A DNA stretch of 64,000 bases from NCBI RefSeq assembly GCF_035917275.1, contig NZ_CP108509.1, positions 1,488,001 to 1,552,000 of the forward strand. Direction: 5' to 3'. This document shows, piece by piece, positions 1 through 64,000 of the stretch. Position 1 is the first letter of the stretch. The number at the start of each line of letters is the position of its first letter. The position numbers and the translations under genes are program-made. The DNA comes from Streptomyces sp. NBC_01237. Its GTDB lineage: Bacteria; Actinomycetota; Actinomycetes; Streptomycetales; Streptomycetaceae. The notes below the pieces were generated by a model. That model was not told the origin of the DNA, ran no database searches, and saw only the letters and a program-made list of their open reading frames with translations.

Positions 1-381
1 CGACCGGGCCCGCGCGCCGGTCAGCGCCGCGCCCAGCAGCCGTGCGCCCAGACCACTCCCCTGCCGGTGCCGGGCGACACAGAAGTTGTAGAGGACGCCG
101 GAGGCGCTGCCCTCGCGCACCGCGTCGGCGTGCACGCCCAACGCCAGGCAGCCCTCAAGGGTTCCGTCGGACGCCTCGGCCACGAAGAAGTCGGCGGCAC
201 GGGCCGCGTACACCGCCGAGGGGCGCTCGCGCAGTGCGCCCGAGCGGACGAACGGCTCGGAGAGTGCGGCGAGTGCGGCGGCGTCCCCGGGCTCCGCGGT
301 GCGCACCAGGAGCGGGAGCGGACCGGGCGGGTGCGGCGGGCGCGGCAGCGGCGTGACGGGGCGTGGCGTGGCCGTGGTCAA
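1..381 (-). CDS. GNAT-family N-acetyltransferase (partial, C-terminus beyond left edge)
   Basis: Reading the minus strand from a TTG start at 381 gives 127 residues with no stop before the window edge. A GAGGAAGG ribosome-binding site sits six bases before the TTG. The protein begins with a Pro-rich tail, then VRTAEPGDAAALAALSEPFV, typical of the first strand and helix of GNAT enzymes. Near the cut end it has VLYNFCVARHRQGSGLGARL, in which RQGSGLGARL is the acetyl-CoA pyrophosphate loop (Q/RxxGxG/A). Its own iron box lies 75 bp upstream, so it belongs to the siderophore regulon. By context I infer that it acetylates an amine of the siderophore or a precursor; foroxymithine carries one acetyl group. 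A generic amino-acid acetyltransferase (ArgA-like) cannot be excluded. Confidence 0.8.
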   Translation of the reverse strand, partial: MTTATPRPVTPLPRPPHPPGPLPLLVRTAEPGDAAALAALSEPFVRSGALRERPSAVYAARAADFFVAEASDGTLEGCLALGVHADAVREGSASGVLYNFCVARHRQGSGLGARLLGAALTGARARS

Positions 382-455
382 GGCGTTCCTTCCTCGGTTC
401 CACCGTGCGCGAAGGGCAGTTGGAGCGCCTCGGGGCTCCGACGCGACAGCAAGAC

Positions 456-474
456 TTAGGTTAGCCTCACCTAA
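456..474. promoter_or_regulatory. Iron box (DmdR/IdeR-type operator) for the acetyltransferase gene
   Basis: The 19-bp imperfect palindrome TTAGGTTAGCCTCACCTAA differs by one base from the Streptomyces DmdR1 consensus as I remember it. It lies 75 bp before the acetyltransferase start and just after the end of the preceding phosphopantetheinyl transferase gene, so the acetyltransferase seems to have its own iron-repressed promoter. Confidence 0.85.
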
Positions 475-559
475 CCGCATCGACCAAGTCCGGAGAGCCG
501 CCGCCCGGTTGAGGCGGGCGGCTGCCGCCTGCGGCCCGGCCCGGCGAACCCCGCTGCGC

Positions 560-1261
560 TCAGCTGCGGTTCGTACCGGAGTCCGCCGTACGAATCGCGC
601 AGGCTGCCGCGTAGCCCGGTTGGGCGGGCACATCGGTGAGCGTCCAGCCGGGGACGGCCGCCGGGGCGGACCCCGCTCCCACATGTGTGACGGAGAGGTC
701 CTCGCCCAGGCCGATGCCGACGCCCTTGAGATAGGCCTCCTTGCGGGCCCAGCAGCGAACCACCGCGGCCGGCCGGGCCGCGTACGGCAGGGCCGCCAGC
801 TCCGCGCGCTCGGCCGGATGGAACAGTGCTCCCATCTCCGCCGCCGTCCCGGCATCGGGCATCGCCTCGACGTCGACGCCGACCGGAGTGTCCGCGAAGG
901 CCATCAGGACGGCGTCGCGTGAGTGGGAGAAGTGCGGTGCGCCTGCCGCCACCGCCGGGCGGCCGTGCGGTTCACCGCAGCCGGGACAGGGCTCGCGCGT
1001 CAGCCGTACGTCCGCCGGATCCCGGTCGAGGTAGGCGCCGAGCAGTTGTCGCAGCGCCACATGCGCGACCCGGTAGCGGTCGCGGTCGGTGTCGCGCAGG
1101 AAGGCCCGGCAGCGCGCCAGCTCCGCACCGTCCAGCACCGCTTGCCGTGCGACGGCCCGGTCCCGGTACTCGCCCACGCGCAGGGACCACAGCATCGGGC
1201 CCGCGCCGGCCACCCACGGCTCCGGCAACGGGTCCCTGCCCAGGACCGCCGGGGGCGTCAT
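560..1261 (-). CDS. Sfp/EntD-type 4'-phosphopantetheinyl transferase
   Basis: This 233-residue protein should transfer phosphopantetheine from CoA to the serine of NRPS carrier domains, activating the large synthetase nearby. It has the family motifs: FSHSRD near 111-116, GVDVE near 128-132 (first Mg-binding acid) and WARKEAYLK near 171-179 (the W-x-x-KEA-x-x-K signature). Length fits the Sfp class. The chosen ATG at 1261 overlaps the TGA of the upstream 75-aa gene by one base (TGATG), so translation is probably coupled. It is the last gene of an operon beginning with the ferric-siderophore permeases. A longer reading frame extends upstream but would run through the small gene. Confidence 0.93.
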   Translation of the reverse strand: MTPPAVLGRDPLPEPWVAGAGPMLWSLRVGEYRDRAVARQAVLDGAELARCRAFLRDTDRDRYRVAHVALRQLLGAYLDRDPADVRLTREPCPGCGEPHGRPAVAAGAPHFSHSRDAVLMAFADTPVGVDVEAMPDAGTAAEMGALFHPAERAELAALPYAARPAAVVRCWARKEAYLKGVGIGLGEDLSVTHVGAGSAPAAVPGWTLTDVPAQPGYAAACAIRTADSGTNRS

Positions 1262-1488
1262 CAGGCGCACGGGCGTCCCGGGTAGTCGTCGCTCTCCGGC
1301 ACCCCGGCACGGCGCATCCGGTGCAGGACGTCCGGCAGGAACTCGTCCTCCACGGGGGCCGGAACGTTGAGTTCCCGGTCGAAGGCCATGGTGTCCCCGT
1401 CCGCGTTCCAGATGACCCACCGGGGTGTGGACGTCCGCGGCTGCCACAGGGACGCCCAGGATTCGAGGCCGTCCGCACACTCGCTCAC
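1261..1488 (-). CDS. Small protein of unknown function, co-translated in the siderophore operon
   Basis: A 75-residue protein whose ATG overlaps the amidohydrolase stop (ATGA) and whose TGA overlaps the phosphopantetheinyl transferase start, so it is locked between two coupled genes. I do not recognise the family. The centre reads RWVIWNADGDTMAFDREL, and the rest is acidic with a Cys near each end; there is no signal peptide or membrane segment. It is MbtH-sized but lacks MbtH invariants such as the SxWP and HWTDMRP motifs, and the true MbtH gene is elsewhere. Double translational coupling and conserved-looking aromatic content argue that it is real. A role in handling or modifying the siderophore is only a guess. 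Confidence 0.7.
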   Translation of the reverse strand: MSECADGLESWASLWQPRTSTPRWVIWNADGDTMAFDRELNVPAPVEDEFLPDVLHRMRRAGVPESDDYPGRPCA

Positions 1489-3062
1489 GACCGCGTCACC
1501 TGCTTCGTGTCGCGGCCGTCCACGAAGGTCGACAGGACCTCGATGTCCCCGATCCGGGAGGTGTCGACATGCGTCGGATCATCGCCCAGCACCACGAGAT
1601 CGGCCCGCTTCCCCGGTGTGAGGCTGCCTGCGCTGCCGTCCCAGCGGCAGGCGTACGCACCGGCGACCGTATAGGCGCGCAGCGCCTCGTCGACGGTGAC
1701 GCTCTCGTCCGGGCCTATCAGCCGGCCCGAGACGGAGGCGCGCTCGACCATGAACTGGACCGCGCGCAGCGGCGATCCGTCCGTGACGGGCCGGTCGGAG
1801 CTGCCCACGACCGTGACACCGTGGTCGAGGAACCCACGGCCCCGGTACATCCACGGGGCCCGCAGCTCCCCCATGACCGTCGCGTAGTCGTCGCCGAAGT
1901 AGCGCAGGAAGTTCGGCTGGATCACCGCGCTGACGCCGAGCCGCGCGAAGCGTGGGAGCTGGTCGGGGCGGATCAGCCCGGCGTGCTCGATGCGGTGCCG
2001 CGCGTCCGGGCGCGGCCGTAGCTTCTGCGCCCGCTCCAGAGCGTCCAGCGCGAGGTCCGCGGCGCGGTCGCCGATGGCGTGGACGGCGAGCTGCCACCCG
2101 GCGAGGTGCCCGTCCACGATGAGGTCCGCGAGGCGGTCGGGGTCGTCCTGGAGCTGTCCGGCCCGGGTCGTGCCCTCGTACGGGGTGGTGAGCGCCGCCG
2201 TACGCGCCATCATGCCGCCGTCGGTGTAGATCTTGAGCGCGCCCAGCGAGAGCCAGTCGTCGCCGAAGCCGGTGCGCATTCCGAGGTCGAGGGCGCGCGG
2301 GATGCCGTCGTCCCGATGCGTGGTGAGCGGCCGCAGGGTGTCACCGGCCGCCATGAGCTGGACCCGGAGAGGCAACCGGCCCTGGTCCCTGAGCAGTTGG
2401 TAGGCGCCGAGCTCGACCGGGCTGTGGCCCAGCAGTCCGCCGCCGATGCCCGCCTCGGCGCAGGCGGTCACGCCTTCGGCGAGGCAGGCGCGGCCCGCGT
2501 GCTCGATCGCGTCGGCGAGTTCGGCCTGGGAGTACGCCGGACGCAGCCGCCGGGCGGCGGTCATGGCGCCCTCCACCAGGAACCCGTCCTGGCGCGGCAC
2601 GTCGGCCGGCAACAGGCCGAGCACAGCGCTGTTGACCACGCAGGCGTGTCCGGAGTCGTGCATCAGGAACACCCGGCGCCCGTCACTGACCCGGTCCAGC
2701 TCGGCGGCGGTCAGATGCCGTCCCAGGGCCCGTTGGTCGTAGCCCGCCAGGTCCACCCAGGCGCCGGGGGCCTTCCGGGAGACGGCGTCCGCCACCGCCG
2801 CGAGCACGTCCTCGATCCGCTCGCAGGGGGCGACGCTCGGGGTGCTCGCCTTCAGACCGGTCCAGGCGAGGTGGACATGGCTGTCGATGAACCCGGGGAG
2901 CACGGTGGCGCCTTGGAGGTCGACGACCTCACGCGCGGGAAGCGCGGTCACCTCCTCGTCCAGGCCGACGATCCGGCCCTGCCACATGCCCAGGTCGTGG
3001 GCGACGGGGCGGTCGGGGTCCATGGTGAGGATGTTGGCGTTCGTCAGCCGTGTGCAGAGCAT
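1485..3062 (-). CDS. Amidohydrolase family 3 (YtcJ-like) metal-dependent hydrolase
   Basis: A 525-residue TIM-barrel hydrolase with full YtcJ/amidohydrolase-3 features: VLPGFIDSHVHL near 55-65 with the HxH metal pair (H62, H64), LKIYTDGGMMA in mid-protein, AVHAIGDRA and HRIEHAG (the two later metal histidines), and VVGSSDRPV with the catalytic Asp, then a C-terminal GKRADLVVL strand. There is no signal peptide, so it acts in the cytoplasm. It starts 18 bp after the importer ATPase gene and overlaps the next gene by four bases. Coelichelin clusters carry an esterase (CchJ) in a similar setting; by analogy this enzyme may cleave an amide of the imported ferric siderophore or trim a precursor. 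Substrate is unknown. Confidence 0.85.
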   Translation of the reverse strand: MLCTRLTNANILTMDPDRPVAHDLGMWQGRIVGLDEEVTALPAREVVDLQGATVLPGFIDSHVHLAWTGLKASTPSVAPCERIEDVLAAVADAVSRKAPGAWVDLAGYDQRALGRHLTAAELDRVSDGRRVFLMHDSGHACVVNSAVLGLLPADVPRQDGFLVEGAMTAARRLRPAYSQAELADAIEHAGRACLAEGVTACAEAGIGGGLLGHSPVELGAYQLLRDQGRLPLRVQLMAAGDTLRPLTTHRDDGIPRALDLGMRTGFGDDWLSLGALKIYTDGGMMARTAALTTPYEGTTRAGQLQDDPDRLADLIVDGHLAGWQLAVHAIGDRAADLALDALERAQKLRPRPDARHRIEHAGLIRPDQLPRFARLGVSAVIQPNFLRYFGDDYATVMGELRAPWMYRGRGFLDHGVTVVGSSDRPVTDGSPLRAVQFMVERASVSGRLIGPDESVTVDEALRAYTVAGAYACRWDGSAGSLTPGKRADLVVLGDDPTHVDTSRIGDIEVLSTFVDGRDTKQVTRS

Positions 3063-3080
3063 CGTGCGCGGTTCTCCGTC

Positions 3081-4091
3081 CTAGCTGGTCTCGGCCATCA
3101 CGGTGTCGGTGATGGAGGTCCTGCCCGTACGGTCCTCGGGCGCGCCGTGCTCGGCCTTACTGTCCTGGGGCACGTACCGTCGCGGCGCCGCGGGCACCAT
3201 CAGCGGGGAGCCGGTCTCGGGATCGTCGATGATCCGGCACGGCAGCCCGAAGACGTCCTCGACCAGCTCGGCCGTCATGACGGTGGCCGGGTCGCCCTCG
3301 GCCGCCACCGTCCCGCCGGGGCGCATCACGATGAGGTGGGTGGCGTAGCGGCACGCCTGGTTGAGGTCGTGGAGGACCGCGACGACGGTGTGCCCCTTGC
3401 GGGCGTGCAGGTCGGCACAGAGGTCGAGCACCTCGACCTGGTGGGCGATGTCGAGGAACGTGGTGGGTTCGTCCAGGAGCAGGATGGAGGTCTGCTGCGC
3501 GAGCACCATCGAGAGCCAGACGCGCTGGCGTTGCCCACCGGAGAGATCGTCGACGGAGCGGTCGGCCAGGTCCAGCACGCCGGTCTGCTCCATCGCCCCG
3601 ACGACGGCCGCCTCGTCCTCCGCGGACCACTGCTTCAGCATCCCCTGGTGCGGGTAGCGGCCCCGGGCCACGAGGTCACCGACCGTGATGCCGCCGGGCG
3701 CTGTCGAGGACTGCGGCAGCAGCCCCAGCCGACGGGCGACCTCGCGCGACCGGTAGGAGCCGATGGGCGCTCCGTCCAGCTGGACCTGCCCGGCCCGGGG
3801 TTTGAGCATCCGGGCGAGTGCCTTGAGGAGGGTGGACTTCCCGCAGGCGTTCGGTCCGATGATCACGGTGAAGGAGTTGTCGGGAATGTCCACGCCGAGG
3901 TGGGTGGCCACGGTCCGCTGGTCGTAGGACAGTGTCAGGTCCTCGGCACGCAGGCGGGGACCGGGCTGTTTCGTGCCTGACGCGTCGGCCGTCGTGGCCG
4001 CTGCGACGGACGTGCCCGATGCGGTTCTCGTGGCCGCGGCGGCCGATACGTGTGAGGTAGTCGTTGCGTGTGATGCGGTCTTCTCGGTCAT
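3081..4091 (-). CDS. Ferric-siderophore ABC importer, ATP-binding protein (FepC/FecE family)
   Basis: A 336-residue ATPase that should power import of the ferric siderophore with the two permeases encoded just upstream. It has Walker A GPNACGKST, a Q-loop LGLLPQSS, signature LSGGQRQRVWL, Walker B ILLLDEPTTFLD and switch histidine VLHDLNQ, all canonical. A low-complexity Ala/Thr/Ser-rich N-terminal tail of about 50 residues precedes the nucleotide-binding domain, and a roughly 30-residue tail follows it. The ATG at 4091 overlaps the permease stop (ATGA); the frame is open further upstream, but only through the permease gene. Confidence 0.95.
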   Translation of the reverse strand: MTEKTASHATTTSHVSAAAATRTASGTSVAAATTADASGTKQPGPRLRAEDLTLSYDQRTVATHLGVDIPDNSFTVIIGPNACGKSTLLKALARMLKPRAGQVQLDGAPIGSYRSREVARRLGLLPQSSTAPGGITVGDLVARGRYPHQGMLKQWSAEDEAAVVGAMEQTGVLDLADRSVDDLSGGQRQRVWLSMVLAQQTSILLLDEPTTFLDIAHQVEVLDLCADLHARKGHTVVAVLHDLNQACRYATHLIVMRPGGTVAAEGDPATVMTAELVEDVFGLPCRIIDDPETGSPLMVPAAPRRYVPQDSKAEHGAPEDRTGRTSITDTVMAETS

Positions 4092-5206
4092 GCGCGGCTC
4101 TTTCGCGACTCGTTGATCAGCAGCCAGATGAGGTACAGCCCGCCGAGGGTCCCGGTCGCCGTGCCCACCGGAAGGAGTGCCGGGGCGAAGACACGCTGGG
4201 CCACCAGGTCGCTCGCGGCGAGCAGCAGCGCGCCCATGAGCGCGGCGGACATCAGTCCCGGACCGGAGGACCGGGTGAGCCGGCGGGCCAGCTGGGGGGC
4301 CGCCAGCGCCACGAACCAGATGGGGCCGGTCACGGCCGTGGCGAACGCGGCGAGCGCGACACTGATGAGGAGCAGCACCGCGCGTGTACGCGCCACGTTG
4401 ACCCCGAGCGCCGTCGCGGTGACATCCCCCATCTCCACCATGGAGAGCCGGCGGGAGAAGAAGAGGGCGAGCGGGAGCAGTACGGCGACGGCGGCCAGGA
4501 TGGCGTTCGCGTGCGGCCAGCCCCGGTTGCTCAGGCTTCCGATCAGCCACGCCTGCGCCTCCAGGGCCTCCTGCCAGGTGGCCCGGGTGATCAGGTACGA
4601 GTTGACGGAGAGCAGCAGGGCGCTCACGCCGATGCCCACGACGACCAGCCGGAAGCCCTGCAACCCCCTGCCCAGCATGAGGAGATAGATGGCGGCGGCG
4701 GTGGCGAGGCCGCCGATCAGCGCGCCCACCGCGATCTGCGTCATGCTGCCGTGCAGCACGATGATGACGACGAGCGCCCCGACCGCCGAGCCGTTGGTGA
4801 AGCCGATGATGTCGGGGCTGCCGAGGGAGTTGCCGGTCAGGCTCTGCAGGATGGCGCCGCTGACCGCCAGGGCGGCGCCCACGCACAGCGCGGTCAGCAG
4901 ACGGGGCATACGCAGGGTGTTGACGATGAAGTCGGCGCCGCCCGATCCGTTGCCCACCACGGCCCGGAGGACTTCACCGACGGACAGTTCGAAGTCGCCG
5001 GTGGTGAGCGTGACGAGCATGACCACGATGAGCGCGACGAGCACCACACCCGTCACGGCCAGGGTGCGGCCCTGGAGCCGTACGGACATTCCCCCGGCCC
5101 GGGTGCGCAGGACCATCCCGCTGACGACCCGCGGCCGTTCGGTGAGTCTCCCGGCCCTCTCCGGGGACTTCCCGGCGGCGGAGATCTTCTCCCGTACAGC
5201 GCTCAC
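4088..5206 (-). CDS. Ferric-siderophore ABC importer, FecCD-family permease 2
   Basis: A 372-residue integral membrane protein of the FecCD (BtuC-like) family with about nine to ten transmembrane helices. Family landmarks are LRMPRLLTALCVGAALAVSG, GNSLGSPDIIG and the ATPase-coupling stretch LGVNVARTRA, then the GPIWFVALAAPQLARRL loop. The GTG at 5206 overlaps the TGA of the first permease (GTGA) and was preferred to in-frame codons inside that gene. It should form the membrane channel with permease 1, ATPase and the lipoprotein encoded 20 kb away in the same cluster. Confidence 0.94.
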   Translation of the reverse strand: MSAVREKISAAGKSPERAGRLTERPRVVSGMVLRTRAGGMSVRLQGRTLAVTGVVLVALIVVMLVTLTTGDFELSVGEVLRAVVGNGSGGADFIVNTLRMPRLLTALCVGAALAVSGAILQSLTGNSLGSPDIIGFTNGSAVGALVVIIVLHGSMTQIAVGALIGGLATAAAIYLLMLGRGLQGFRLVVVGIGVSALLLSVNSYLITRATWQEALEAQAWLIGSLSNRGWPHANAILAAVAVLLPLALFFSRRLSMVEMGDVTATALGVNVARTRAVLLLISVALAAFATAVTGPIWFVALAAPQLARRLTRSSGPGLMSAALMGALLLAASDLVAQRVFAPALLPVGTATGTLGGLYLIWLLINESRKSRA

Positions 5207-6270
5207 AGCATGACCAGCTTTCGACGGCGGCACAGCGCGATGAACAGCGGCGCACCGAGAAACGCGGTGATGATGCCGACCTGGACCTCGCCCGGCGAGC
5301 CCAGCACCCGCCCGAGGACATCGGCTCCGATGAGCAGGATCGGCGCGAGCAGCATCGAGTAGGCCAGCACCCACCGTTGGTCGGGGCCGACGACGAACCG
5401 GGCGACGTGCGGCACGGCGAGCCCGACGAAGCCGATCGGCCCCGCCGCGGCGGTGGCGGCGCCGCACAGCAGCATGACCGCGACCGCGCCCAGCGCCCGG
5501 GTCCGGCCGACGTTCAACCCCAGGGCACGGCTCACCTCGTCGCCGAGCCCCAGGGCGTTGAGCGACGGGGCGAGGCCGAGGGCGATCAGGACGCCGACGG
5601 CGACGAACGGCAGGATGACCTGGATGACGTCGTAGTACCGGCCCGCGAGGGAGCCCACCGTCCAGAACCGGAACTGGTCGAATGCGCGCGGGTTGAGCAG
5701 CAGCACGGCCGAGTTGAAGGCGTAGAGCACCGCGGTCAACGCCGCTCCGGCGACGACCAGCCGGTCGGGCGTGGCCACCTTGCGGCCCGAGGCGCCCAGC
5801 AGATACACCACCACCGACGCCACGGCCGCTCCGATGAAGGCGAACCACACATAGCCGAGGACCGAGCCCATGCCGAGGAAGGCGATGGCCACGACCACTC
5901 CGGCGGAGGCGCCCAGGCTGATGCCGAGCAGTCCCGGGTCGGCGAGCGGGTTGCGGGTCAGGGCCTGCATCAGCGCCCCGGACAGACCGAGTGCCATTCC
6001 GACCAGAAGGCCCAGAAGGGTCCTGGGGATGCGGTAGTCATGGATGATGATCGAGGTCTCGGAGCCGTCGGGATTCCACAGCACGTTCCAGGTGGAGGTG
6101 AACGGGATGCCCCGCGTCCCCACCCACACGCTGAGAAGTCCGACCAGGACCAGGGCACCGAGCGCCGCGAGCAGGCCCACGCCCCGCAGCGCCGTCACTC
6201 CCCGGCCGGGCCGGGCGGCGGCCGGAGCGGCGGCCTGGTTCTCGGGCACCGCGCGGGCTTCGACCGGCAA
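5203..6270 (-). CDS. Ferric-siderophore ABC importer, FecCD-family permease 1
   Basis: A FecCD-type permease of about 355 residues with multiple membrane helices. Diagnostic segments are YRIPRTLLGLLVGMALGLSG, TRNPLADPGLLGIS, LGLNVGRTRA and GPIGFVGLAVPHVAR. It heads an operon of six genes (two permeases, ATPase, amidohydrolase, small protein, phosphopantetheinyl transferase) and is preceded by an iron box at 6338-6356. The start is uncertain: I chose a TTG at 6270, six bases after a GGGGGAG ribosome-binding site. The frame stays open to TTG 6333 and GTG 6327, but those nearly touch the iron box and lack a ribosome-binding site. Confidence 0.88.
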   Translation of the reverse strand: MPVEARAVPENQAAAPAAARPGRGVTALRGVGLLAALGALVLVGLLSVWVGTRGIPFTSTWNVLWNPDGSETSIIIHDYRIPRTLLGLLVGMALGLSGALMQALTRNPLADPGLLGISLGASAGVVVAIAFLGMGSVLGYVWFAFIGAAVASVVVYLLGASGRKVATPDRLVVAGAALTAVLYAFNSAVLLLNPRAFDQFRFWTVGSLAGRYYDVIQVILPFVAVGVLIALGLAPSLNALGLGDEVSRALGLNVGRTRALGAVAVMLLCGAATAAAGPIGFVGLAVPHVARFVVGPDQRWVLAYSMLLAPILLIGADVLGRVLGSPGEVQVGIITAFLGAPLFIALCRRRKLVML

Positions 6271-6337
6271 CGACAACTCCCCCTGACGGCAGTCAGTTCC
6301 ACCGCAAGCAACGTCATGCAGGGACACAGACAAAGAC

Positions 6338-6356
6338 TTAGGTGAGGCTAACCGAA
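6338..6356. promoter_or_regulatory. Iron box for the importer operon (leftward)
   Basis: TTAGGTGAGGCTAACCGAA is a good match to the 19-bp DmdR/IdeR iron box. It lies 67 bp before the proposed start of permease 1 in the divergent importer/exporter intergenic region. Confidence 0.85.
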
Positions 6357-6498
6357 CACACCTGGGCGGTCAACGCGCCGTTCCTGACGGCCAGTAGGGG
6401 AACGCGGCCGCGACCGGCAGCAGGGGCGCGGAGTCGCGAACGGGACCTCGCGACGGAGATACCCCCCTACCATCAGGAGGCACCTTCCTACCATGAAA

Positions 6499-6517
6499 TT
6501 AGAGTAGCCTTACCTAA
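6499..6517. promoter_or_regulatory. Iron box for the exporter operon (rightward)
   Basis: TTAGAGTAGCCTTACCTAA, a 19-bp iron box with a weaker left half, sits 28 bp before the ATG of the first exporter gene, so the divergent import and export operons each have their own operator. Confidence 0.8.
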
Positions 6518-6544
6518 CTGTCTGACATCTTCGCGGAGGGCCGC

Positions 6545-8296
6545 ATGCCAGTTGGAGGACCGACCGGGGGCCATGTCCTCCGCGAAGCGATCAGAGGCCA
6601 ACGCCGCCGCGTGGTCTCGGCATCGCTGCTCGGCATGACGCACCAGGGCTGTGAGGCTCTGGTGCCGGTGGTCATCGGGGCAGCCATCGACACGGCGGTG
6701 GCGACCGGTTCCTCCGGGGCGCTGCTGAAGTGGCTGCTGGTGCTCGCGGCGCTCTTCCTCGTGCTGTCCACGTGTTACCGGACCAGCGCCCGGATCGCCG
6801 AGGGAGCGGGCGAACACGCCGCGCACCGGCTCCGGCTGGAGCTCGGCGCCCGGGTGCTCGACCCGCGCGGCGGCGCCGACACGAACCGGCTGCCGGGCGC
6901 GCTGACCAGCATCGCCACCAACGACGCCCGCCGGGTGGGCTCGGTCGCGACCGTCCTGGCGTACGGCCTGGCGGCGGTGGCCGCCCTGACGGTCAGCGCG
7001 GTGGCGCTGCTGCGGATCTCCGTGCCGCTCGGGCTGCTCGTCCTGCTCGGCATCCCCCCGCTGCTCTGGCTCGGGCACCGCATCAGCCGGCCCCTCGAAC
7101 GCCGCAGCGAGACCGAGCAGGAGCGTGCCGCACACGCCTCCGGAGTCGCCGCCGACCTGGTCGCCGGGCTGCGGGTCCTCAAGGGCATGGGCGCCGAGTC
7201 GGCCGCCGTGTCCCGCTACCGCACGACCAGCCAGGACTCGCTCGCCGCGGCACTGCGGGCGGCCCGCAGCCGGGCCGGACACGAGGGCGCCGTCCTCGCC
7301 CTGACCGGCGTCTTCATCGCGGTCATCGGCATCGTGGGCGCCTACCTCGCGATGCGCGGCACCATCAGCGTCGGTGAGCTGGTGGCGGCGGTCGGTCTCG
7401 CGCAGTTCCTCCTCGGCCCGTTCCAGCTGCTCACCTACGTCAACGCGGAGTTCGCCCAGGGACGCGCCTCCGCACGCCGGATCGCCGAGGTCCTGGCCTC
7501 GCCCGCGGCCGTGGAGGGCGGACACGCGGAACCGTCCGGACGGACCGCCGTCCACATCCGGCTGCGCGGGGTGTCCCTGGGCGCGCTGCGGGGAGTCGAC
7601 CTCGACATCGCGGCCGGCAGCCTGACCGGGGTCGTCACCAGGGACCCGGCCGCCGCGAACGACCTTCTGCGCTGCCTCGCCAGGGAGGCGGACCCGGCCG
7701 AGGGCGTGATCGAACTCGACGGCGTACCGCTGACCGAGCTCGATCCCGACGGGCTGCGCCGCTCCGTCCTGGTGGCCCACCACGACGCCGACCTGTTCGA
7801 GAGCAGCCTGCTGGACAATGTGAGGGCCGGGGCCGGTTCGACCGCGGTGGTCGGCACCTCCACCGCCACGGACGGCACCTCCCGCGCCGTGGACAGTGCC
7901 CCCACCGCCGTGGACGACGCCCTCGCCGCCTCCACCGCGGACGAGGTGGCACGGCTGCTTCCCGACGGGGCGGACACGCTGCTCGCCGAACGCGGCCGGT
8001 CCCTGTCCGGTGGACAGCGCCAGCGGGTCGCGCTCGCCCGCGCACTCGCCGCCGACCGGCCGGTGCTGGTCCTGCACGACCCGACGACCGCCGTGGACAC
8101 CGTCACCGAGTCCCGGATCGCCGCGCGGCTGCGCACGGTCCGCCGGGGCCGTACCACTGTCCTGGTCACCACCAGTCCGGCTCTGCTCGCCGTGACCGAC
8201 CGGGTGGTCGTCCTCGAAGAGGGCACCGTGACCACCACGGGCCACCACGCCGAACTCGTCGCCGACGAGACCTACCGAGCGACGGTGCTGGCATGA
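6545..8296 (+). CDS. ABC exporter half-transporter 1 (degenerate nucleotide-binding site)
   Basis: A 583-residue fused membrane/ATPase half-transporter, probably for export of the finished siderophore. Residues 1-310 carry the six-helix exporter fold; from about 335 the ATPase domain follows. That domain is degenerate: where the Walker A GxxGxGKS/T belongs the protein reads VVTRDPAAANDLL, with no Lys. Walker B ends LVLHDPTT (catalytic Glu replaced by Pro), the Q-loop Gln is replaced (VAHHDADLF) and the switch His is Ser. The signature LSGGQRQRVALARAL is perfect. It overlaps its partner by four bases (ATGA), and the start has a GGAGGG ribosome-binding site. Coelichelin and related clusters carry comparable exporter pairs. 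Confidence 0.93.
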   Translation: MPVGGPTGGHVLREAIRGQRRRVVSASLLGMTHQGCEALVPVVIGAAIDTAVATGSSGALLKWLLVLAALFLVLSTCYRTSARIAEGAGEHAAHRLRLELGARVLDPRGGADTNRLPGALTSIATNDARRVGSVATVLAYGLAAVAALTVSAVALLRISVPLGLLVLLGIPPLLWLGHRISRPLERRSETEQERAAHASGVAADLVAGLRVLKGMGAESAAVSRYRTTSQDSLAAALRAARSRAGHEGAVLALTGVFIAVIGIVGAYLAMRGTISVGELVAAVGLAQFLLGPFQLLTYVNAEFAQGRASARRIAEVLASPAAVEGGHAEPSGRTAVHIRLRGVSLGALRGVDLDIAAGSLTGVVTRDPAAANDLLRCLAREADPAEGVIELDGVPLTELDPDGLRRSVLVAHHDADLFESSLLDNVRAGAGSTAVVGTSTATDGTSRAVDSAPTAVDDALAASTADEVARLLPDGADTLLAERGRSLSGGQRQRVALARALAADRPVLVLHDPTTAVDTVTESRIAARLRTVRRGRTTVLVTTSPALLAVTDRVVVLEEGTVTTTGHHAELVADETYRATVLA

Positions 8297-10197
8297 CGTC
8301 CACGTACGAAGAGCACGCCGGAGGGGCCACAGCCCCCGAGTCGGAAGAGGCGGCGGAGTCCATGAGCGGCACCCCTGCGGACCGGCCGGACCGCGCACTG
8401 CTGCCGACCGCCACCGGCGCCGAGTGCCTGGCGGCGCTCCGCACGATGCTGCGCGGCCACCGGCCCCTGGCGGTGGGCGCGTTCACCGTGCTGGTCATCG
8501 GAACGGCGATCGGGCTGCTGACCGCTCCCCTGCTCGGGCACATCGTCGACCTGGTGGTGGAACAGCGGGGCTCCCACGCCCTGACGCTGCCGCTGGTCCT
8601 GCTCATCGTGGTGGCACTGGCACGCGGCGCCGCCGCGGCGATCGGCAGCTCCCTGGTGGCCCGGCTCGGCGAGACCGTACTGGCGGCCGTGCGCGAGCAG
8701 TTCATCGAGCGCGCGCTGCGGCTGCCGCTCGAACGCGTCGAGGCGGCCGGCTCCGGAGACCTGGTCTCCCGGGTCACCAGCGATGTCTCCATGATCGCGA
8801 AGTCGGTGCGCCAGGCGCTGCCGGAGTTCACCCGCTCCGCCCTCACCATCGTGCTGACCCTGGTCGGACTGGCCGTGCTCGACTGGCGGTTCCTGCTGGC
8901 GGCGCTTCTGGCCATGCCCGTTCAGGTGCTGTCCGTACGCTGGTACCTGCGCCGGGCCGCGCCCGTGTACGCCGAACACCGGGTCGCCACCGGCGCGCTC
9001 CAGCACCAGCTCCTCGACAGTGTCGGCGGCGTACGCACCGTGCGCGCCTTCCGTCTGGGCGACACGCACGCCGCGCTGCTGGAGGGCCGTTCCGCGTCCG
9101 CCCGCGATCTGGCGCTGCGTGGCCTCCACATCGTCACCGGCTTCTTCTCGCGGCTGAACCTCGGCGAGTTCATCGGTCTGGCCGCGATGCTCGGCACCGG
9201 CTTCCTGCTGGTCGACAACGGCTCGGTGACCATCGGTACGGCCACCGCCGCCGCGCTCTACTTCCACAGCCTCTTCAACCCGATCAACGCCACGCTGTTC
9301 CTCATCGACGACGCCCAGTCCGCGGGCGCGAGCTTCGCCCGCCTGATCGGGGTGTCGAAGCTGCCGGCCGAGCGCACCGCACCGGGGCACGGCGCTCCGG
9401 TGGACGGCTCGGTCAAGGTGACCGCCCTCCACCACGCGTACGCCGCCGGGCGTCCCGTGCTGTGCGATGTCGCCCTGGAGGTGCACAGCGGGGAACGGGT
9501 GGCGCTGGTGGGGGCGAGCGGCGCCGGGAAGACCACGCTGGCCAAGGTCATCGCCGGTGTCCACGAGCCGCTGAGCGGGTCGATCGCCCTGGGCGGGGTC
9601 GATGTCCGTGAGCTGGGCCCGGCGGGTGTACGGAGCGCGGTGACGCTGATCAGCCAGGAAGTGCATGTGTTCGCCGGTCCGCTGGCGGAGGATCTGCGGC
9701 TCGCCCGCCCCGAGGCCACGGACGACGAACTGCGCGCTGCCCTGGGCCACGTCGGTGCCCTGCGGTGGGCCGAGGCCCTGCCCGACGGTCTGGCCACCGT
9801 CGTGGGCGAGGGAGGGCACCGGCTGACGGTGACCCAGGCCCAGCATCTCGCCCTGGCCCGCCTGGTTCTCGCCGATCCGCCGATCGCCATTCTCGACGAG
9901 GCGACCGCCGACGCCGGAAGCGCGGGAGCCCGGGTGCTGGAGGAGGCCGCCCTCAAGGCTCTGGAGGGGCGTACGGGCCTGATGGTCGCCCACCGGCTCC
10001 CCCAGGCCGCGACCGCCGACCGCATCGTCGTCCTCGACGAGGGGCGGGTCGTGGAGACCGGCACGCACGACGAACTCGTCGCCGCGGGCGGCCCGTACGC
10101 CGCGCTCTGGGCCGCGTGGTCCGACAGCCGCCGGGGCCCGCGGGAGGACGCGCCGCTCGGGGACACCGACGCGCGCTCCGTCGCACCGGCCGGCTGA
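8293..10197 (+). CDS. ABC exporter half-transporter 2 (canonical Walker motifs, degenerate signature)
   Basis: A 634-residue half-transporter, partner of the preceding gene. After a ~60-residue acidic N-terminal tail come the membrane helices, then an ATPase domain with canonical Walker A GASGAGKTT (near 406), Q-loop LISQEVHVF, Walker B IAILDEAT and switch VAHRL. The LSGGQ signature, however, is replaced by LTVTQAQ. Each half thus lacks what the other keeps, so the pair forms one working and one dead ATP site. It should export the apo-siderophore. A long hairpin follows the stop. Confidence 0.93.
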   Translation: MTSTYEEHAGGATAPESEEAAESMSGTPADRPDRALLPTATGAECLAALRTMLRGHRPLAVGAFTVLVIGTAIGLLTAPLLGHIVDLVVEQRGSHALTLPLVLLIVVALARGAAAAIGSSLVARLGETVLAAVREQFIERALRLPLERVEAAGSGDLVSRVTSDVSMIAKSVRQALPEFTRSALTIVLTLVGLAVLDWRFLLAALLAMPVQVLSVRWYLRRAAPVYAEHRVATGALQHQLLDSVGGVRTVRAFRLGDTHAALLEGRSASARDLALRGLHIVTGFFSRLNLGEFIGLAAMLGTGFLLVDNGSVTIGTATAAALYFHSLFNPINATLFLIDDAQSAGASFARLIGVSKLPAERTAPGHGAPVDGSVKVTALHHAYAAGRPVLCDVALEVHSGERVALVGASGAGKTTLAKVIAGVHEPLSGSIALGGVDVRELGPAGVRSAVTLISQEVHVFAGPLAEDLRLARPEATDDELRAALGHVGALRWAEALPDGLATVVGEGGHRLTVTQAQHLALARLVLADPPIAILDEATADAGSAGARVLEEAALKALEGRTGLMVAHRLPQAATADRIVVLDEGRVVETGTHDELVAAGGPYAALWAAWSDSRRGPREDAPLGDTDARSVAPAG

Positions 10198-10243
10198 GCG
10201 TGGCTGCGGGCCGACCGCGTCGGCGCGCGCAGACCGGGCAGGA

Positions 10244-10295
10244 GAACGCCGCTGCCCCGGAGTGAGGTGATCCTCGCTCCGGGGCGGCGGCGTTC
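10244..10295. terminator. Bidirectional hairpin terminator between exporter and MbtH/NRPS genes
   Basis: Arms of 24 bases at 10244-10267 and 10272-10295 pair with only two G-U-type mismatches around a four-base TGAT loop. It separates the rightward exporter operon from the leftward NRPS-MbtH operon, so it can serve both. Confidence 0.8.
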
Positions 10296-10302
10296 TGCTC
10301 CC

Positions 10303-10512
10303 TCAGCCCTGCTGGGCCACCAGGCTCGCGGGACGCATGTCGGTCCAGTGGGACTCCACATGGGCGAGGCACGCCTCGCGGGTGTCCGGGCCGAGGACGG
10401 TCCGCCACCCGGCCGGCACCTCGGCGAAGGACGGCCACAGGGAGTGCTGGTTCTCATCGTTGACCAGGACCAGGAAGGTGCCCTGCGGGTCCTCGAACGG
10501 GTTGGTCGTCAT
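10303..10512 (-). CDS. MbtH-family NRPS accessory protein
   Basis: A 69-residue protein matching MbtH throughout: [24 protein letters not shown] near the start, then [10 protein letters not shown] and the hallmark [14 protein letters not shown]. MbtH proteins bind adenylation domains and are often needed for their folding or activity. The ATG overlaps the TGA of the NRPS gene (ATGA), so the two are made together; this is the last gene of the leftward biosynthetic operon. Confidence 0.97.
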
Positions 10513-13500
10513 GCGTTGTCGCTCCTTTTGGACGTTGCGGTGAACAGCTCGGAGAGCGGCTGTTCCGGGTGGGCCACCACGATGCGCAGCAGCTCCTGTA
10601 GTTCGTCGGCCAGACGCCGCGCCTTCGCGGTGCCCAGCAGGTCGGTCGCGTGGATGAGGGCGCAGTGCACGGGGCCCTCACCCCGTGGTTCGTAGAAGCT
10701 CAGGGTCAGTTCCGCGCGGGTCGAGCCGGTGGGCAGGGCCTCCAGCGAGCCCAGGCCGCCTTCCAGCCGCTCCAGATCGGCCTGTTCATGGTGGATCACC
10801 ATGACCTGCGGTCCCTCCGCGGGCAGTCCGGTCGCCCCGACGACTTCGTCGAACGGGATGTCCTGACGGTCCAGGGCGCTCAGTGTGGTCTCCCGCACCC
10901 GGGTGAGCAGCTCCGTGAAGGCCGGGTCGCCGGCCGTGTCGGTGCGCAGCACGACCGTGTTGAGGAAGCAGCCGACCAGTTCGGCGAGCCGGTCCTCGCT
11001 CCGGCCCGCGACCATCGTGCCGATGGGCAGATCGGTGCCCGCCCCGTGCGCGGTGAGCAGTGCCGCCAGGGCCGCGTGCAGCACCATGAACATGCTGGTG
11101 CCGGTGGTACGGGCGAGCCGGTCCACGGCCTCGTGGAGATCGGCGTCGAGGACGAACCCGACCTGGTCCGCGGACCGGCCGTACGCGTCCGGCGCTGCCT
11201 CGCGAGGCCCGTCCGCCGGAAGCGCCAGCCGCTCCGGGACATCCCTGAGCGTCCGCCGCCAGTAGGCGAGTTGCCGTCCGCCCCGGCTGTCCGGGTCGGT
11301 GAGGTCGCCCAGGACCTCGTGCGCCCACCGCGTGTAGTCGCCGTAGGTGACAGGCAGCGGCTCCCAGGAGGGTGCCAGGCCCTGTGTGCGGGCCGCGTAG
11401 GCGGTGGTGAGGTCACGGAACAGGGGGACCACCGACCACTCGTCCACCGCGAGGTAGTGCGCGGTGACCAGCAGCGCCTGCCCGCCGTCCGGGCCGGTCA
11501 GCAGCCGCACTCCCACGGGCGCCCCCGCCTCCGGGTCCGGTGACCGCGTGGCGAGTTCGGCGAGCCGGGCCTCCAGGTCCGCGCTCGACTCCACGGCCAG
11601 CACCGGAGCCCCGGCCGGCCGCTGGTGCAGCACGCCGTCCCGCTCGGTGAACGCCGTGCGCAGCGGCTCGTGGCGGGCCGCCACGTCGGCGAGCGCGGCG
11701 GAGAGCGCCTGTGCGTCGAGCCCGCCCGTGGACCGCAGGACGAGAGCGTGGTCGAAGCCGGGGTTGCGGCGCGACGACTCCCACTGGACGCGCTGGACCG
11801 GTGCGGGCACCCGCGGCTCGTCGCGGTGACCCGCGACCAGAGCGGGGCGGGTGGCCGCCGCGCCCTCCAGTTTGGCGGCGAGAGCGGCGACCGACAGCGC
11901 GTCGAAGACGTCCCGGATGCTCAGCTCCACCCCGAACTCGGCGCGGATGCGGCCCAGGAGCCTCATCGACGCCATGGAGTGTCCGCCGAGTGCGAAGAAG
12001 TTGTCGTGCACGCCGACGCTGTCCAGCTTCAGGATCTCGCAGAACAGATCGGCGAGCCGGGCCTGCGTCCCGGTGGCCGGCCGGTCGTCGCCGGTCATCG
12101 CGGACCAGTCCGGTACGGGCAGCGCCTTGCGGTCCAGCTTGCCGTTGGGCGTGAGCGGGAGCGGCCCGTCCAGCGGGACGACGAGCGCGGGGACCATGTA
12201 CTCGGGCAGCAGCCCGGCCGCGTGGGACAGCAGCTCCCGCGGGTCGGGAGTCCCCGATTCGGGCACCACGTAGCCGACCAGGCGCACGATGTCGCCGTCG
12301 CGGTCGGGCACCACGGCCGCCTGGGCTACCGACGGATGCGCGGTGAGGGCCGCCTCGACCTCGCCCAGCTCGATGCGGAAGCCCCGCACCTTCACCTGGC
12401 TGTCGACCCGGCCGAGGAAATCGAGGTTGCCGTCCGGTCGCCAGCGGGCACGGTCGCCGGTGCGGTACATCCGGCTGCCGGGTCCGCCGTACGGGTCGGC
12501 GACGAAGCGCTCCGACGTCAGCCCCGGACGGCCCAGATAGCCGCGGGCCAGGCCGCGGCCGGCGACGTACAGCTCGCCGGTCACGCCCGGCGGGACGGGT
12601 TTCAGGGTCTCGTCGAGGACGTAGCAGCGGGTGTTGGGGTCGGGCCGGCCGATCGGCACCCGGCCGGAGGGACTGCCGCCGTGCTCACGGGCTTGCCACA
12701 GCGTGGAGTTGACCGTCGCCTCGGTGAGCCCGTAGGCGCAGATCAGATCGGCCGTGGCGCCGAACCGCTCGAACAGCTCCGGCGGTACGGTCTCGGTGCC
12801 GACCAGGACGGTCGAGCCCTCGGGAAGCTCGCAGCCCGGCGGCAACGCGGACACCAGCGACGGCGGCAGGATCATGTGGGTGATCCGCTGGTCCGCGAGG
12901 AAGTCGGTGAGCGCCGGTCCCGCGACCCGTGCCTCGTCGCTGATGAGGACGAGGCGGCCGCCGTGGCACAGGGCCATCGACAGCTCGAAGGCGAAGACGT
13001 CGAAGCCGATCGACGCGAACTGGAGCACCCGGCTGTCGGGTCGCAGGCCCATGCGGTCGACCGCGGTCGCGACCAGGCTGGAGATGCCCTCGTGGGGCAC
13101 CACCACACCCTTGGGGCGACCGGTCGAGCCGGAGGTGTAGATGACGTACGCGGCCTGGTCCGGGCCGACCGGTCCGCCGCCCACGGGCGCTTCGGACAGT
13201 GCGTCCAGCTCCCCGGCCGTCCCCGGCGCGTCGAGCAGCACCACGGGTACGCCGGCGACATCGGGGATCTTCCCCGCGACCGGTTCGGTGCCGACCACGA
13301 GGGCGGCCCCCGAGTCCTCGATCAGATACGTGAGACGGTCCCCCGGGTGGACCAGGTCCAGCGGCAGGAACGCGGCGCCCAGTTTCAGCACGGCGACCAC
13401 GGTGGCGACCATGTCCACGGAGCGGGGCACGGCCACGCCGACGACGCTCTCGGTGCCCACGCCGTGGGCCGCGAGCAGCCGCGCGATGCGGTTGGCGCGG

Positions 13501-16500
13501 GCGTCGAGCTGCGCGTACGTCACCGAGCGGGAGCGTTCCACGACGGCGACCGCGTCGGGCCGTTCGGCGAGCCGCCGGGCGAACAGCGCGGGCAGGGACG
13601 CCTCCTCGACCTCGCGCGGGGCGCCGTTGAACTCCTCCAGGACCAGCCGCCGCTCGTCGGCGGTGAGGATCCCGGCCTGTGACAGGGGCTGCCCGGGTGC
13701 CGCGACGAGTGCGGCGACCAGCCGGCCGAGCCGCTCGCCGAGGCGCTCGGCGGTCTCCCGGTCGAACAGCTCGGTGGCGAACTCCAGGCGGCAGTTCAGC
13801 GCGCCGGTGCCGCCGTCGGCGGGGAGCCGTTCGGAGAAGCTGAACACGAGGTCGAACTTGGCGGAGCTGATCGCGAACGGCACGTACTCCAGCCGGAGTC
13901 CGGGCAGTTCCAGCTCGTCTCCGGTGCGGGCGTGGTAGCCGACCATCACCTGGAAGAGCGGGTTGCGGGAGAGGGACCGCGTCGGGTTGAGGGCCTCGAC
14001 GACGGACTCGAAGGGCACATCGGCGTGCGAGAACGCCGCCAGGTCGCTCTCGCGGACCCGCGCCAGCAGCTCGGTGAAGCTGGGGTCGCCGCTCACATCG
14101 GCGCGCAGGACCAGCGTGTTGACGAAGAAGCCGACCAGATCGTCCAGCGCCTCGTCGCTCCGCCCGGCGATGGGTGCGCCGAGGGGGATGTCCGTCCCCG
14201 CGCCCATGCGGTGGAGCAGGGCGGCCACGGCCGCGTGCACCACCATGAACATGCTGGCGCCGGTCTCCCGGGCGAGCCGCTTCAGCCCCTCGTGGACCCG
14301 GGCGTCGAACGGGATGTCGAGTTCGGCTCCGGAGAACGCCGGGCGGGCGGGCCTGGGGCGGTCGGAGGGCAGTTCCAGTTCCTCGGGGGCCCCGGCCAGC
14401 GTGGTGCGCCAGTAGTCCAGCTGACGGGCGGCCATGCCGTTCCCGTCGGCGGGGTCGCCGAGCAGCCGCCGCTGCCACAGCGCGTAGTCGGCGTACTGGA
14501 CGGGCAGCGGCTCCCAGCCGGGGGCCGTGCCGTCGAGGCGGGCCGTGTAGGCGGTGGCCAGGTCGCGGAGGAACGGCCGGTCCGACCATTCGTCGGTGGT
14601 GATGTGGTGCAGCAGCAGGACGACGGCGTGGTCGTCGGGCGCCAGCTCCACGACCGTGGCCCGCAGCGGCAGTTCGGCGGCGAGGTCGAAGGGGCGGTTG
14701 ACGGCCGCGTCGATGATGCCGGGCAGCGCGTCCTCGGTGGCCCGGACGCACTCCACCACGGGGTGCGCCTGTTCGGCGGGCAGGACGCGCTGGGACGTCC
14801 GGCCGTCGGGCGCCGTGCGGAAGACCGTCCGCAGCGCCTCGTGCCGGGCCGTCACATCGGTGAGGGCGGTGCGCCACGCGTCGGTGTCGAGGGGGCCGCG
14901 CACCCGCATGACCAGCGGGAAGTTGTACGCGGCCGAGGTGCACTCGATCTGCTGGATGACCCACAGCCGTTGCTGGGCGTGGGACAGCGGCAGTTCGACG
15001 CGCCCGTGCCGCTCACCGGCCGTCAGTGCCGGACGGGCGGCGCCGCCGGCCCGTGCGACGCGTTCCACCAGTTCGGCCACGGTGGGTGCCTCGAACAGGT
15101 CCCGGATCGCCAGCTCCGTGTCCAGTGCGGTACGGGCCCTGCTGACGAGCCGGGTGGCCAGCAGGGAGTGGCCCCCCAGCTCGAAGAAGTCGCTGTCGAT
15201 GCCGACGCTGTCCGCGGGCAGCCCGAGCACCTCGGCGTAGAGCGCGCACAGCGTCTCCTCCCCCGGGGTGCGGGGCGGGCGGCTCGTGCCGGTACCGGCG
15301 AAGTCCGGTGCGGGCAGGGCGCGGACGTCCAGCTTGCCGTTGACGGTCAGGGGCAGTGCCCCGACGGTGACGAGTACGGAGGGGACCATGTAGTCCGGCA
15401 GCGTGGCCTTCACATGGTCGCGCAGCCGCCGCGTCAGTGCCTCTCCCTGTCCGGCGCCCTCCTCCGGTACGACATAGCCGGCCAGACGCTTGGTGCCCGC
15501 GTTCTCCGTCACGACGACCGCCGCGTGGGCGACCTCCGGGTGCGTCGACAGCGCGGTCGAGATCTCGCCCAGTTCGACGCGGTAGCCGCGGATCTTGACC
15601 TGGTCGTCGGTGCGGCCGAGGAAGTCGAGGAGACCGTCGGCGCGTTGCCGTACGAGATCGCCGGTGCGGTACATGCGCTCGCCGGGCTCGCCGAACGGGT
15701 CGGCGACGAACCGCTCGGCCGTGAGACCGGGCCGGTCGTGATAGCCGCGGGCCAGACCCGTGCCGGCGATGTACAGCTCACCGGGGCAGCCCGGCGGGAC
15801 GGGCCGCAGCATCGTGTCCAGCACATGGGCACGGGTGTTGCGGATGGGGACGCCGACCGTGGAGGTCGCGCTGTCGGCGGTGGAGCCGCCGAGCGTGTTG
15901 ATGGTGTACTCCGTCGGCCCGTACAGGTTGTAGCCGTAGGTGCCCTCGGTGTTCCGGAGCCGCGTCCACACCGTGTCGGAGACGGACTCCCCACCGAGCA
16001 GGACCAGCGCGGGCCGGTGCTTCCCGGTCTCCTCGTCCTGGTCGAGCAGCCCTTCCTCGATGAGCAACTGGGCATACGTGGGGGTGACGTTGACCACGTC
16101 GACACGGTGCCGGTCGCAGTAGGCCACCAGGGCCTCGGCGTCACGGCGCAGCTCCTCGTCGCAGACGTGCACCTCATGGCCCTCGACGAGCCAGAGCAGT
16201 TCCTCCCAGGACATGTCGAAGGCGAAGGACACGGTGTGCGCGATGCGCAGCCGCCGCCCGCCCGCCGAGGCGATGGCCGGGTCGAAGATCTCCTTCTGGT
16301 GGTTGAGCTGCATGTTCGTCAGCCCGCGGTACGGGGTGACGACGCCCTTGGGCCGGCCGGTGGATCCGGAGGTGTAGATGACGTACGCGGGGTACTCCAG
16401 GCGGCCGGGCACGTCGTGCGCGAACGCGGGGCGCTCCGCGTCGGCGATCTCACCGCCCGGGAGCGCGGCCAGCTCGGCGGCCACGGCCACGTCGTCCAGG

Positions 16501-19500
16501 AGGAGTTCGGGCGCGACGGGTCCTTCGTCCCCGCGCAGCGTCGGGGCGACCGCGGCGGTGGACACCAGGCACAGGGGGCCGGTGTCGCGCACCATCAGGC
16601 GGAGCCGGTCGGCGGGGTGGTCGAGGTCGAGCGGCAGATAGGCGGCGCCGGTCCGCAGTACGGCGAAGAGGGCGGCCACCATGTCGATGGAGCGCGGCAG
16701 CGCGAGTGCGACGACCGTCTCCGGCCCGGCGCCCCGGGCGAGCAGCAGCCGGGCGAGCCGGTTGATGTGGGCGTCCAGTTCGGCGTACGTGAGGGCGCGC
16801 TCGCCGAAGACCAGAGCCACCGCGTCCGGGGTGCGGGCGACCTGGGCCGCGAGCATGTCGGCGACGGTCTCGTCCGGCACCGGCTCGCGGCTGCTCTCCC
16901 GGCCGGCCAGCAGTGCGGCGCGCTCGGCCGGCAGCAGCGGGTCGACACCGGCGGTCCGGGCGGACGCCCCGTCGCCGTGCTCCAGGGCTTCGGCCAGCCG
17001 GTCCAGGACGGCCGTGAACCGGGCGAGGATCGTGGTGGCGTCCTCGGGGTCGAAGAGGTCGGGCCTGGCCGCGAGGGTGACCCGCAGCCGGTTGCCGGGG
17101 GTGACGATCAGGGTGAGCGGGAAGTGCGTGCCGTCCACGTTGGACACATCGGTGATGCCGTGCCGCCGCCGCAGCTCGGCGGCCCGGTCCTCGCCGTCGG
17201 CCGAGCGGAGGACGAACAGGGTGTCGAAGAGGCGGCGGTGGCCCGTCTCCTGCTGGATCGTGCCGAGGCCGACGTACTCGTACGGCATGACGGCGGCCCG
17301 CTCGGACTGCATCCGTCGCAGCAGGCGGAGCACCGGCTCGTCCGGGGTGAAAGCGACGCGCGCCGGAATGGTGTTGAGGAACATGCCGATGATGCCGGCC
17401 GCGTCGGGTACGTCGGCGGGCCGCCCGGCGACCGCGATGCCGAAGGTCACGTCGTCGCGGCCCGTCATCGCCGAGAGCACCATGCCCCACGCCGCGTTCA
17501 GCACGGTGTTCAGGGTGAGCCCGTGCCGTCGGACGAGGGTGCGCAGCCGCTCGCTGCTCTCCGGCGTCAGTACGGTGTCGAAGTCCACCGGGATCACGGG
17601 TCCGGCGTCCCGCCCGGAGGGGGCGAGCAGGGTCGGCTCGTCGAAGCCGGCGAGCGCCCGGCGCCAGGCGTCGACGGCGGCCCCGGTGTCCTGCTCGTCC
17701 AGCCAGGCCAGGTAGTCGCGGTACGAGCCGGGGGCCGGCAGACCGGTGGCGTCGCCGCCCCGCTCGTACAGCGTGAACAGCTCCTCCAGGAACAGCCACG
17801 CCGACCAGCCGTCCCACAGGATCAGGTGGTGGGTGACGACGAGGCGGTCCCGGCCGTCGCCGAGCCGGATCAGCAGCAGCCTGCACAGCGGGGCGGAGGT
17901 GAGATCGAAGCGCCGGCGCCGGTCGGCAGCCAGCAACTCCTCGGTGCGGGTGCGCTGTTCGTCCTGGGAGAGACCGGACAGGTCCGCCTCGACGAGCGGG
18001 ATCTCGGCCCCGTCCACGATGAACTGGACGGGGCGGGACAGACCGTCGTCGGCGAAACCGGCCCGCAGGCTGCTGTTGCGTTCCAGCAGCGCCCGGCAGG
18101 CGGCCCGCAGCCGGTCGGCGTCGACCCGGTGCCCGAAGTCGAGGCTCTCCTGCGACAGGTAGACGTCGAGCGCCTCGCCCGCGTCGAAGGTGGCGTGGAA
18201 GTACATGCCCTCCTGGAGCGGGGAGAGCGGCCAGATGTCCGCGACGGGCAGCCCTGCGACGGTCTCGACGCGCGCGGTCTCCTCGGGCGTGAGCACGTAG
18301 CCGCCGAGCGGGGCGGGGGCCGGCGGCTCCTGGGGGGCCGCGGCGGCGGTGAGCTGGTCGAGCAGTGCCCGCAGGGCGGGATCGACGGCCGCACCGGACC
18401 CGGCCTGCTGGGCCAGCACGGCCTGGAGGGCTGCCGCCGCCTGCCCGGCGTCGGCGGCGGAGACGGTCACCGCTTCGGCGGGCGCGGGCGCCCCGGCAGC
18501 GGGAGCGCCCGCCTCCGGAGCGGGAGCCGCGGTGGCCGCCCCGGCGGCGAGTGCGGCGGGGGTGCGGTGCTCGAACACATCACGGGGGCTCAACGCCATC
18601 CCTCTCTCACGGGCGCGGGTGACGACGGTGATCGAGGACAGGCTGTCGCCGCCGAGGACGAAGAAGTCGTCCTCCACGCCGATCCCCGGCACACCGAGAA
18701 CGTCGGTGAAGATCTCGCACAGAGCGCGTTCGCGCGCGTCGCGCGGCGGCCGTCCGCCCGCGCGGGGCGTGACCCCGGGGGCCGGAAGCGCGTTCTGGTC
18801 GAGCTTGCCGCTGGGTGTCAGCGGCAGTTCGTCCAGGGCCACGACGGCGCCGGGAACCATGGTCGCGGGCAGCGCTTCGGCGAGCGCGGCACGCAGCCGT
18901 TCGGTGTCCGGGCGGGGGGCGCCCGGGGCGGGGGCCACATAGCCGACGAGGACACCGTCGCGGACGGTCACGGCGGCGAGGGCGACGCCCGGCAGGTCCG
19001 ACAGAGCGGCCTCGATCTCGCCCAGCTCCACACGGTTTCCGCGGATCTTGACCTGGCGGTCGGTGCGGCCGAGGTACTCGACGGCGCCGTCAGCACGGCG
19101 GCGCACGAGGTCGCCGGTGCGGTACATGCGCTCACCGGGGGCACCGAACGGATCGGCGACGAACCGTTCGGCGGTCAGCCCCGGGCGGTCGTGGTAGGCC
19201 CGCGCCAGTTGCACGCCCGCGAGGTACAGCTCACCGGGGACCCCGTCGGGCACCGGTCGCAGGAAGGCGTCGAGGACGTACAGGCGGGTGTTCCAGACGG
19301 GCCGGCCGATGGGGACGGCGACCTCGCCGCCGCCCTCGTACGCGAAGGAGGTCACGTCCACGGCAGCCTCGGTGGGCCCGTAGAGGTTGTGCAGGGGAAC
19401 GGGTCCGCGGCCGGAGCGGGACGTCAGCTCCCACCAGCGCCGGGCCCCGGCACCGGTGAGCGCCTCACCGCTGCAGAACACCCGCCGCAGGCTCGCCGCC

Positions 19501-22500
19501 CAGTCCGGGAGGCCCGTGCCGGTCTCCATGACCTGGGTGAACGCGGCGAGCATCGACGGAACGAAGTGGGTGGTGGTGATCCGCCGGGCGTGGATCAGCT
19601 CGGCCAGGTAGGCCGGGTCGCGGTGGCCGTCGGGGCGGGCGAGGACGACGGCCGCGCCCTCCACCAGGGGCCAGAAGAACTCCCACACGGACACGTCGAA
19701 ACTGGCGGGCGTCTTCTGGAGCACCCGGTCCTCGGGGGTCAGCCCGTACGCGCCCTGCATCCAGGCGAGCCGGTTGACGATGGCCCGGTGGGTGACGGCG
19801 ACGCCCTTGGGACGCCCGGTGGAGCCGGAGGTGTAGATGAGGTAGGCGGGGTGGTCGGGGCCGGCCGGGCGGGCGGGCGTGCCGGGTGTGCCGGGGACGT
19901 CTTCGGTCCGGTCGTCCCCGCCGACGAGGAGGTGGCCGAGGCCGGGCACGACGGGCAGCCGCCCGGCCGCTTCGGCGGTGGTCACCACGGTGCGCGCGCC
20001 GGAGTCGCCGAGCATGAACGCGACCCGGTCGGCGGGGTAGTCGAGGTCGACCGGCAGATAGGCGGCGCCCGCCTTGAGGACGGCGAGGAGCGCGATCATC
20101 AGCTCGGCGGAGCGGGGTACCGCGACCGCGACGTACGTCTCCGGGCCGGCGCCGCGTGAGCGCAGCCGCCGGGCCAGCGCCTCGGCACGCCGGTCCAGCT
20201 CCGCGTACGTCAGGGTGGTGTCCTCGAAGACGACGGCGGTGGCGTCGGGTGTGCGGGCCGCCGTCGCCGCGAACAGCGAGGCGAGAGTGGCCTCGGGAAC
20301 GGGCCGCCCGGTGGCGTTCAGCGCGGCGAGGTGCTCGTGCTCCCGGTCGGAGAGCACGCCGGTCCGGGCGACGGTGCGACCGGGGTCGGACACGAACGCG
20401 CGCAGCAGCGCCGTGAACCTGTTGGCGAGCACGGCCACGGTCACCTGGTCGAGGCGGGCCGCGTCGTGCTTGAACCGCAGCAGGAGCCCGTTCCCGCCCG
20501 GCTCCACGACGAGCGCGAGGGGGTAGTGCACGGAGTCGAACACCTCGGCGCCGGTGATGCGCAGCTCGCCGGGCGCCTGCGCGGCGGAGAGGTCGCCGGT
20601 CGGATAGTTCTCGAACACCACGAGTGTGTCGAAGAGTTCTCCGCCGCCCGCGATCCGCTGGATGTCGGCGAGCGCCAGGTGCTGGTGGTCCAGGAGCGCC
20701 GCGTGCTCGTCCTGGACCCGTCGCAGCAGCTCGGCGAGCGATTCGCCGGCGCGCGGCGCGACCCGCGCGGGGACGGTGTTGATGAACAGGCCCACGGCGG
20801 TGTCCAGGTCCGTGACCTCGGTCGTCCGGCCGGACACGGTCGTGCCGAAGACGACGTCCTGACTGCCGGTGAGCGAGGTGAGGAGCAGGCCCCACACACC
20901 GTGGACGACGGTGCTCAGGGTGAGGCCGTGGGTCCGTGCGCGGGCGATGAGGTCGGCGGTGAACCGTTCGGGCAGCCGAGTGTCGACGTGCTCCGTCCTG
21001 GGTGCCGTCCGCCCCCGATCCGTCCCGGCGGCGAGTGCGGGCAGCCGGGTCGGCCCTTCGAGCCCGGACAGCGCCTGCCGCCACGCGTCGCGGGCGGCGT
21101 CCCGGTCCCGGCCCGCCAGCCACGACAGGTACGGGCGCGGGGCCACCGGCTCCGCAAGCTCCTCGCCCCGGTGGGCGGCGGTCAGTTCGCGCAGCAGGAC
21201 CGCGACCGACCAGCCGTCGGCGACGATGTGGTGCAGGGTGAGCAGGAGCCGGTGGCGGTGGCCGTCCCGGATGAGGGTGGCGCGCAGCAGCGGCGGCCGG
21301 GCCAGGTCGAAACGCTCGGCCCGGTCGGCACTCAGCAGGTCGTCGAGGCCGGTGTCGGCGGTGTCGGCCTCCCGCCACGGAAGGATGACCTCGGCGGCGA
21401 GGCGCTGGACCACCTCGCCGCCGGGAAGCTGGCGGAACGAGGCACGCAGCAGGGGGTGCCGGTCCAGGAGCAGTTGCAGGGTGCTTCGCAGCCGGGCCGG
21501 GTCGACGGGGCCGTCCAGGTCGAGGAGTTCCTGGACCATGTAGAGGTCCGCTTCCCGTGCGTCGAACGCGGCGTGGAAGAAGAAGCCCTCCTGGAGCGGG
21601 GAGACGGGCAACGCGTCCTCGTCCAGCACGGCCGGGACGGCCGGGGCCGGGCGGGCCGTGATCCCCTCCGTCGGCCCGGTCTCCGACCCGGTCCCGGCCG
21701 CGGACCGGGCGAGGGCCGCCACCGTCCGGAGCCGGAACACCTCGCGCGGCCTGATCGTGAGCCCGGCCTCACGGGCCCGGTTCACCAGCTGGATGGCGAC
21801 GATGCTGTCCCCGCCCAGTTCGAAGAAGCTGTCGTGGACGCCGACCGACGGCTGCCCGAGGACATCGGCGAAGAGGGCGGCGAGCACGGTCTCGGCCGGG
21901 GTGGTGGGGGCGTCGGCGCCGCTCATGGCCGTCCAGCGGGGCTCGGGCAGGGCGCGCCGGTCGAGCTTGCCGTTGGGGGTCAGCGGGAGCGAGCCGTCGA
22001 GGACGACGACGGCGGACGGCACCATGTGGTCCGGCAGGGTGTCGGCGATCCGGGCCCGTGCGGCGGTCACGGCGGTGCCGGATTCCGTGGCGGTGTCGGC
22101 GGCCAGGTAGGCGACGAGGCGTTTGACGCCCCGGTGGTCCTCACGGACGAGGACGGCGGCCTGGGCGATTCCCGGGCAGCCCATGAACGCGCTCTCGATC
22201 TCGCCCGGCTCGATGCGATGACCCCGGATCTTGACCTGGCCGTCCGCACGGCCCAGGAACTCCAGGTTGCCGTCGGTACCCCAGCGGACCCGGTCTCCGG
22301 TGCGGTACATCCTCGTGCCCGGCCCGCCGTACGGGTCGGCGACGAACCGCTCCGACGTCAGCCCCGGACGGCCCAGATAGCCGCGGGCCAGACCGCGGCC
22401 GGCGACGTACAGCTCGCCCTCGACGCCCACCGGTACGGGGCGGAGCGCGGCGTCGAGGACGTAGGTGCGGGTGTTCGGGTCGGGGCGGCCGATGGGCGTG

Positions 22501-24806
22501 GGGCCCGGCCGGTCCGCACGGGCGCTCCAGAGGGTGGAGTTGACGCTCGCCTCGGTGAGGCCGTAGGCGACGACGACCCGGAGCCGCCCGGACCAGCGGG
22601 CGATGAGCTCGCCCGGCACGGCTTCGGTGCCGACGACGAGGACGGCGCCTTCGGGCAGTTCGCACTCCGGCGGCAGCGCCGAGACGATCGAGGGCGGCAG
22701 GATCATGTGCGTGGCGTCGTGCCGCGCTATGTACTCGGTCAGGGCGGGTCCCGCGACGCGGCGTTCGGTGGGGACGAGGATGATCCGGCCTCCGACGCAC
22801 AGAGCCATGACCAGGTCCCAGACCGTCACGTCGAAACCGACGGAGGCGAACTGCACGACGCGGCTGTCGGCGGTCACGCCGATCCGTTCGGTGGCGGTGG
22901 CGATGAGACTGCCGATGCCGTCGTGGGGGACGACGACGCCCTTGGGGCGGCCCGTGGAGCCGGAGGTGTAGATGACGTACGCGGCCTGGTCCAGTGCGAC
23001 CGGCAGACCGGGATCGGAGCCGTCGAGGGCGGCGCGGGTGTCCGCGGTGGCCGGGTCGTCCAGCAGTACGTGCGCCACGCCGTCCTGTGCCGGGGGGAGT
23101 TCGTCCGCGAGTTCCCGCACGGTGATCACCGTGCGGGCCCCGGCGTCGGACAGCATGTAGGCGATGCGGTCCTGGGGGTGGTCGGCGTCCAGCGGCAGAT
23201 AGGCGGCACCGGTCTTCATCACCGCGAGCAGGGACACGACGAGGTCCGGGGTGCGCGGCAGGGCCACGGCGACGACGTCCTCGGCGCCGACGCCGCGGGC
23301 CAGGAGGAGGCGGGCGAGCCGGTTGGCCTCGGTGTCGAGAGCGGCGTACGTCAGCTCGTCGTCCTCGCACACGAGCGCGACGGCGTCGGGCGTGCGGCGC
23401 ACCTGCGCCTCGAAGGCCGCGGGCCAGGACTGTTCGGACACCGGGTGCGGTGCCGTCCCGAACTCGCCGAGGAGGCGGCCGCGTTCGTCCGCGGAGGTGA
23501 GTTCGATGTGGCCGACGGGGCGGTCGAGGTCCTCGGTGAGGGCCTTCAGCAGGGTGCGGAAGCGGCGCTCGTGGTCGCGGAGCGTCTCCTCGTCGCAGAT
23601 GTCCGCGTCCGCGTCGAGGTGGACGCGCAGCCCGGTGCCGTCCCGGGTCCCGGCGAACGCGAAGGCGAGGTCGCTGACCGGGCCGAGCCACTCCGGGAGG
23701 AGCTCGGCCGTGCCGTCCGGGAAGCCCAGTTCCTCGGGCCGGGGAAGGATGTTGACGGTGGGCCCGACGAGCGCCGGTACGCCGTCGACGAGGCCGAAGT
23801 CCCTGGCCAGGTCCTCGGCACGGTAGCGCCCGTGCGCCACCGCTCCGGCGACCGCGTCGCGTACCCCGGCCACCAGGTCCGTCCCGGTCGTCCCGGGGCT
23901 GACCCGCACGCGCAGCGGGACGATGTTGGAGACCATGCCGGGGGTGCCGGCCGACACCCGGTCCTGCCGGGCCGCGATCGGCAGGCCGAGGACGAGGTCC
24001 TGCTCGCCGCCGGCCCGGTGGAGGTAGGCGGCCACGGCGGCGACCAGGACACGGGACGGCCGGACACCGGAGCGCTCGGCGGCCGCGTACAGCCGCTCCG
24101 TCTCCTGTGCGGAGAGTTCGGCGGTGCGCCGCAGGCGCCGCGCCATGGGGGACGGGCCGCGCTCGACCAGACGTGCGGGCTCGGCGCGTCCGGACATCCG
24201 CTCGTGCCACCAGGCGCGGTCGGCCCCGTACTGCTCGGATGCCCGGTAGGCCAGATCGGCGTCCACGAGCCGGGCGAGCGGCCGGTCCTCGCGGGCCGGG
24301 GCCTTCTCGCCCAGGGTGTAGAGCTCGCCGGCCCGACGGGTGATGAGTGCGACGCCCATGCCGTCGAGAACGATGTGGTGGTAGCGCTGGGACCATCGGA
24401 CCCGGTCGTCCGCGAGCCGCAGCAGGACCTGGGAGAAGAGCGGGCCGTGGGTGAGGTCGACGGGCCGGTCCCGGTCGGTGGCCGTCCAGGTGGCGGCGGC
24501 CTCCTCGGGGTCCGGTGCGCCGCGCAGGTCGATGACGGGCACCTCGAAGGAGACGGGGCGCGGAGTCTGGCGCGCTTCTCCCTGTCCGGGCACCACCTCG
24601 ACGTGCAGGCACTCGGCCTCCTCGACCGCCTGGCGGACCGCGCCCGCGAGGTGGTCGAGGTCGATGTCGCCGAGCAGGTCCAGGGTGAAGACGATGTTGT
24701 AGGCGGAGCTGTCCGGCTCGATCTGCTGGGCAAGCCAGACGCCGGCCTGCCCGCCGGTCAGCGGGAGCCCGGAAGCGGTTGTCCGGTCCGACTCGACGTC
24801 AAACAT
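10509..24806 (-). CDS. Four-module siderophore NRPS, C-A-T x4 plus terminal C domain
   Basis: A 4,765-residue synthetase. Approximate residues: C1 10-450, A1 460-950, T1 970-1040; C2 1060-1480, A2 1500-2005, T2 2035-2105; Ala/Pro-rich linker; C3 2185-2615, A3 2635-3165, T3 3190-3255; C4 3270-3700, A4 3735-4230, T4 4250-4310; terminal C 4340-4755. Ten-residue codes I extracted: A1 DVWIVGAVNK, A2 DVWHFSLVDK (serine), A3 DMENLGLINK (N5-hydroxyornithine, the code I recall for coelichelin module 3), A4 DVFILGAVNK. There is no epimerase and no thioesterase. C1, C2 and C4 keep HHxxxD; C3 reads HHLILWDG (shifted) and the last C reads HYLAVDE. T1/T2 have GGDS, T3/T4 GGHS. ATG 24806 was chosen because C1 begins right after it; ATG 24833 is also possible. 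Predicted product: a foroxymithine-type tetrapeptide. Confidence 0.95.
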
Positions 24807-24919
24807 CGTACGAAGGGGCCTTTCCCTGGTCATGCCGGTGATGGGTGTGCCGTCCCGGTGAACGGGGCGGGCCGCCGCTGACAGACGGCTTCGGCGCTCG
24901 CCCCGTTCTCGTCCGTCAT

Positions 24920-24948
24920 CGACGGCGTGCCGGGCCGGCACGCCGTCG
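24920..24948. terminator. Hairpin between lipoprotein and NRPS genes
   Basis: A perfect 12-bp stem (24920-24931 with 24937-24948) around a five-base loop lies in the 181-bp gap between two same-strand genes. No iron box is visible in that gap, so this may attenuate read-through from the lipoprotein gene into the NRPS rather than mark a true operon end. Confidence 0.6.
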
Positions 24949-24987
24949 AACCGTCCGCCTTCCCGGTCCCGCGTCAGTGGTGGGGCG

Positions 24988-26025
24988 TTACTTGATGGCC
25001 GCCAGCAGCGGCTCGATCTCGTCGATCGCGTAGGGGATGGAGAGGGCCGTGTTGAAGGAGAACGCGGCACCGACGTCCGGGTCCTGGTAGGGCACGAACA
25101 GGTCGCGCTTGTCCTGATGGACCTTCAGGTTCTTGTAGAGCGGTTCCGCCTTGATCCGGTTGTCGGCGTCGGTGCTGGAGGTCACCCAGACCAGCCGGTC
25201 GACGTCCAGCACATTCAGCTTCTCGGCACTGAGCTCGGCGGCGTTCCAGCCCGGCTTGGCCAGTGTGTCGATCTGGGGCTTCAGCTTGAAGCCCAGTTCG
25301 GAGAAGAAGATCGACTTGGGGTCGGTCCTGGTGAACGCCGAGTACTTGCCCGCCTCGAAGCTGTCGGCGACGGCGAGCGTCTTCGTGGCGAACTCGGGGT
25401 GCTTGTCGCGGACGGCCTTGAAGCGGGCGTCGATGCCCGCGATCAGCTTCTCGGTCTCCGCGTCCTTGCCGAGCGACTTGCCGATCTGCCGGGTCATGAC
25501 CTGCCAGGAGGCGCCGTAGTCGGGAAGGCCCTTGGGCTGGGCGACGACCTTGGTGAACTTGGAGAGCGTGTCGTACTGCTCCTTCTTCATCCCCGAGTAC
25601 TGGGCGATGACCAGGTCCGGCTTCAGCGAGGCGATCTTCTCGATGTTGTACTCGTCGCGCTCACCCACGATCTCCGGCTTCGTGGAGCCCCACTTGTCCT
25701 TGGTCCACGGCCACTTGCCGTACGGCTGCTCCTTGAACCAGTCCACCGATCCGACGGGCTTGATACCGAGCGCCAGCACCGCGTCCTGGTCCGAGAGGCC
25801 CAGGGTGACGACCCTCTTCGGCTCCGCGTCGACCGTCGTGCTGCCGTACTTGTGCTCGACCGTCACCGGGAAGGCGCCGGACTTCGCCCCGGCCGAGGGC
25901 TTGGACTCGGCCTTGTCGGCGCCGCCCCCACAGGCGGAGAGAGCGAGCGCGGCGACGGCCACGACGGCGACACGGGGAAGGTCTCTGACGAGCCGCGTCA
26001 GGGCGGGGCGTGTACCAATGGACAC
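24988..26025 (-). CDS. Ferric-siderophore-binding lipoprotein (FepB/FhuD-type, TroA fold)
   Basis: A 345-residue periplasmic-type binding protein. It begins with a basic N-terminus, a hydrophobic run and the lipobox LSAC, then a low-complexity linker and the binding domain. Family markers include [32 protein letters not shown], and the helical-backbone features of iron-siderophore binding proteins. It should deliver the ferric siderophore to the FecCD importer encoded at 3.1-6.3 kb. The GTG at 26025 follows an AAAGGA ribosome-binding site by six bases; an upstream in-frame TTG at 26040 overlaps that site and was rejected. It lies between the hydroxylase and NRPS genes on the same strand. Confidence 0.93.
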
Positions 26026-26141
26026 GGATGTTCCTTTCAAGGGGTTTCACTGTGCACACCAGGTCCGTCCACGAAGGCGCCGCCAACCGGCCGCGCGTGT
26101 GGGGGACTTGGCTGAAGATGTGTGGGTCGGGGCGAGCGACC

Positions 26142-27494
26142 CTAGCGGACCGATCCGATGCCGTCGGCGACCGGCCGCGGCCCGCCGGGGGCGGACTCCG
26201 CTCCCCGGTCGAGAATCGAGTCCAGGATCTCGCCGACCCTGATCGCGGTGTTGGAGAGCAGGGACGACGTGATGCCGTGGGTGTGCTCGGTGCCGCCCTG
26301 GAGGTAGATGCCGCAGCGCAGTCCGTCGTCCGTCGCGATCCGGTAGTCGCGCTCGACCTGGACGCGGCCCCGGTCGTCGCGGTGACAGCGTTCCGCCACG
26401 TCACCGAGGAGGGCGAGCGGCTCGGCCGGGGTGTAACCGGTGGCGAGGACCACCACATCGGCCTCCAGCGTGCTCTCCTCGCCGTTGACGAGGGACTTGA
26501 CGGTGGCGCGCACCGTGTCCGGGGTCTCCTTGACGCCGGTCAGCCGGGAGATGTTGAGGAAGCGCAGCCGCTCGGTGCCGAGCACCTTCTCCTGGTACGC
26601 CTGGCGGTACAGGTCGTCGATCAGGTCGATGTCCACCACGGAGTAGTTGGTGTTGCCGTGGTAGTCCATCAGCTTGCGCTTGATGTCGTCGGGGGCGGCG
26701 TAGTACTCGTCGACCGCCTGCGGGTCGAAGATGCGGTTGGCGAAGCTGCTGTCGTCGGCAGGGCTGTAGCCGTAGCGGGAGAAGACGGCGCAGACCTCCG
26801 CACGGGGGAAGCGGCGGTGCAGGTACGCGACGTTCTCGGCGGCGCTCTGACCGGCGCCGACGACGATGAAGCGGGTGGGGTCGGTGCCCGCCAGGCCGTC
26901 CACCTTGGCCAGCAGGTCGGAGTTGTGCCAGACGCGGTCCGTCCGCTCCACGCCCTCGGGCATCAGGGGCCGCAGCCCCGTGCCGATGACGAGGTTGCGG
27001 GCACGGTGGACCACCGTCTCCGAGCCCGAACGGGCCGTCACATCGAGGTACTCCACCACTCCATCGCGTACGACGGGCTCGACGGAGATGACCTCGTGGC
27101 CGTAGGAGACCATGTCGTCGACCTTCGCCGCGGCCCACTCGAAGTAGTCGTGGAACTCCACGCGCAGCGGGAAGAGGTTCTTGTGGTTGACGAAGTCGAT
27201 CAGGCGGCCCTTGCTCTGCAGGTAGCGCAGGAAGGTGTACTCGCTGGACGGGTTACGAAGCGTCACCAGGTCCTTGAGGAAGGACACCTGCATCGTCGCG
27301 TCGTCGATCAGCATGCCACGGTGCCAGCCGAAGTTCGGCTGCCGCTCGAAGAAGTGAGCGGTGACCGTCTCCTGCCTGCCGACACGCGCGTTGTGCTCGC
27401 TCAGCGCGATCGCCATGGCCACATTGGACGGCCCGAAGCCGATACCTATGAGGTCATGGATCAAAGGTGCGTCGCCAGGAAGAACCTGTGACAT
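26142..27494 (-). CDS. L-ornithine N5-monooxygenase (hydroxylase)
   Basis: A 450-residue flavin monooxygenase that uses FAD, NADPH and O2 to make N5-hydroxy-L-ornithine, the hydroxamate precursor. It has the FAD motif GIGFGPSNVAMAIA near 17-30, the substrate/flavin segment MQVSFLKDLVTLRNPSS, the NADPH motif VVGAGQSAAENV and the C-terminal VVLATGYTP. The run FLKDLVT..R.P is characteristic of SidA/PvdA/CchB-like ornithine enzymes. Start ATG 27494 has GGGAG upstream; the frame extends further but through the iron box. It heads the leftward biosynthetic operon (hydroxylase, lipoprotein, NRPS, MbtH). Confidence 0.95.
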   Translation of the reverse strand: MSQVLPGDAPLIHDLIGIGFGPSNVAMAIALSEHNARVGRQETVTAHFFERQPNFGWHRGMLIDDATMQVSFLKDLVTLRNPSSEYTFLRYLQSKGRLIDFVNHKNLFPLRVEFHDYFEWAAAKVDDMVSYGHEVISVEPVVRDGVVEYLDVTARSGSETVVHRARNLVIGTGLRPLMPEGVERTDRVWHNSDLLAKVDGLAGTDPTRFIVVGAGQSAAENVAYLHRRFPRAEVCAVFSRYGYSPADDSSFANRIFDPQAVDEYYAAPDDIKRKLMDYHGNTNYSVVDIDLIDDLYRQAYQEKVLGTERLRFLNISRLTGVKETPDTVRATVKSLVNGEESTLEADVVVLATGYTPAEPLALLGDVAERCHRDDRGRVQVERDYRIATDDGLRCGIYLQGGTEHTHGITSSLLSNTAIRVGEILDSILDRGAESAPGGPRPVADGIGSVR

Positions 27495-27579
27495 GTCACT
27501 CCCATCGTGCGGGTCGCCTGCCAGGCGCGGATGAAAAGAACGAGAGGCCGAGCCCGCCGTTGCCACCGGCCAGCCAAAC

Positions 27580-27598
27580 TTAGGTAAAGCTAACCTGA
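27580..27598. promoter_or_regulatory. Iron box for the leftward biosynthetic operon
   Basis: TTAGGTAAAGCTAACCTGA matches the iron box; it lies 85 bp before the ornithine monooxygenase start. I see no further box before the lipoprotein or NRPS genes, so iron control of those probably comes from here. Confidence 0.85.
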
Positions 27599-27684
27599 GC
27601 TGAATCAAACTGTCGACAGGGCAAAACGGACGAGCGGCAGAAGTGGGGCGGCGAACAGGCCCAAAAACCGGGCGCGTTGCGCTA

Positions 27685-27703
27685 TTAGGTAAGGCTTGCT
27701 TTA
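27685..27703. promoter_or_regulatory. Iron box for the formyltransferase gene
   Basis: TTAGGTAAGGCTTGCTTTA resembles the iron box with a variant right half, 38 bp before the formyltransferase ATG in the divergent intergenic region. Confidence 0.75.
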
Positions 27704-27741
27704 CTTGCCCCCGGTCAGTCGCTCTTCCGAGGAGGAACTCC

Positions 27742-28689
27742 ATGCGGGTCGTCATGTTCGGTTACCAGACCTGGGGGCACCGCACCCTTCAAGCACTCCT
27801 GGAATCCGAGCACGACGTCGTCCTGGTCGTGACGCACCCCAAGAGCGAGCACGCCTACGAGAAGATCTGGAGCGACTCGGTCGCCGACCTGGCCGAGGAG
27901 CACGGCGTTCCGGTGGTCATCCGCAACCGGCCCGACGACGAGGAACTGCTCCAGCGGCTCAAGGAAGCCGACCCGGACATCATCGTGGCCAACAACTGGC
28001 GGACCTGGATCCCGCCGCGCGTCTACACGCTGCCCCGTCACGGCACCCTGAACATCCACGACTCGCTGCTGCCGAAGTACGCCGGTTTCTCGCCGCTCAT
28101 CTGGGCCCTGATCAACGGTGAACGCGAAGTCGGCGTCACGGCCCACATGATGGACGAGGTTCTCGACGCCGGTGACATCGTGGACCAGCGCGCGGTGACG
28201 GTGGGTCCCGCCGATACGGTCACCGACCTCTTCCACAAGACCGTCGACCTCATCGGCCCGGTCACGATCGGCGCACTGAAGCTGATCGCCTCGGGGCAGA
28301 CCGAGTTCACCAAGCAGGACCGTTCACAGGCCAGCTTCTTCCACAAGCGGTCCGAGGAAGACATCCGGATCAACTGGGACTGGCCCGCCGATGTCCTGGA
28401 GCGTCTGGTCCGCGCCCAGTCCGCCCCGTACCCCAGCGCCTTCACCTTCCACAGGGGCAGGCGTCTGGAGGTCCTGGCCGCGGTCGTGTCCGAGGGCCGC
28501 TACGGCGGTACGCCGGGGCGCGTCTTCTACCGCGAGGGCGACGGGGTGGTGATCGTCGCGGGCGCCGACGCGCGGACCGGCCGCAACCACGGCCTCGCCA
28601 TCACCCGCGTGCGTACCGAGGACGGCCGCGAGCTGCCGGCGGCCGACTACTTCACGTCCATGGGGGGCTACCTCACCAACCGCGCCTGA
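27742..28689 (+). CDS. N5-hydroxyornithine formyltransferase (CchA-like, formyl-THF dependent)
   Basis: A 315-residue member of the methionyl-tRNA formyltransferase fold. The active-site segment reads GTLNIHDSLLPKYAGFSPL, with the Asn-x-His of formyltransferases, and Asp in VLDAGDIV; MRVVMFGYQTWGHRTLQALL begins the Rossmann part. It should transfer a formyl group from 10-formyl-THF to the N5-hydroxylamine, as CchA does in coelichelin assembly. The ATG at 27742 follows AGGAGGA, and upstream in-frame codons overlap the iron box. It is the only rightward gene from this promoter and ends before a hairpin shared with the DoxX gene. Confidence 0.93.
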   Translation: MRVVMFGYQTWGHRTLQALLESEHDVVLVVTHPKSEHAYEKIWSDSVADLAEEHGVPVVIRNRPDDEELLQRLKEADPDIIVANNWRTWIPPRVYTLPRHGTLNIHDSLLPKYAGFSPLIWALINGEREVGVTAHMMDEVLDAGDIVDQRAVTVGPADTVTDLFHKTVDLIGPVTIGALKLIASGQTEFTKQDRSQASFFHKRSEEDIRINWDWPADVLERLVRAQSAPYPSAFTFHRGRRLEVLAAVVSEGRYGGTPGRVFYREGDGVVIVAGADARTGRNHGLAITRVRTEDGRELPAADYFTSMGGYLTNRA

Positions 28690-28773
28690 CCGCCGGGCCG
28701 TCGGGCCGACGCACCGGGTGCCATTCCCCCGGTCCGGCCGGTCCGGCCGCCCTGAGGCAGATCCGCACCACCC

Positions 28774-28817
28774 GCCCCGCCCCTCGCATCCCGGTCCCCG
28801 GAACGAGGAGGCGGGGC
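28774..28817. terminator. Imperfect hairpin terminator in the 306-bp gap after the formyltransferase
   Basis: Arms GCCCCGCCCCTCG (28774-28786) and CGAGGAGGCGGGGC (28804-28817) pair with one bulged base. The two flanking genes converge here, so it probably ends both transcripts. The rest of the gap, 28690-28995, shows only CCGGTCCGG-type short repeats and no gene I can support. Confidence 0.55.
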
Positions 28818-28995
28818 GCACCCGTTTCCGCCCTGCTGACGGACTCGACTGCCGTGCGAGCGGGCCCCGTCGGGACGACGCACCGCGCCGCTGTCCCGGC
28901 GTCAGCTGTCCCGGCGTCACGGACGCCGCGCCCCCGTGAGTGATGCCGGGCCGGCCGCACGGGCTCGGGAGACGTACGCCCGGAGACCGGTCCGG

Positions 28996-31750
<2,755 letters not shown>

Positions 31751-31783
31751 GGTCCCGTTCCGCCCGTCCTTAGGATGCACTGC

Positions 31784-32374
31784 ATGTCACTGCCGCACGC
31801 GATCCTCACCGCCCTGCTGGAGAAGCCGTCGTCGGGGCTGGAGCTGACCCGGAGGTTCGACCGTTCGATCGGTTACTTCTGGTCGTCCACGCACCAGCAG
31901 ATCTATCGCGAGCTCGGGAAACTGGAGCAGGCCGGGCGGATCAGGGCGCTGCCCCCGGCGCAGCCGGCGCGTGGGCAGAAGAAGGAGTACGAGGTGCTGC
32001 CCGCGGGCCGCGAGGAGCTGGCCGCCTGGGTGGCCCTGCCCGAGGACCCGCGCCCGGTCCGCGATCCGCTGCTCCTGCGGATGCGGGCGGCAGCGGTGGT
32101 CGGGGCGCCGGGGCTGGGGGCGGAGCTCCGGCGCCATCTCGGGCTTCATCAGCGGCAGCTGGCCGAGTATCTGGAGATCGAGGAGCGCGACTTCACGCCC
32201 GCGCGGACGGCGGACGAGGACCGGCTTCGGCATCTGGTGCTGCGGGGCGGCATCGATCTGGAGAGCTTCTGGATCGGCTGGCTGACGCGGGCCATCGACG
32301 AGCTGGGCGAACCGGACCGGTCCCCGGACCCGGCCGCGCAGACAGCCGGAGACCCGGCCGCGCAGACTCCCTGA
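31784..32374 (+). CDS. PadR-family transcriptional regulator
   Basis: A 196-residue regulator with the PadR winged helix at the start (MSLPHAILTALLEKPSSG, then a recognition helix in SSTHQQIYRELGKLEQAGRI and the wing QKKEYEVLPAG) and a C-terminal Vir-type dimerisation helix region. I chose ATG 31784 by family alignment; ATG 31775 is in frame nine bases earlier. It lies 33 bp after the FadH-like gene and probably represses it through the palindrome at 29659-29680. Confidence 0.9.
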   Translation: MSLPHAILTALLEKPSSGLELTRRFDRSIGYFWSSTHQQIYRELGKLEQAGRIRALPPAQPARGQKKEYEVLPAGREELAAWVALPEDPRPVRDPLLLRMRAAAVVGAPGLGAELRRHLGLHQRQLAEYLEIEERDFTPARTADEDRLRHLVLRGGIDLESFWIGWLTRAIDELGEPDRSPDPAAQTAGDPAAQTP

Positions 32375-32487
32375 GGACGGCGCAGCCGGCCGAGCAGCCC
32401 CTCCCGAAACTGCTCAGACCCTGGGGCCGCTCACGACCTGCTCGGATCCCGGGGCTGCCCGGAATCCGCTCAGGACCCGAACCCCGC

Positions 32488-33510
32488 TCAGGACGCGCTC
32501 GGCCTGACCGTGAGCGGTTCGCGTGCGCGCGGTTCGGCTGCGCGCGGTTCGGTGGCGAGGGCCTGGCGGTCCTGTTGCCGCGGGCTGCCGATGACGACCC
32601 GCGACGGCGCACCGCTCACGGGCGCACCGCCCGCCACCGTCTCGCCCGCCGCCGTCTCGGCCTCTTCCCCGGTCACGGCCATGGGCCGGGCCTGAGCGCG
32701 GCTGAGCAGGATCACCCCGCGTACCGCGGCCGCCGTGCCGAGGAGCGCCGGGACCAGACCGGCCGCTCCGCCCTGGAGGCGTTCACCGAGGAGGGCGAGG
32801 CCGATCGCTGCGGCGGCGACCGGATTGGCCAGGGTGACCACGGCGAGCGGGGCGCCGAGACCGCCGCGGTAGGCGGTCTGGGAGAGCAGCAGGCCGCCCA
32901 TGGCGAAGGCGGAGACGAGCAGCGCCACGGTCAGCAGCCGCCAGCTGAACAGCGGTCCCGTGGTGTGGTCGGTCACGGCGACCGTCAGGGTCTGGGTGAG
33001 CGCGGAAGCGACGCCGGAGGTGATGCCGGAGGCCGCCGCGTGCCGCAGTCCCGGCCGTGTGCCGGGGCGGCTGAGACCGGCGACGACCGCCATGGTGGCC
33101 GCGCCGACGCCGAGCGCCTCGACAAGACTCAAGGTCTCGTGCGGCGCGGTGCCGCCCGAGGTGAGCAGCAGGGCTCCGAGGCCGAGGAGGGTGAGGACCG
33201 TGCCGCGCCATTCGGTCCGGCTGACCCGGCGCCCGGCGGCGCGCGCCCCGAGCGGGACGGCGGCGACGAGGGTGAGCGCGCCCAGCGGCTGGACGAGGGT
33301 GAGCGGTCCGTACTTCAGCGCGGCGACATGGAGCAGGGCGCCGCCCGCGTTCAGACCGACCGCCGACCACCAGGCACCGCGGCCCAGCAGGCGCAGGGTG
33401 CCGGTGGAGGGTTCGGTGCGTCCGGCGAGCCGGGACTGTGCCACGGCCGCCGCCGCGTAGGCGGCTGCGGAGACGAGGGACAGTGCGACGGCGATGAGCG
33501 TGGCGTTCAC
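32488..33510 (-). CDS. EamA/DMT-superfamily transporter
   Basis: A 340-residue membrane protein with about nine to ten helices in two repeats, typical of the DMT superfamily: LKYGPLTLVQPLGALTLV in the first half and GGLGAPLAVVTLANPVAAAAIGLALLGERLQ in the second, the latter the EamA hallmark. A ~70-residue hydrophilic tail follows. Substrate unknown. Its GTG start overlaps the stop of the upstream PAP2 gene (GTGA), so it is co-translated with a lipid phosphatase-like protein. Confidence 0.87.
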   Translation of the reverse strand: MNATLIAVALSLVSAAAYAAAAVAQSRLAGRTEPSTGTLRLLGRGAWWSAVGLNAGGALLHVAALKYGPLTLVQPLGALTLVAAVPLGARAAGRRVSRTEWRGTVLTLLGLGALLLTSGGTAPHETLSLVEALGVGAATMAVVAGLSRPGTRPGLRHAAASGITSGVASALTQTLTVAVTDHTTGPLFSWRLLTVALLVSAFAMGGLLLSQTAYRGGLGAPLAVVTLANPVAAAAIGLALLGERLQGGAAGLVPALLGTAAAVRGVILLSRAQARPMAVTGEEAETAAGETVAGGAPVSGAPSRVVIGSPRQQDRQALATEPRAAEPRAREPLTVRPSAS

Positions 33511-34406
33511 CGCCGGGCTCCCGACCGGGCGAGCGTCCGTGCTCCGGCGCCGGTACCGGCGGTGGGTCCGGTGTACGTCCGGGTCTCGGCGACGGCCGCC
33601 GGTGCATGGGCGACGGCGAACGCGGAACCGGCTGCGGGCACCCCGCCGGACGGCCACGGCAGATGCTCCCGGACCGGAGCGGGGCGCGACAGCCGCAGGG
33701 CGGCGAAGGCGACGGCGAGCAGCGCCGAGACGACGATCGCGTCGAGCCAGTAGTGGTTGGCGGTGCCCACGATGACGAGCAGCGTCACCAGCGGGTGCAG
33801 CAGCCACAGCCAGCGCCACCGGGAGCGGGTGGCGACGATCAGCCCGACGGCGACCATCACCGCCCAGCCGAAGTGCAGGGAGGGCATCGCCGCGAACTGG
33901 TTCGCCATCGAGTCGGTAGAGGGGGTGTTCCCGTACACCGTCGGGCCGTACACCTGGCCGGTGTCCACGAGGGCCGCGGCGTCCAGCATCCGGGGCGGGG
34001 CGAGCGGGAACAGCAGATGGAGCGCGAGCGCGGCGCCGGTGAGTACGGCGAGTATGCGGCGCGACCAGACGTAGTGGCGGGGCCTGCGCCAGTAGAGCCA
34101 GACCAGGAACAGCACCGTGGCCGGGAAGTGCACGGTCGCGTAGTACGTGTTCGCCACATGGATCAGCGTCTCGCTGTGCAGCAGCACGCTCTGCACGGCG
34201 CCCTCACCGGGGAGATGGACGGCGCGTTCGAAGTCCCATACGTGTCCGGCGTTGCGGAACGCTTCCTCGACATGTCCGTTGGCGGCCTGCCGGCCGAGCT
34301 TGTACACGAGGAAGAGTCCCGCGACCAGGAGGAACTCACGGACGAGGGGCGGTCGGGCAGAAGTGTCCGGCTCCCGGTCTGCAGGCTTGCTGCGGGCGTG
34401 TATCAC
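33507..34406 (-). CDS. PAP2-superfamily membrane phosphatase
   Basis: A 299-residue polytopic membrane protein. C-terminal PAP2 motifs are visible: AMPSLHFGWAVM (the PSxH motif) and GTANHYWLDAIV (the HxxxD catalytic motif), with membrane helices between. The variant first motif is as seen in inositol phosphorylceramide synthase/PAP2-like proteins. It probably acts on a lipid phosphate. GTG 34406 follows AAAGGGG by six bases; the longer frame would begin inside the repeat operator. It is divergent from the TetR gene and heads a two-gene operon with the EamA transporter. Confidence 0.88.
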   Translation of the reverse strand: MIHARSKPADREPDTSARPPLVREFLLVAGLFLVYKLGRQAANGHVEEAFRNAGHVWDFERAVHLPGEGAVQSVLLHSETLIHVANTYYATVHFPATVLFLVWLYWRRPRHYVWSRRILAVLTGAALALHLLFPLAPPRMLDAAALVDTGQVYGPTVYGNTPSTDSMANQFAAMPSLHFGWAVMVAVGLIVATRSRWRWLWLLHPLVTLLVIVGTANHYWLDAIVVSALLAVAFAALRLSRPAPVREHLPWPSGGVPAAGSAFAVAHAPAAVAETRTYTGPTAGTGAGARTLARSGARR

Positions 34407-34460
34407 CCGATGCCCCTTTGCTGACGAAGCGCTGTTACGGCGGCATGGTCCACTCCATGC

Positions 34461-34531
34461 CGTATCGATACGCCAGTGTACCGATACGCGAACGTATCGG
34501 TACACGCGCGTATCGGTACACTGGCGTATCG
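34461..34531. promoter_or_regulatory. Complex operator: 25-bp inverted repeat plus internal copy between PAP2 and TetR genes
   Basis: Two perfect 25-base arms (34466-34490 and 34507-34531) flank a 16-base centre holding a third copy of the core CGTATCGGTACAC; a further small palindrome CGTATCGATACG begins at 34461. The array fills the divergent promoter region and is presumably bound by the adjacent TetR protein. Confidence 0.8.
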
Positions 34532-34566
34532 AGGGACCTCACCGCAGAGCCGCAGGAGGGAAGCGC

Positions 34567-35196
34567 ATGCCGTCGCAGGATTCCGCACAGGAACCGGCAC
34601 TCGCGTCACGCCGGTCGAAGATCACACCGGAGCGGGCGCAGGAGCTGTACACGGCCGTGCTGGACCTCTTGCGGGAGAGCGGGTACGAGTCACTGACCAT
34701 GGAGGGAGTGGCCTCGCGCACCCGCTGCGGGAAGTCGACGCTCTACCGGCAGTGGGGCTCCAAGCCCGAACTGGTCGTCGCCGCGCTGCACGGCACCCGC
34801 CGCATGCTGCTCTCGCACATCGACACGGGCACCCTGGCCGGGGACCTGCGCGAGGCGGCGCGGGCCATCGGCGAGGGCTCCGGCCGCGACACCCCTCTGA
34901 TGCACGCGCTCAGCCACGCCGCGCTCCAGAGCCCCGAGCTGCTGTGCGCGTTGCGGGAGGCGCTGATCCTGCCGGAGATCGCGGCGATCGACGCCATGGT
35001 CCGGCGGGGCATGGACCGCGGCGAGATCGCGGCCGGTCATCCCGCGGCGGAGTACGTGGCCGCGCAGCTGCTCGGCGTGATGCGCGCGCGCCCCCTGCTG
35101 GAGGGGCGGTACGCGGACGAGGCGTATCTCACACGGTTCGTGGTGACCACGATCCTCCCCGGACTGGGACTTGAGGCACCGCCCCCGGAGTCCTGA
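34567..35196 (+). CDS. TetR-family transcriptional regulator
   Basis: A 209-residue regulator. The N-terminal HTH is clear: ERAQELYTAVLDLLRESGYESLTMEGVASRTRCGKSTLYRQWGSKPELV, given here in parts as LTMEGVASRTRCGKSTLYRQ for the recognition segment. The C-terminal part resembles TetR_C_16-type ligand domains. Start ATG 34567 follows GGAGGG. It is divergent from the PAP2-EamA operon and separated from it by the repeat operator, so it probably regulates both itself and that operon. Confidence 0.93.
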   Translation: MPSQDSAQEPALASRRSKITPERAQELYTAVLDLLRESGYESLTMEGVASRTRCGKSTLYRQWGSKPELVVAALHGTRRMLLSHIDTGTLAGDLREAARAIGEGSGRDTPLMHALSHAALQSPELLCALREALILPEIAAIDAMVRRGMDRGEIAAGHPAAEYVAAQLLGVMRARPLLEGRYADEAYLTRFVVTTILPGLGLEAPPPES

Positions 35197-35275
35197 ACAA
35201 GACGTGGACCGTCCGCCCCGGCGGAGAGACGGTCCACCCGCGCCGCACCGTGGGGACGGGGGCGGCGCACCGCCC

Positions 35276-35313
35276 GGCCGGCCGGTGACTCCTTCGGGAG
35301 CCACCGGCCGGCC
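35276..35313. terminator. Hairpin terminator after the TetR gene
   Basis: Two 17-base arms pair with a single mismatch around a TTCG tetraloop, followed by GTGTTTC. It lies 80 bp after the TetR stop. Confidence 0.8.
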
Positions 35314-35451
35314 GTGTTTCCGGCCGCACCCCCGGCGGGCCGCGCCCCGTCGCGCGGTCAGCCCCGGCACACCCGGTGGACCTGGCGCACCCCTAGGTCA
35401 CCAAACAAATGATTGGTAGATTCGTCGCTCCATACCGATGGAGGGCGGACC

Positions 35452-36237
35452 ATGGGCTTCGGCAATCCGATCGACTTCTCCGGGCGGGCGGTGCTCGTCA
35501 CCGGAGGCACCAAGGGCGTCGGCGCGGCGATCGCCGCCGCATTCCTCACCGCGGGCGCGGACGTCATGGTGTGCGGGCGCGGCGAACCGGCGGAGCTGCC
35601 GACGGCGGGCGGGCGACCGGCCCTCTTCCGGGTCGCGGACGTCCGGGACCCCGCTGCCGCCGCCGCACTGGTGGCGGCGGCCGTCGAGCGGTTCGGCCGG
35701 CTCGATGTGCTCGTCAACAACGCGGGCGGCTCCCCCGACGCCGACGCGGCGACCGTCTCCCCGCGCTTCGTCGAGAAGGTCGTCGCCCTCAACCTCCTGG
35801 CCCCGTTCTATGCGGCGCAGGCCGCGAACCTGGTCATGCGGGAGCAGCCGGAGGGCGGCAGCGTGATCAACATCGGCAGTGTCTCCGCACACCACCCGCA
35901 GCCGGGGACCGCCGCCTACTCCGCCGCCAAGGCGGGCCTGCTGGGGCTGACGCGGGCGCTGGCCCTGGAATGGGCGCCGAGGGTGCGCGTCAACCACATC
36001 ACGGCGGGGCCGGTCCGCACCGAGGGCACCGCCTCCGTCCACGGCGAGGACCGGGGGACGGCGATGGCGGACGTCCTGGCGATGCGCCGGCCGGCGGTGC
36101 CCGACGACGTGGCCCACGCCTGTCTCTATCTGGCCGGCGGGCTGGCACCGTACGTCAACGGCGCCGACCTGGCCGTGCACGGCGGCGGGGAGGTACCGGC
36201 CAGATATCTCACCAGGACCCCTTTCTCGTCCCCTTGA
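35452..36237 (+). CDS. Short-chain dehydrogenase/reductase
   Basis: A 261-residue classical SDR. It has the nucleotide motif TGGTKGVG near 17-24, LVNNAGG, the catalytic Ser in INIGSVSAHHPQ, YSAAKAG (Tyr and Lys) and the downstream HITAGPVRTEG. NAD(P)-dependent oxidation or reduction of an alcohol/ketone; substrate unknown. ATG 35452 follows GGAGGGCGGACC. A CCAA-N8-TTGG element at 35401-35416 upstream could be an operator. The next gene starts 54 bp later and may be co-transcribed. Confidence 0.92.
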   Translation: MGFGNPIDFSGRAVLVTGGTKGVGAAIAAAFLTAGADVMVCGRGEPAELPTAGGRPALFRVADVRDPAAAAALVAAAVERFGRLDVLVNNAGGSPDADAATVSPRFVEKVVALNLLAPFYAAQAANLVMREQPEGGSVINIGSVSAHHPQPGTAAYSAAKAGLLGLTRALALEWAPRVRVNHITAGPVRTEGTASVHGEDRGTAMADVLAMRRPAVPDDVAHACLYLAGGLAPYVNGADLAVHGGGEVPARYLTRTPFSSP

Positions 36238-36291
36238 CGATATCCCCCGGTACCCCTTATCGTCGCACCGACGAGATCGAGGGGGTCCCCC

Positions 36292-37305
36292 ATGGCCGAC
36301 ATCACCAAGCGCTTCGGCTGGCGCCATCTGCGCTCCGCGCCCACCGCACACATCCGCCACCACAAGCGCGGCAAGCTCGCCCACGACGGCCCCGGGCTCA
36401 GCTTCTGGTACCGGTCACTGACTGCCGCACTGTCCGAAGTGCCGGTGGACGACCGCGAGCTGGCCATGGCGTTCCACGCCCGTACGGCCGACTTCCAGGA
36501 CGTGACCGTGCAGGCCACCGTGACGTACCGGATCAGCGACCCGGCGGCGGCCGCGGCCCGCCTCGACTTCTCCGTGGACCCGGACACCGGTGACTGGCGC
36601 AGCGCGCCGCTGGAACAGATCGCCACCCTGCTCACCGAGACCGCACAGCAGCACGCCCTGGACGTCCTGGCCCGCACCCCGCTCGCCGCCGCACTGGTGG
36701 ACGGGGTCGCCTCGGTACGCGAACGGGTGGCCACGGGCCTCGCGGCCGAACCCCGGCTGCCCGCCACCGGCATCGACGTGGTGGCCGTGCGCGTCGTGGC
36801 GATCCGCCCCGAGGCCGAGGTCGAGCGCGCCCTGCGCACCCCGGCCCGCGAGCAGATCCAGCAGGAGGCCGACCGGGCCACCTACGAACGCCGGGCCGTC
36901 GCGGTCGAGCGGGAGCGCGCCATCGCCGAGAACGAACTGGGCAGCCAGATCGAACTGGCCCGCAGGGAAGAGCAGCTGGTGGAGCAGCGCGGCACCAACG
37001 CCCGGCGCGCGGCCGAGGAGAAGGCGGCGGCCGACTCGGTACGCACCGAGGCCGAGGCGACCCGCACGGTGCGGCTCGCACGCGCGGAAGCGGCCGCGGC
37101 CCGCGACACCGGAGCGGCACGCGCCGAGGCCCAGGCGGCCTGGCTGCGGGTGCACGCCGAGGTGGACCCGACGACGCTGCACGCCCTGGCGGTGACGCGG
37201 CTGGCCGAGAACCTGCCGCGCATCGACAGCCTCACCCTGTCCCCCGACGTCCTCACCGGGCTGCTCGCCAAGCTCGGCCGGCCGGACCCGGAGACGGAGG
37301 CATGA
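36292..37305 (+). CDS. SPFH/Band-7 domain protein
   Basis: A 337-residue protein with an SPFH/prohibitin domain (about 35-175; segments DFQDVTVQATVTYRISDP and LPATGIDVVAVRVVAIRP) followed by a long charged Ala/Glu/Arg coiled coil (about 180-285) and a short C-terminal helix. No N-terminal membrane anchor is obvious, unlike most flotillins. SPFH proteins form oligomeric membrane scaffolds. Its stop overlaps the next start (ATGA), tying it to an NAD-kinase-like protein. Function unknown. Confidence 0.85.
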   Translation: MADITKRFGWRHLRSAPTAHIRHHKRGKLAHDGPGLSFWYRSLTAALSEVPVDDRELAMAFHARTADFQDVTVQATVTYRISDPAAAAARLDFSVDPDTGDWRSAPLEQIATLLTETAQQHALDVLARTPLAAALVDGVASVRERVATGLAAEPRLPATGIDVVAVRVVAIRPEAEVERALRTPAREQIQQEADRATYERRAVAVERERAIAENELGSQIELARREEQLVEQRGTNARRAAEEKAAADSVRTEAEATRTVRLARAEAAAARDTGAARAEAQAAWLRVHAEVDPTTLHALAVTRLAENLPRIDSLTLSPDVLTGLLAKLGRPDPETEA

Positions 37306-38201
37306 GCCTCGCCCCGCGTGCGGTGCTCGTGCACCGGACCACCGAGTACGAGGAACTGCTCGCCCGGCACGGGACGCACGGCCAGGCCGCGTTCTTCCTG
37401 TCCAGCCGCGGCCGGTCGATCGACGAGGTGGCCCGGCGCCACGACCGTACGCGGCGGGCACTGACCGAGGTGGCGGCCGCCGTGCCGTTGCAGTGGCGCG
37501 GCTCCCGGGTGGAGCGCGCGGACCTGGACCGCTTCCTCTTCGCCCCCGAGGACGTGGTGGTCGTGGTCGGGCAGGACGGGCTGGTCGCCAATGCCGCGAA
37601 GTACCTCTCGGGCCAGCCGGTGGTGGGGATCGACACCGATCCCGGGCGCAACCCCGGTGTCCTGGTCCGCCACCGCCCCGCCGACGCGGCCGCCCTGCTC
37701 CGGACGGCCGTCGCGCCCGGCGGTGCGGTGGAGGAGCTCACCATGGTCGAGGCCGTCGCCGACGACACCCAACGGCTGCTCGCGCTGAACGAGATCTATC
37801 TCGGGCCGCCCGGCCACCAGACCGCGCGCTACCGTCTGGGCCCCGACGATGCGGCGACGGCCGCGGAGGCGCAGGCGTCGTCGGGCGTCCTGGTCGGTAC
37901 GGGCACCGGCGCCACCGGCTGGCTCCGCTCCCTGTGGCTGGAGCGCGGCGGCGTGCCCGAGCTGCCCGCACCGTCCGATCCGCGGCTGCTCTGGTTCGTC
38001 CGCGAGGCATGGCCCTCTCCCGCGACCGGCACTTCGCGCGTCGCGGGTGCGCTGGGCCCCGGGCACGGGCTCCGGCTCACCGTCGAGTCGGACCGGATCG
38101 TGGTGTTCGGGGACGGCATGGAGTCCGATGCCCTGGAACTGACCTGGGGCCAGACCGTACGGCTCGGCATCGCCGCGACCTCGCTGCGGCTCATCACCTG
38201 A
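37302..38201 (+). CDS. NAD kinase-like protein
   Basis: A 299-residue protein resembling NAD+/sphingosine-kinase-fold enzymes. From about 80 on there is [21 protein letters not shown] in place of the GGDG motif, then [15 protein letters not shown], a [10 protein letters not shown] segment (Asn-Glu of NAD kinases) and [13 protein letters not shown], like the Gly-rich loop near the active site. The first 75 residues ([21 protein letters not shown]) look like a substrate-side helical region. GGDG is changed to GQDG but keeps the catalytic Asp. It is translationally coupled to the SPFH gene. Activity cannot be confirmed from sequence. Confidence 0.7.
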
Positions 38202-38343
38202 ACCCGGGCAGCACCGAAGTCCCTCCGGCCCCGCGCGGAGGCGCCGGAGCGGATCCGCCCGGGTGGCCGCCCAGCATCCCGGCAATGTGAGGATGGCCAC
38301 GAGGAACAACGGTTCCCGTACGGCGCACAAGGAGCAGAGCACC

Positions 38344-38850
38344 ATGACCGGCGAGTCCACCACCGGCCCGAACCGCAATACCCGCCCACCGGTGGCGCAG
38401 GCCGCACTCGGGGTGGGGGTCATCGTCCAGGACGGACATGGACGCGTCCTGCTCGGCCGGCATCACGGCGGCACCTGGGAGCTGCCGGGCGGCAAGATCG
38501 ACCCGACCCATGAGTCCGTCGCCGCGGCGGCCGTACGCGAGCTGCGCGAGGAGACCGGCCTGGAGGTCGAGGAGGCCGCCGTGAACGTCTTCGCGATGCT
38601 GCACGACGTGGTCGCCAGCATCAACCGCGTCAGCATGGCGGCATCGGTGACGCTCGGGGCCGGCGTGCCGCAGGTCACGGAGCCCCATCTGATCAGCACC
38701 TGGCAGTGGATCTCCCCCGAAGCACTGCCCGGCCCGCTCTTCGACCCGTCGGCGCAGGTCCTGGCGGCCTGGCGGCCGGACCTCGCCCTCGCGCATCCGC
38801 CGGCCCACCTGCTGCGCATCGCCCCCTCGGACAGCCCCTACAACTCTTAA
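38344..38850 (+). CDS. Nudix hydrolase
   Basis: A 168-residue protein with an intact Nudix box: [18 protein letters not shown] then LREETGL, giving Gx5Ex7REUxEExGU. Preceding [13 protein letters not shown] is typical. It hydrolyses a nucleoside diphosphate linked to another moiety, perhaps as a pool-cleaning MutT/NUDT15-like enzyme. ATG 38344 follows AAGGAG; an earlier in-frame ATG lacks a site. Confidence 0.92.
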
Positions 38851-38891
38851 TCATTTGCCTAGGAGTCATAGGCGCCCCTAGCGTCGTCGGC

Positions 38892-39386
38892 ATGAGAGCC
38901 GTCAGCGAGCAGGACATCCGCGCATCGTTCGTCAACTGTTCCAAGGGCGAGGCGAAGCGTCTCCCGATGCCGCGTGATCTCGACGAGCGCCGGTGGGACG
39001 ATCTGGACTTCCTGGGCTGGCGCGATCTCTCCGCACCCGACCGCAGCTATCTCGTCACCGAACTCCGGGGCACGCTCGTCGGCATCACCCTGCGCTTTCC
39101 GTCCCATCAGCGCGGCTTCCTCCACCGCAGCATGTGCTCGGTCTGCCTGACCACCCATCCCGGCAGTGGCGTCTCCCTGATGACCGCCCGCAAGCGGGGA
39201 CAGGCGGGCCGGGACGGGAATTCCGTCGGGATCTACCTCTGCACCGACCTGAACTGCTCCCTGTACGTACGGGGCAAGAAGGATCCGGCCCCCGGGGCCC
39301 GTTTCGAGGAGTCCCTGTCCCTGGAGGAGCAGATCGAACGCACCCGGAACAAGCTGTTCGCCTTCCTGGACACGCTCTCCGGCTGA
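38892..39386 (+). CDS. FBP-domain (FusB/FusC-like) zinc-finger protein
   Basis: A 164-residue protein. The C-terminal half has a four-Cys treble-clef pattern: SMCSVCLTTHP then YLCTDLNCSLYV, with the FLHRS and GKKDP context of the FBP domain, the zinc domain shared with FusB-type proteins that bind elongation factor G. A link to ribosome or EF-G rescue is inferred from family only. It is a single gene, with a short 41-bp upstream region. Confidence 0.8.
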   Translation: MRAVSEQDIRASFVNCSKGEAKRLPMPRDLDERRWDDLDFLGWRDLSAPDRSYLVTELRGTLVGITLRFPSHQRGFLHRSMCSVCLTTHPGSGVSLMTARKRGQAGRDGNSVGIYLCTDLNCSLYVRGKKDPAPGARFEESLSLEEQIERTRNKLFAFLDTLSG

Positions 39387-39485
39387 ACCGGCGGCCGCCG
39401 TAACCCTTCCGGACGCCTACGGATGCGGAACCAAGAGGTCAGATATACGAATAAGTCACCATTCGCGTGATTGGAGTAGGCGCTC

Positions 39486-39890
39486 ATGGATGACTACCCG
39501 CTGCTGAACCTCTTTCTGACCATGCTCTACCTGTTCCTCTGGGTCCTGTGGTTCTTCCTCCTGTTCAAGGTGGTGACGGACCTCTTCCGGGACCATTCGC
39601 TCAACGGCTGGGCCAAGGCGGGCTGGCTGGTCCTCGTCATCCTCCTGCCCTATATCGGCGTGCTGGTCTACCTCATCGTCCGGGGCCGCAGCATGGCCCA
39701 ACGGGATGCCAAACAGGCCAAGGACTCGGAGGCGGCGTTCCGCCAGTACGTGAAGCAGGCCGCGGGCACGGAGGGCGGGTCCGGCACCGGCAGCCATGTG
39801 AGCGACCTCGCCAAGCTCGCCGAGCTCAAGGACAAGGGCGACATCAATCAGGAGGAGTACGAGAAGGCCAAGGCCAAGCTTCTCGTCTGA
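39486..39890 (+). CDS. PLDc_N plus SHOCT-domain membrane protein
   Basis: A 134-residue protein. Two membrane helices (about 9-30 and 45-66) frame the PLDc_N motif, with DHSLNGWAKAGWLVLVILLP between. After a Gly/Ser linker the C-terminal SHOCT domain reads LAKLAELKDKGDINQEEYEK. Such proteins are common in actinobacteria; function is not established. It precedes a very long hairpin. Confidence 0.85.
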   Translation: MDDYPLLNLFLTMLYLFLWVLWFFLLFKVVTDLFRDHSLNGWAKAGWLVLVILLPYIGVLVYLIVRGRSMAQRDAKQAKDSEAAFRQYVKQAAGTEGGSGTGSHVSDLAKLAELKDKGDINQEEYEKAKAKLLV

Positions 39891-39953
39891 GGCACGGGAC
39901 GGACGACGCGCCCGACATGGCGTCGGGCGTCCCGCCGAGGACTCCCCCGCACA

Positions 39954-40017
39954 GTCCGTCACACACGCAGCGGCCGTACCGGATCCCTCCGGTACGGCCG
40001 CTGCGTGTGTGACGGAC
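39954..40017. terminator. Perfect 30-bp inverted repeat, probable bidirectional terminator
   Basis: Arms 39954-39983 and 39988-40017 are exact reverse complements separated by a four-base loop. It lies in the 344-bp gap between the convergent PLDc_N/SHOCT gene and glpK. No coding sequence that I can support lies in this gap. Confidence 0.85.
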
Positions 40018-40172
40018 CAAAGCCAGGCCACCACCCTCCGCTGTTCTCCGGCCGGCCCCTACCCGTGGCCCGGTCGGCTTCAGGCTGGGGCACTCGTCCC
40101 CGCCGCACCCGGCGCGACCGACGGAGCAGCCGCGGACCGCGGTGGTCACCGCCCCACGCGTGCGGCACACGA

Positions 40173-40203
40173 CGTGGCGCCGCCCCTTCGGGACGGCGCC
40201 ACG
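40173..40203. terminator. Second hairpin after glpK (leftward)
   Basis: Arms of 14 bases (40173-40186 and 40190-40203) pair with one mismatch around a three-base loop, 31 bp beyond the glpK stop on the minus strand. Confidence 0.7.
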
Positions 40204-40234
40204 ACACGGAAGAACTCGCCGGATACAGAGGTGG

Positions 40235-41752
40235 TCAGGGGACCTTCACCCAGTCGAGGGTGCGTTCCACAGCCCTCTTCCAGCCCGCGTAGCCTTCCGC
40301 GCGCTGCTCCTCGGACCACTGGGGCGACCAACGCTTCGACTCGTGCCACTGGGTGCGCAGTTCGTCGGTGTTCTGCCAGAAGCCGATGGCCAGCCCCGCC
40401 GCGTAGGCCGCGCCGAGAGCAGTCGTCTCCGCGACGACGGGACGGCTGACCTGGACACCGAGGACATCGGACTGGATCTGCATGCAGAGATCGTTGGCGG
40501 TGACACCGCCGTCGACCTTGAGCACGTCGAGATGGACCCCGGAGTCCTGCTCCATGGCTTCGACCACATCACGGCTCTGGTAGCAGATGGCCTCCAGAGT
40601 CGCCCGTGCCAGGTGGGCGTTGTCGTTGTACCTGGCCAGGCCGACGATCGCCCCGCGGGCGTCGGAACGCCAGTACGGCGCGAAGAGGCCGGAGAACGCG
40701 GGAACGAAGTACATGCCCCCGTTGTCCTCGACGCTCCGGGCCAGCTCCTCGCTCTCCGCGGCCGACTTGATGATCTTCAGCTGGTCGCGCAGCCACTGCA
40801 CCGCGGATCCGGTGACAGCGATGGAACCCTCCAGCGCGTAGACCGCGGGGCTGTCACCGAACTGGTAGGCCACCGTGGTGAGGAGTCCGTGCTGCGAGCG
40901 GACCAGCTCGGTGCCGGTGTTGAGCAGCAGGAAGTTGCCGGTCCCGTAGGTGTTCTTGGCCTCACCGGGGGCGAAGCAGACTTGACCGACCGTGGCTGCC
41001 TGCTGGTCGCCGAGGACACCGCCGATGGGAATGGCGGCACGCAGCGGTCGGGAGGTGCGGGTGGAACCGTAGGCTTCCGGGTGCGACGAGGGGTTGATCG
41101 TGGGAAGCATCGCCCGGGGGATGCCGAAGAAGCCCATGAGTTCCTCGTCCCAGTCGAGGGTCTCCAGGTTCATCAGCATGGTGCGGCTCGCGTTGGTCAC
41201 GTCGGTGGCGTGGATGCCGCCGTCGGGGCCGCCGGTCAGGTTCCACAGGACCCAGGCGTCCGTGTTGCCGAAGATGGCGTGACCGGCCTCCGCCGCTTCC
41301 CGTACGCCGTCGACGTTCTCCAGGATCCACTGGATCTTGCCGCCGGAGAAGTAGGTCGCCGGCGGCAGCCCTGCCTTGCGCCGGATGACCTCGCCCTGCC
41401 CCGAGCGTTCGAGGTTCGCCGCGATGGTGTCGGTGCGGGTGTCCTGCCACACGATGGCGTTGTAGTAGGGCCGCCCGTTGCGCCGGTCCCAGACCACCGT
41501 CGTCTCACGCTGGTTGGTGATCCCGATGGCCACCAGGTCGCTCGGCGACAGACCCCCGTACCGCAGGGCGTTCTGCATGACCGAGTTGGTGCGTTCCCAG
41601 ATCTCCACGGGGTCGTGCTCCACCCAGCCGGAGCGGGGCAGGATCTGGGCGTGCTCCAGCTGGTGCTTGGCGACCTCGTTGCCACCGTGATCGAAGATCA
41701 TGAATCGGGTACTGGTGGTGCCCTGGTCCACCGCACCAATGAAGTCCGCCAT
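40235..41752 (-). CDS. glpK: Glycerol kinase
   Basis: A 505-residue FGGY kinase that phosphorylates glycerol to glycerol 3-phosphate. GlpK features are present from the start: [29 protein letters not shown], and [15 protein letters not shown]; Asp in [15 protein letters not shown] is in the C-terminal lobe. Length fits. It lies 27 bp after the glpF stop in one operon, as in Streptomyces gyl loci; the glycerol-3-phosphate dehydrogenase gene that often follows is absent here and two hairpins come next. Confidence 0.97.
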
Positions 41753-41779
41753 GATGTGCCACCTCTCCGGCCGGTGTGG

Positions 41780-42625
41780 TCAGACCTTGGATGCCGGGGC
41801 GCGTCCCGGCGGTTCGGGTACCGCGGACGGCAGGAACCGCCCGACGAAGCCCTTGTAGAGACCCGCGCCGAGCAGACCGCCGACCAGCGGGCCCACGATG
41901 GGCACCCAGAAGTAGAAGTTCCCGTACTGATCGCGCCACGCACCGCCGTAACCGGTGATGAAGCTCGCCAGCCGGGGGCCGAAGTCACGGGCCGGGTTGA
42001 TCGCGTAGCCCGCGTTGGTTCCCCAGGCCATGCCGATCGCGACCACGACCAGGCCGGTGATGAAGGGGCCCATGTTCGAGCCGGGCGGGGTGTTCAACAG
42101 GTCCGTGATGGCCATGATCAGCAGCAGCAGAATGGCGGTGCCGATGACCTGGTCACGGAACGCGCCCCATTCGTGGACCGGCAGAGCCGGGTTGCCGTTG
42201 GCCGGCAGTGTGGAGAACACCGTCTGTGTCTTGATGGTGTGTCCGGGGTCGGCCTTCGCCAGCGCCTCGCTGTAGTTCCAGCGGACGAGGAGTGCGGCCA
42301 CGAAAGCACCGGCCGTCTGCGCCAGGGCGTAGGGAGCCACCTTGCTCCACGGGAACCCCCTGAACGCGGCCAGCGAGAGGGTCACCGCGGGATTGAGATG
42401 GGCCCCGCTCAGCCGCGCCGCCACATAGACGCCCAGCGTGACACCCAGCCCCCACGCCCAGGCGATGCTGTCGTGGTCCCCGAGCCCGCCCGGCGGATCG
42501 GTCAGGGCGCCGCCCGCGGCCACCTGGGCCACGACGCCGCACCCGAAGAGGATGAGGATCATCGTGCCCGCGAATTCGGCGGACATCTCGCCGACCAGTC
42601 CGGTCTTTCTGCGTTGCTCAGCCAT
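41780..42625 (-). CDS. glpF: Glycerol uptake facilitator (MIP family)
   Basis: A 281-residue aquaglyceroporin with six helices. Both NPA boxes are visible: SGAHLNPAVTL near the first third and GYAINPARDFGPR in the second half; the Asp after the second box marks a glycerol rather than a water channel. It starts at ATG 42625 preceded by AGAGGGCGAG; the longer frame adds no useful domain. It precedes glpK in the same operon. Confidence 0.95.
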   Translation of the reverse strand: MAEQRRKTGLVGEMSAEFAGTMILILFGCGVVAQVAAGGALTDPPGGLGDHDSIAWAWGLGVTLGVYVAARLSGAHLNPAVTLSLAAFRGFPWSKVAPYALAQTAGAFVAALLVRWNYSEALAKADPGHTIKTQTVFSTLPANGNPALPVHEWGAFRDQVIGTAILLLLIMAITDLLNTPPGSNMGPFITGLVVVAIGMAWGTNAGYAINPARDFGPRLASFITGYGGAWRDQYGNFYFWVPIVGPLVGGLLGAGLYKGFVGRFLPSAVPEPPGRAPASKV

Positions 42626-42970
42626 GGAAGCTCGCCCTCTGCCGACGGAGCCGGCTATCACCTATCCGAGCAGTGTCAGCAGGCTAAAACGCCCATCAAA
42701 AAAGGGCATATCGGGATGATCCGAATGCCAGGGTCGGGCTTGCGGGTCGAGCGTGACGCCCCACCCCCAACGGCCGGGGGCACGGGGCGCCGGACGGCCG
42801 GCGGACCGCCCGGACGCGGTGCATCGGCCCCGGAGCGGACCGTGAGGACGCTGGCCCGGTCGGGTGAGAACGCCGGACCGCCCTGAGCGCCGCGGCACGG
42901 CGGCCCGGCCGCGAGGGGCCGACAGCACGACGGCCGCGGGTTCCGATGCGAGGCGGGACGAGTCTCGAAA

Positions 42971-43006
42971 GTGCCTGTGCCGCCGGTCGACGGGCGGCAC
43001 AGGCAC
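42971..43006. other. Strong hairpin in the 546-bp gap between divergent glpF and the next gene
   Basis: Exact 14-base arms (42971-42984, 42993-43006) around an eight-base loop. Because both flanking genes point away, it is not an obvious terminator for either; it might be an operator, a leader element or the end of a small RNA. The remaining gap (42626-43171) has an A-rich stretch at 42690-42710 with GCCC...GGGC arms near the likely glpF promoter, and no gene that I can support. Confidence 0.5.
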
Positions 43007-43171
43007 CCACCCGATCCCCGGCCGGCCACGGGGACCGGTCTGGTCACAACGGGCAAGCGCACAGGGCCCATTGGGGCGGCGCGGGCGCAGTTCCGAACGC
43101 TCCCCCCGGGCCGATAGGCTCGCCGACCGTCGTACCCGTGAGTCACCCGAGAGCCCGCCTGGAGGACCTTG

Positions 43172-43822
43172 ATGTCCGTGGCCGAACTGTTGGAAACGGC
43201 GATCGCCGACATACGGCGGCAGGGCTACGATCCGGCGGCGCTGGCGGACGAGAGCTGTGTCCGGGCGTTCGCCGACGTCCTGGAGCCCGGATCCCACACC
43301 TGGGACCTGGTCGCCGAAGCGGTCGCCGCCACTCCGCCCGACGTCGGGCTGGCGGACCGGATCCTGCGGACGAGGCTGACGTTCGAGAACAACCGTAATC
43401 CGCACATCGCCTCCTTCGAGCAGGACGTACGGATCGCCAGGGACTCCTGGGCGCAGGGACACCGGATCGGCAGCGACGCGTTTCTGCTGGCGGTGGGGCC
43501 GGTGCGGCCCGCCCTGTTCCGGGCCCAGACGGCTGCCGTCGAGGCTGTGGAGGCCGCGCTGTCCGACGCCTGCGAGCTGGCGGACCTGCCCCGCCGGGCC
43601 GATGAGCTACGGGGCCGCGCCGGACGGGCCCGTACCCGCTGGGGCAGCGGGCGGCTGGAGCGGCGGACAGCGGAACTCGACAGCCGGGCCGCCGCGCTGA
43701 CGGCGGGCCGTGCGGAGCGGGCCGAGCGGACCCAGCAGCGGGTCGCCCGGTTCGTCGCGGATATGGCCGCGACCGTGGCGCTGTTCAACGGCACATTCGG
43801 GATCGACGGCCGACGGCCCTGA
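43172..43822 (+). CDS. Conserved-type protein of unknown function
   Basis: A 216-residue soluble protein that I do not recognise. It is Ala/Arg-rich with several long amphipathic helices; the last third (RADELRGRAGRARTRWGSGR onward) looks like a coiled coil, and the end is FVADMAATVALFNGTFGI. No signal peptide or catalytic motif is visible. ATG 43172 has GGAGG six bases upstream; a TTG just before it was rejected. It stands alone, divergent from glpF. Confidence 0.75.
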   Translation: MSVAELLETAIADIRRQGYDPAALADESCVRAFADVLEPGSHTWDLVAEAVAATPPDVGLADRILRTRLTFENNRNPHIASFEQDVRIARDSWAQGHRIGSDAFLLAVGPVRPALFRAQTAAVEAVEAALSDACELADLPRRADELRGRAGRARTRWGSGRLERRTAELDSRAAALTAGRAERAERTQQRVARFVADMAATVALFNGTFGIDGRRP

Positions 43823-44042
43823 GCTTGTCCCCAGCGTCATCGGCGTGCCCCCGCATCACGGATGCTCCGGCTCACCCGCCGGGCTGCCGGAAGCCGGCTC
43901 ACGGGCCGTGCGGTCCCGCTGCCTCAGCGTTCCCGTACGCGGAGATCGGTTTCGCCGATCGCCGCAGATGGGCGACGACGAGGGCGAGGTCCGAAGCTTC
44001 GATACGAGGAGGGCGAGAACAACTGGTCCCCGGAAACGATCA

Positions 44043-44076
44043 AGGGCCGGTTTCGGATTTCTCCGAAACCGGCCCT
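44043..44076. terminator. Hairpin terminator downstream of tRNA-Pro
   Basis: Exact 14-base arms (44043-44056, 44063-44076) around ATTTCT, 20 bases past the tRNA 3' end on the minus strand. Confidence 0.8.
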
Positions 44077-44095
44077 GATCTGCGACTGTCTCCAG

Positions 44096-44169
<74 letters not shown>

Positions 44170-44219
44170 ATGCGTTTCCTCCCGGTTGCCCCGGGTGGCC
44201 GCGCAAGAGAAACATTACC

Positions 44220-46874
44220 TCACTCCGAGGAGCGGATCGACGCCCGTGCCCGTTGGGCGCGGGCGGCGAGCCCTTCCGCTCCGCAGGCCATGGCCTGCTT
44301 CTGCGCACGCGACAGCTCCCGGTGCGAACTGATCGCGATTCCGTACTCCACCCGGGCCAGTGCGTGCTCGTAGGCGGACGAGGTCTTCTCCAGATGGCGG
44401 ACCGACTCGGCCAGCAGGTGCGTGGCCTCTTCCGGGGGCGCGAAGAGGGAGACGCAGCGCAGGGCTTCGCCGATCGCGGTGTCCGTGCCGAAGCGCTCGG
44501 CGTGCACCCTGGCGCGGGTCGCGAGCTGGGCCGCGCGCACGGGGTCGTCGTCGGCCAGGGCACGGGCGAGGTCGCCCGCCCAGGGCGCCCAGACTCCGTT
44601 GAAGCGTTCGCGCGGCTCCAGGGCCGCGCCCGCCGCCTCCAGTTCGGCGACGGCTTCCTTCGTACGGCCTTCGGCCAGCAGCAGGCGGCCCCGGACGCAG
44701 GGTGCGTCGGGCAGCACCATGGCACTGGGATACGGCGCACCGAAGCTGTAGCGGTCGGCGATCTCGCGGGCCTCTACCGTACGGCCGCGGGCGATCAGTG
44801 TGTCGATGAGCAGACAGGTGGCATCCCAGTGGACGGGGAGCCCGCTGCCGACCCGATCGGCCAGGCGCAGCCCCTCGCGCAGGAAGCCCTCCGCCTCGGC
44901 GAGGCGGCCGCGCCTGCGGTGCACCAGGCCGAGCAGGGTGTGGGCGAAGGCGAGGTGCGCCCCGCTCCAGCCGGAGATCTCGAAGGCGCGCACCGCCTCG
45001 CCGAACAGGCTCTCGGCGCGGTCCAGCTGATCGGTGAAGGCGTAGGCGATGCCGACCATCGTGGGGAGTTCGAAGCCCCATTCGGAGTCGGTCCAGCCGA
45101 GCCCGCGCGCCGGACTGCCGTCGATCAGCGCGCGTTCGCAGAGGTCGACGACGAGTTGGGCGTTCTCGCCCCGCAGCATGGCGTCGAAGGCCCGCAGGGT
45201 GAGCAGTGCCCGCTCCGCGTTGTCGCGGCCCTTCAGGTGGTCGGCGTTGCGGGCGAGCCTTCGCGAGCGGGTCGGGCCGTCGGTCTCGGTGGCCTGCATG
45301 CCCTCCCAGAGGAAGTGGGCCGCCTGCAGCCGCATCAGCCCGGGTCCCGGAGCCGTACGTGCCGCCTCGGCGGCCAGCGCGAGTGCCGCGTCCCGCAGTT
45401 GGTTGTTGTGGGCGAGGGCCGCGGCGAGCCGGAAGGTGGCGTCGACCCGCAGACCGTCGTCGAGTCCCGGCATGTCGAGGGCGGCGCGCAGGTGCCGCAC
45501 CGTGGTGGGCGGTGAACTGAGCAGCGTCGCGCAGCCCAGTTCGTACAGCAGCGCGGCCCGTGCCTGCGGACGGGGCGGCTCCTCCAGGGCCCGTTCCAGA
45601 CAGCGTCTGGCGGCCTCCGGCGCACCGACCGCGAGGTGCTGGCTGGCGGCTTCGCGGAGCTGGGCGACCAGTTCCTGGTCGTCGTCCGGGTGGACCTCCA
45701 GCAGATGGCGGGAGGCCGCGGCGGCGCCGAACCCGGCGCGGGTGATGGCCCAGGCGGCCCGCCCGTGCATCGCCGTGCGGGTGGCCGGCGGGATCGAGCG
45801 GTAGACGGCGGTGGCGATCAGCGGGTGGACGAACTCCAGCGGATCGAAGCCGCTGACGATACGGGCGTCGCGCAGCCGAGCCGTGCAGTCGGCGGCCTCC
45901 GCCGGGCTCATTCCGGCGAGGGTGGCCGCGAGCTCCTGGGAGATGTCGGTGCCCAGGACGGCGGCGGCCCAGGCGAAGCGGTTGGCGTTGGTGCCCAGTC
46001 GTTCGAGGCGGGCGACGAGTCCGCTGCCGCGGGCGGACGCGCCCAGCTCACGCAGCGTGCCGGCCGATTCCTCGACCGGCGGGAGCTCGCGGTCCTGGAC
46101 CTTGGCGACCAGCTCGACGGCCTCGTACGGGTTGCCGCCGGTGACGGCCCACACCTCGCGGCAGAACGGGTCGTCGGCGTGTTCGCCGAGGGCCGCGCGG
46201 ACCAGTTCGGCGGTGGCGTCCGGGGTGAGGGCGCGCAGCGCGACCCGCACCAGCGCGGTGTGGCCGTCCGGATGGCGCTCCGCGTCGCGGTCGGCGGCGT
46301 AGTTCGCGTTGCGCTCGGCCAGTTCCTGCGGGCGGTGCGCCTGGACGACCAGGACCGGGAGTTCGCCGAGGCGGGCGGTGAACGAGGCCAGCCAGGCCAG
46401 GGATTCGCCGTCGGCCCAGTGGGCGTCGTCGACCACGAGCAGCAGGGGCCGGTGGCTCAGGCGCGAGGCGAGCCTGGCGACGACGAAGTCGAGGCCGTCG
46501 CGGACACCCTGCGGGTCGGGCTGCGAGCCGCTCGGTTCGGCGAGACCGAGTGCGGGCGCCGTGATCTCGTACCAGTCGCCGAACAGCGCCCGCGTCTCGT
46601 CGGCCGGGAACTGGTCGAACGCGGGCTGCAACAGCTGTCGCACGACGTGGAACGGCACCGAGGTCACGGTCTCACCGCCGCGTGCCGACCAGACGGTGCA
46701 ACGGTCGGCGGCGAGCGCCTGGATCTCGGCGAGCAGCGCCGTCTTGCCGATGCCCGCCTCACCGCTGAAGACCAGCAGCCCGCCGACAGCCTGGGCGCCG
46801 CACAGGGCGTCCACGGCTTCTGCGGCAGCGGCGAGTTCCGGTTCACGCTCGTACAACGGCCGGGACGGCTTCAT
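44220..46874 (-). CDS. LuxR/LAL-type AAA ATPase regulator lacking the C-terminal HTH
   Basis: An 884-residue protein of the large ATP-binding (MalT/LAL) type. Walker A GEAGIGKTALL is near 37-47, Walker B LLLVVDDAHWADGES near 140, and the long C-terminal part is TPR-like helical repeats. Typical LAL proteins end in a ~65-residue LuxR helix-turn-helix; this one stops after HRELSRAQKQAMACGAEGLA and a short basic tail, with no such motif. The stop is 50 bp before tRNA-Pro. It may act by protein contact, or be a shortened former regulator. ATG 46874 follows GGAAGGG. Confidence 0.85.
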   Translation of the reverse strand: MKPSRPLYEREPELAAAAEAVDALCGAQAVGGLLVFSGEAGIGKTALLAEIQALAADRCTVWSARGGETVTSVPFHVVRQLLQPAFDQFPADETRALFGDWYEITAPALGLAEPSGSQPDPQGVRDGLDFVVARLASRLSHRPLLLVVDDAHWADGESLAWLASFTARLGELPVLVVQAHRPQELAERNANYAADRDAERHPDGHTALVRVALRALTPDATAELVRAALGEHADDPFCREVWAVTGGNPYEAVELVAKVQDRELPPVEESAGTLRELGASARGSGLVARLERLGTNANRFAWAAAVLGTDISQELAATLAGMSPAEAADCTARLRDARIVSGFDPLEFVHPLIATAVYRSIPPATRTAMHGRAAWAITRAGFGAAAASRHLLEVHPDDDQELVAQLREAASQHLAVGAPEAARRCLERALEEPPRPQARAALLYELGCATLLSSPPTTVRHLRAALDMPGLDDGLRVDATFRLAAALAHNNQLRDAALALAAEAARTAPGPGLMRLQAAHFLWEGMQATETDGPTRSRRLARNADHLKGRDNAERALLTLRAFDAMLRGENAQLVVDLCERALIDGSPARGLGWTDSEWGFELPTMVGIAYAFTDQLDRAESLFGEAVRAFEISGWSGAHLAFAHTLLGLVHRRRGRLAEAEGFLREGLRLADRVGSGLPVHWDATCLLIDTLIARGRTVEAREIADRYSFGAPYPSAMVLPDAPCVRGRLLLAEGRTKEAVAELEAAGAALEPRERFNGVWAPWAGDLARALADDDPVRAAQLATRARVHAERFGTDTAIGEALRCVSLFAPPEEATHLLAESVRHLEKTSSAYEHALARVEYGIAISSHRELSRAQKQAMACGAEGLAARAQRARASIRSSE

Positions 46875-46982
46875 GCCCGCCCTTCCCCAAAGTGGCACTG
46901 ACGACTGTCGAGCCTAGTCGTGCGCGGGTGCCCACGGACAGGGTTCACGCCATTCCCCGCAGGTGCGGGGCACAATCGGAGA

Positions 46983-47483
46983 GTGGACGAGACTCGCAGG
47001 GACCGCGACACCGAGGGACGGGCGCACAACGCGCGCCCTCGTGATGGACTGGGCCGCCCCCTGCCCTACGGGACTCCGGGGGTCGAGCGGCAGCCGGAGG
47101 GCGTGGTGCGCGCCCCGGCGGAGACCGTGCGGGAGGCGCAGCGCCTGCTGGACGCGGGGATGCCCTTCCACGCGCACGAGGTGTTCGAGGACGCCTGGAA
47201 GTCGGGCCCCGAGGCGGAGCGGGAACTGTGGCGCGGGCTGGCGCAGTTGGCGGTCGGGCTGACGCACGCGGCCCGTGGGAACATCACCGGCGGGGCGCGG
47301 CTGCTGCGCCGGGGCGCGGCGGCGATCGGCGACTTCCGTGGCACCGATCCGCACGGCATCGGGGTCGGCGGGCTCATCGGCTGGGCCGAGGAGCTGGCCG
47401 GCCGGGTGGAGGCGGGCGCGGGAGCGACGGCAAAGGCCGGAAATGTCGACGCGGCGGTTGAGGCGCCTCGACTTCGGGCATAG
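46983..47483 (+). CDS. DUF309-family protein
   Basis: A 166-residue protein. The DUF309 hallmark HEVFEDAWKSGPEAERELWR followed by GLAQLAVGLTHAARGN sits in the middle third. The family is an all-helical small protein of unknown function. GTG 46983 was chosen; the first ~50 residues are polar and may be disordered. Divergent from the LAL gene. Confidence 0.85.
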   Translation: MDETRRDRDTEGRAHNARPRDGLGRPLPYGTPGVERQPEGVVRAPAETVREAQRLLDAGMPFHAHEVFEDAWKSGPEAERELWRGLAQLAVGLTHAARGNITGGARLLRRGAAAIGDFRGTDPHGIGVGGLIGWAEELAGRVEAGAGATAKAGNVDAAVEAPRLRA

Positions 47484-47631
47484 GGCGGCCGGGCAGCGGG
47501 CAGCAGGCAGGCAGGCGAACGGTCGGGCGTTCAGGTGTGCGATAGGTTTTGCCTCTTCTTGACCGCGTGTCGATCACGTGCGTCGTGATCCCCCTTCCCG
47601 AATGCCTGCCTGCCCTGGAGACGGATTCTCG

Positions 47632-48054
47632 ATGAGCGACATCATCAACGGCCTCGGCCGCGCCACCGCCTACGGGGCCCTGGGCGTCGTACTGCTCGTG
47701 CTCGGCATATTCCTGATCGACGCCCTGACCCCGGGCAAGCTGGGCCGGCAGATCTGGGAGGAGCGCAACCGCAACGCGACCGTGCTGCTCAGTTCGGCGC
47801 TGCTGGGCATCGGCGGCATCGTGTTCACCTCCATCTGGACGACGTACGAGGACTTCGGCAAGGGACTGGTCTCGACCGCCGCGTTCGGGGTGCTCGGCCT
47901 GGTGATGATGGCCGTGGCCTTCCTGGTGGTCGACCTGGTCACCCCGGGGAAGCTGGGGGCCACGCTCGTCGAGCGCGAGCCGCACCCGGCGGTCTGGGTG
48001 ACGGCGTCCTGCAACCTCGCGGTGTCGGCCGTCGTGTCGGCGTCCATCGCCTGA
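47632..48054 (+). CDS. DUF350-family membrane protein
   Basis: A 140-residue integral membrane protein with four hydrophobic helices in two repeats; each repeat holds a similar D-x-x-TPGKLG segment (LIDALTPGKLGRQI and VVDLVTPGKLGATL), diagnostic of DUF350. Function unknown. ATG 47632 follows GGAGACGG. Confidence 0.88.
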   Translation: MSDIINGLGRATAYGALGVVLLVLGIFLIDALTPGKLGRQIWEERNRNATVLLSSALLGIGGIVFTSIWTTYEDFGKGLVSTAAFGVLGLVMMAVAFLVVDLVTPGKLGATLVEREPHPAVWVTASCNLAVSAVVSASIA

Positions 48055-48127
48055 TCGTTTCGCCGGGAACGGGTGATCCTCGGGGTCCGGGGACCCTCGT
48101 GCCGCGCACCCATTACCATCCGGCTCC

Positions 48128-48457
48128 ATGAGCAATTCTGACCATGACCAGGAACAGGACCAAGGCGTGGACGCCCCGATAGCCGCAGCCGCCGACGAGA
48201 AGAGACTGACGCCACGTCAGGCACGACGGTTGCGGATCGTCCTCTCCTCGGTGGGGATGGCGGCGATGGCCGTCGTTCTGGCCCTGCGCATCGCCAGCCG
48301 GTCGTCCGTGCTGGTCGTCGGCGTGTACGGGCTCGCGCTCATCCTGTGCGGCCTCGTGATCGAGCTGAGCAGGAACGGGCGTACCCGGCTGGGCAGTTGG
48401 CTGCTGGGCCTGGGTCTGGTGGCAGCCGTCGGTGCCGACTGGCTGCTGATCCCATGA
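48128..48457 (+). CDS. Small two- to three-helix membrane protein of unknown function
   Basis: A 109-residue protein with an acidic N-terminus (DHDQEQDQGVD), a basic segment (RLTPRQARRLR) then three hydrophobic stretches ending LGLVAAVGADWLLIP. I do not recognise a family. It is short but has consistent codon-position GC bias and membrane topology. It lies 73 bp after the DUF350 gene on the same strand and may be co-transcribed. Confidence 0.7.
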   Translation: MSNSDHDQEQDQGVDAPIAAAADEKRLTPRQARRLRIVLSSVGMAAMAVVLALRIASRSSVLVVGVYGLALILCGLVIELSRNGRTRLGSWLLGLGLVAAVGADWLLIP

Positions 48458-48518
48458 CGATCGGCTGAGGTCCGGCCCCTCCGGGGCGGCTGCCTCGCGC
48501 GAAGGAGCCCGATGGCTC

Positions 48519-49769
48519 TCAGACGGCGGTGATCCGCACGGTGGAACCCCGCGGATCGACCCGCCCGAGCCACCCGGCGCCCAGATGGAACGCCCGGCCC
48601 GGCACCGCGGGCAACAGCAGCCGCTGCCGGTCGAGTTCACGCCCGTCCTGACTGACGACCAGGACGGGGCGCTCCAGCCGCCGCGCGGTGCGCAGCACGA
48701 ACCGGCCGCGCAGCGGGCGGGCCCCGGCCGGACCGGTGCGGTTCGGCGCGATCCACAGCAGCGGGGCGTCGACCGCCAGCGCTACCGGTCGCGGTGCGGG
48801 CGGCGGGCCGCCGGCGAGATGGCGCAGTACGGGGGCGGCCGCGGCCCGGCCCTCGGCCGACGCGACCCGGGCCTTTTCGACGGCGTGCAGCAGGTTCCCC
48901 ACGGCGAAGACTCCCGGCAGCGAGGTGCGGTACTCGGCGTCGTACGCCGGGCCGCGGGTGCCGCGGTCGAGGGTGAGACCGGCGCGCCGGGCCAGTTCGT
49001 GGTCGGGGACGAAGTCGCCGGTGAAGACCACTGTGTCGCAGCGCAGGGTGGTGGTGCGGCCGTCCTCGTGGCGCAGGGTGACGCCGGTCAGCGCGGTGCG
49101 GCCCGTGAGCCCGGTGACGGTGGCGCGGGTGAGGAGCGGGAAGCGGCCTCGGGGCCGCAGGAGCGCGGCGGCCGGGGAGGGCGGCTGGTCGGTGACCATG
49201 GCGACGACCTCGGCCCCGGCCGTGCGCAGGGTGTCGGCGGCGGCGTGGCCGACGGCTTCGTTGCCGATGACCACCGCCCGGGTGCCGACCGGCTGGCGGT
49301 AGAGATGGACGGCCTGCTGGAGTTCGCCGGTGGTGTAGACACCCGACGGCCTGCCGCCGGGGACGAGGCGGGCGCTGCGCGGGCGTTCGCGGGCGCCGGT
49401 GGCGAGGACGACGGCGCGGGCGGTGATCCGTTCCAGTCCGGCGGGTCCGGTGATCTCCAGGGTGTGCGCCCCGTCGGCGGGAGCGTTCTCCGCCCAGCCG
49501 GTGACGGTGACTCCGGTACGGAGGGTGGCCCCCGCGCGCACGGCTGCCGCCACGCACCGCCGGGCGTACTCGTCCCCCGTCTCCCCACCTCGTGGCCGGC
49601 GCCCGAACCCTCCGTGGCGGCAGTGGCGCGGGACGCCGCCCGCGTCGAGTTCGCGTTCCAGGATCTCCACCCGGCCGGCGCCCGATGCCGCGAGTTCGGC
49701 CCCGGCGCCGAGACCTGCCGGGCCCGCGCCGACGATCAGGACGTCCACGGTGCGTTCGTCGCGGGTCAT
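48519..49769 (-). CDS. FAD/NAD(P)-dependent oxidoreductase (GlpB/HcnB-like)
   Basis: A 416-residue pyridine-nucleotide-type flavoprotein: FAD motif [18 protein letters not shown] near 9-26, GGVPRHCRHGGFG, an ATGARERP segment and an NAD motif AVVIGNEAVGHAAADTL with the second Gly replaced by Glu-Ala. The last 90 residues form an extra domain with RGRFVLRTARRLERPVLVV. It overlaps the preceding dehydrogenase-like gene by four bases and completes a three-gene operon. Probably it takes electrons from its partner flavoprotein. The downstream acceptor is unknown. Confidence 0.85.
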   Translation of the reverse strand: MTRDERTVDVLIVGAGPAGLGAGAELAASGAGRVEILERELDAGGVPRHCRHGGFGRRPRGGETGDEYARRCVAAAVRAGATLRTGVTVTGWAENAPADGAHTLEITGPAGLERITARAVVLATGARERPRSARLVPGGRPSGVYTTGELQQAVHLYRQPVGTRAVVIGNEAVGHAAADTLRTAGAEVVAMVTDQPPSPAAALLRPRGRFPLLTRATVTGLTGRTALTGVTLRHEDGRTTTLRCDTVVFTGDFVPDHELARRAGLTLDRGTRGPAYDAEYRTSLPGVFAVGNLLHAVEKARVASAEGRAAAAPVLRHLAGGPPPAPRPVALAVDAPLLWIAPNRTGPAGARPLRGRFVLRTARRLERPVLVVSQDGRELDRQRLLLPAVPGRAFHLGAGWLGRVDPRGSTVRITAV

Positions 49770-51175
49770 GGCCGGGCCTCCTCGAACAGGGCGCGGACCG
49801 CGGGACCGCAGGAGAAGCCCTGGCAGCGGCCGCCCCGGGCGCGGGTGCGGCGGCGCAGCCCGTCCAGGGAGCGGGCCGGGACGGTGGCGTTCAGCGCGTC
49901 GCGGATCTCGCCCAGGGTGACGCGTTCGCAGTGGCAGACGATGGTCCCGTACGCCGGGTCCCGGTCGATCAGGTCGGCTCGCAGATAGGGCCGGGGGGAC
50001 GCTTCGCCGAGGTTGGGCATGGTGATCCCGGGGAGTTCCCGCGCCGTGCCGAGCTCCAGACCTGTCCTGGTGAGGAGCCCGGTGACATGGGCGCCGATGG
50101 CCAGGGAGGCGGTGAGCCCGGTGGACCGGATGCCGCCGACGGTGACGTACCGCTGGTCCGGGTGGTCCTGGATCCGGTAGTCCTCCTGTCCGGTGGCGGC
50201 CCGCAGTCCGGCGTAGACGGCCGTGACCTCCTCGTCGAGCAGTTCGGGCAGGATGCGCCGGCCCTTCTCCCGGAGGAAGTGGAGGCCGTCCGCGGTGGAG
50301 GCGGTGTCGGACTTGTCGCCGAGGTCCTCGGAGGTGGGGCCGAGCAGCACATTGCCGAACACCGTGGGTGCCACCAGAACTCCCTTGCCCGCGGAGGTGG
50401 GCACGGGCAGCAGGATGTGGCGCACGAGGTCGCGGGCGAGCTTGTCGAAGACCATGAGCTGGCCCCGGCGGGGCGTCACGGTGAAGGTGTCGTGGCCCAG
50501 GTGCCGGTCGATCTCGTCGGCGTACAGCCCTGCGGCGTTGACGAGGTAGCGGGTGCGCAGCGGGCCGCGCGAGGTGGTGAGGGTGTGCGTGTCGGGGCCG
50601 GTGTCGATGTGCAGCACCCGGCAGTCGAGGTGCAGGTGGACTCCGGCCAGGACGGCTTGGGTGGCGTACGCGAGAGGGGTCGTCCAGGGGCAGATGACGC
50701 TCTCGTCGGGGACTTCGAGGGCACCGAGCGCGCCCGGCCCCAGACGCGGTTCCCGGTCGTACAGTTCGTCGGCGTCCAGAAGGCGTGCCGCGTGATAGCC
50801 GTTGCGTTCGGCCTTGGCCAACAGGGCGGGCAGTACGGCGCGTTGTTCGTCGTCCCAGGCGACGAGCAGGGCACCCACACGTTCGACGGGGATGCCGGTG
50901 CCGGCGGCGTACTCGGCCAGGAGCCGCTGCCCCTCGCGTACGAGCCCGGCTTCGAGCGATCCGGGGACGGCGTCGAAACCGGTGTGCAGGATCGCCGTGT
51001 TGGCCTTGGAGGTGCCGTTGCCGATGTCGTCGGACGCCTCGACGAGCGCGGTGCGCAGCGGGTACTTGGCGAGTTCGCGGGCGATCGCCGTGCCGACGAC
51101 TCCCCCGCCGATGACGGTGACGTCGTACGGGTCGCCGTCGGGCAGCTCTCCGGCACGGGTGACGGTGGGTGTCAT
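49766..51175 (-). CDS. Glycerol-3-phosphate dehydrogenase-like FAD protein with BFD-type [2Fe-2S] domain (GlpA-like)
   Basis: A 469-residue FAD oxidoreductase of the DAO/GlpA family. It begins VTVIGGGVVGTAIARELA (near 19-36), has NTAILHTGFDAVPGSLEA and GGIRSTGLTASLAIGAHV in the substrate domain, and a C-terminal BFD-like [2Fe-2S] domain with CHC near 412-420 and CQGFSC close to the end. The layout is that of GlpA or L-2-hydroxyglutarate-type oxidases. It overlaps both neighbours by four bases: kinase upstream, GlpB-like downstream. It likely oxidises the phosphate ester made by the kinase; glycerol 3-phosphate is the simplest candidate. Confidence 0.88.
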   Translation of the reverse strand: MTPTVTRAGELPDGDPYDVTVIGGGVVGTAIARELAKYPLRTALVEASDDIGNGTSKANTAILHTGFDAVPGSLEAGLVREGQRLLAEYAAGTGIPVERVGALLVAWDDEQRAVLPALLAKAERNGYHAARLLDADELYDREPRLGPGALGALEVPDESVICPWTTPLAYATQAVLAGVHLHLDCRVLHIDTGPDTHTLTTSRGPLRTRYLVNAAGLYADEIDRHLGHDTFTVTPRRGQLMVFDKLARDLVRHILLPVPTSAGKGVLVAPTVFGNVLLGPTSEDLGDKSDTASTADGLHFLREKGRRILPELLDEEVTAVYAGLRAATGQEDYRIQDHPDQRYVTVGGIRSTGLTASLAIGAHVTGLLTRTGLELGTARELPGITMPNLGEASPRPYLRADLIDRDPAYGTIVCHCERVTLGEIRDALNATVPARSLDGLRRRTRARGGRCQGFSCGPAVRALFEEARP

Positions 51176-52605
51176 GCGTGCTCCAGGAGGGTGTCCACCG
51201 CCGCGCGGAATCCGGCCAGCCGCTCGGCTGCCTCGTCCGCGCCGATCCGGGGTTCGTACACGGCGGTGGGCTCCCACGCGGGCAGCGCCTGCCGGACCGG
51301 CAGGCCCGGGTCGAGGCCGAGGCGGGCGACGGCGCCGACCCCGAGGGCGGTCACGTCGGGCAGCGCGGATACTTCGACGGGGCGTTGCAGCAGGTCCGCC
51401 TGGGTCTGCATGAGGAGTGCGGAGCGGGTCAGTCCGCCGTCGACGCGCAGCGCCGTCAGGGGTGTGCCGAGGTCGGACGCGGCGGCGTCGGCGAGCGCGA
51501 CGACCTGTGCGGCGATGCCTTCGCACAGGGCCCGCACCAGATGGCCCGCCGTGGTGCCCAGACCGAGGCCGGTCACCGAGCCGCGCACGTCGCCGCGCCA
51601 CCAGGGGGCGGCGAGCCCCGCGAGGGCGGGGACGAAGGTGACGCCCCCGGCGTCGGGGACGGCGGAGCCGACCGGGTCGAGGTCGGCCGCGCCGGAGATC
51701 ACGCCGAGATCGGTGAGCCAGCGGACGGCGGAGGCCGCGGTGAAGACCTGGCCGTCGAGGCAGTAGCTCGTACGGCCGCCGAGCCGCCAGGCGACACAGC
51801 TGACCAGGCCGCTGGAGCCGCGTCGCGGTCGGTCGCCGGTCTGGGCGAGGAGGAACGCCCCGGTGCCGTAGGTGCATTTGGCCATGCCCGGGTCCAACGC
51901 GTTCTGGGCGAGCAGGGCGGCCTGCTGGTCGACGAGCAGGCCGGTGAGCGGCAGGTCGCCGCCGAACGCGGCGGTGGTGCCCACGGCGGTGTCGGCGTCG
52001 ACGACGGCGGGCAGCCGCTCGCCTCCGAGTCCGTAGATCTCCAGGGCCCTGGGCGACCAGTCGACCCGGTCGAGGTCGAGCAGCTGGGTGCGCCCGGCGG
52101 TGGCCGCGTCGGTGACGAAAGCGCCGGTCAGCTGGTGGACGAGCCAGGCGTCGCTGGTGGTGACGACGCCTTCCCGCGTCAGGTTTCGCCGTATCCAGGC
52201 CATCTTGGGGGCGGCGAAGTACGGGTCGAGCGGCAGCCCGGTGAGCTGCTTCAACTCCTCTTCGTGGGAGGAGAGTCGGGCGCAGACGGTTTCGGACCGA
52301 CGGTCCTGCCAGACGATCGCCTCGGTGAGCGGGCGGCCGGTGCGGGGGTCCCAGGCGAGAACCGTCTCGCCCTGGTTGGCCAGGCCGACGGCGGCGACCG
52401 GTTCGGCCGCTTCGCGCAGTGCCTGCCGCCCGGCGTCGAGGACCGAACCGAGCAGGTGGGCGGGGTCCGCCTCGACGGCGCCCCCGGCTCCGTACCGGGG
52501 CCGGACGGGAGCCGAACCGGAACCGATCACCCCGCGCTCGGGGCAGATCACCAGCGCTTTCGTCCCGGACGTCCCCTGGTCGACGGCGAGCACCGGGCCT
52601 GACAT
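51172..52605 (-). CDS. FGGY-family carbohydrate kinase (glycerol-kinase-like paralogue)
   Basis: A 477-residue sugar kinase. It has VLAVDQGTSGTKALVI near the start, VGLANQGETVLAWDPRTGRP, KCTYGTGAFLLAQTG and LRVDGGLTRSALLMQTQADL, a complete FGGY set. It is clearly related to, but divergent from, the GlpK at 40.2 kb, with shorter loops. It heads an operon with GlpA-like and GlpB-like flavoproteins, suggesting kinase-then-dehydrogenase use of glycerol or a related polyol. ATG 52605 follows GGAG by five bases. Confidence 0.88.
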   Translation of the reverse strand: MSGPVLAVDQGTSGTKALVICPERGVIGSGSAPVRPRYGAGGAVEADPAHLLGSVLDAGRQALREAAEPVAAVGLANQGETVLAWDPRTGRPLTEAIVWQDRRSETVCARLSSHEEELKQLTGLPLDPYFAAPKMAWIRRNLTREGVVTTSDAWLVHQLTGAFVTDAATAGRTQLLDLDRVDWSPRALEIYGLGGERLPAVVDADTAVGTTAAFGGDLPLTGLLVDQQAALLAQNALDPGMAKCTYGTGAFLLAQTGDRPRRGSSGLVSCVAWRLGGRTSYCLDGQVFTAASAVRWLTDLGVISGAADLDPVGSAVPDAGGVTFVPALAGLAAPWWRGDVRGSVTGLGLGTTAGHLVRALCEGIAAQVVALADAAASDLGTPLTALRVDGGLTRSALLMQTQADLLQRPVEVSALPDVTALGVGAVARLGLDPGLPVRQALPAWEPTAVYEPRIGADEAAERLAGFRAAVDTLLEHA

Positions 52606-52669
52606 CGACACTCCAGCTGTACGGCGGTCCGAGGTGGAACGGAATGGTGATCATTGGTCTTTCACGCAC

Positions 52670-52698
52670 AGAATCGTGCAGACCACGGCATTCGTCAA
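52670..52698 (-). promoter_or_regulatory. Candidate HrdB-type promoter for the FGGY kinase operon
   Basis: On the minus strand TTGACG and GATTCT are spaced 17 bp apart, about 65 bp before the kinase start. The rest of the 368-bp gap (52606-52973) holds no gene or strong repeat that I can support. Confidence 0.4.
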
Positions 52699-52973
52699 CC
52701 CCGGTACGGACACCTTGCCGGAACCGGAATGTCCCGGCCAACGTCCGTGGAACTACTGCGACTTCAGTATGATCCGCAAAGTCGTCGGGAGATCGGCGCC
52801 CGGCGCTCTACACTCACCGCCGAGCAACAACCGGACTCACCGGAGCAGTTCGCCCTGCGCTGCTCCCTGCCCCCCACGCTGTTGAGGATTCATGACGACC
52901 AGACGCACAGCCGCGCCTCGGTGCCCGGCATCCCGCCTCGCCGCCTTGGACTCTCCGGGGGCGGGGCGATCCG

Positions 52974-53981
52974 ATGGCCCCCAGTGACTTCCGGCCGGTC
53001 TACCACCCCGCGGGCCACGACAACGAGTTGCGCGGCGCCCTGCAGGATCTGCGGACCGGCCGCTGGGTCTCCATGCGGAATCTGCTGGAGAGCACGCCCG
53101 ACTGGACCCTGTGGACCCAGCGCACCCAGGTCCTCGGAGCGGTGGCCGCGGGTTCCGACGCCGTGCAGGCATGGCTGGGCGAGGAACCGCAGAGCGTCGC
53201 CGCGACGGTGATGCACGCCCGGGTCGTCGTGGAGCGCGCGGTGCGGGCGCACCGGGAACGGCACGCGCGCGCCCAGCAGTTATGGCAGGAGGCGTGGGAG
53301 GGCTGCCGGTCGGCCGCGCACGCCTCGCCCGCCGACCCGGTGCCCTGGATCTGCCTGCTCGCCCTGTCCCAGCTGGATGAACAGCAGCGGCTGGAGGAGC
53401 ACCGGATGCCGCCTCCGGGGCCGATGCTGTTCCCGGGGCCCTGGGGTCTGCTGGCGGAGGCGGACAGGCGTGATCCGTGCAACCGCGAGGCCTATCACCG
53501 GATGCTCCAGTTCGTGTACGCCAGACAGGGCGGCGGATCACTGTCCGAAGCGGTCAACTTCGTTCAGTGGGCGGCCTCCGGGGCACCGGACGGTTCGCCT
53601 CTCCATGTGCTTCCGCTGTACGTCCGGGTGGAGCGCTACCGCCGTGAGCACGGCGGCGAGAAGGCGCTGGACCTGCACTGGGTCACCGAGGACGGCGAGC
53701 GGGACGCCCAACGGGCGCTGCACCTGTGGTTCTTCCGCACCGATCCGGCCCGACAGTCCCTGCTCGACCTGAACCATCTGGCCCACGCCCTGTGGGGGGC
53801 TCTGCAATTCGCCGACGCGGCACCGGTGTTCAGAGCGCTGGGACCGTACTACACATCGGTCCCGTGGGCGTACCGTACCCGCACGCCCGGTGATCCGGCG
53901 GCGGCGGAGGACGTGTTCCTGCGGGCCCGCAGCCGGAGTCTGACCGCCGCGCCGGATCCCGGAACCGGCCGACGCGGCTGA
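52974..53981 (+). CDS. Protein of unknown function
   Basis: A 335-residue soluble protein rich in Trp and Arg, predicted mainly helical, with TPR-like features (NREAYHRMLQFVYARQGG, LLDLNHLAHALWGALQFADA). No catalytic motif, signal peptide or membrane segment. I do not recognise the family. It precedes the APC permease by 160 bp on the same strand. Confidence 0.8.
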   Translation: MAPSDFRPVYHPAGHDNELRGALQDLRTGRWVSMRNLLESTPDWTLWTQRTQVLGAVAAGSDAVQAWLGEEPQSVAATVMHARVVVERAVRAHRERHARAQQLWQEAWEGCRSAAHASPADPVPWICLLALSQLDEQQRLEEHRMPPPGPMLFPGPWGLLAEADRRDPCNREAYHRMLQFVYARQGGGSLSEAVNFVQWAASGAPDGSPLHVLPLYVRVERYRREHGGEKALDLHWVTEDGERDAQRALHLWFFRTDPARQSLLDLNHLAHALWGALQFADAAPVFRALGPYYTSVPWAYRTRTPGDPAAAEDVFLRARSRSLTAAPDPGTGRRG

Positions 53982-54141
53982 GCGGGCGGTGCCCGTTCCG
54001 CTCCTGTCGGCCCTCCCGGTCTCCCGGTTTTCCCCTCCCGATTCCCCTTCCGCCAGTCTTCCGTCCCTCTTCGTCCCTCACTCCCCCGACTCCGCTTCCT
54101 TCCGTGATCCCGTCCCCACCCCCCGCCCGGAGGTTCTCCCC

Positions 54142-55671
54142 ATGTCCATATCCACCCCCAGCCAGTCGAGCGCGGAGGCCAGTCCGCAGAAGGATGAAGA
54201 GCAACGCCTGCGCGAACTCGGCTATCAGCCCGTGCTCGCCCGCCGCATGGGCGGCTTCGGCAACTTCGCCATCAGCTTCTCCGTCATCTCGATCCTGTCC
54301 GGCTGCATGACGCTGTACGGCTTCGGCATGTCGACCGGCGGCCCGTCGGTCATGCTCTGGGGCTGGGCCGGTGTCGGCCTGTTCGTGCTCTGCGTCGGCA
54401 TGGCGCTGGCCGAGGTCACCAGCGCGTACCCCACCTCCGGTGCGCTGTACTACATGGCCGACCGGCTCGGCGGGCGCAAGTGGGGCTGGTACACCGGCTG
54501 GCTGAACCTGCTCGGCCTGCTGGGCGCGATCGCCGGTATCGACTACGGGGCCGCGCTGTTCACCGGCGCACTGCTGAATCTGCAGTGGGGCTTCGACCCG
54601 ACGCCCGGCCACACGATGCTGATCTTCCTCTGCATCCTGCTGCTGCACGCCGTGCTGAACCTGTTCGGTGTCCGTCTGGTCAGTGTGCTGAACTCGATCA
54701 GCGTGTGGTGGCACCTCGGCGGCGTCGCCGTGATCGTCTCCGTACTGGCGATCGTGCCCTCGAACCACCAGTCGCCGTCCTTCGTCTTCACCGAGTTCGT
54801 CAATGACACCGGGTGGGACAACCCGCTGTACGTCGCGGCGATCGGGCTCCTGCTGGCCCAGTACACCTTCTGCGGCTATGACGCCTCGGCCCACCTGTCC
54901 GAGGAGACCTCCAACGCCTCGGTGACCGCGGCCAAGGGCATCGTCCGCGCGATCTGGGTGTCGTGGGTGGCCGGATTCGTTCTGCTGGCGGGTCTCACCT
55001 TCGCGATCCAGGACTACGCGGGCACCCAGAACAGTGCCACCGGGGTGCCGCCCGCCCAGATCCTGATCGATGCGCTGGGCACCTCGGGCGCCACGGCCAT
55101 GCTGCTGATCGTGATCGCGGCGCAGCTGTTCTGCGGCAACGCCGAGGTCGCCGCCGCCAGCCGGATGGTGTTCGCCTTCAGCCGGGACAACGCGCTGCCG
55201 GGCTCCGCGCTGTGGCGCAAGGTGAGCGCGCGTACCCAGACGCCGGTGCCCGCCGTCTGGCTGTCGGTCTGTGTCGCCGCGCTGCTGGCGGTGCCGTCGC
55301 TGTACTCCGCGACCGCGTACGGTGCGGTGACCGCGATCAACGTCATCGGCATCACACCCGCCTACGCGATCCCGATCTATCTGAAGCTGCGCGCCGGGGA
55401 CCGGTTCGAGCGCGGCCCGTGGCACCTGGGGCGCTGGTCCAAGCCGATCGGCTGGATCGCCGTCGTCTGGGTCGCCATCGTGACGGTGCTGTTCCTGCTG
55501 CCGCAGTCCTCGCCGGTGACGATCGACTCCATGAACTACGCGTCGATCGCCCTGGTCGCGGTGCTGATACTCGCCACGGTCTGGTGGTTCGTCGCCCGCC
55601 GTTCGTACAGCACCCCGTCCAGCTACGGGAACGCCCGTGAGCAGGCGGAGATCGCCGAGGGCATCATCTGA
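54142..55671 (+). CDS. APC-superfamily amino acid permease (GABA permease-like)
   Basis: A 509-residue transporter with about twelve membrane helices. It starts with a hydrophilic tail and RMGGFGNFAISFSVISILSG, then SAYPTSGALYYMADRLGG and FCGYDASAHLSEETSNAS, which are typical of the amino acid/choline (BAT1/UGA4-like) branch. Substrate probably an amino acid or polyamine-like amine such as GABA. ATG 54142 has GGAGG upstream. Confidence 0.9.
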   Translation: MSISTPSQSSAEASPQKDEEQRLRELGYQPVLARRMGGFGNFAISFSVISILSGCMTLYGFGMSTGGPSVMLWGWAGVGLFVLCVGMALAEVTSAYPTSGALYYMADRLGGRKWGWYTGWLNLLGLLGAIAGIDYGAALFTGALLNLQWGFDPTPGHTMLIFLCILLLHAVLNLFGVRLVSVLNSISVWWHLGGVAVIVSVLAIVPSNHQSPSFVFTEFVNDTGWDNPLYVAAIGLLLAQYTFCGYDASAHLSEETSNASVTAAKGIVRAIWVSWVAGFVLLAGLTFAIQDYAGTQNSATGVPPAQILIDALGTSGATAMLLIVIAAQLFCGNAEVAAASRMVFAFSRDNALPGSALWRKVSARTQTPVPAVWLSVCVAALLAVPSLYSATAYGAVTAINVIGITPAYAIPIYLKLRAGDRFERGPWHLGRWSKPIGWIAVVWVAIVTVLFLLPQSSPVTIDSMNYASIALVAVLILATVWWFVARRSYSTPSSYGNAREQAEIAEGII

Positions 55672-55701
55672 TCCGGTGCTGGGCGCGCTCCGGCCGCCTC
55701 C

Positions 55702-56529
55702 TCAGTCGAGGAGCAACTGGAGTCCGCCCAGCACGGTCGCCCCGATCACGATCCGTTCGAAGACCTTCTGGTTGATCCGGTCCACGCACCTGCGCCCGAT
55801 GTACGCACCGGGGACGACGAACAGCACCAGGCACGCGTCCAGCAGCAGCGACCGGGCGTCGATGAGACCCAGGCCCACGCTGAAGGGCACCTTGGACGTG
55901 TTGACGATCAGGAAGAACCACGCCGATGTGCCAAGGAAGCCCAGCTTCCGGAACCCGGCGGAGAGCAGATAGAGCGACATGACGGGGCCGCCCGCGTTGG
56001 CGACCATGGTGGTGAATCCGCCGAGCACGCCGTAGACGCGCGCCGTGATCCGGCCGCCGCGCGAGGTGCCCCGCCGGCTCTCCGGCCCGGTCGCAGCCTG
56101 TTCATCGGTCGGCACCTTCTCATCGGATTCCGCCTTCGCCTCCGTCCCGGTCCTCGCCGCGACGGCTGACCGCCGGCGCCAGACGGTGACGCCCGACATG
56201 AACAGCAGGATCGCGCCGATCGAGGTCCGTACGGCGGCGTCGTCGGCCCACATCATGTAGAACGTGCCCGCCACCACGCCCACGGCGACGGCGGGGAACA
56301 GCCGCAGCAGTGTCGGCCAGTGCGCGTGACGTCGGTAGACCCGCACGGCGAGGATGTCGCCGGCGATCAGGATCGGGAGCAGCACCCCGGTGGATTCGCG
56401 GGCCGGGAGTACGGCCGCGAAGACCGCGAGGCTGATCGTATTGGCACCGCTGACGGCCGTCTTGGAGAAGCCGACGAGTGTGGATGCCGCCGCGAGCGCG
56501 GCCAGTTGCCAGAGTGTGATGGTGTCCAT
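55702..56529 (-). CDS. TauE/SafE-family permease
   Basis: A 275-residue membrane protein with eight predicted helices in two repeats. Landmarks: STLVGFSKTAVSGANTISLAVFAAV near 16-40 and VLGGFTTMVANAGGPVMSLYLL, the TauE/SafE pattern; a 45-residue hydrophilic loop lies between. The family carries sulfoacetate, sulfite or other organic anions. Substrate unknown. Confidence 0.9.
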   Translation of the reverse strand: MDTITLWQLAALAAASTLVGFSKTAVSGANTISLAVFAAVLPARESTGVLLPILIAGDILAVRVYRRHAHWPTLLRLFPAVAVGVVAGTFYMMWADDAAVRTSIGAILLFMSGVTVWRRRSAVAARTGTEAKAESDEKVPTDEQAATGPESRRGTSRGGRITARVYGVLGGFTTMVANAGGPVMSLYLLSAGFRKLGFLGTSAWFFLIVNTSKVPFSVGLGLIDARSLLLDACLVLFVVPGAYIGRRCVDRINQKVFERIVIGATVLGGLQLLLD

Positions 56530-56635
56530 GCCGGATCAGATGGTAGACACACACGGTTTTCGGCGGGCGGTCGTGTCATTCCCTGGCGGGCGGCGGGGGG
56601 TTTCTGCCTATGCTGCGCCCCCAAGCGCTCATACG

Positions 56636-56649
56636 AAGCGTTCAAACGA
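56636..56649. promoter_or_regulatory. Candidate operator copy 1 for the DeoR/LacI regulator
   Basis: AAGCGTTCAAACGA lies 37 bp before the regulator start. Its reverse complement, TCGTTTGAACGCTT, recurs with one change before the binding-protein gene. Confidence 0.6.
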
Positions 56650-56685
56650 ACAGCGAGCGGCAGGAACGGCGAGGGGGCCAGGAGC

Positions 56686-57879
56686 ATGCGGGAGCCGGTG
56701 GAACTGAGGCGGCAGCGAATACTGGCGGTGGTGCGGTCGCGGGGCGCCGTCAAGGTGAGCGTGCTCGCCGCCGAACTGGAGGTCTCGGTGGTCACGGTGC
56801 GCCGGGACGTCGAGGAGCTGGCCAGGGCCGGGCGGTTGCGGCGCGGCCACGGGGTGGCCCGCGCCGCCGGATCCGTCGAGGGGGCGGACGCCCTGCCGGC
56901 CGCCCGGCGGGAGGACCCGGCCGGGGACGGGGACGCGGTCGCCCTGGTCGTACCCGAGCGGCATTCGTATCTGTACGAGACGCTGCACGGCGCGCGCTCG
57001 GTGCTGGAGGAGTCCGGGATGCGGATCGCCCTGCACATCGCCCCGCAGGCCGTGGGCGCCGAACGGCCGCTGGTGGAACGGGCACTGGCGGGCGGGGCGC
57101 GCGGTCTGCTGATCGCTCCGCGGTGGCGCAGCGCGCTCTCGGAGGAGGCGGACTACGGCTGGCTCGCGGAGGTGGGGGTGCCGACCGTACTGATGGAGCG
57201 GCGGCCCCGGCCCGGCAGTGCGCTGCACGCGCTGGACTCGGTCTGTTCCGACCACTGGTACGGAACGTATCTCGCCGTGGACCATCTGGTGTCGCTGGGC
57301 CATCGCCGTATCGTCCTGGCCGCCCGGAACGACAGCCCGACGGCGCGCACGATCAGGGCGGCTTTCGCCGAGATCGCGGCCGCCCGGCCGGAGGTGGAGG
57401 ACTGGTCGGTGGTGCTCAGCACCCCGGACGCGGTGCCGGGTCCGGGGCCGGAGGGGGAGGCCGCGGCCGCCGGGAGCGGGGCCCTCGGCGGTGGGGCGGC
57501 GGCGCCGGCCGGTCCGGGTGCCGGGGACGGCGCGGTCCCGGACCTGCTGTCGGTGCTGCGGGAGCGGCGGGCGACGGGCGCGGTGCTGCACGGCGACGTG
57601 GACGCGCTGATGCTGGTCCAGCGGCTGTCCGAGAACGGGCTGCAGGTGCCGCGCGACTGCTCCGTCGTGGCGTACGACGATGTGGTCGCGGCGCTGGGCA
57701 GCACCCCGCTGACCGCGGTGGCGCCGCCCAAGGCGGAGATCGGGCGGGCTGCCGCGGAGCTGCTCCTGTACCGGTTGAGCGGCGCGGACGGGGCGAGCGG
57801 TCCGGTGCGCAGGACGCAGTTGCTGCCCGCGCTGAAGGTGCGCGGTTCGGCGCTGCGGATCGACCCTCCCCAGGAGTGA
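56686..57879 (+). CDS. Hybrid regulator: DeoR-type HTH with LacI-type sensor domain
   Basis: A 397-residue regulator. The N-terminal 60 residues are a DeoR helix-turn-helix (RRQRILAVVRSRGAVKVSVL, then AAELEVSVVTVRRDVEELAR). From about 85 a periplasmic-binding-protein-like sensor follows with VDHLVSLGHRRIVLAARN and CSVVAYDDVVAALGSTPLTAV, typical of LacI/GalR. A Gly/Ala/Pro-rich insertion of about 35 residues lies in the middle. It precedes an uptake operon and shares a 14-bp motif with that operon's promoter, so it likely represses both. Confidence 0.9.
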   Translation: MREPVELRRQRILAVVRSRGAVKVSVLAAELEVSVVTVRRDVEELARAGRLRRGHGVARAAGSVEGADALPAARREDPAGDGDAVALVVPERHSYLYETLHGARSVLEESGMRIALHIAPQAVGAERPLVERALAGGARGLLIAPRWRSALSEEADYGWLAEVGVPTVLMERRPRPGSALHALDSVCSDHWYGTYLAVDHLVSLGHRRIVLAARNDSPTARTIRAAFAEIAAARPEVEDWSVVLSTPDAVPGPGPEGEAAAAGSGALGGGAAAPAGPGAGDGAVPDLLSVLRERRATGAVLHGDVDALMLVQRLSENGLQVPRDCSVVAYDDVVAALGSTPLTAVAPPKAEIGRAAAELLLYRLSGADGASGPVRRTQLLPALKVRGSALRIDPPQE

Positions 57880-57893
57880 TCGTTTGACCGCTT
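57880..57893. promoter_or_regulatory. Candidate operator copy 2 before the uptake operon
   Basis: TCGTTTGACCGCTT, immediately after the regulator stop and 88 bp before the lipoprotein gene, matches the inverted copy before the regulator at 13 of 14 positions. Confidence 0.6.
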
Positions 57894-57980
57894 TCATTTT
57901 CTTCTGAGCGATCTATTGACCCGTACCGATCAGCCGATCAGGATTCCCGTTGTCTCGGACAGGAGCCTCGGGAGGCACCC

Positions 57981-59366
57981 ATGCCTGGTCGACAGAGCCG
58001 TCGATCCGTACTTGCCACGATCGCCGCGCTGCCACTGACGGGTGCGCTCAGCGCCTGCGGCAGCGGCGGATCCTCACGATCGGCCGGTACGAGCAGTACC
58101 AGCACCACGAGCACAGCCGGCAGCGCGAGCGCCGTCAGGAGCGGGGGCGGGCGGACCCGCGTCACCTTCTGGTCCTCCCTGCGCGGCAGCCAGGAGGTGG
58201 TGGACGCGTTCAACCGCGGCCACCGCACCATTCAGGTCGATTTCCAGCAGATTCCCTCGGGACCCCAGGGCGGGTACGCGAAGCTCAGCAACGCGGCACG
58301 GGCGGGCAACGCCCCCGACATCGCCACCCTCGAATACCCCCAGGTCCCCGGCTTCGCCATCGACGGCGTCGCCCGTGACCTCACCGGCCTGATGAGCGAG
58401 AGGCTGCGCGCCGCGCTGCTGCCCCAGGCGCTGGGGCTCACCACCTTCGACAAACGGGTCTTCAGCATCCCCCTCGACATAGAGCCGATGGTGCTGCACT
58501 ACCGCACCGATCTCTTCGCGGAGTACGGCATCGAGGTGCCGCGCACCTGGCCGGAGTTCGAGGAGGTGGCACAGACCGTGCGCCGCAAGGGCGGTGACCG
58601 GCGGATCGCGCTGTTCCCGACGGACGGCGCCAACCACATGGCCGCGTACGCCTGGCAGGCGGGCGCCCAGTGGTTCGACACCGCGGGCGGTGCCTGGAAC
58701 GTCTCGCTCGCCGACGCGCCGACCCGTCGTGTCGCCGCGTACTGGCAGCGCCTCATCGACCGGGACCTGGTCTTCATGAACCCGGTGGAGAGCCGGCAGA
58801 GCGATGCCCAGATCGGCAACGGGCTCGTTCTCGCCCGGTTCAGCGGTGCCTGGGACGCGGGTGCGCAGATGAAGGCCCGACCGGGCCAGAAGGGCCGGTG
58901 GGCCATCGCGCCGCTCCCCCAGTGGGATCCGGCGAAACCCGCCATCGGCACCCATGGGGGTTCGACCTTCGCCGTCACCGGGGACAGTGCGCACCCGGAG
59001 GCGGCGATGGAGTTCATCGAGTGGCAGGTCTCGCATCCGGACTCCTTGCGGGCCCGGCTCTCCAGCGGCGCCAGCAGCCAGTACCCGGCCGCTCCCGGCC
59101 TGGTGGCCGTGGGCAACAAGGCCTTCGACCGCGGGTACTACGGCGGCCAGGACATCTACACCCTCTTCGACGAGGAGGCCCGCAAGATCCGGGACGGCTG
59201 GATCTGGGGGCCCCGGATGACCGCCACCGGCAAGGTCATGCAGGACGGATTCGCGCGGGCGAGCGGCGGCCGGGGCTCACTGATCGAGTCGTTGAAGGCG
59301 GCCCAGCAGGGCACCATGCCCGATCTCCGGGCGCTCGGCCTCGCCACCACCGACCACTCCACCTGA
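57981..59366 (+). CDS. Carbohydrate ABC transporter substrate-binding lipoprotein
   Basis: A 461-residue family-1 (MalE-like) solute-binding protein. The N-terminus has a twin-arginine-like RQSRRSVLA, a hydrophobic stretch and lipobox LSACGSGG, then a Ser/Thr-rich linker. The binding domain includes VTFWSSLRGSQEVVDAFN and, later, GGSTFAVTGDSAHPEAAMEF. It should capture a sugar for the two permeases downstream. Spacing to the first permease is 152 bp. Confidence 0.92.
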   Translation: MPGRQSRRSVLATIAALPLTGALSACGSGGSSRSAGTSSTSTTSTAGSASAVRSGGGRTRVTFWSSLRGSQEVVDAFNRGHRTIQVDFQQIPSGPQGGYAKLSNAARAGNAPDIATLEYPQVPGFAIDGVARDLTGLMSERLRAALLPQALGLTTFDKRVFSIPLDIEPMVLHYRTDLFAEYGIEVPRTWPEFEEVAQTVRRKGGDRRIALFPTDGANHMAAYAWQAGAQWFDTAGGAWNVSLADAPTRRVAAYWQRLIDRDLVFMNPVESRQSDAQIGNGLVLARFSGAWDAGAQMKARPGQKGRWAIAPLPQWDPAKPAIGTHGGSTFAVTGDSAHPEAAMEFIEWQVSHPDSLRARLSSGASSQYPAAPGLVAVGNKAFDRGYYGGQDIYTLFDEEARKIRDGWIWGPRMTATGKVMQDGFARASGGRGSLIESLKAAQQGTMPDLRALGLATTDHST

Positions 59367-59518
59367 GCGTCCCGAGTGCCCCGCCCGCCGTACTTCGCTC
59401 GGCGCTCCCACCCCGGCGCGCCCGTACCGCGCCGTGTCCGCGGCGTACCGCACGGCCCGATCGCGCCGACGGCCGCGCCCATGACCTCGTCCCCGCAGCA
59501 GAGAGGCAGGTGACACCC

Positions 59519-60517
59519 ATGACCAGCACCACCCCTGTTTCCGCCCCGGCGAGCACCGCTCCACGAACGCCCCGTCCGCCGTCCGCCGCCGTACCCGCGC
59601 CCACCGCCCGCAGATCGGCGCGGCGCCGTGAACTCGGTGCGGCAGGTGCCCTGATGACGCCGTTCTTCATCCTCCTGATCACGGTCTTCCTCATCCCCGT
59701 CGGCACGGCCGTGTGGCTGAGCTTCTTCAGCGACGACCAGCCGGGACTGGGCTTCGGCCCCGAGCGCACCGTCTTCGTCGGGCTGCGCGGCTACACCGCC
59801 GTCCTGACCGATCCGACGTTCCTCGGCGGTCTCGGCATCGTCGCGCTGTACTGCCTGATCTACATTCCGCTGATGGTGGTCGGGGCGCTCGCCCTGGCCC
59901 TGCTGCTGGATTCCGGCGTGGTGCGGCTGCGGGCCACGGCCCAGCTCGCGCTGTTCCTGCCGCACGCGGTGCCCGGCATCATCGCCGCCATCATCTGGCT
60001 GTATCTGTACACCCCCGGGCTGAGTCCGGTGATCGAACTGCTCGGCAAGGCGGACATCACCGTCGACTTCCTGGGTGTGCACACCGTGCTCCCGTCGATC
60101 GTGAACATCGCCCTGTGGAGCAATCTCGGCTACAACATGGTCGTCTTCTACGCCGCGTTGCAGGCCGTCCCGCGCGAGGTGATCGAGGCCGCGGTCGTCG
60201 ACGGGGCCGGACCCGTCCGTACCGCGCTCCAGGTCAAGGCACCTCTCGTACGGTCCTCGACCGTGATGGTCGCGATGTTCACGCTGATCTTCGCGCTGCA
60301 GCTGTTCACCGAGCCGATGCTGCTCGGCCAGTCGACCCCGATGATCAACTCCCGCTTCTCGCCCAGCATGTACATCTACGACGCCGCCTTCACCCGTAAC
60401 AACTACGGCCTCGCGGCAGCCGCCTCGGTGGTCCTGCTGGTCTTCACGATCGCCCTCTCCTACGGCATCACCCGCTGGACCAACCGTGCCGACGCCGCCG
60501 AGGAGGACGCCCGATGA
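59519..60517 (+). CDS. Carbohydrate ABC permease 1 (MalF-like)
   Basis: A 332-residue permease with a Pro/Ala/Thr-rich cytoplasmic tail of ~45 residues and six membrane helices. The EAA loop is PREVIEAAVVDGAGPVRTALQVKAPL. It overlaps its partner by four bases (ATGA). No ATPase gene is nearby; Streptomyces sugar systems commonly share MsiK. Confidence 0.93.
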   Translation: MTSTTPVSAPASTAPRTPRPPSAAVPAPTARRSARRRELGAAGALMTPFFILLITVFLIPVGTAVWLSFFSDDQPGLGFGPERTVFVGLRGYTAVLTDPTFLGGLGIVALYCLIYIPLMVVGALALALLLDSGVVRLRATAQLALFLPHAVPGIIAAIIWLYLYTPGLSPVIELLGKADITVDFLGVHTVLPSIVNIALWSNLGYNMVVFYAALQAVPREVIEAAVVDGAGPVRTALQVKAPLVRSSTVMVAMFTLIFALQLFTEPMLLGQSTPMINSRFSPSMYIYDAAFTRNNYGLAAAASVVLLVFTIALSYGITRWTNRADAAEEDAR

Positions 60518-61419
60518 GCGCGTCGACCGCCACCCGTCCCACCGCGCCCCGTCCCACGGCCCCCCGAAGGACCGGCGCGCCGCGACCCAGGCTGCTGGGC
60601 CGGTCCGTCGTCAATCTCGTCATCGGCATCTCGGTGCTGTACACCCTGCTGCCCGTGCTGTGGCTGGTGCTCGCCTCCACCAAGGACCGGGACGCGCTGT
60701 TCAAGAGCTCGCTGCTGTCGTCGGGCGACTTCTCCTTCGTGCGGAACCTGACGGACCTGTTCGCCCTGGACGGCGGGCTGTACGGGCGCTGGTACGGAAA
60801 CAGCCTGCTCTACGCGGTCCTCGGCGCGGCGCTCGGCGCCCTGGTCAGCATCGGCTGCGGCTACGCCTTCGACAAGTACCACTTCCGGCACAAGGAGAAG
60901 CTCTTCGGTCTGGTGCTGGCGGCCGTGATGGTGCCGCAGACCGTGCTGGCGCTGCCGCTCTATCTGATGGCTTCGGCCACCGGCCTGGTGAACACCTTCT
61001 GGTCGGTGTTCATCCCGGTCCTCTTCAACCCCTTCGGCGTCTATCTGGGCCGGATCTTCAGCCAGGGCTACGTACCGAACGAGGTGCTCGAAGCAGCGCG
61101 GGTGGACGGCGCGGGCGAACTGACCACCTACGTCCGGGTGGCGCTGCGGATGCTGGGTCCGGGCCTGGTCACCGTCTTCCTCTTCCAGCTGACCGCGATC
61201 TGGAACAACTTCTTCCTGCCCATGGTCATGCTCTCCGACCAGGATCTGTATCCGGTCAGTCTCGGGCTCTACACCTGGAACAGCGCCGCCAGTGTCTCCC
61301 CCGAGTACTACCCCGCGGTGATCATGGGTTCGCTGCTCGCGGTGCTTCCGCTGATCCTCGCGTTCGCCCTGCTCCAGCGCTTCTGGCGGTCGGGGCTCAC
61401 GGCGGGCGCGGTCAAGTAG
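60514..61419 (+). CDS. Carbohydrate ABC permease 2 (MalG-like)
   Basis: A 301-residue permease, six helices. The EAA loop reads VLEAARVDGAGELTTYVRVA and the start of the helical core is VVNLVIGISVLYTLLPVLWL. It pairs with the preceding permease. The next gene begins 65 bp later. Confidence 0.93.
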   Translation: MSASTATRPTAPRPTAPRRTGAPRPRLLGRSVVNLVIGISVLYTLLPVLWLVLASTKDRDALFKSSLLSSGDFSFVRNLTDLFALDGGLYGRWYGNSLLYAVLGAALGALVSIGCGYAFDKYHFRHKEKLFGLVLAAVMVPQTVLALPLYLMASATGLVNTFWSVFIPVLFNPFGVYLGRIFSQGYVPNEVLEAARVDGAGELTTYVRVALRMLGPGLVTVFLFQLTAIWNNFFLPMVMLSDQDLYPVSLGLYTWNSAASVSPEYYPAVIMGSLLAVLPLILAFALLQRFWRSGLTAGAVK

Positions 61420-61484
61420 CCGGACCGCTCCGGCCGCGCCGCCGGGCGACAGCACCGCAACGGACCCCACGTACCAGGAGAGAG

Positions 61485-62537
61485 ATGCACCGCACCACCG
61501 ACACCACCTCCCCTCCGGCCGGCCGGCCGGTGCGCCGGCCGCGCGCCGCCCTCGCCATGCGGCCGGACGCCTCGGCCGCCCTGCTCACACCCGAGGCCCT
61601 GGCCGCGCTGGGCGAGGTGTGCGCGCTCACCCCGCCGCCGGTCCTCGACGACTTCACCACCGACCGGGCCCGCTCCACCCTCGCGGACGTCGAACTGCTG
61701 GTCACCGGCTGGGGCTGCCCGCCGCTGGACACGGACGTCCTGGCCGCCGCCCCCGCGCTGCGGGCCGTCGTCCACACGGCGGGCTCCGTCCGCGGCCATG
61801 TCACCGCGGCCTGCTGGGAGCGCGGCATCGAGGTCTCGTCGGCCGCCGCCGCCAACGCGCTCCCGGTCGCGGAGTACACCGTCGCGATGATCCTGCTGTC
61901 CGGCAAGCGGGCCCTGGAACGGGCCCGCGAGTACCGCGCCGTACGCCGCCGGGGCAACTGGCTCGGCACGCCGCCGGACGTCGGCAACTACGGCCGGACG
62001 GTGGGCATCCTGTCCGCGTCGATGATCGGCCGAAGGGTGATCGAGCTGCTGCGCCCGTACGATCTGCGGGTCCTCCTGCACGATCCGTACGTCTCCGCGA
62101 CGGAGGCGGCGGCGCTCGGCGTCCGGCAGGTGGGGATCGGCGAACTCTTCGCGCTGAGCGATGCGGTGAGCGTCCACACCCCGCTGCTGACGGCCACCCG
62201 CGGTCTCGTCGGACGGGAACTCCTCGCCTCCATGCGGCCGGACGCGGTGCTGATCAACACCTCGCGCGGCGCGGTCGTGGACCAGGACGCCCTGACCGAC
62301 GTACTCCGGCAGGACCGGATCCGGGCCATCCTCGATGTCACCGAGCCCGACGAACTGCCGGACACGCACCCCCTGTGGGAGTGCGAGAACGCTCTGATCA
62401 CCCCTCATCTCGCCGGATCCCAGGGCAACGAATGGCGCCGGCTGACCGAACTGGCGGTCGGCGAGGCCGCCCGTTGGGCCGCGGGCGACGGTTTCGCCCA
62501 TCCCGTATCACAGGAAAGGCTGGCGTTTCTCGCATGA
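61485..62537 (+). CDS. D-isomer-specific 2-hydroxyacid dehydrogenase
   Basis: A 350-residue NAD-dependent dehydrogenase. Catalytic residues are visible: Arg in NTSRGAVVDQDAL, Glu in VTEPDELPDTHPLW and His in LITPHLAGSQGNEW. The NAD-binding loop reads TVGILSASMIGRRVIELL, where the usual GxGxxG is GILSASMIG, a variant of this subfamily. ATG 61485 follows AGGAGAGAG. It overlaps the next gene by four bases (ATGA). In this setting it may interconvert a keto- and hydroxy-acid made during sugar-acid breakdown. Confidence 0.9.
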   Translation: MHRTTDTTSPPAGRPVRRPRAALAMRPDASAALLTPEALAALGEVCALTPPPVLDDFTTDRARSTLADVELLVTGWGCPPLDTDVLAAAPALRAVVHTAGSVRGHVTAACWERGIEVSSAAAANALPVAEYTVAMILLSGKRALERAREYRAVRRRGNWLGTPPDVGNYGRTVGILSASMIGRRVIELLRPYDLRVLLHDPYVSATEAAALGVRQVGIGELFALSDAVSVHTPLLTATRGLVGRELLASMRPDAVLINTSRGAVVDQDALTDVLRQDRIRAILDVTEPDELPDTHPLWECENALITPHLAGSQGNEWRRLTELAVGEAARWAAGDGFAHPVSQERLAFLA

Positions 62538-64000
62538 CCACCACCCCCTCCTTCGAACTCCCCCCGGAAGACCGCGGGTCGAGCCCGTACACCGGATACA
62601 CCCGGGCGCACTGGGAGGCCGCGGCGGACGGGCTGCTGCACGCCGCCTGGCGGTGGGCCACCCCCGGCCGGGCCCTGCTCGACCTGCCCGGACGGCCGTC
62701 CGCCTCCGGGGTCCGGTCCGACGGTCTGGAGGGGTACGCCCGTACGTTCCTGGCCGCCGCTTTCCGGGTCGCGGGCGCCGGCGGCAAGGACCCGCACGGC
62801 TGGCTGGAGCGGTACGCGGACGGGCTGGGTGCCGGGACGCGGACGCCCGGACGGGACGACACGGAGTCCTGGCCGCTGATCCTGGACCACCAGGTGCAGG
62901 GGCAGCCCATGGTGGAGTCCGCGTCCGTCGCCATCGGGCTGCGGCTGACCCGGCCCTGGCTCTGGGACCGGCTCGACGAAGGGGTGCGGGACCGCGCCGA
63001 GGCATGGCTGCGGGGCGCGCTGCGGCACACCCCGGCACCCAACAACTGGTACCTCTTCCCGTACTCCGTCGCCGGGTTCCTGGAGTCGGTGGGCCGCGGC
63101 GACGCCGAGACCGCGCGGGCCAAGGAGCGGGCGCGGGAACTCCTGGAGGGCTGGTACCGGGGCGAGGGCTGGTACGCGGACGGGGACGGACGGTCCTTCG
63201 ACCACTACAACGGCTGGGCCCTGCACCTGTATCCGGTGCTCGACGCGTATCTGTCGGGTGACGCGGAGCTGTCGGCACGCTACGGGGCACGGCTGCGGGA
63301 GCATCTGGAGAGCTTCTCGCTGATGTTCGGCGCCGACGGCGCTCCCCTGCACTTCGGGCGTTCCCTCTCCTACCGCTTCGCGGCGGGCGCGGCCGTCGGC
63401 ATCGGTGCCGTCTCGGGGCACACCCCCCTGTCTCCCGGAGTCTCCAGGCGGCTGGTCAACGGGTCGCTGCGCTACTTCATGGAACGGGGTGCGACCGGGG
63501 ACGACGGGCTGCTGTCGCTCGGCTGGCACGGCCCGCACGAGGCCACGCTCCAGACCTACTCCGGCCCCTCGTCGCCGTACTGGGCGTCCAAGGCGTTCGT
63601 CGCTCTGCTCGCCCCAGCGGAGCATCCGCTGTGGACGGCGGCCGAGGAACCGGCTCCCAGCGAGGGGCCCGACCGGGTGCTGTCGCTGTCGGCTCCGGGC
63701 TTCCTCGTGCAGTCGACGCGGGCGGACGGCATCGTCCGGCTGCACAACCACGGCAGCGACCACGTCCGGCCGCACGAGGGCGAGTCGGCGGCCGGTGAGG
63801 ACCCGCTCTACGCCCGGCTGGCGTACTCCACGGCGACCGGTCCGACCGCCGCCGCGAACACCGCGGACAACCATCTGTCCGTGCGGGTCGGCGGGGCGCG
63901 CAGCTCCAGGCTGCGCATCCACCCGCTGGGCGCCGGGCACGGCGAGGGCTGGGGCTGGGCGGCGTCCTGGCACCGCCCGGTCTTCCCGACGGGGCCGGCC
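62534..64000 (+). CDS. DUF2264 domain protein (partial, runs off right edge)
   Basis: At least 489 residues with no stop before the window end. It begins after an ATGA overlap with the dehydrogenase. Recognisable DUF2264 segments are LEGYARTFLAAAFRVAG, HTPAPNNWYLFP, WYRGEGWYADGDGRSFDHYN and HFGRSLSYRFAAG. These proteins have a helical (alpha/alpha barrel) fold like polysaccharide-processing enzymes and lie in plant-polysaccharide gene clusters; the activity is not defined. It fits a pectin- or rhamnogalacturonan-type oligosaccharide locus. Confidence 0.85.
   Translation, partial: MTTTPSFELPPEDRGSSPYTGYTRAHWEAAADGLLHAAWRWATPGRALLDLPGRPSASGVRSDGLEGYARTFLAAAFRVAGAGGKDPHGWLERYADGLGAGTRTPGRDDTESWPLILDHQVQGQPMVESASVAIGLRLTRPWLWDRLDEGVRDRAEAWLRGALRHTPAPNNWYLFPYSVAGFLESVGRGDAETARAKERARELLEGWYRGEGWYADGDGRSFDHYNGWALHLYPVLDAYLSGDAELSARYGARLREHLESFSLMFGADGAPLHFGRSLSYRFAAGAAVGIGAVSGHTPLSPGVSRRLVNGSLRYFMERGATGDDGLLSLGWHGPHEATLQTYSGPSSPYWASKAFVALLAPAEHPLWTAAEEPAPSEGPDRVLSLSAPGFLVQSTRADGIVRLHNHGSDHVRPHEGESAAGEDPLYARLAYSTATGPTAAANTADNHLSVRVGGARSSRLRIHPLGAGHGEGWGWAASWHRPVFPTGPA

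What the first reader, a model, noticed from the sequence alone, without database searches (positions are those of the whole stretch)
1..28689. Complete-looking foroxymithine-type siderophore cluster
Seen: Ser and hydroxyornithine adenylation codes, four modules, no epimerase, terminal C domain, Orn hydroxylase, formyltransferase and an iron-regulated acetyltransferase. Known, from memory: foroxymithine contains three N-hydroxyornithines, one serine, two formyls, one acetyl and a diketopiperazine; those parts sum to C22H37N7O11 by my own arithmetic. Coelichelin lacks the acetyl group and the fourth residue. Inference: this cluster makes foroxymithine or a close relative.
Basis: partly seen in the sequence, partly recalled or inferred. 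Interest (0 to 1): 0.75.

Follow-up and report, generated by a model that had tools for sequence, protein, structure and literature searches.

The report
Foroxymithine-type cluster with ornithine supply
This stretch of Streptomyces DNA holds a gene cluster for an iron-scavenging peptide of the known foroxymithine type; the acetylating enzyme that seemed to finish the molecule more likely helps a neighbouring enzyme to make its ornithine building block.

Summary
The cluster is real. One 4853-codon frame holds an NRPS with five condensation and four adenylation domains (C-A-T x4, then C), codes DVWILVAVN / DVWHFSLVD (Ser) / DMENLGLIN (hydroxy-Orn) / DVFIVVAVN. Around it lie an ornithine hydroxylase, a formyltransferase, MbtH, siderophore transport genes and iron boxes. 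Foroxymithine and its S. venezuelae cluster are published, so this is a new member of a known kind.

Two corrections. (1) The cluster runs past the window's left edge: the acetyltransferase gene is cut there, and beyond it an iron-boxed operon carries a second acetylglutamate kinase (ArgB2). (2) The acetyltransferase is probably not what acetylates the siderophore. It is nearest to N-acetylglutamate synthases (below their curated cut-offs), co-occurs with ArgB2 (20 of 101 Streptomyces genomes; 5 expected) and sits beside coelichelin-like clusters, whose product has no acetyl (recalled). ArgB2 keeps the kinase residues (49 of 49) but has lost an arginine-site glutamate (47 of 49): an iron-controlled, probably arginine-deaf ornithine supply. 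The acetyl more likely comes from the starter-type C1 domain.

Open: the acyl group that C1 transfers, the substrates of A1 and A4, the stereochemistry, and the product itself.

The parts
1..381 (-). GNAT acetyltransferase, 5' part (whole gene L084:7851-8381, runs on to about window -149); N-acetylglutamate-synthase-like
456..474 (.). iron box, 18/19, upstream of the GNAT gene
   Evidence: a box upstream in 26 of 29 GNAT loci
560..1261 (-). 4'-phosphopantetheinyl transferase (open frame to 1480; start read by eye)
   Evidence: Pfam PF01648 E 2.1e-11; start
1485..3062 (-). Amidohydro_3 hydrolase, 525 aa, role unknown
   Evidence: solved relatives only uncharacterised hydrolases
3081..4100 (-). 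siderophore ABC importer ATPase (frame open to 4886; start inferred)
4088..5210 (-). second FecCD permease (frame open to 5848; start inferred)
   Evidence: Pfam PF01032 E 3.1e-75
5203..6333 (-). first FecCD permease
   Evidence: Pfam PF01032 E 1.5e-92
6338..6356 (.). iron box, 17/19, before the permease operon
6499..6517 (.). iron box, 16/19, before the exporter pair
6545..8296 (+). ABC exporter half
8293..10197 (+). ABC exporter half
10303..10512 (-). MbtH-like protein, 69 aa, start overlaps the NRPS stop
   Evidence: PF03621 100.8 bits over cut-off 27 at G000:C2:1498354-1498506
10509..25070 (-). four-module NRPS (likely start near 24836)
23481..24785 (-). C1, starter-type condensation domain
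21951..23450 (-). A1, code DVWILVAVN (acyl-hydroxy-Orn inferred)
18771..20300 (-). A2, code DVWHFSLVD (Ser)
15321..16850 (-). A3, code DMENLGLIN (hydroxy-Orn)
12111..13640 (-). A4, code DVFIVVAVN (acyl-hydroxy-Orn inferred)
10551..11915 (-). C5, terminal condensation domain, motif HYLAVDE
24988..26040 (-). ferri-siderophore binding protein
   Evidence: Pfam PF01497 E 7.3e-23
26142..27494 (-). L-ornithine N5-hydroxylase (frame open to 27755)
27580..27598 (.). iron box, 16/19, before the hydroxylase operon
27685..27703 (.). weak iron box, 14/19, before the formyltransferase
27742..28689 (+). N10-formyl-THF type formyltransferase (frame open from 27643; start read by eye)
   Evidence: Pfam PF00551 E 2.8e-32

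Best explanation
An iron-repressed locus makes, exports and re-imports a foroxymithine-type tris-hydroxamate. Shown by sequence: gene content, domain order, adenylation codes, iron boxes. Inferred: when iron is scarce a DmdR/IdeR-type repressor leaves the boxes; the monooxygenase makes N5-hydroxy-Orn and the formyltransferase turns part of it into N5-formyl-N5-hydroxy-Orn (fhOrn); the NRPS loads fhOrn, Ser, hOrn, fhOrn; C1 caps the alpha-amine of residue 1, most likely with acetyl from acetyl-CoA; C2 to C4 elongate; C5 releases the chain by closing the hOrn-fhOrn diketopiperazine. Ornithine is supplied by a dedicated iron-controlled pair: the GNAT as an N-acetylglutamate synthase and ArgB2 as an acetylglutamate kinase that has lost the arginine feedback site, so that flow to ornithine continues when arginine is plentiful.
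Against: No product known for this strain. The code taken from memory as fhOrn in coelichelin (DINYWGGIG, seen first in the S. fildesensis NRPS) differs from A1 and A4, so their substrate is inferred. The nearest solved hydroxylase is named a lysine N6-monooxygenase, MbtG (5.3e-191), ahead of the ornithine enzyme KtzI (1.3e-123). The GNAT stays far below the NCBIfam cut-offs for acetylglutamate synthase (44.2 of 344, 42.5 of 202.85, 27.6 of 180 bits), and all 23 members also match ArsN2 and PRK07757; the proposed catalytic base E353 is Val. In C1 the place of RzmA R148 (recalled as the acetyl gate) is V, I, L or A in 32 of 32. 6 of 40 genomes lack both GNAT and ArgB2, so the pair is not needed for the type.
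Confidence: 0.68

Rival explanations
1. One reading: the iron-regulated GNAT is the tailoring enzyme that puts the acetyl group on foroxymithine (on alpha-N, or on N5 of one hydroxy-Orn).
For: It is in the cluster under an 18/19 iron box; strong homologues in 29 of 40 genomes reached through formyltransferase loci. In seven of these (L114-L119, L121) the homologue is 45-53% identical and no ArgB2 lies within the 1.5 kb flank. The Salinispora genome has the GNAT and no ArgB2. General base of known acetylglutamate synthases not conserved.
Against: Nearest relatives are acetylglutamate synthases. It pairs with ArgB2 and stands beside coelichelin-like hOrn modules in 12 of 20 regions fetched, in genomes without a detected foroxymithine-type C1-A1; coelichelin has no acetyl (recalled). 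10 genomes with the A1 code lack a strong homologue. C1 offers another source of the acetyl.
Confidence: 0.18
2. The product is not foroxymithine but a near relative: another acyl group on residue 1, acetyl in place of formyl as in erythrochelin (recalled), or D residues.
For: A1 and A4 codes differ from the recalled fhOrn code; the C1 gate residue differs from RzmA; C2 and C3 group with C domains that follow E domains although this NRPS has none.
Against: A formyltransferase is in the cluster and, apart from the GNAT, no other acyltransferase gene was seen there. The clade of C2 and C3 also holds C domains that follow no E domain.
Confidence: 0.2
3. ArgB2 and the GNAT are neighbours without a part in the pathway.
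For: 6 of 40 genomes lack both; one fetched region (L209) shows ArgB2 with no other matched cluster gene in 20 kb.
Against: An 18/19 iron box before the ArgB2 operon; boxes at 15/19 or better in all 20 regions fetched, none in 59.7 kb of control loci; loss of the arginine site while the kinase residues stay; joint occurrence in 20 of 101 genomes.
Confidence: 0.12

Closest known systems
Foroxymithine cluster of Streptomyces venezuelae (RS35125-RS35150, 'tentatively matched' in PMC9769785, passages; BGC 29 crediting Kodani et al. 2015 in PMC8788739, passages; mutants used in PMC11005364, passages)
   Same: Predicted product type.
Erythrochelin synthetase EtcD (recalled; no sequence or primary paper seen)
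   Same: Recalled: residue order acyl-hOrn, Ser, hOrn, acyl-hOrn, alpha-N-acetyl and diketopiperazine release.
   Different: Recalled: N5-acetyl in place of N5-formyl, with D residues 1 and 2; here a formyltransferase is present and no E domain.
Coelichelin-like clusters of Streptomyces (L195-L206, L210)
   Same: Last module with the DMENLGLIN code, iron boxes; ArgB2 in all 13 and GNAT in 12 of the 13.
   Different: In these 13 genomes no foroxymithine-type C1-A1 was detected. The Thr-type code DFWNIGMVH was seen in 2 of the 13 pieces fetched; the others were not read far enough.
Variant foroxymithine-type synthetases (L006, L009, L026, L030, L037, L048, L062, L068, L078)
   Same: C1, A1 code (one change in L062); in the two read in full also A3 and A4 codes and flanking genes.
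   Different: A2 code DPLDFGVIQ or a near variant; an E domain after module 2 in the two read in full.
Ornithine operons inside peptide clusters, e.g. lunaemycin and stenothricin (PMC9866976, passages)
   Same: A cluster carrying its own acetylglutamate kinase for ornithine.
   Different: There a whole ornithine gene set in non-siderophore clusters; here only the first two steps, under iron boxes.

Membership tests
foroxymithine-type siderophore cluster | four-module NRPS with Ser in module 2, hydroxy-Orn in module 3 and a terminal C domain | tested here: met
   substrate readings recalled
foroxymithine-type siderophore cluster | modules 1 and 4 activate N5-formyl-N5-hydroxy-Orn | tested here: inconclusive
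   A1 and A4 codes agree in 7 of 9 positions with each other but not with the recalled coelichelin fhOrn code; formyltransferase present
foroxymithine-type siderophore cluster | ornithine hydroxylase and formyltransferase in the cluster | tested here: met
foroxymithine-type siderophore cluster | alpha-N-acetyl on residue 1 | tested here: inconclusive
   C1 is starter-type; the acyl group is not determined
foroxymithine-type siderophore cluster | product C22H37N7O11, iron dependent | not testable with these tools
   needs culture and LC-MS
coelichelin cluster | three-module NRPS without an N-terminal C domain | tested here: not met
   four modules, C1 present
scabichelin cluster | five-module synthetase (recalled) | not tested
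   no scabichelin sequence was compared
N-acetylglutamate synthase (the GNAT) | curated NCBIfam cut-off of an acetylglutamate synthase model | tested here: not met
   44.2 of 344, 42.5 of 202.85 and 27.6 of 180 bits; the first two models include a kinase domain that the GNAT lacks
N-acetylglutamate synthase (the GNAT) | nearest solved relatives are acetylglutamate synthases | tested here: met
N-acetylglutamate synthase (the GNAT) | glutamate-binding Arg pair; catalytic base | tested here: inconclusive
   R316 and R425 places Arg in all 23 members, E353 place Val (mapping mine)
acetylglutamate kinase (ArgB2) | TIGR00761 cut-off and catalytic residues (K8, R66, N158, D162, K217, recalled E. coli numbering) | tested here: met
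   234.9 of 151.3 bits; 49 of 49
arginine-sensitive acetylglutamate kinase (ArgB2) | arginine-site Glu and conserved N-terminal helix | tested here: not met
   Glu in 2 of 49 ArgB2 (not the window's) against 21 of 21 canonical; helix sequence not conserved in ArgB2

The most novel reading that the evidence does not exclude
Streptomyces hydroxamate siderophore clusters of different kinds (foroxymithine-type, coelichelin-like, others) share an exchangeable, iron-controlled ornithine cassette: a stand-alone acetylglutamate-synthase-like GNAT and an acetylglutamate kinase that lost its arginine feedback site. Iron starvation would thereby uncouple ornithine supply from arginine control.
Probability: 0.6. 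Interest if true: 0.6.

Novelty: new member of a known kind. Interest (0 to 1): 0.42.

Why it matters
The siderophore cluster is a further member of a known type. What it adds is a correction with a testable consequence: the gene that seemed to explain the acetyl group is better read as part of a precursor-supply switch, and the N-terminal condensation domain becomes the candidate for acetylation. If ArgB2 is deaf to arginine, nature has made the kind of kinase that engineers make by mutating the feedback site, and put it under iron control.

Tried and rejected
The GNAT as siderophore-tailoring enzyme was taken up first and then set below the supply reading. A 75-aa frame at window 1261-1488:- was labelled MbtH in my scripts; Pfam found nothing in it and the MbtH gene is at 10303-10512, so that label in those outputs is wrong. 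Comparison with S. venezuelae: part of a published primer (PMC7968930, passages) was searched in 392 Streptomyces genomes and matched 322, so nothing could be identified. Scabichelin and erythrochelin sequences were not compared. Salinichelin and lipoinitiation papers were not held or could not be opened. Structures of the GNAT and of ArgB2 were not predicted. One search scored 8 candidates per genome and one search scored 22, so absence there is not proof. In one search the labels follow the search that fetched a row, not its cluster: L207 and L214 ('other') are foroxymithine-linked and L126 ('fx') is not, so the count of label changes is too high; the mixing rests on L141 among coelichelin-like rows and on L197/L198/L202 among foroxymithine-linked rows. 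The fork that unites all 49 ArgB2 has weak support (89/41). In one search the tool warns of long branches, and the clade that holds C2, C3 and the five post-E domains also holds three C domains of other synthetases that follow no E domain. Literature on the cassette: acetylglutamate kinase, siderophore, ornithine, biosynthetic gene cluster; 6 papers listed; coelichelin, acetylglutamate; 1 paper listed; only PMC9866976 was opened, at passages. The library holds open-licence papers only. The 15 papers opened were seen at passages; structures of foroxymithine, erythrochelin and coelichelin are recalled.
Full report
OBSERVATION. The window is part of a 10.19 Mb genome (G000:C2:1488001-1552000) whose nearest named relative is Streptomyces sp. 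TSRI0281. On its left lies one NRPS frame of 4853 codons with five condensation, four adenylation and four carrier stretches, in the order C-A-T-C-A-T-C-A-T-C-A-T-C. The pocket codes are DVWILVAVN, DVWHFSLVD, DMENLGLIN and DVFIVVAVN. From memory the second is Ser and the third N5-hydroxy-Orn. There is no E domain. Hydroxylase, formyltransferase, binding protein, two FecCD permeases, ATPase, two exporter halves, PPTase, an Amidohydro_3 hydrolase and MbtH are present. The nearest solved hydroxylase is named a lysine N6-monooxygenase (MbtG), then the ornithine enzyme KtzI; ornithine is assumed from the A3 code and the Pfam family.

IRON CONTROL. Six sites of at least 14/19 to the iron-box consensus lie at -1851, 456, 6338, 6499, 27580 and 27685; thirty shuffles gave 0.07 on average, at most 1. 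Each sits just upstream of a cluster gene. The one at -1851 shows that the cluster continues beyond the window: it precedes an isochorismatase-like gene and a second argB (L084:6175-6876 and 6898-7842). The acetyltransferase gene is cut by the window edge.

RELATIVES. Of the 80 loci kept of 490 that encode a relative of the formyltransferase, 41 encode a C1-like domain; 35 carry a more distant NRPS without C1 (coelichelin-like by inference, codes not read); one (S. fildesensis, L053) has another hOrn synthetase; three show no NRPS in range. Of 41 loci read for codes, 37 have exactly DVWILVAVN in A1; A2 is the Ser code in 29 and DPLDFGVIQ or a near variant in 9. In the two of these nine read in full (Salinispora pacifica CNR114, S. 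xantholiticus) an E domain follows module 2. TSRI0281 has the same gene order from formyltransferase to the isochorismatase-like gene, proteins 94-99% identical.

THE ACETYLTRANSFERASE. Its best NCBIfam models are acetylglutamate synthases, matched by 23 of 23 members given, but far below the curated cut-offs; the same 23 also match ArsN2 and PRK07757. With a 23-sequence profile the four best solved structures are acetylglutamate synthases (7.3e-18 to 4e-8), the next 1.6e-4. Two arginines that bind glutamate's carboxyls in the gonococcal enzyme (PMC4490483, passages) align with invariant R53 and R167; the proposed base E353 aligns with Val (mapping mine). In an even draw of 101 Streptomyces genomes ArgB2 (over 410 bits) is in 24, the GNAT (E up to 1e-18) in 22, both in 20 (5.2 expected if independent), within 4 kb of each other in 17 (two of the 17 are the window's own species). 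The foroxymithine-type C1-A1 (E up to 1e-250) was found in 7 of the 101, 4 of them among the 20. Of 20 regions fetched, 12 show GNAT and ArgB2 beside a module with the DMENLGLIN code (two of these also show the Thr-type code), and all 20 have an iron box of 15/19 or better. Coelichelin carries no acetyl (recalled). Of the 40 genomes reached through formyltransferase loci, 28 have both genes, 1 GNAT only, 5 ArgB2 only, 6 neither (drafts, so some absences may be gaps); two of the 40 (L053, L058) are not of the plain foroxymithine type. An iron box lies upstream of the GNAT in 26 of 29 loci; 0 boxes in 59.7 kb of control loci.

ARGB2. On a tree of 71 kinases the 21 canonical ArgB are one side of a branch (100/98). 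The 49 ArgB2 unite with weak support (89/41), 48 of them with 100/99. Coelichelin-linked and foroxymithine-linked rows mix: L141 lies among the former, L197, L198 and L202 among the latter. All 49 keep the kinase residues. A Glu of the arginine site is present in 21 of 21 canonical and 2 of 49 ArgB2, and the N-terminal helix sequence of the canonical enzymes is not conserved in ArgB2. Changes at positions of this site are listed as weakening arginine inhibition in Corynebacterium (PMC10464499, passages; the mapping by spacing is mine). That removing the N-helix abolishes inhibition is recalled. The two exceptions, L208 and L211, lie beside other hydroxylase clusters and branch deepest.

MECHANISM. 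Proposed: hydroxylation and formylation of ornithine; assembly of acetyl-fhOrn-Ser-hOrn-fhOrn; release by C5 as a diketopiperazine; export; import by the FecCD system; ornithine supplied by GNAT and ArgB2 under iron control. Sequence shows the parts; every catalytic step is inferred.

UNRESOLVED. C2 and C3 lie in a clade (97/98) that holds all five C domains known here to follow E domains, though this NRPS has none; the clade also holds three C domains of other synthetases that follow no E domain. So L residues handled by D-type domains, or an epimerase acting in trans, stay open. C5 has HYLAVDE where HHxxxDG is usual, in 5 of 5 foroxymithine-type NRPSs read in full, one of them the window's own species. 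A1 and A4 do not share the recalled fhOrn code of coelichelin.

KNOWN OR NEW. Foroxymithine in S. venezuelae, a cluster tentatively matched to it, and mutants are in print (PMC9769785, PMC8788739, PMC11005364, passages). The cluster is a new member of a known kind. The iron-controlled ornithine cassette was not found described in the two searches made for it, which cover open-licence papers only; ornithine gene sets in non-siderophore peptide clusters are known (PMC9866976, passages).

Noticed in passing
L006, L009, L026, L030, L037, L048, L062, L068, L078: Variant synthetases with module-2 code DPLDFGVIQ or near it; an E domain follows module 2 in the two read in full. They should make a different siderophore; the Salinispora one may be the salinichelin cluster (recalled).
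   Followed up: partly
window NRPS C2 (20316-21620:-) and C3 (17001-18320:-): Both group with C domains that follow E domains although this NRPS has no E domain. C3 also has an extra residue in its motif ([10 protein letters not shown]), shared by relatives.
   Followed up: partly
window C5 (10551-11915:-): Terminal C domain has HYLAVDE in place of HHxxxDG, in 5 of 5 foroxymithine-type NRPSs read in full.
   Followed up: no
window:1485-3062:-: Amidohydro_3 hydrolase, 77-87% identical in 7 of the 12 coelichelin-like regions with GNAT and ArgB2. A deformylase for the formyl-hydroxamate is a guess.
   Followed up: partly
L084:6175-6876:+ (window about -1825 to -1124): Isochorismatase-family hydrolase between the iron box and ArgB2, kept in several relatives; role unknown.
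   Followed up: no
window:1261-1488:-: 75-aa frame without a Pfam match, 53-64% identical at the same place in several relatives.
   Followed up: no
L208, L211, L212: Other hydroxamate clusters (hydroxylase about 60% identical) whose ArgB2 keeps the arginine-site Glu: possible intermediates.
   Followed up: partly
G000:C2: The window lies in a 1.6 Mb contig next to an 8.2 Mb one: chromosome arm or a very large plasmid, not examined.
   Followed up: no
L002, L003 (own genome): Two further Lys/Orn N-hydroxylase homologues, 42% and 30% identical: other hydroxamates may be made.
   Followed up: no
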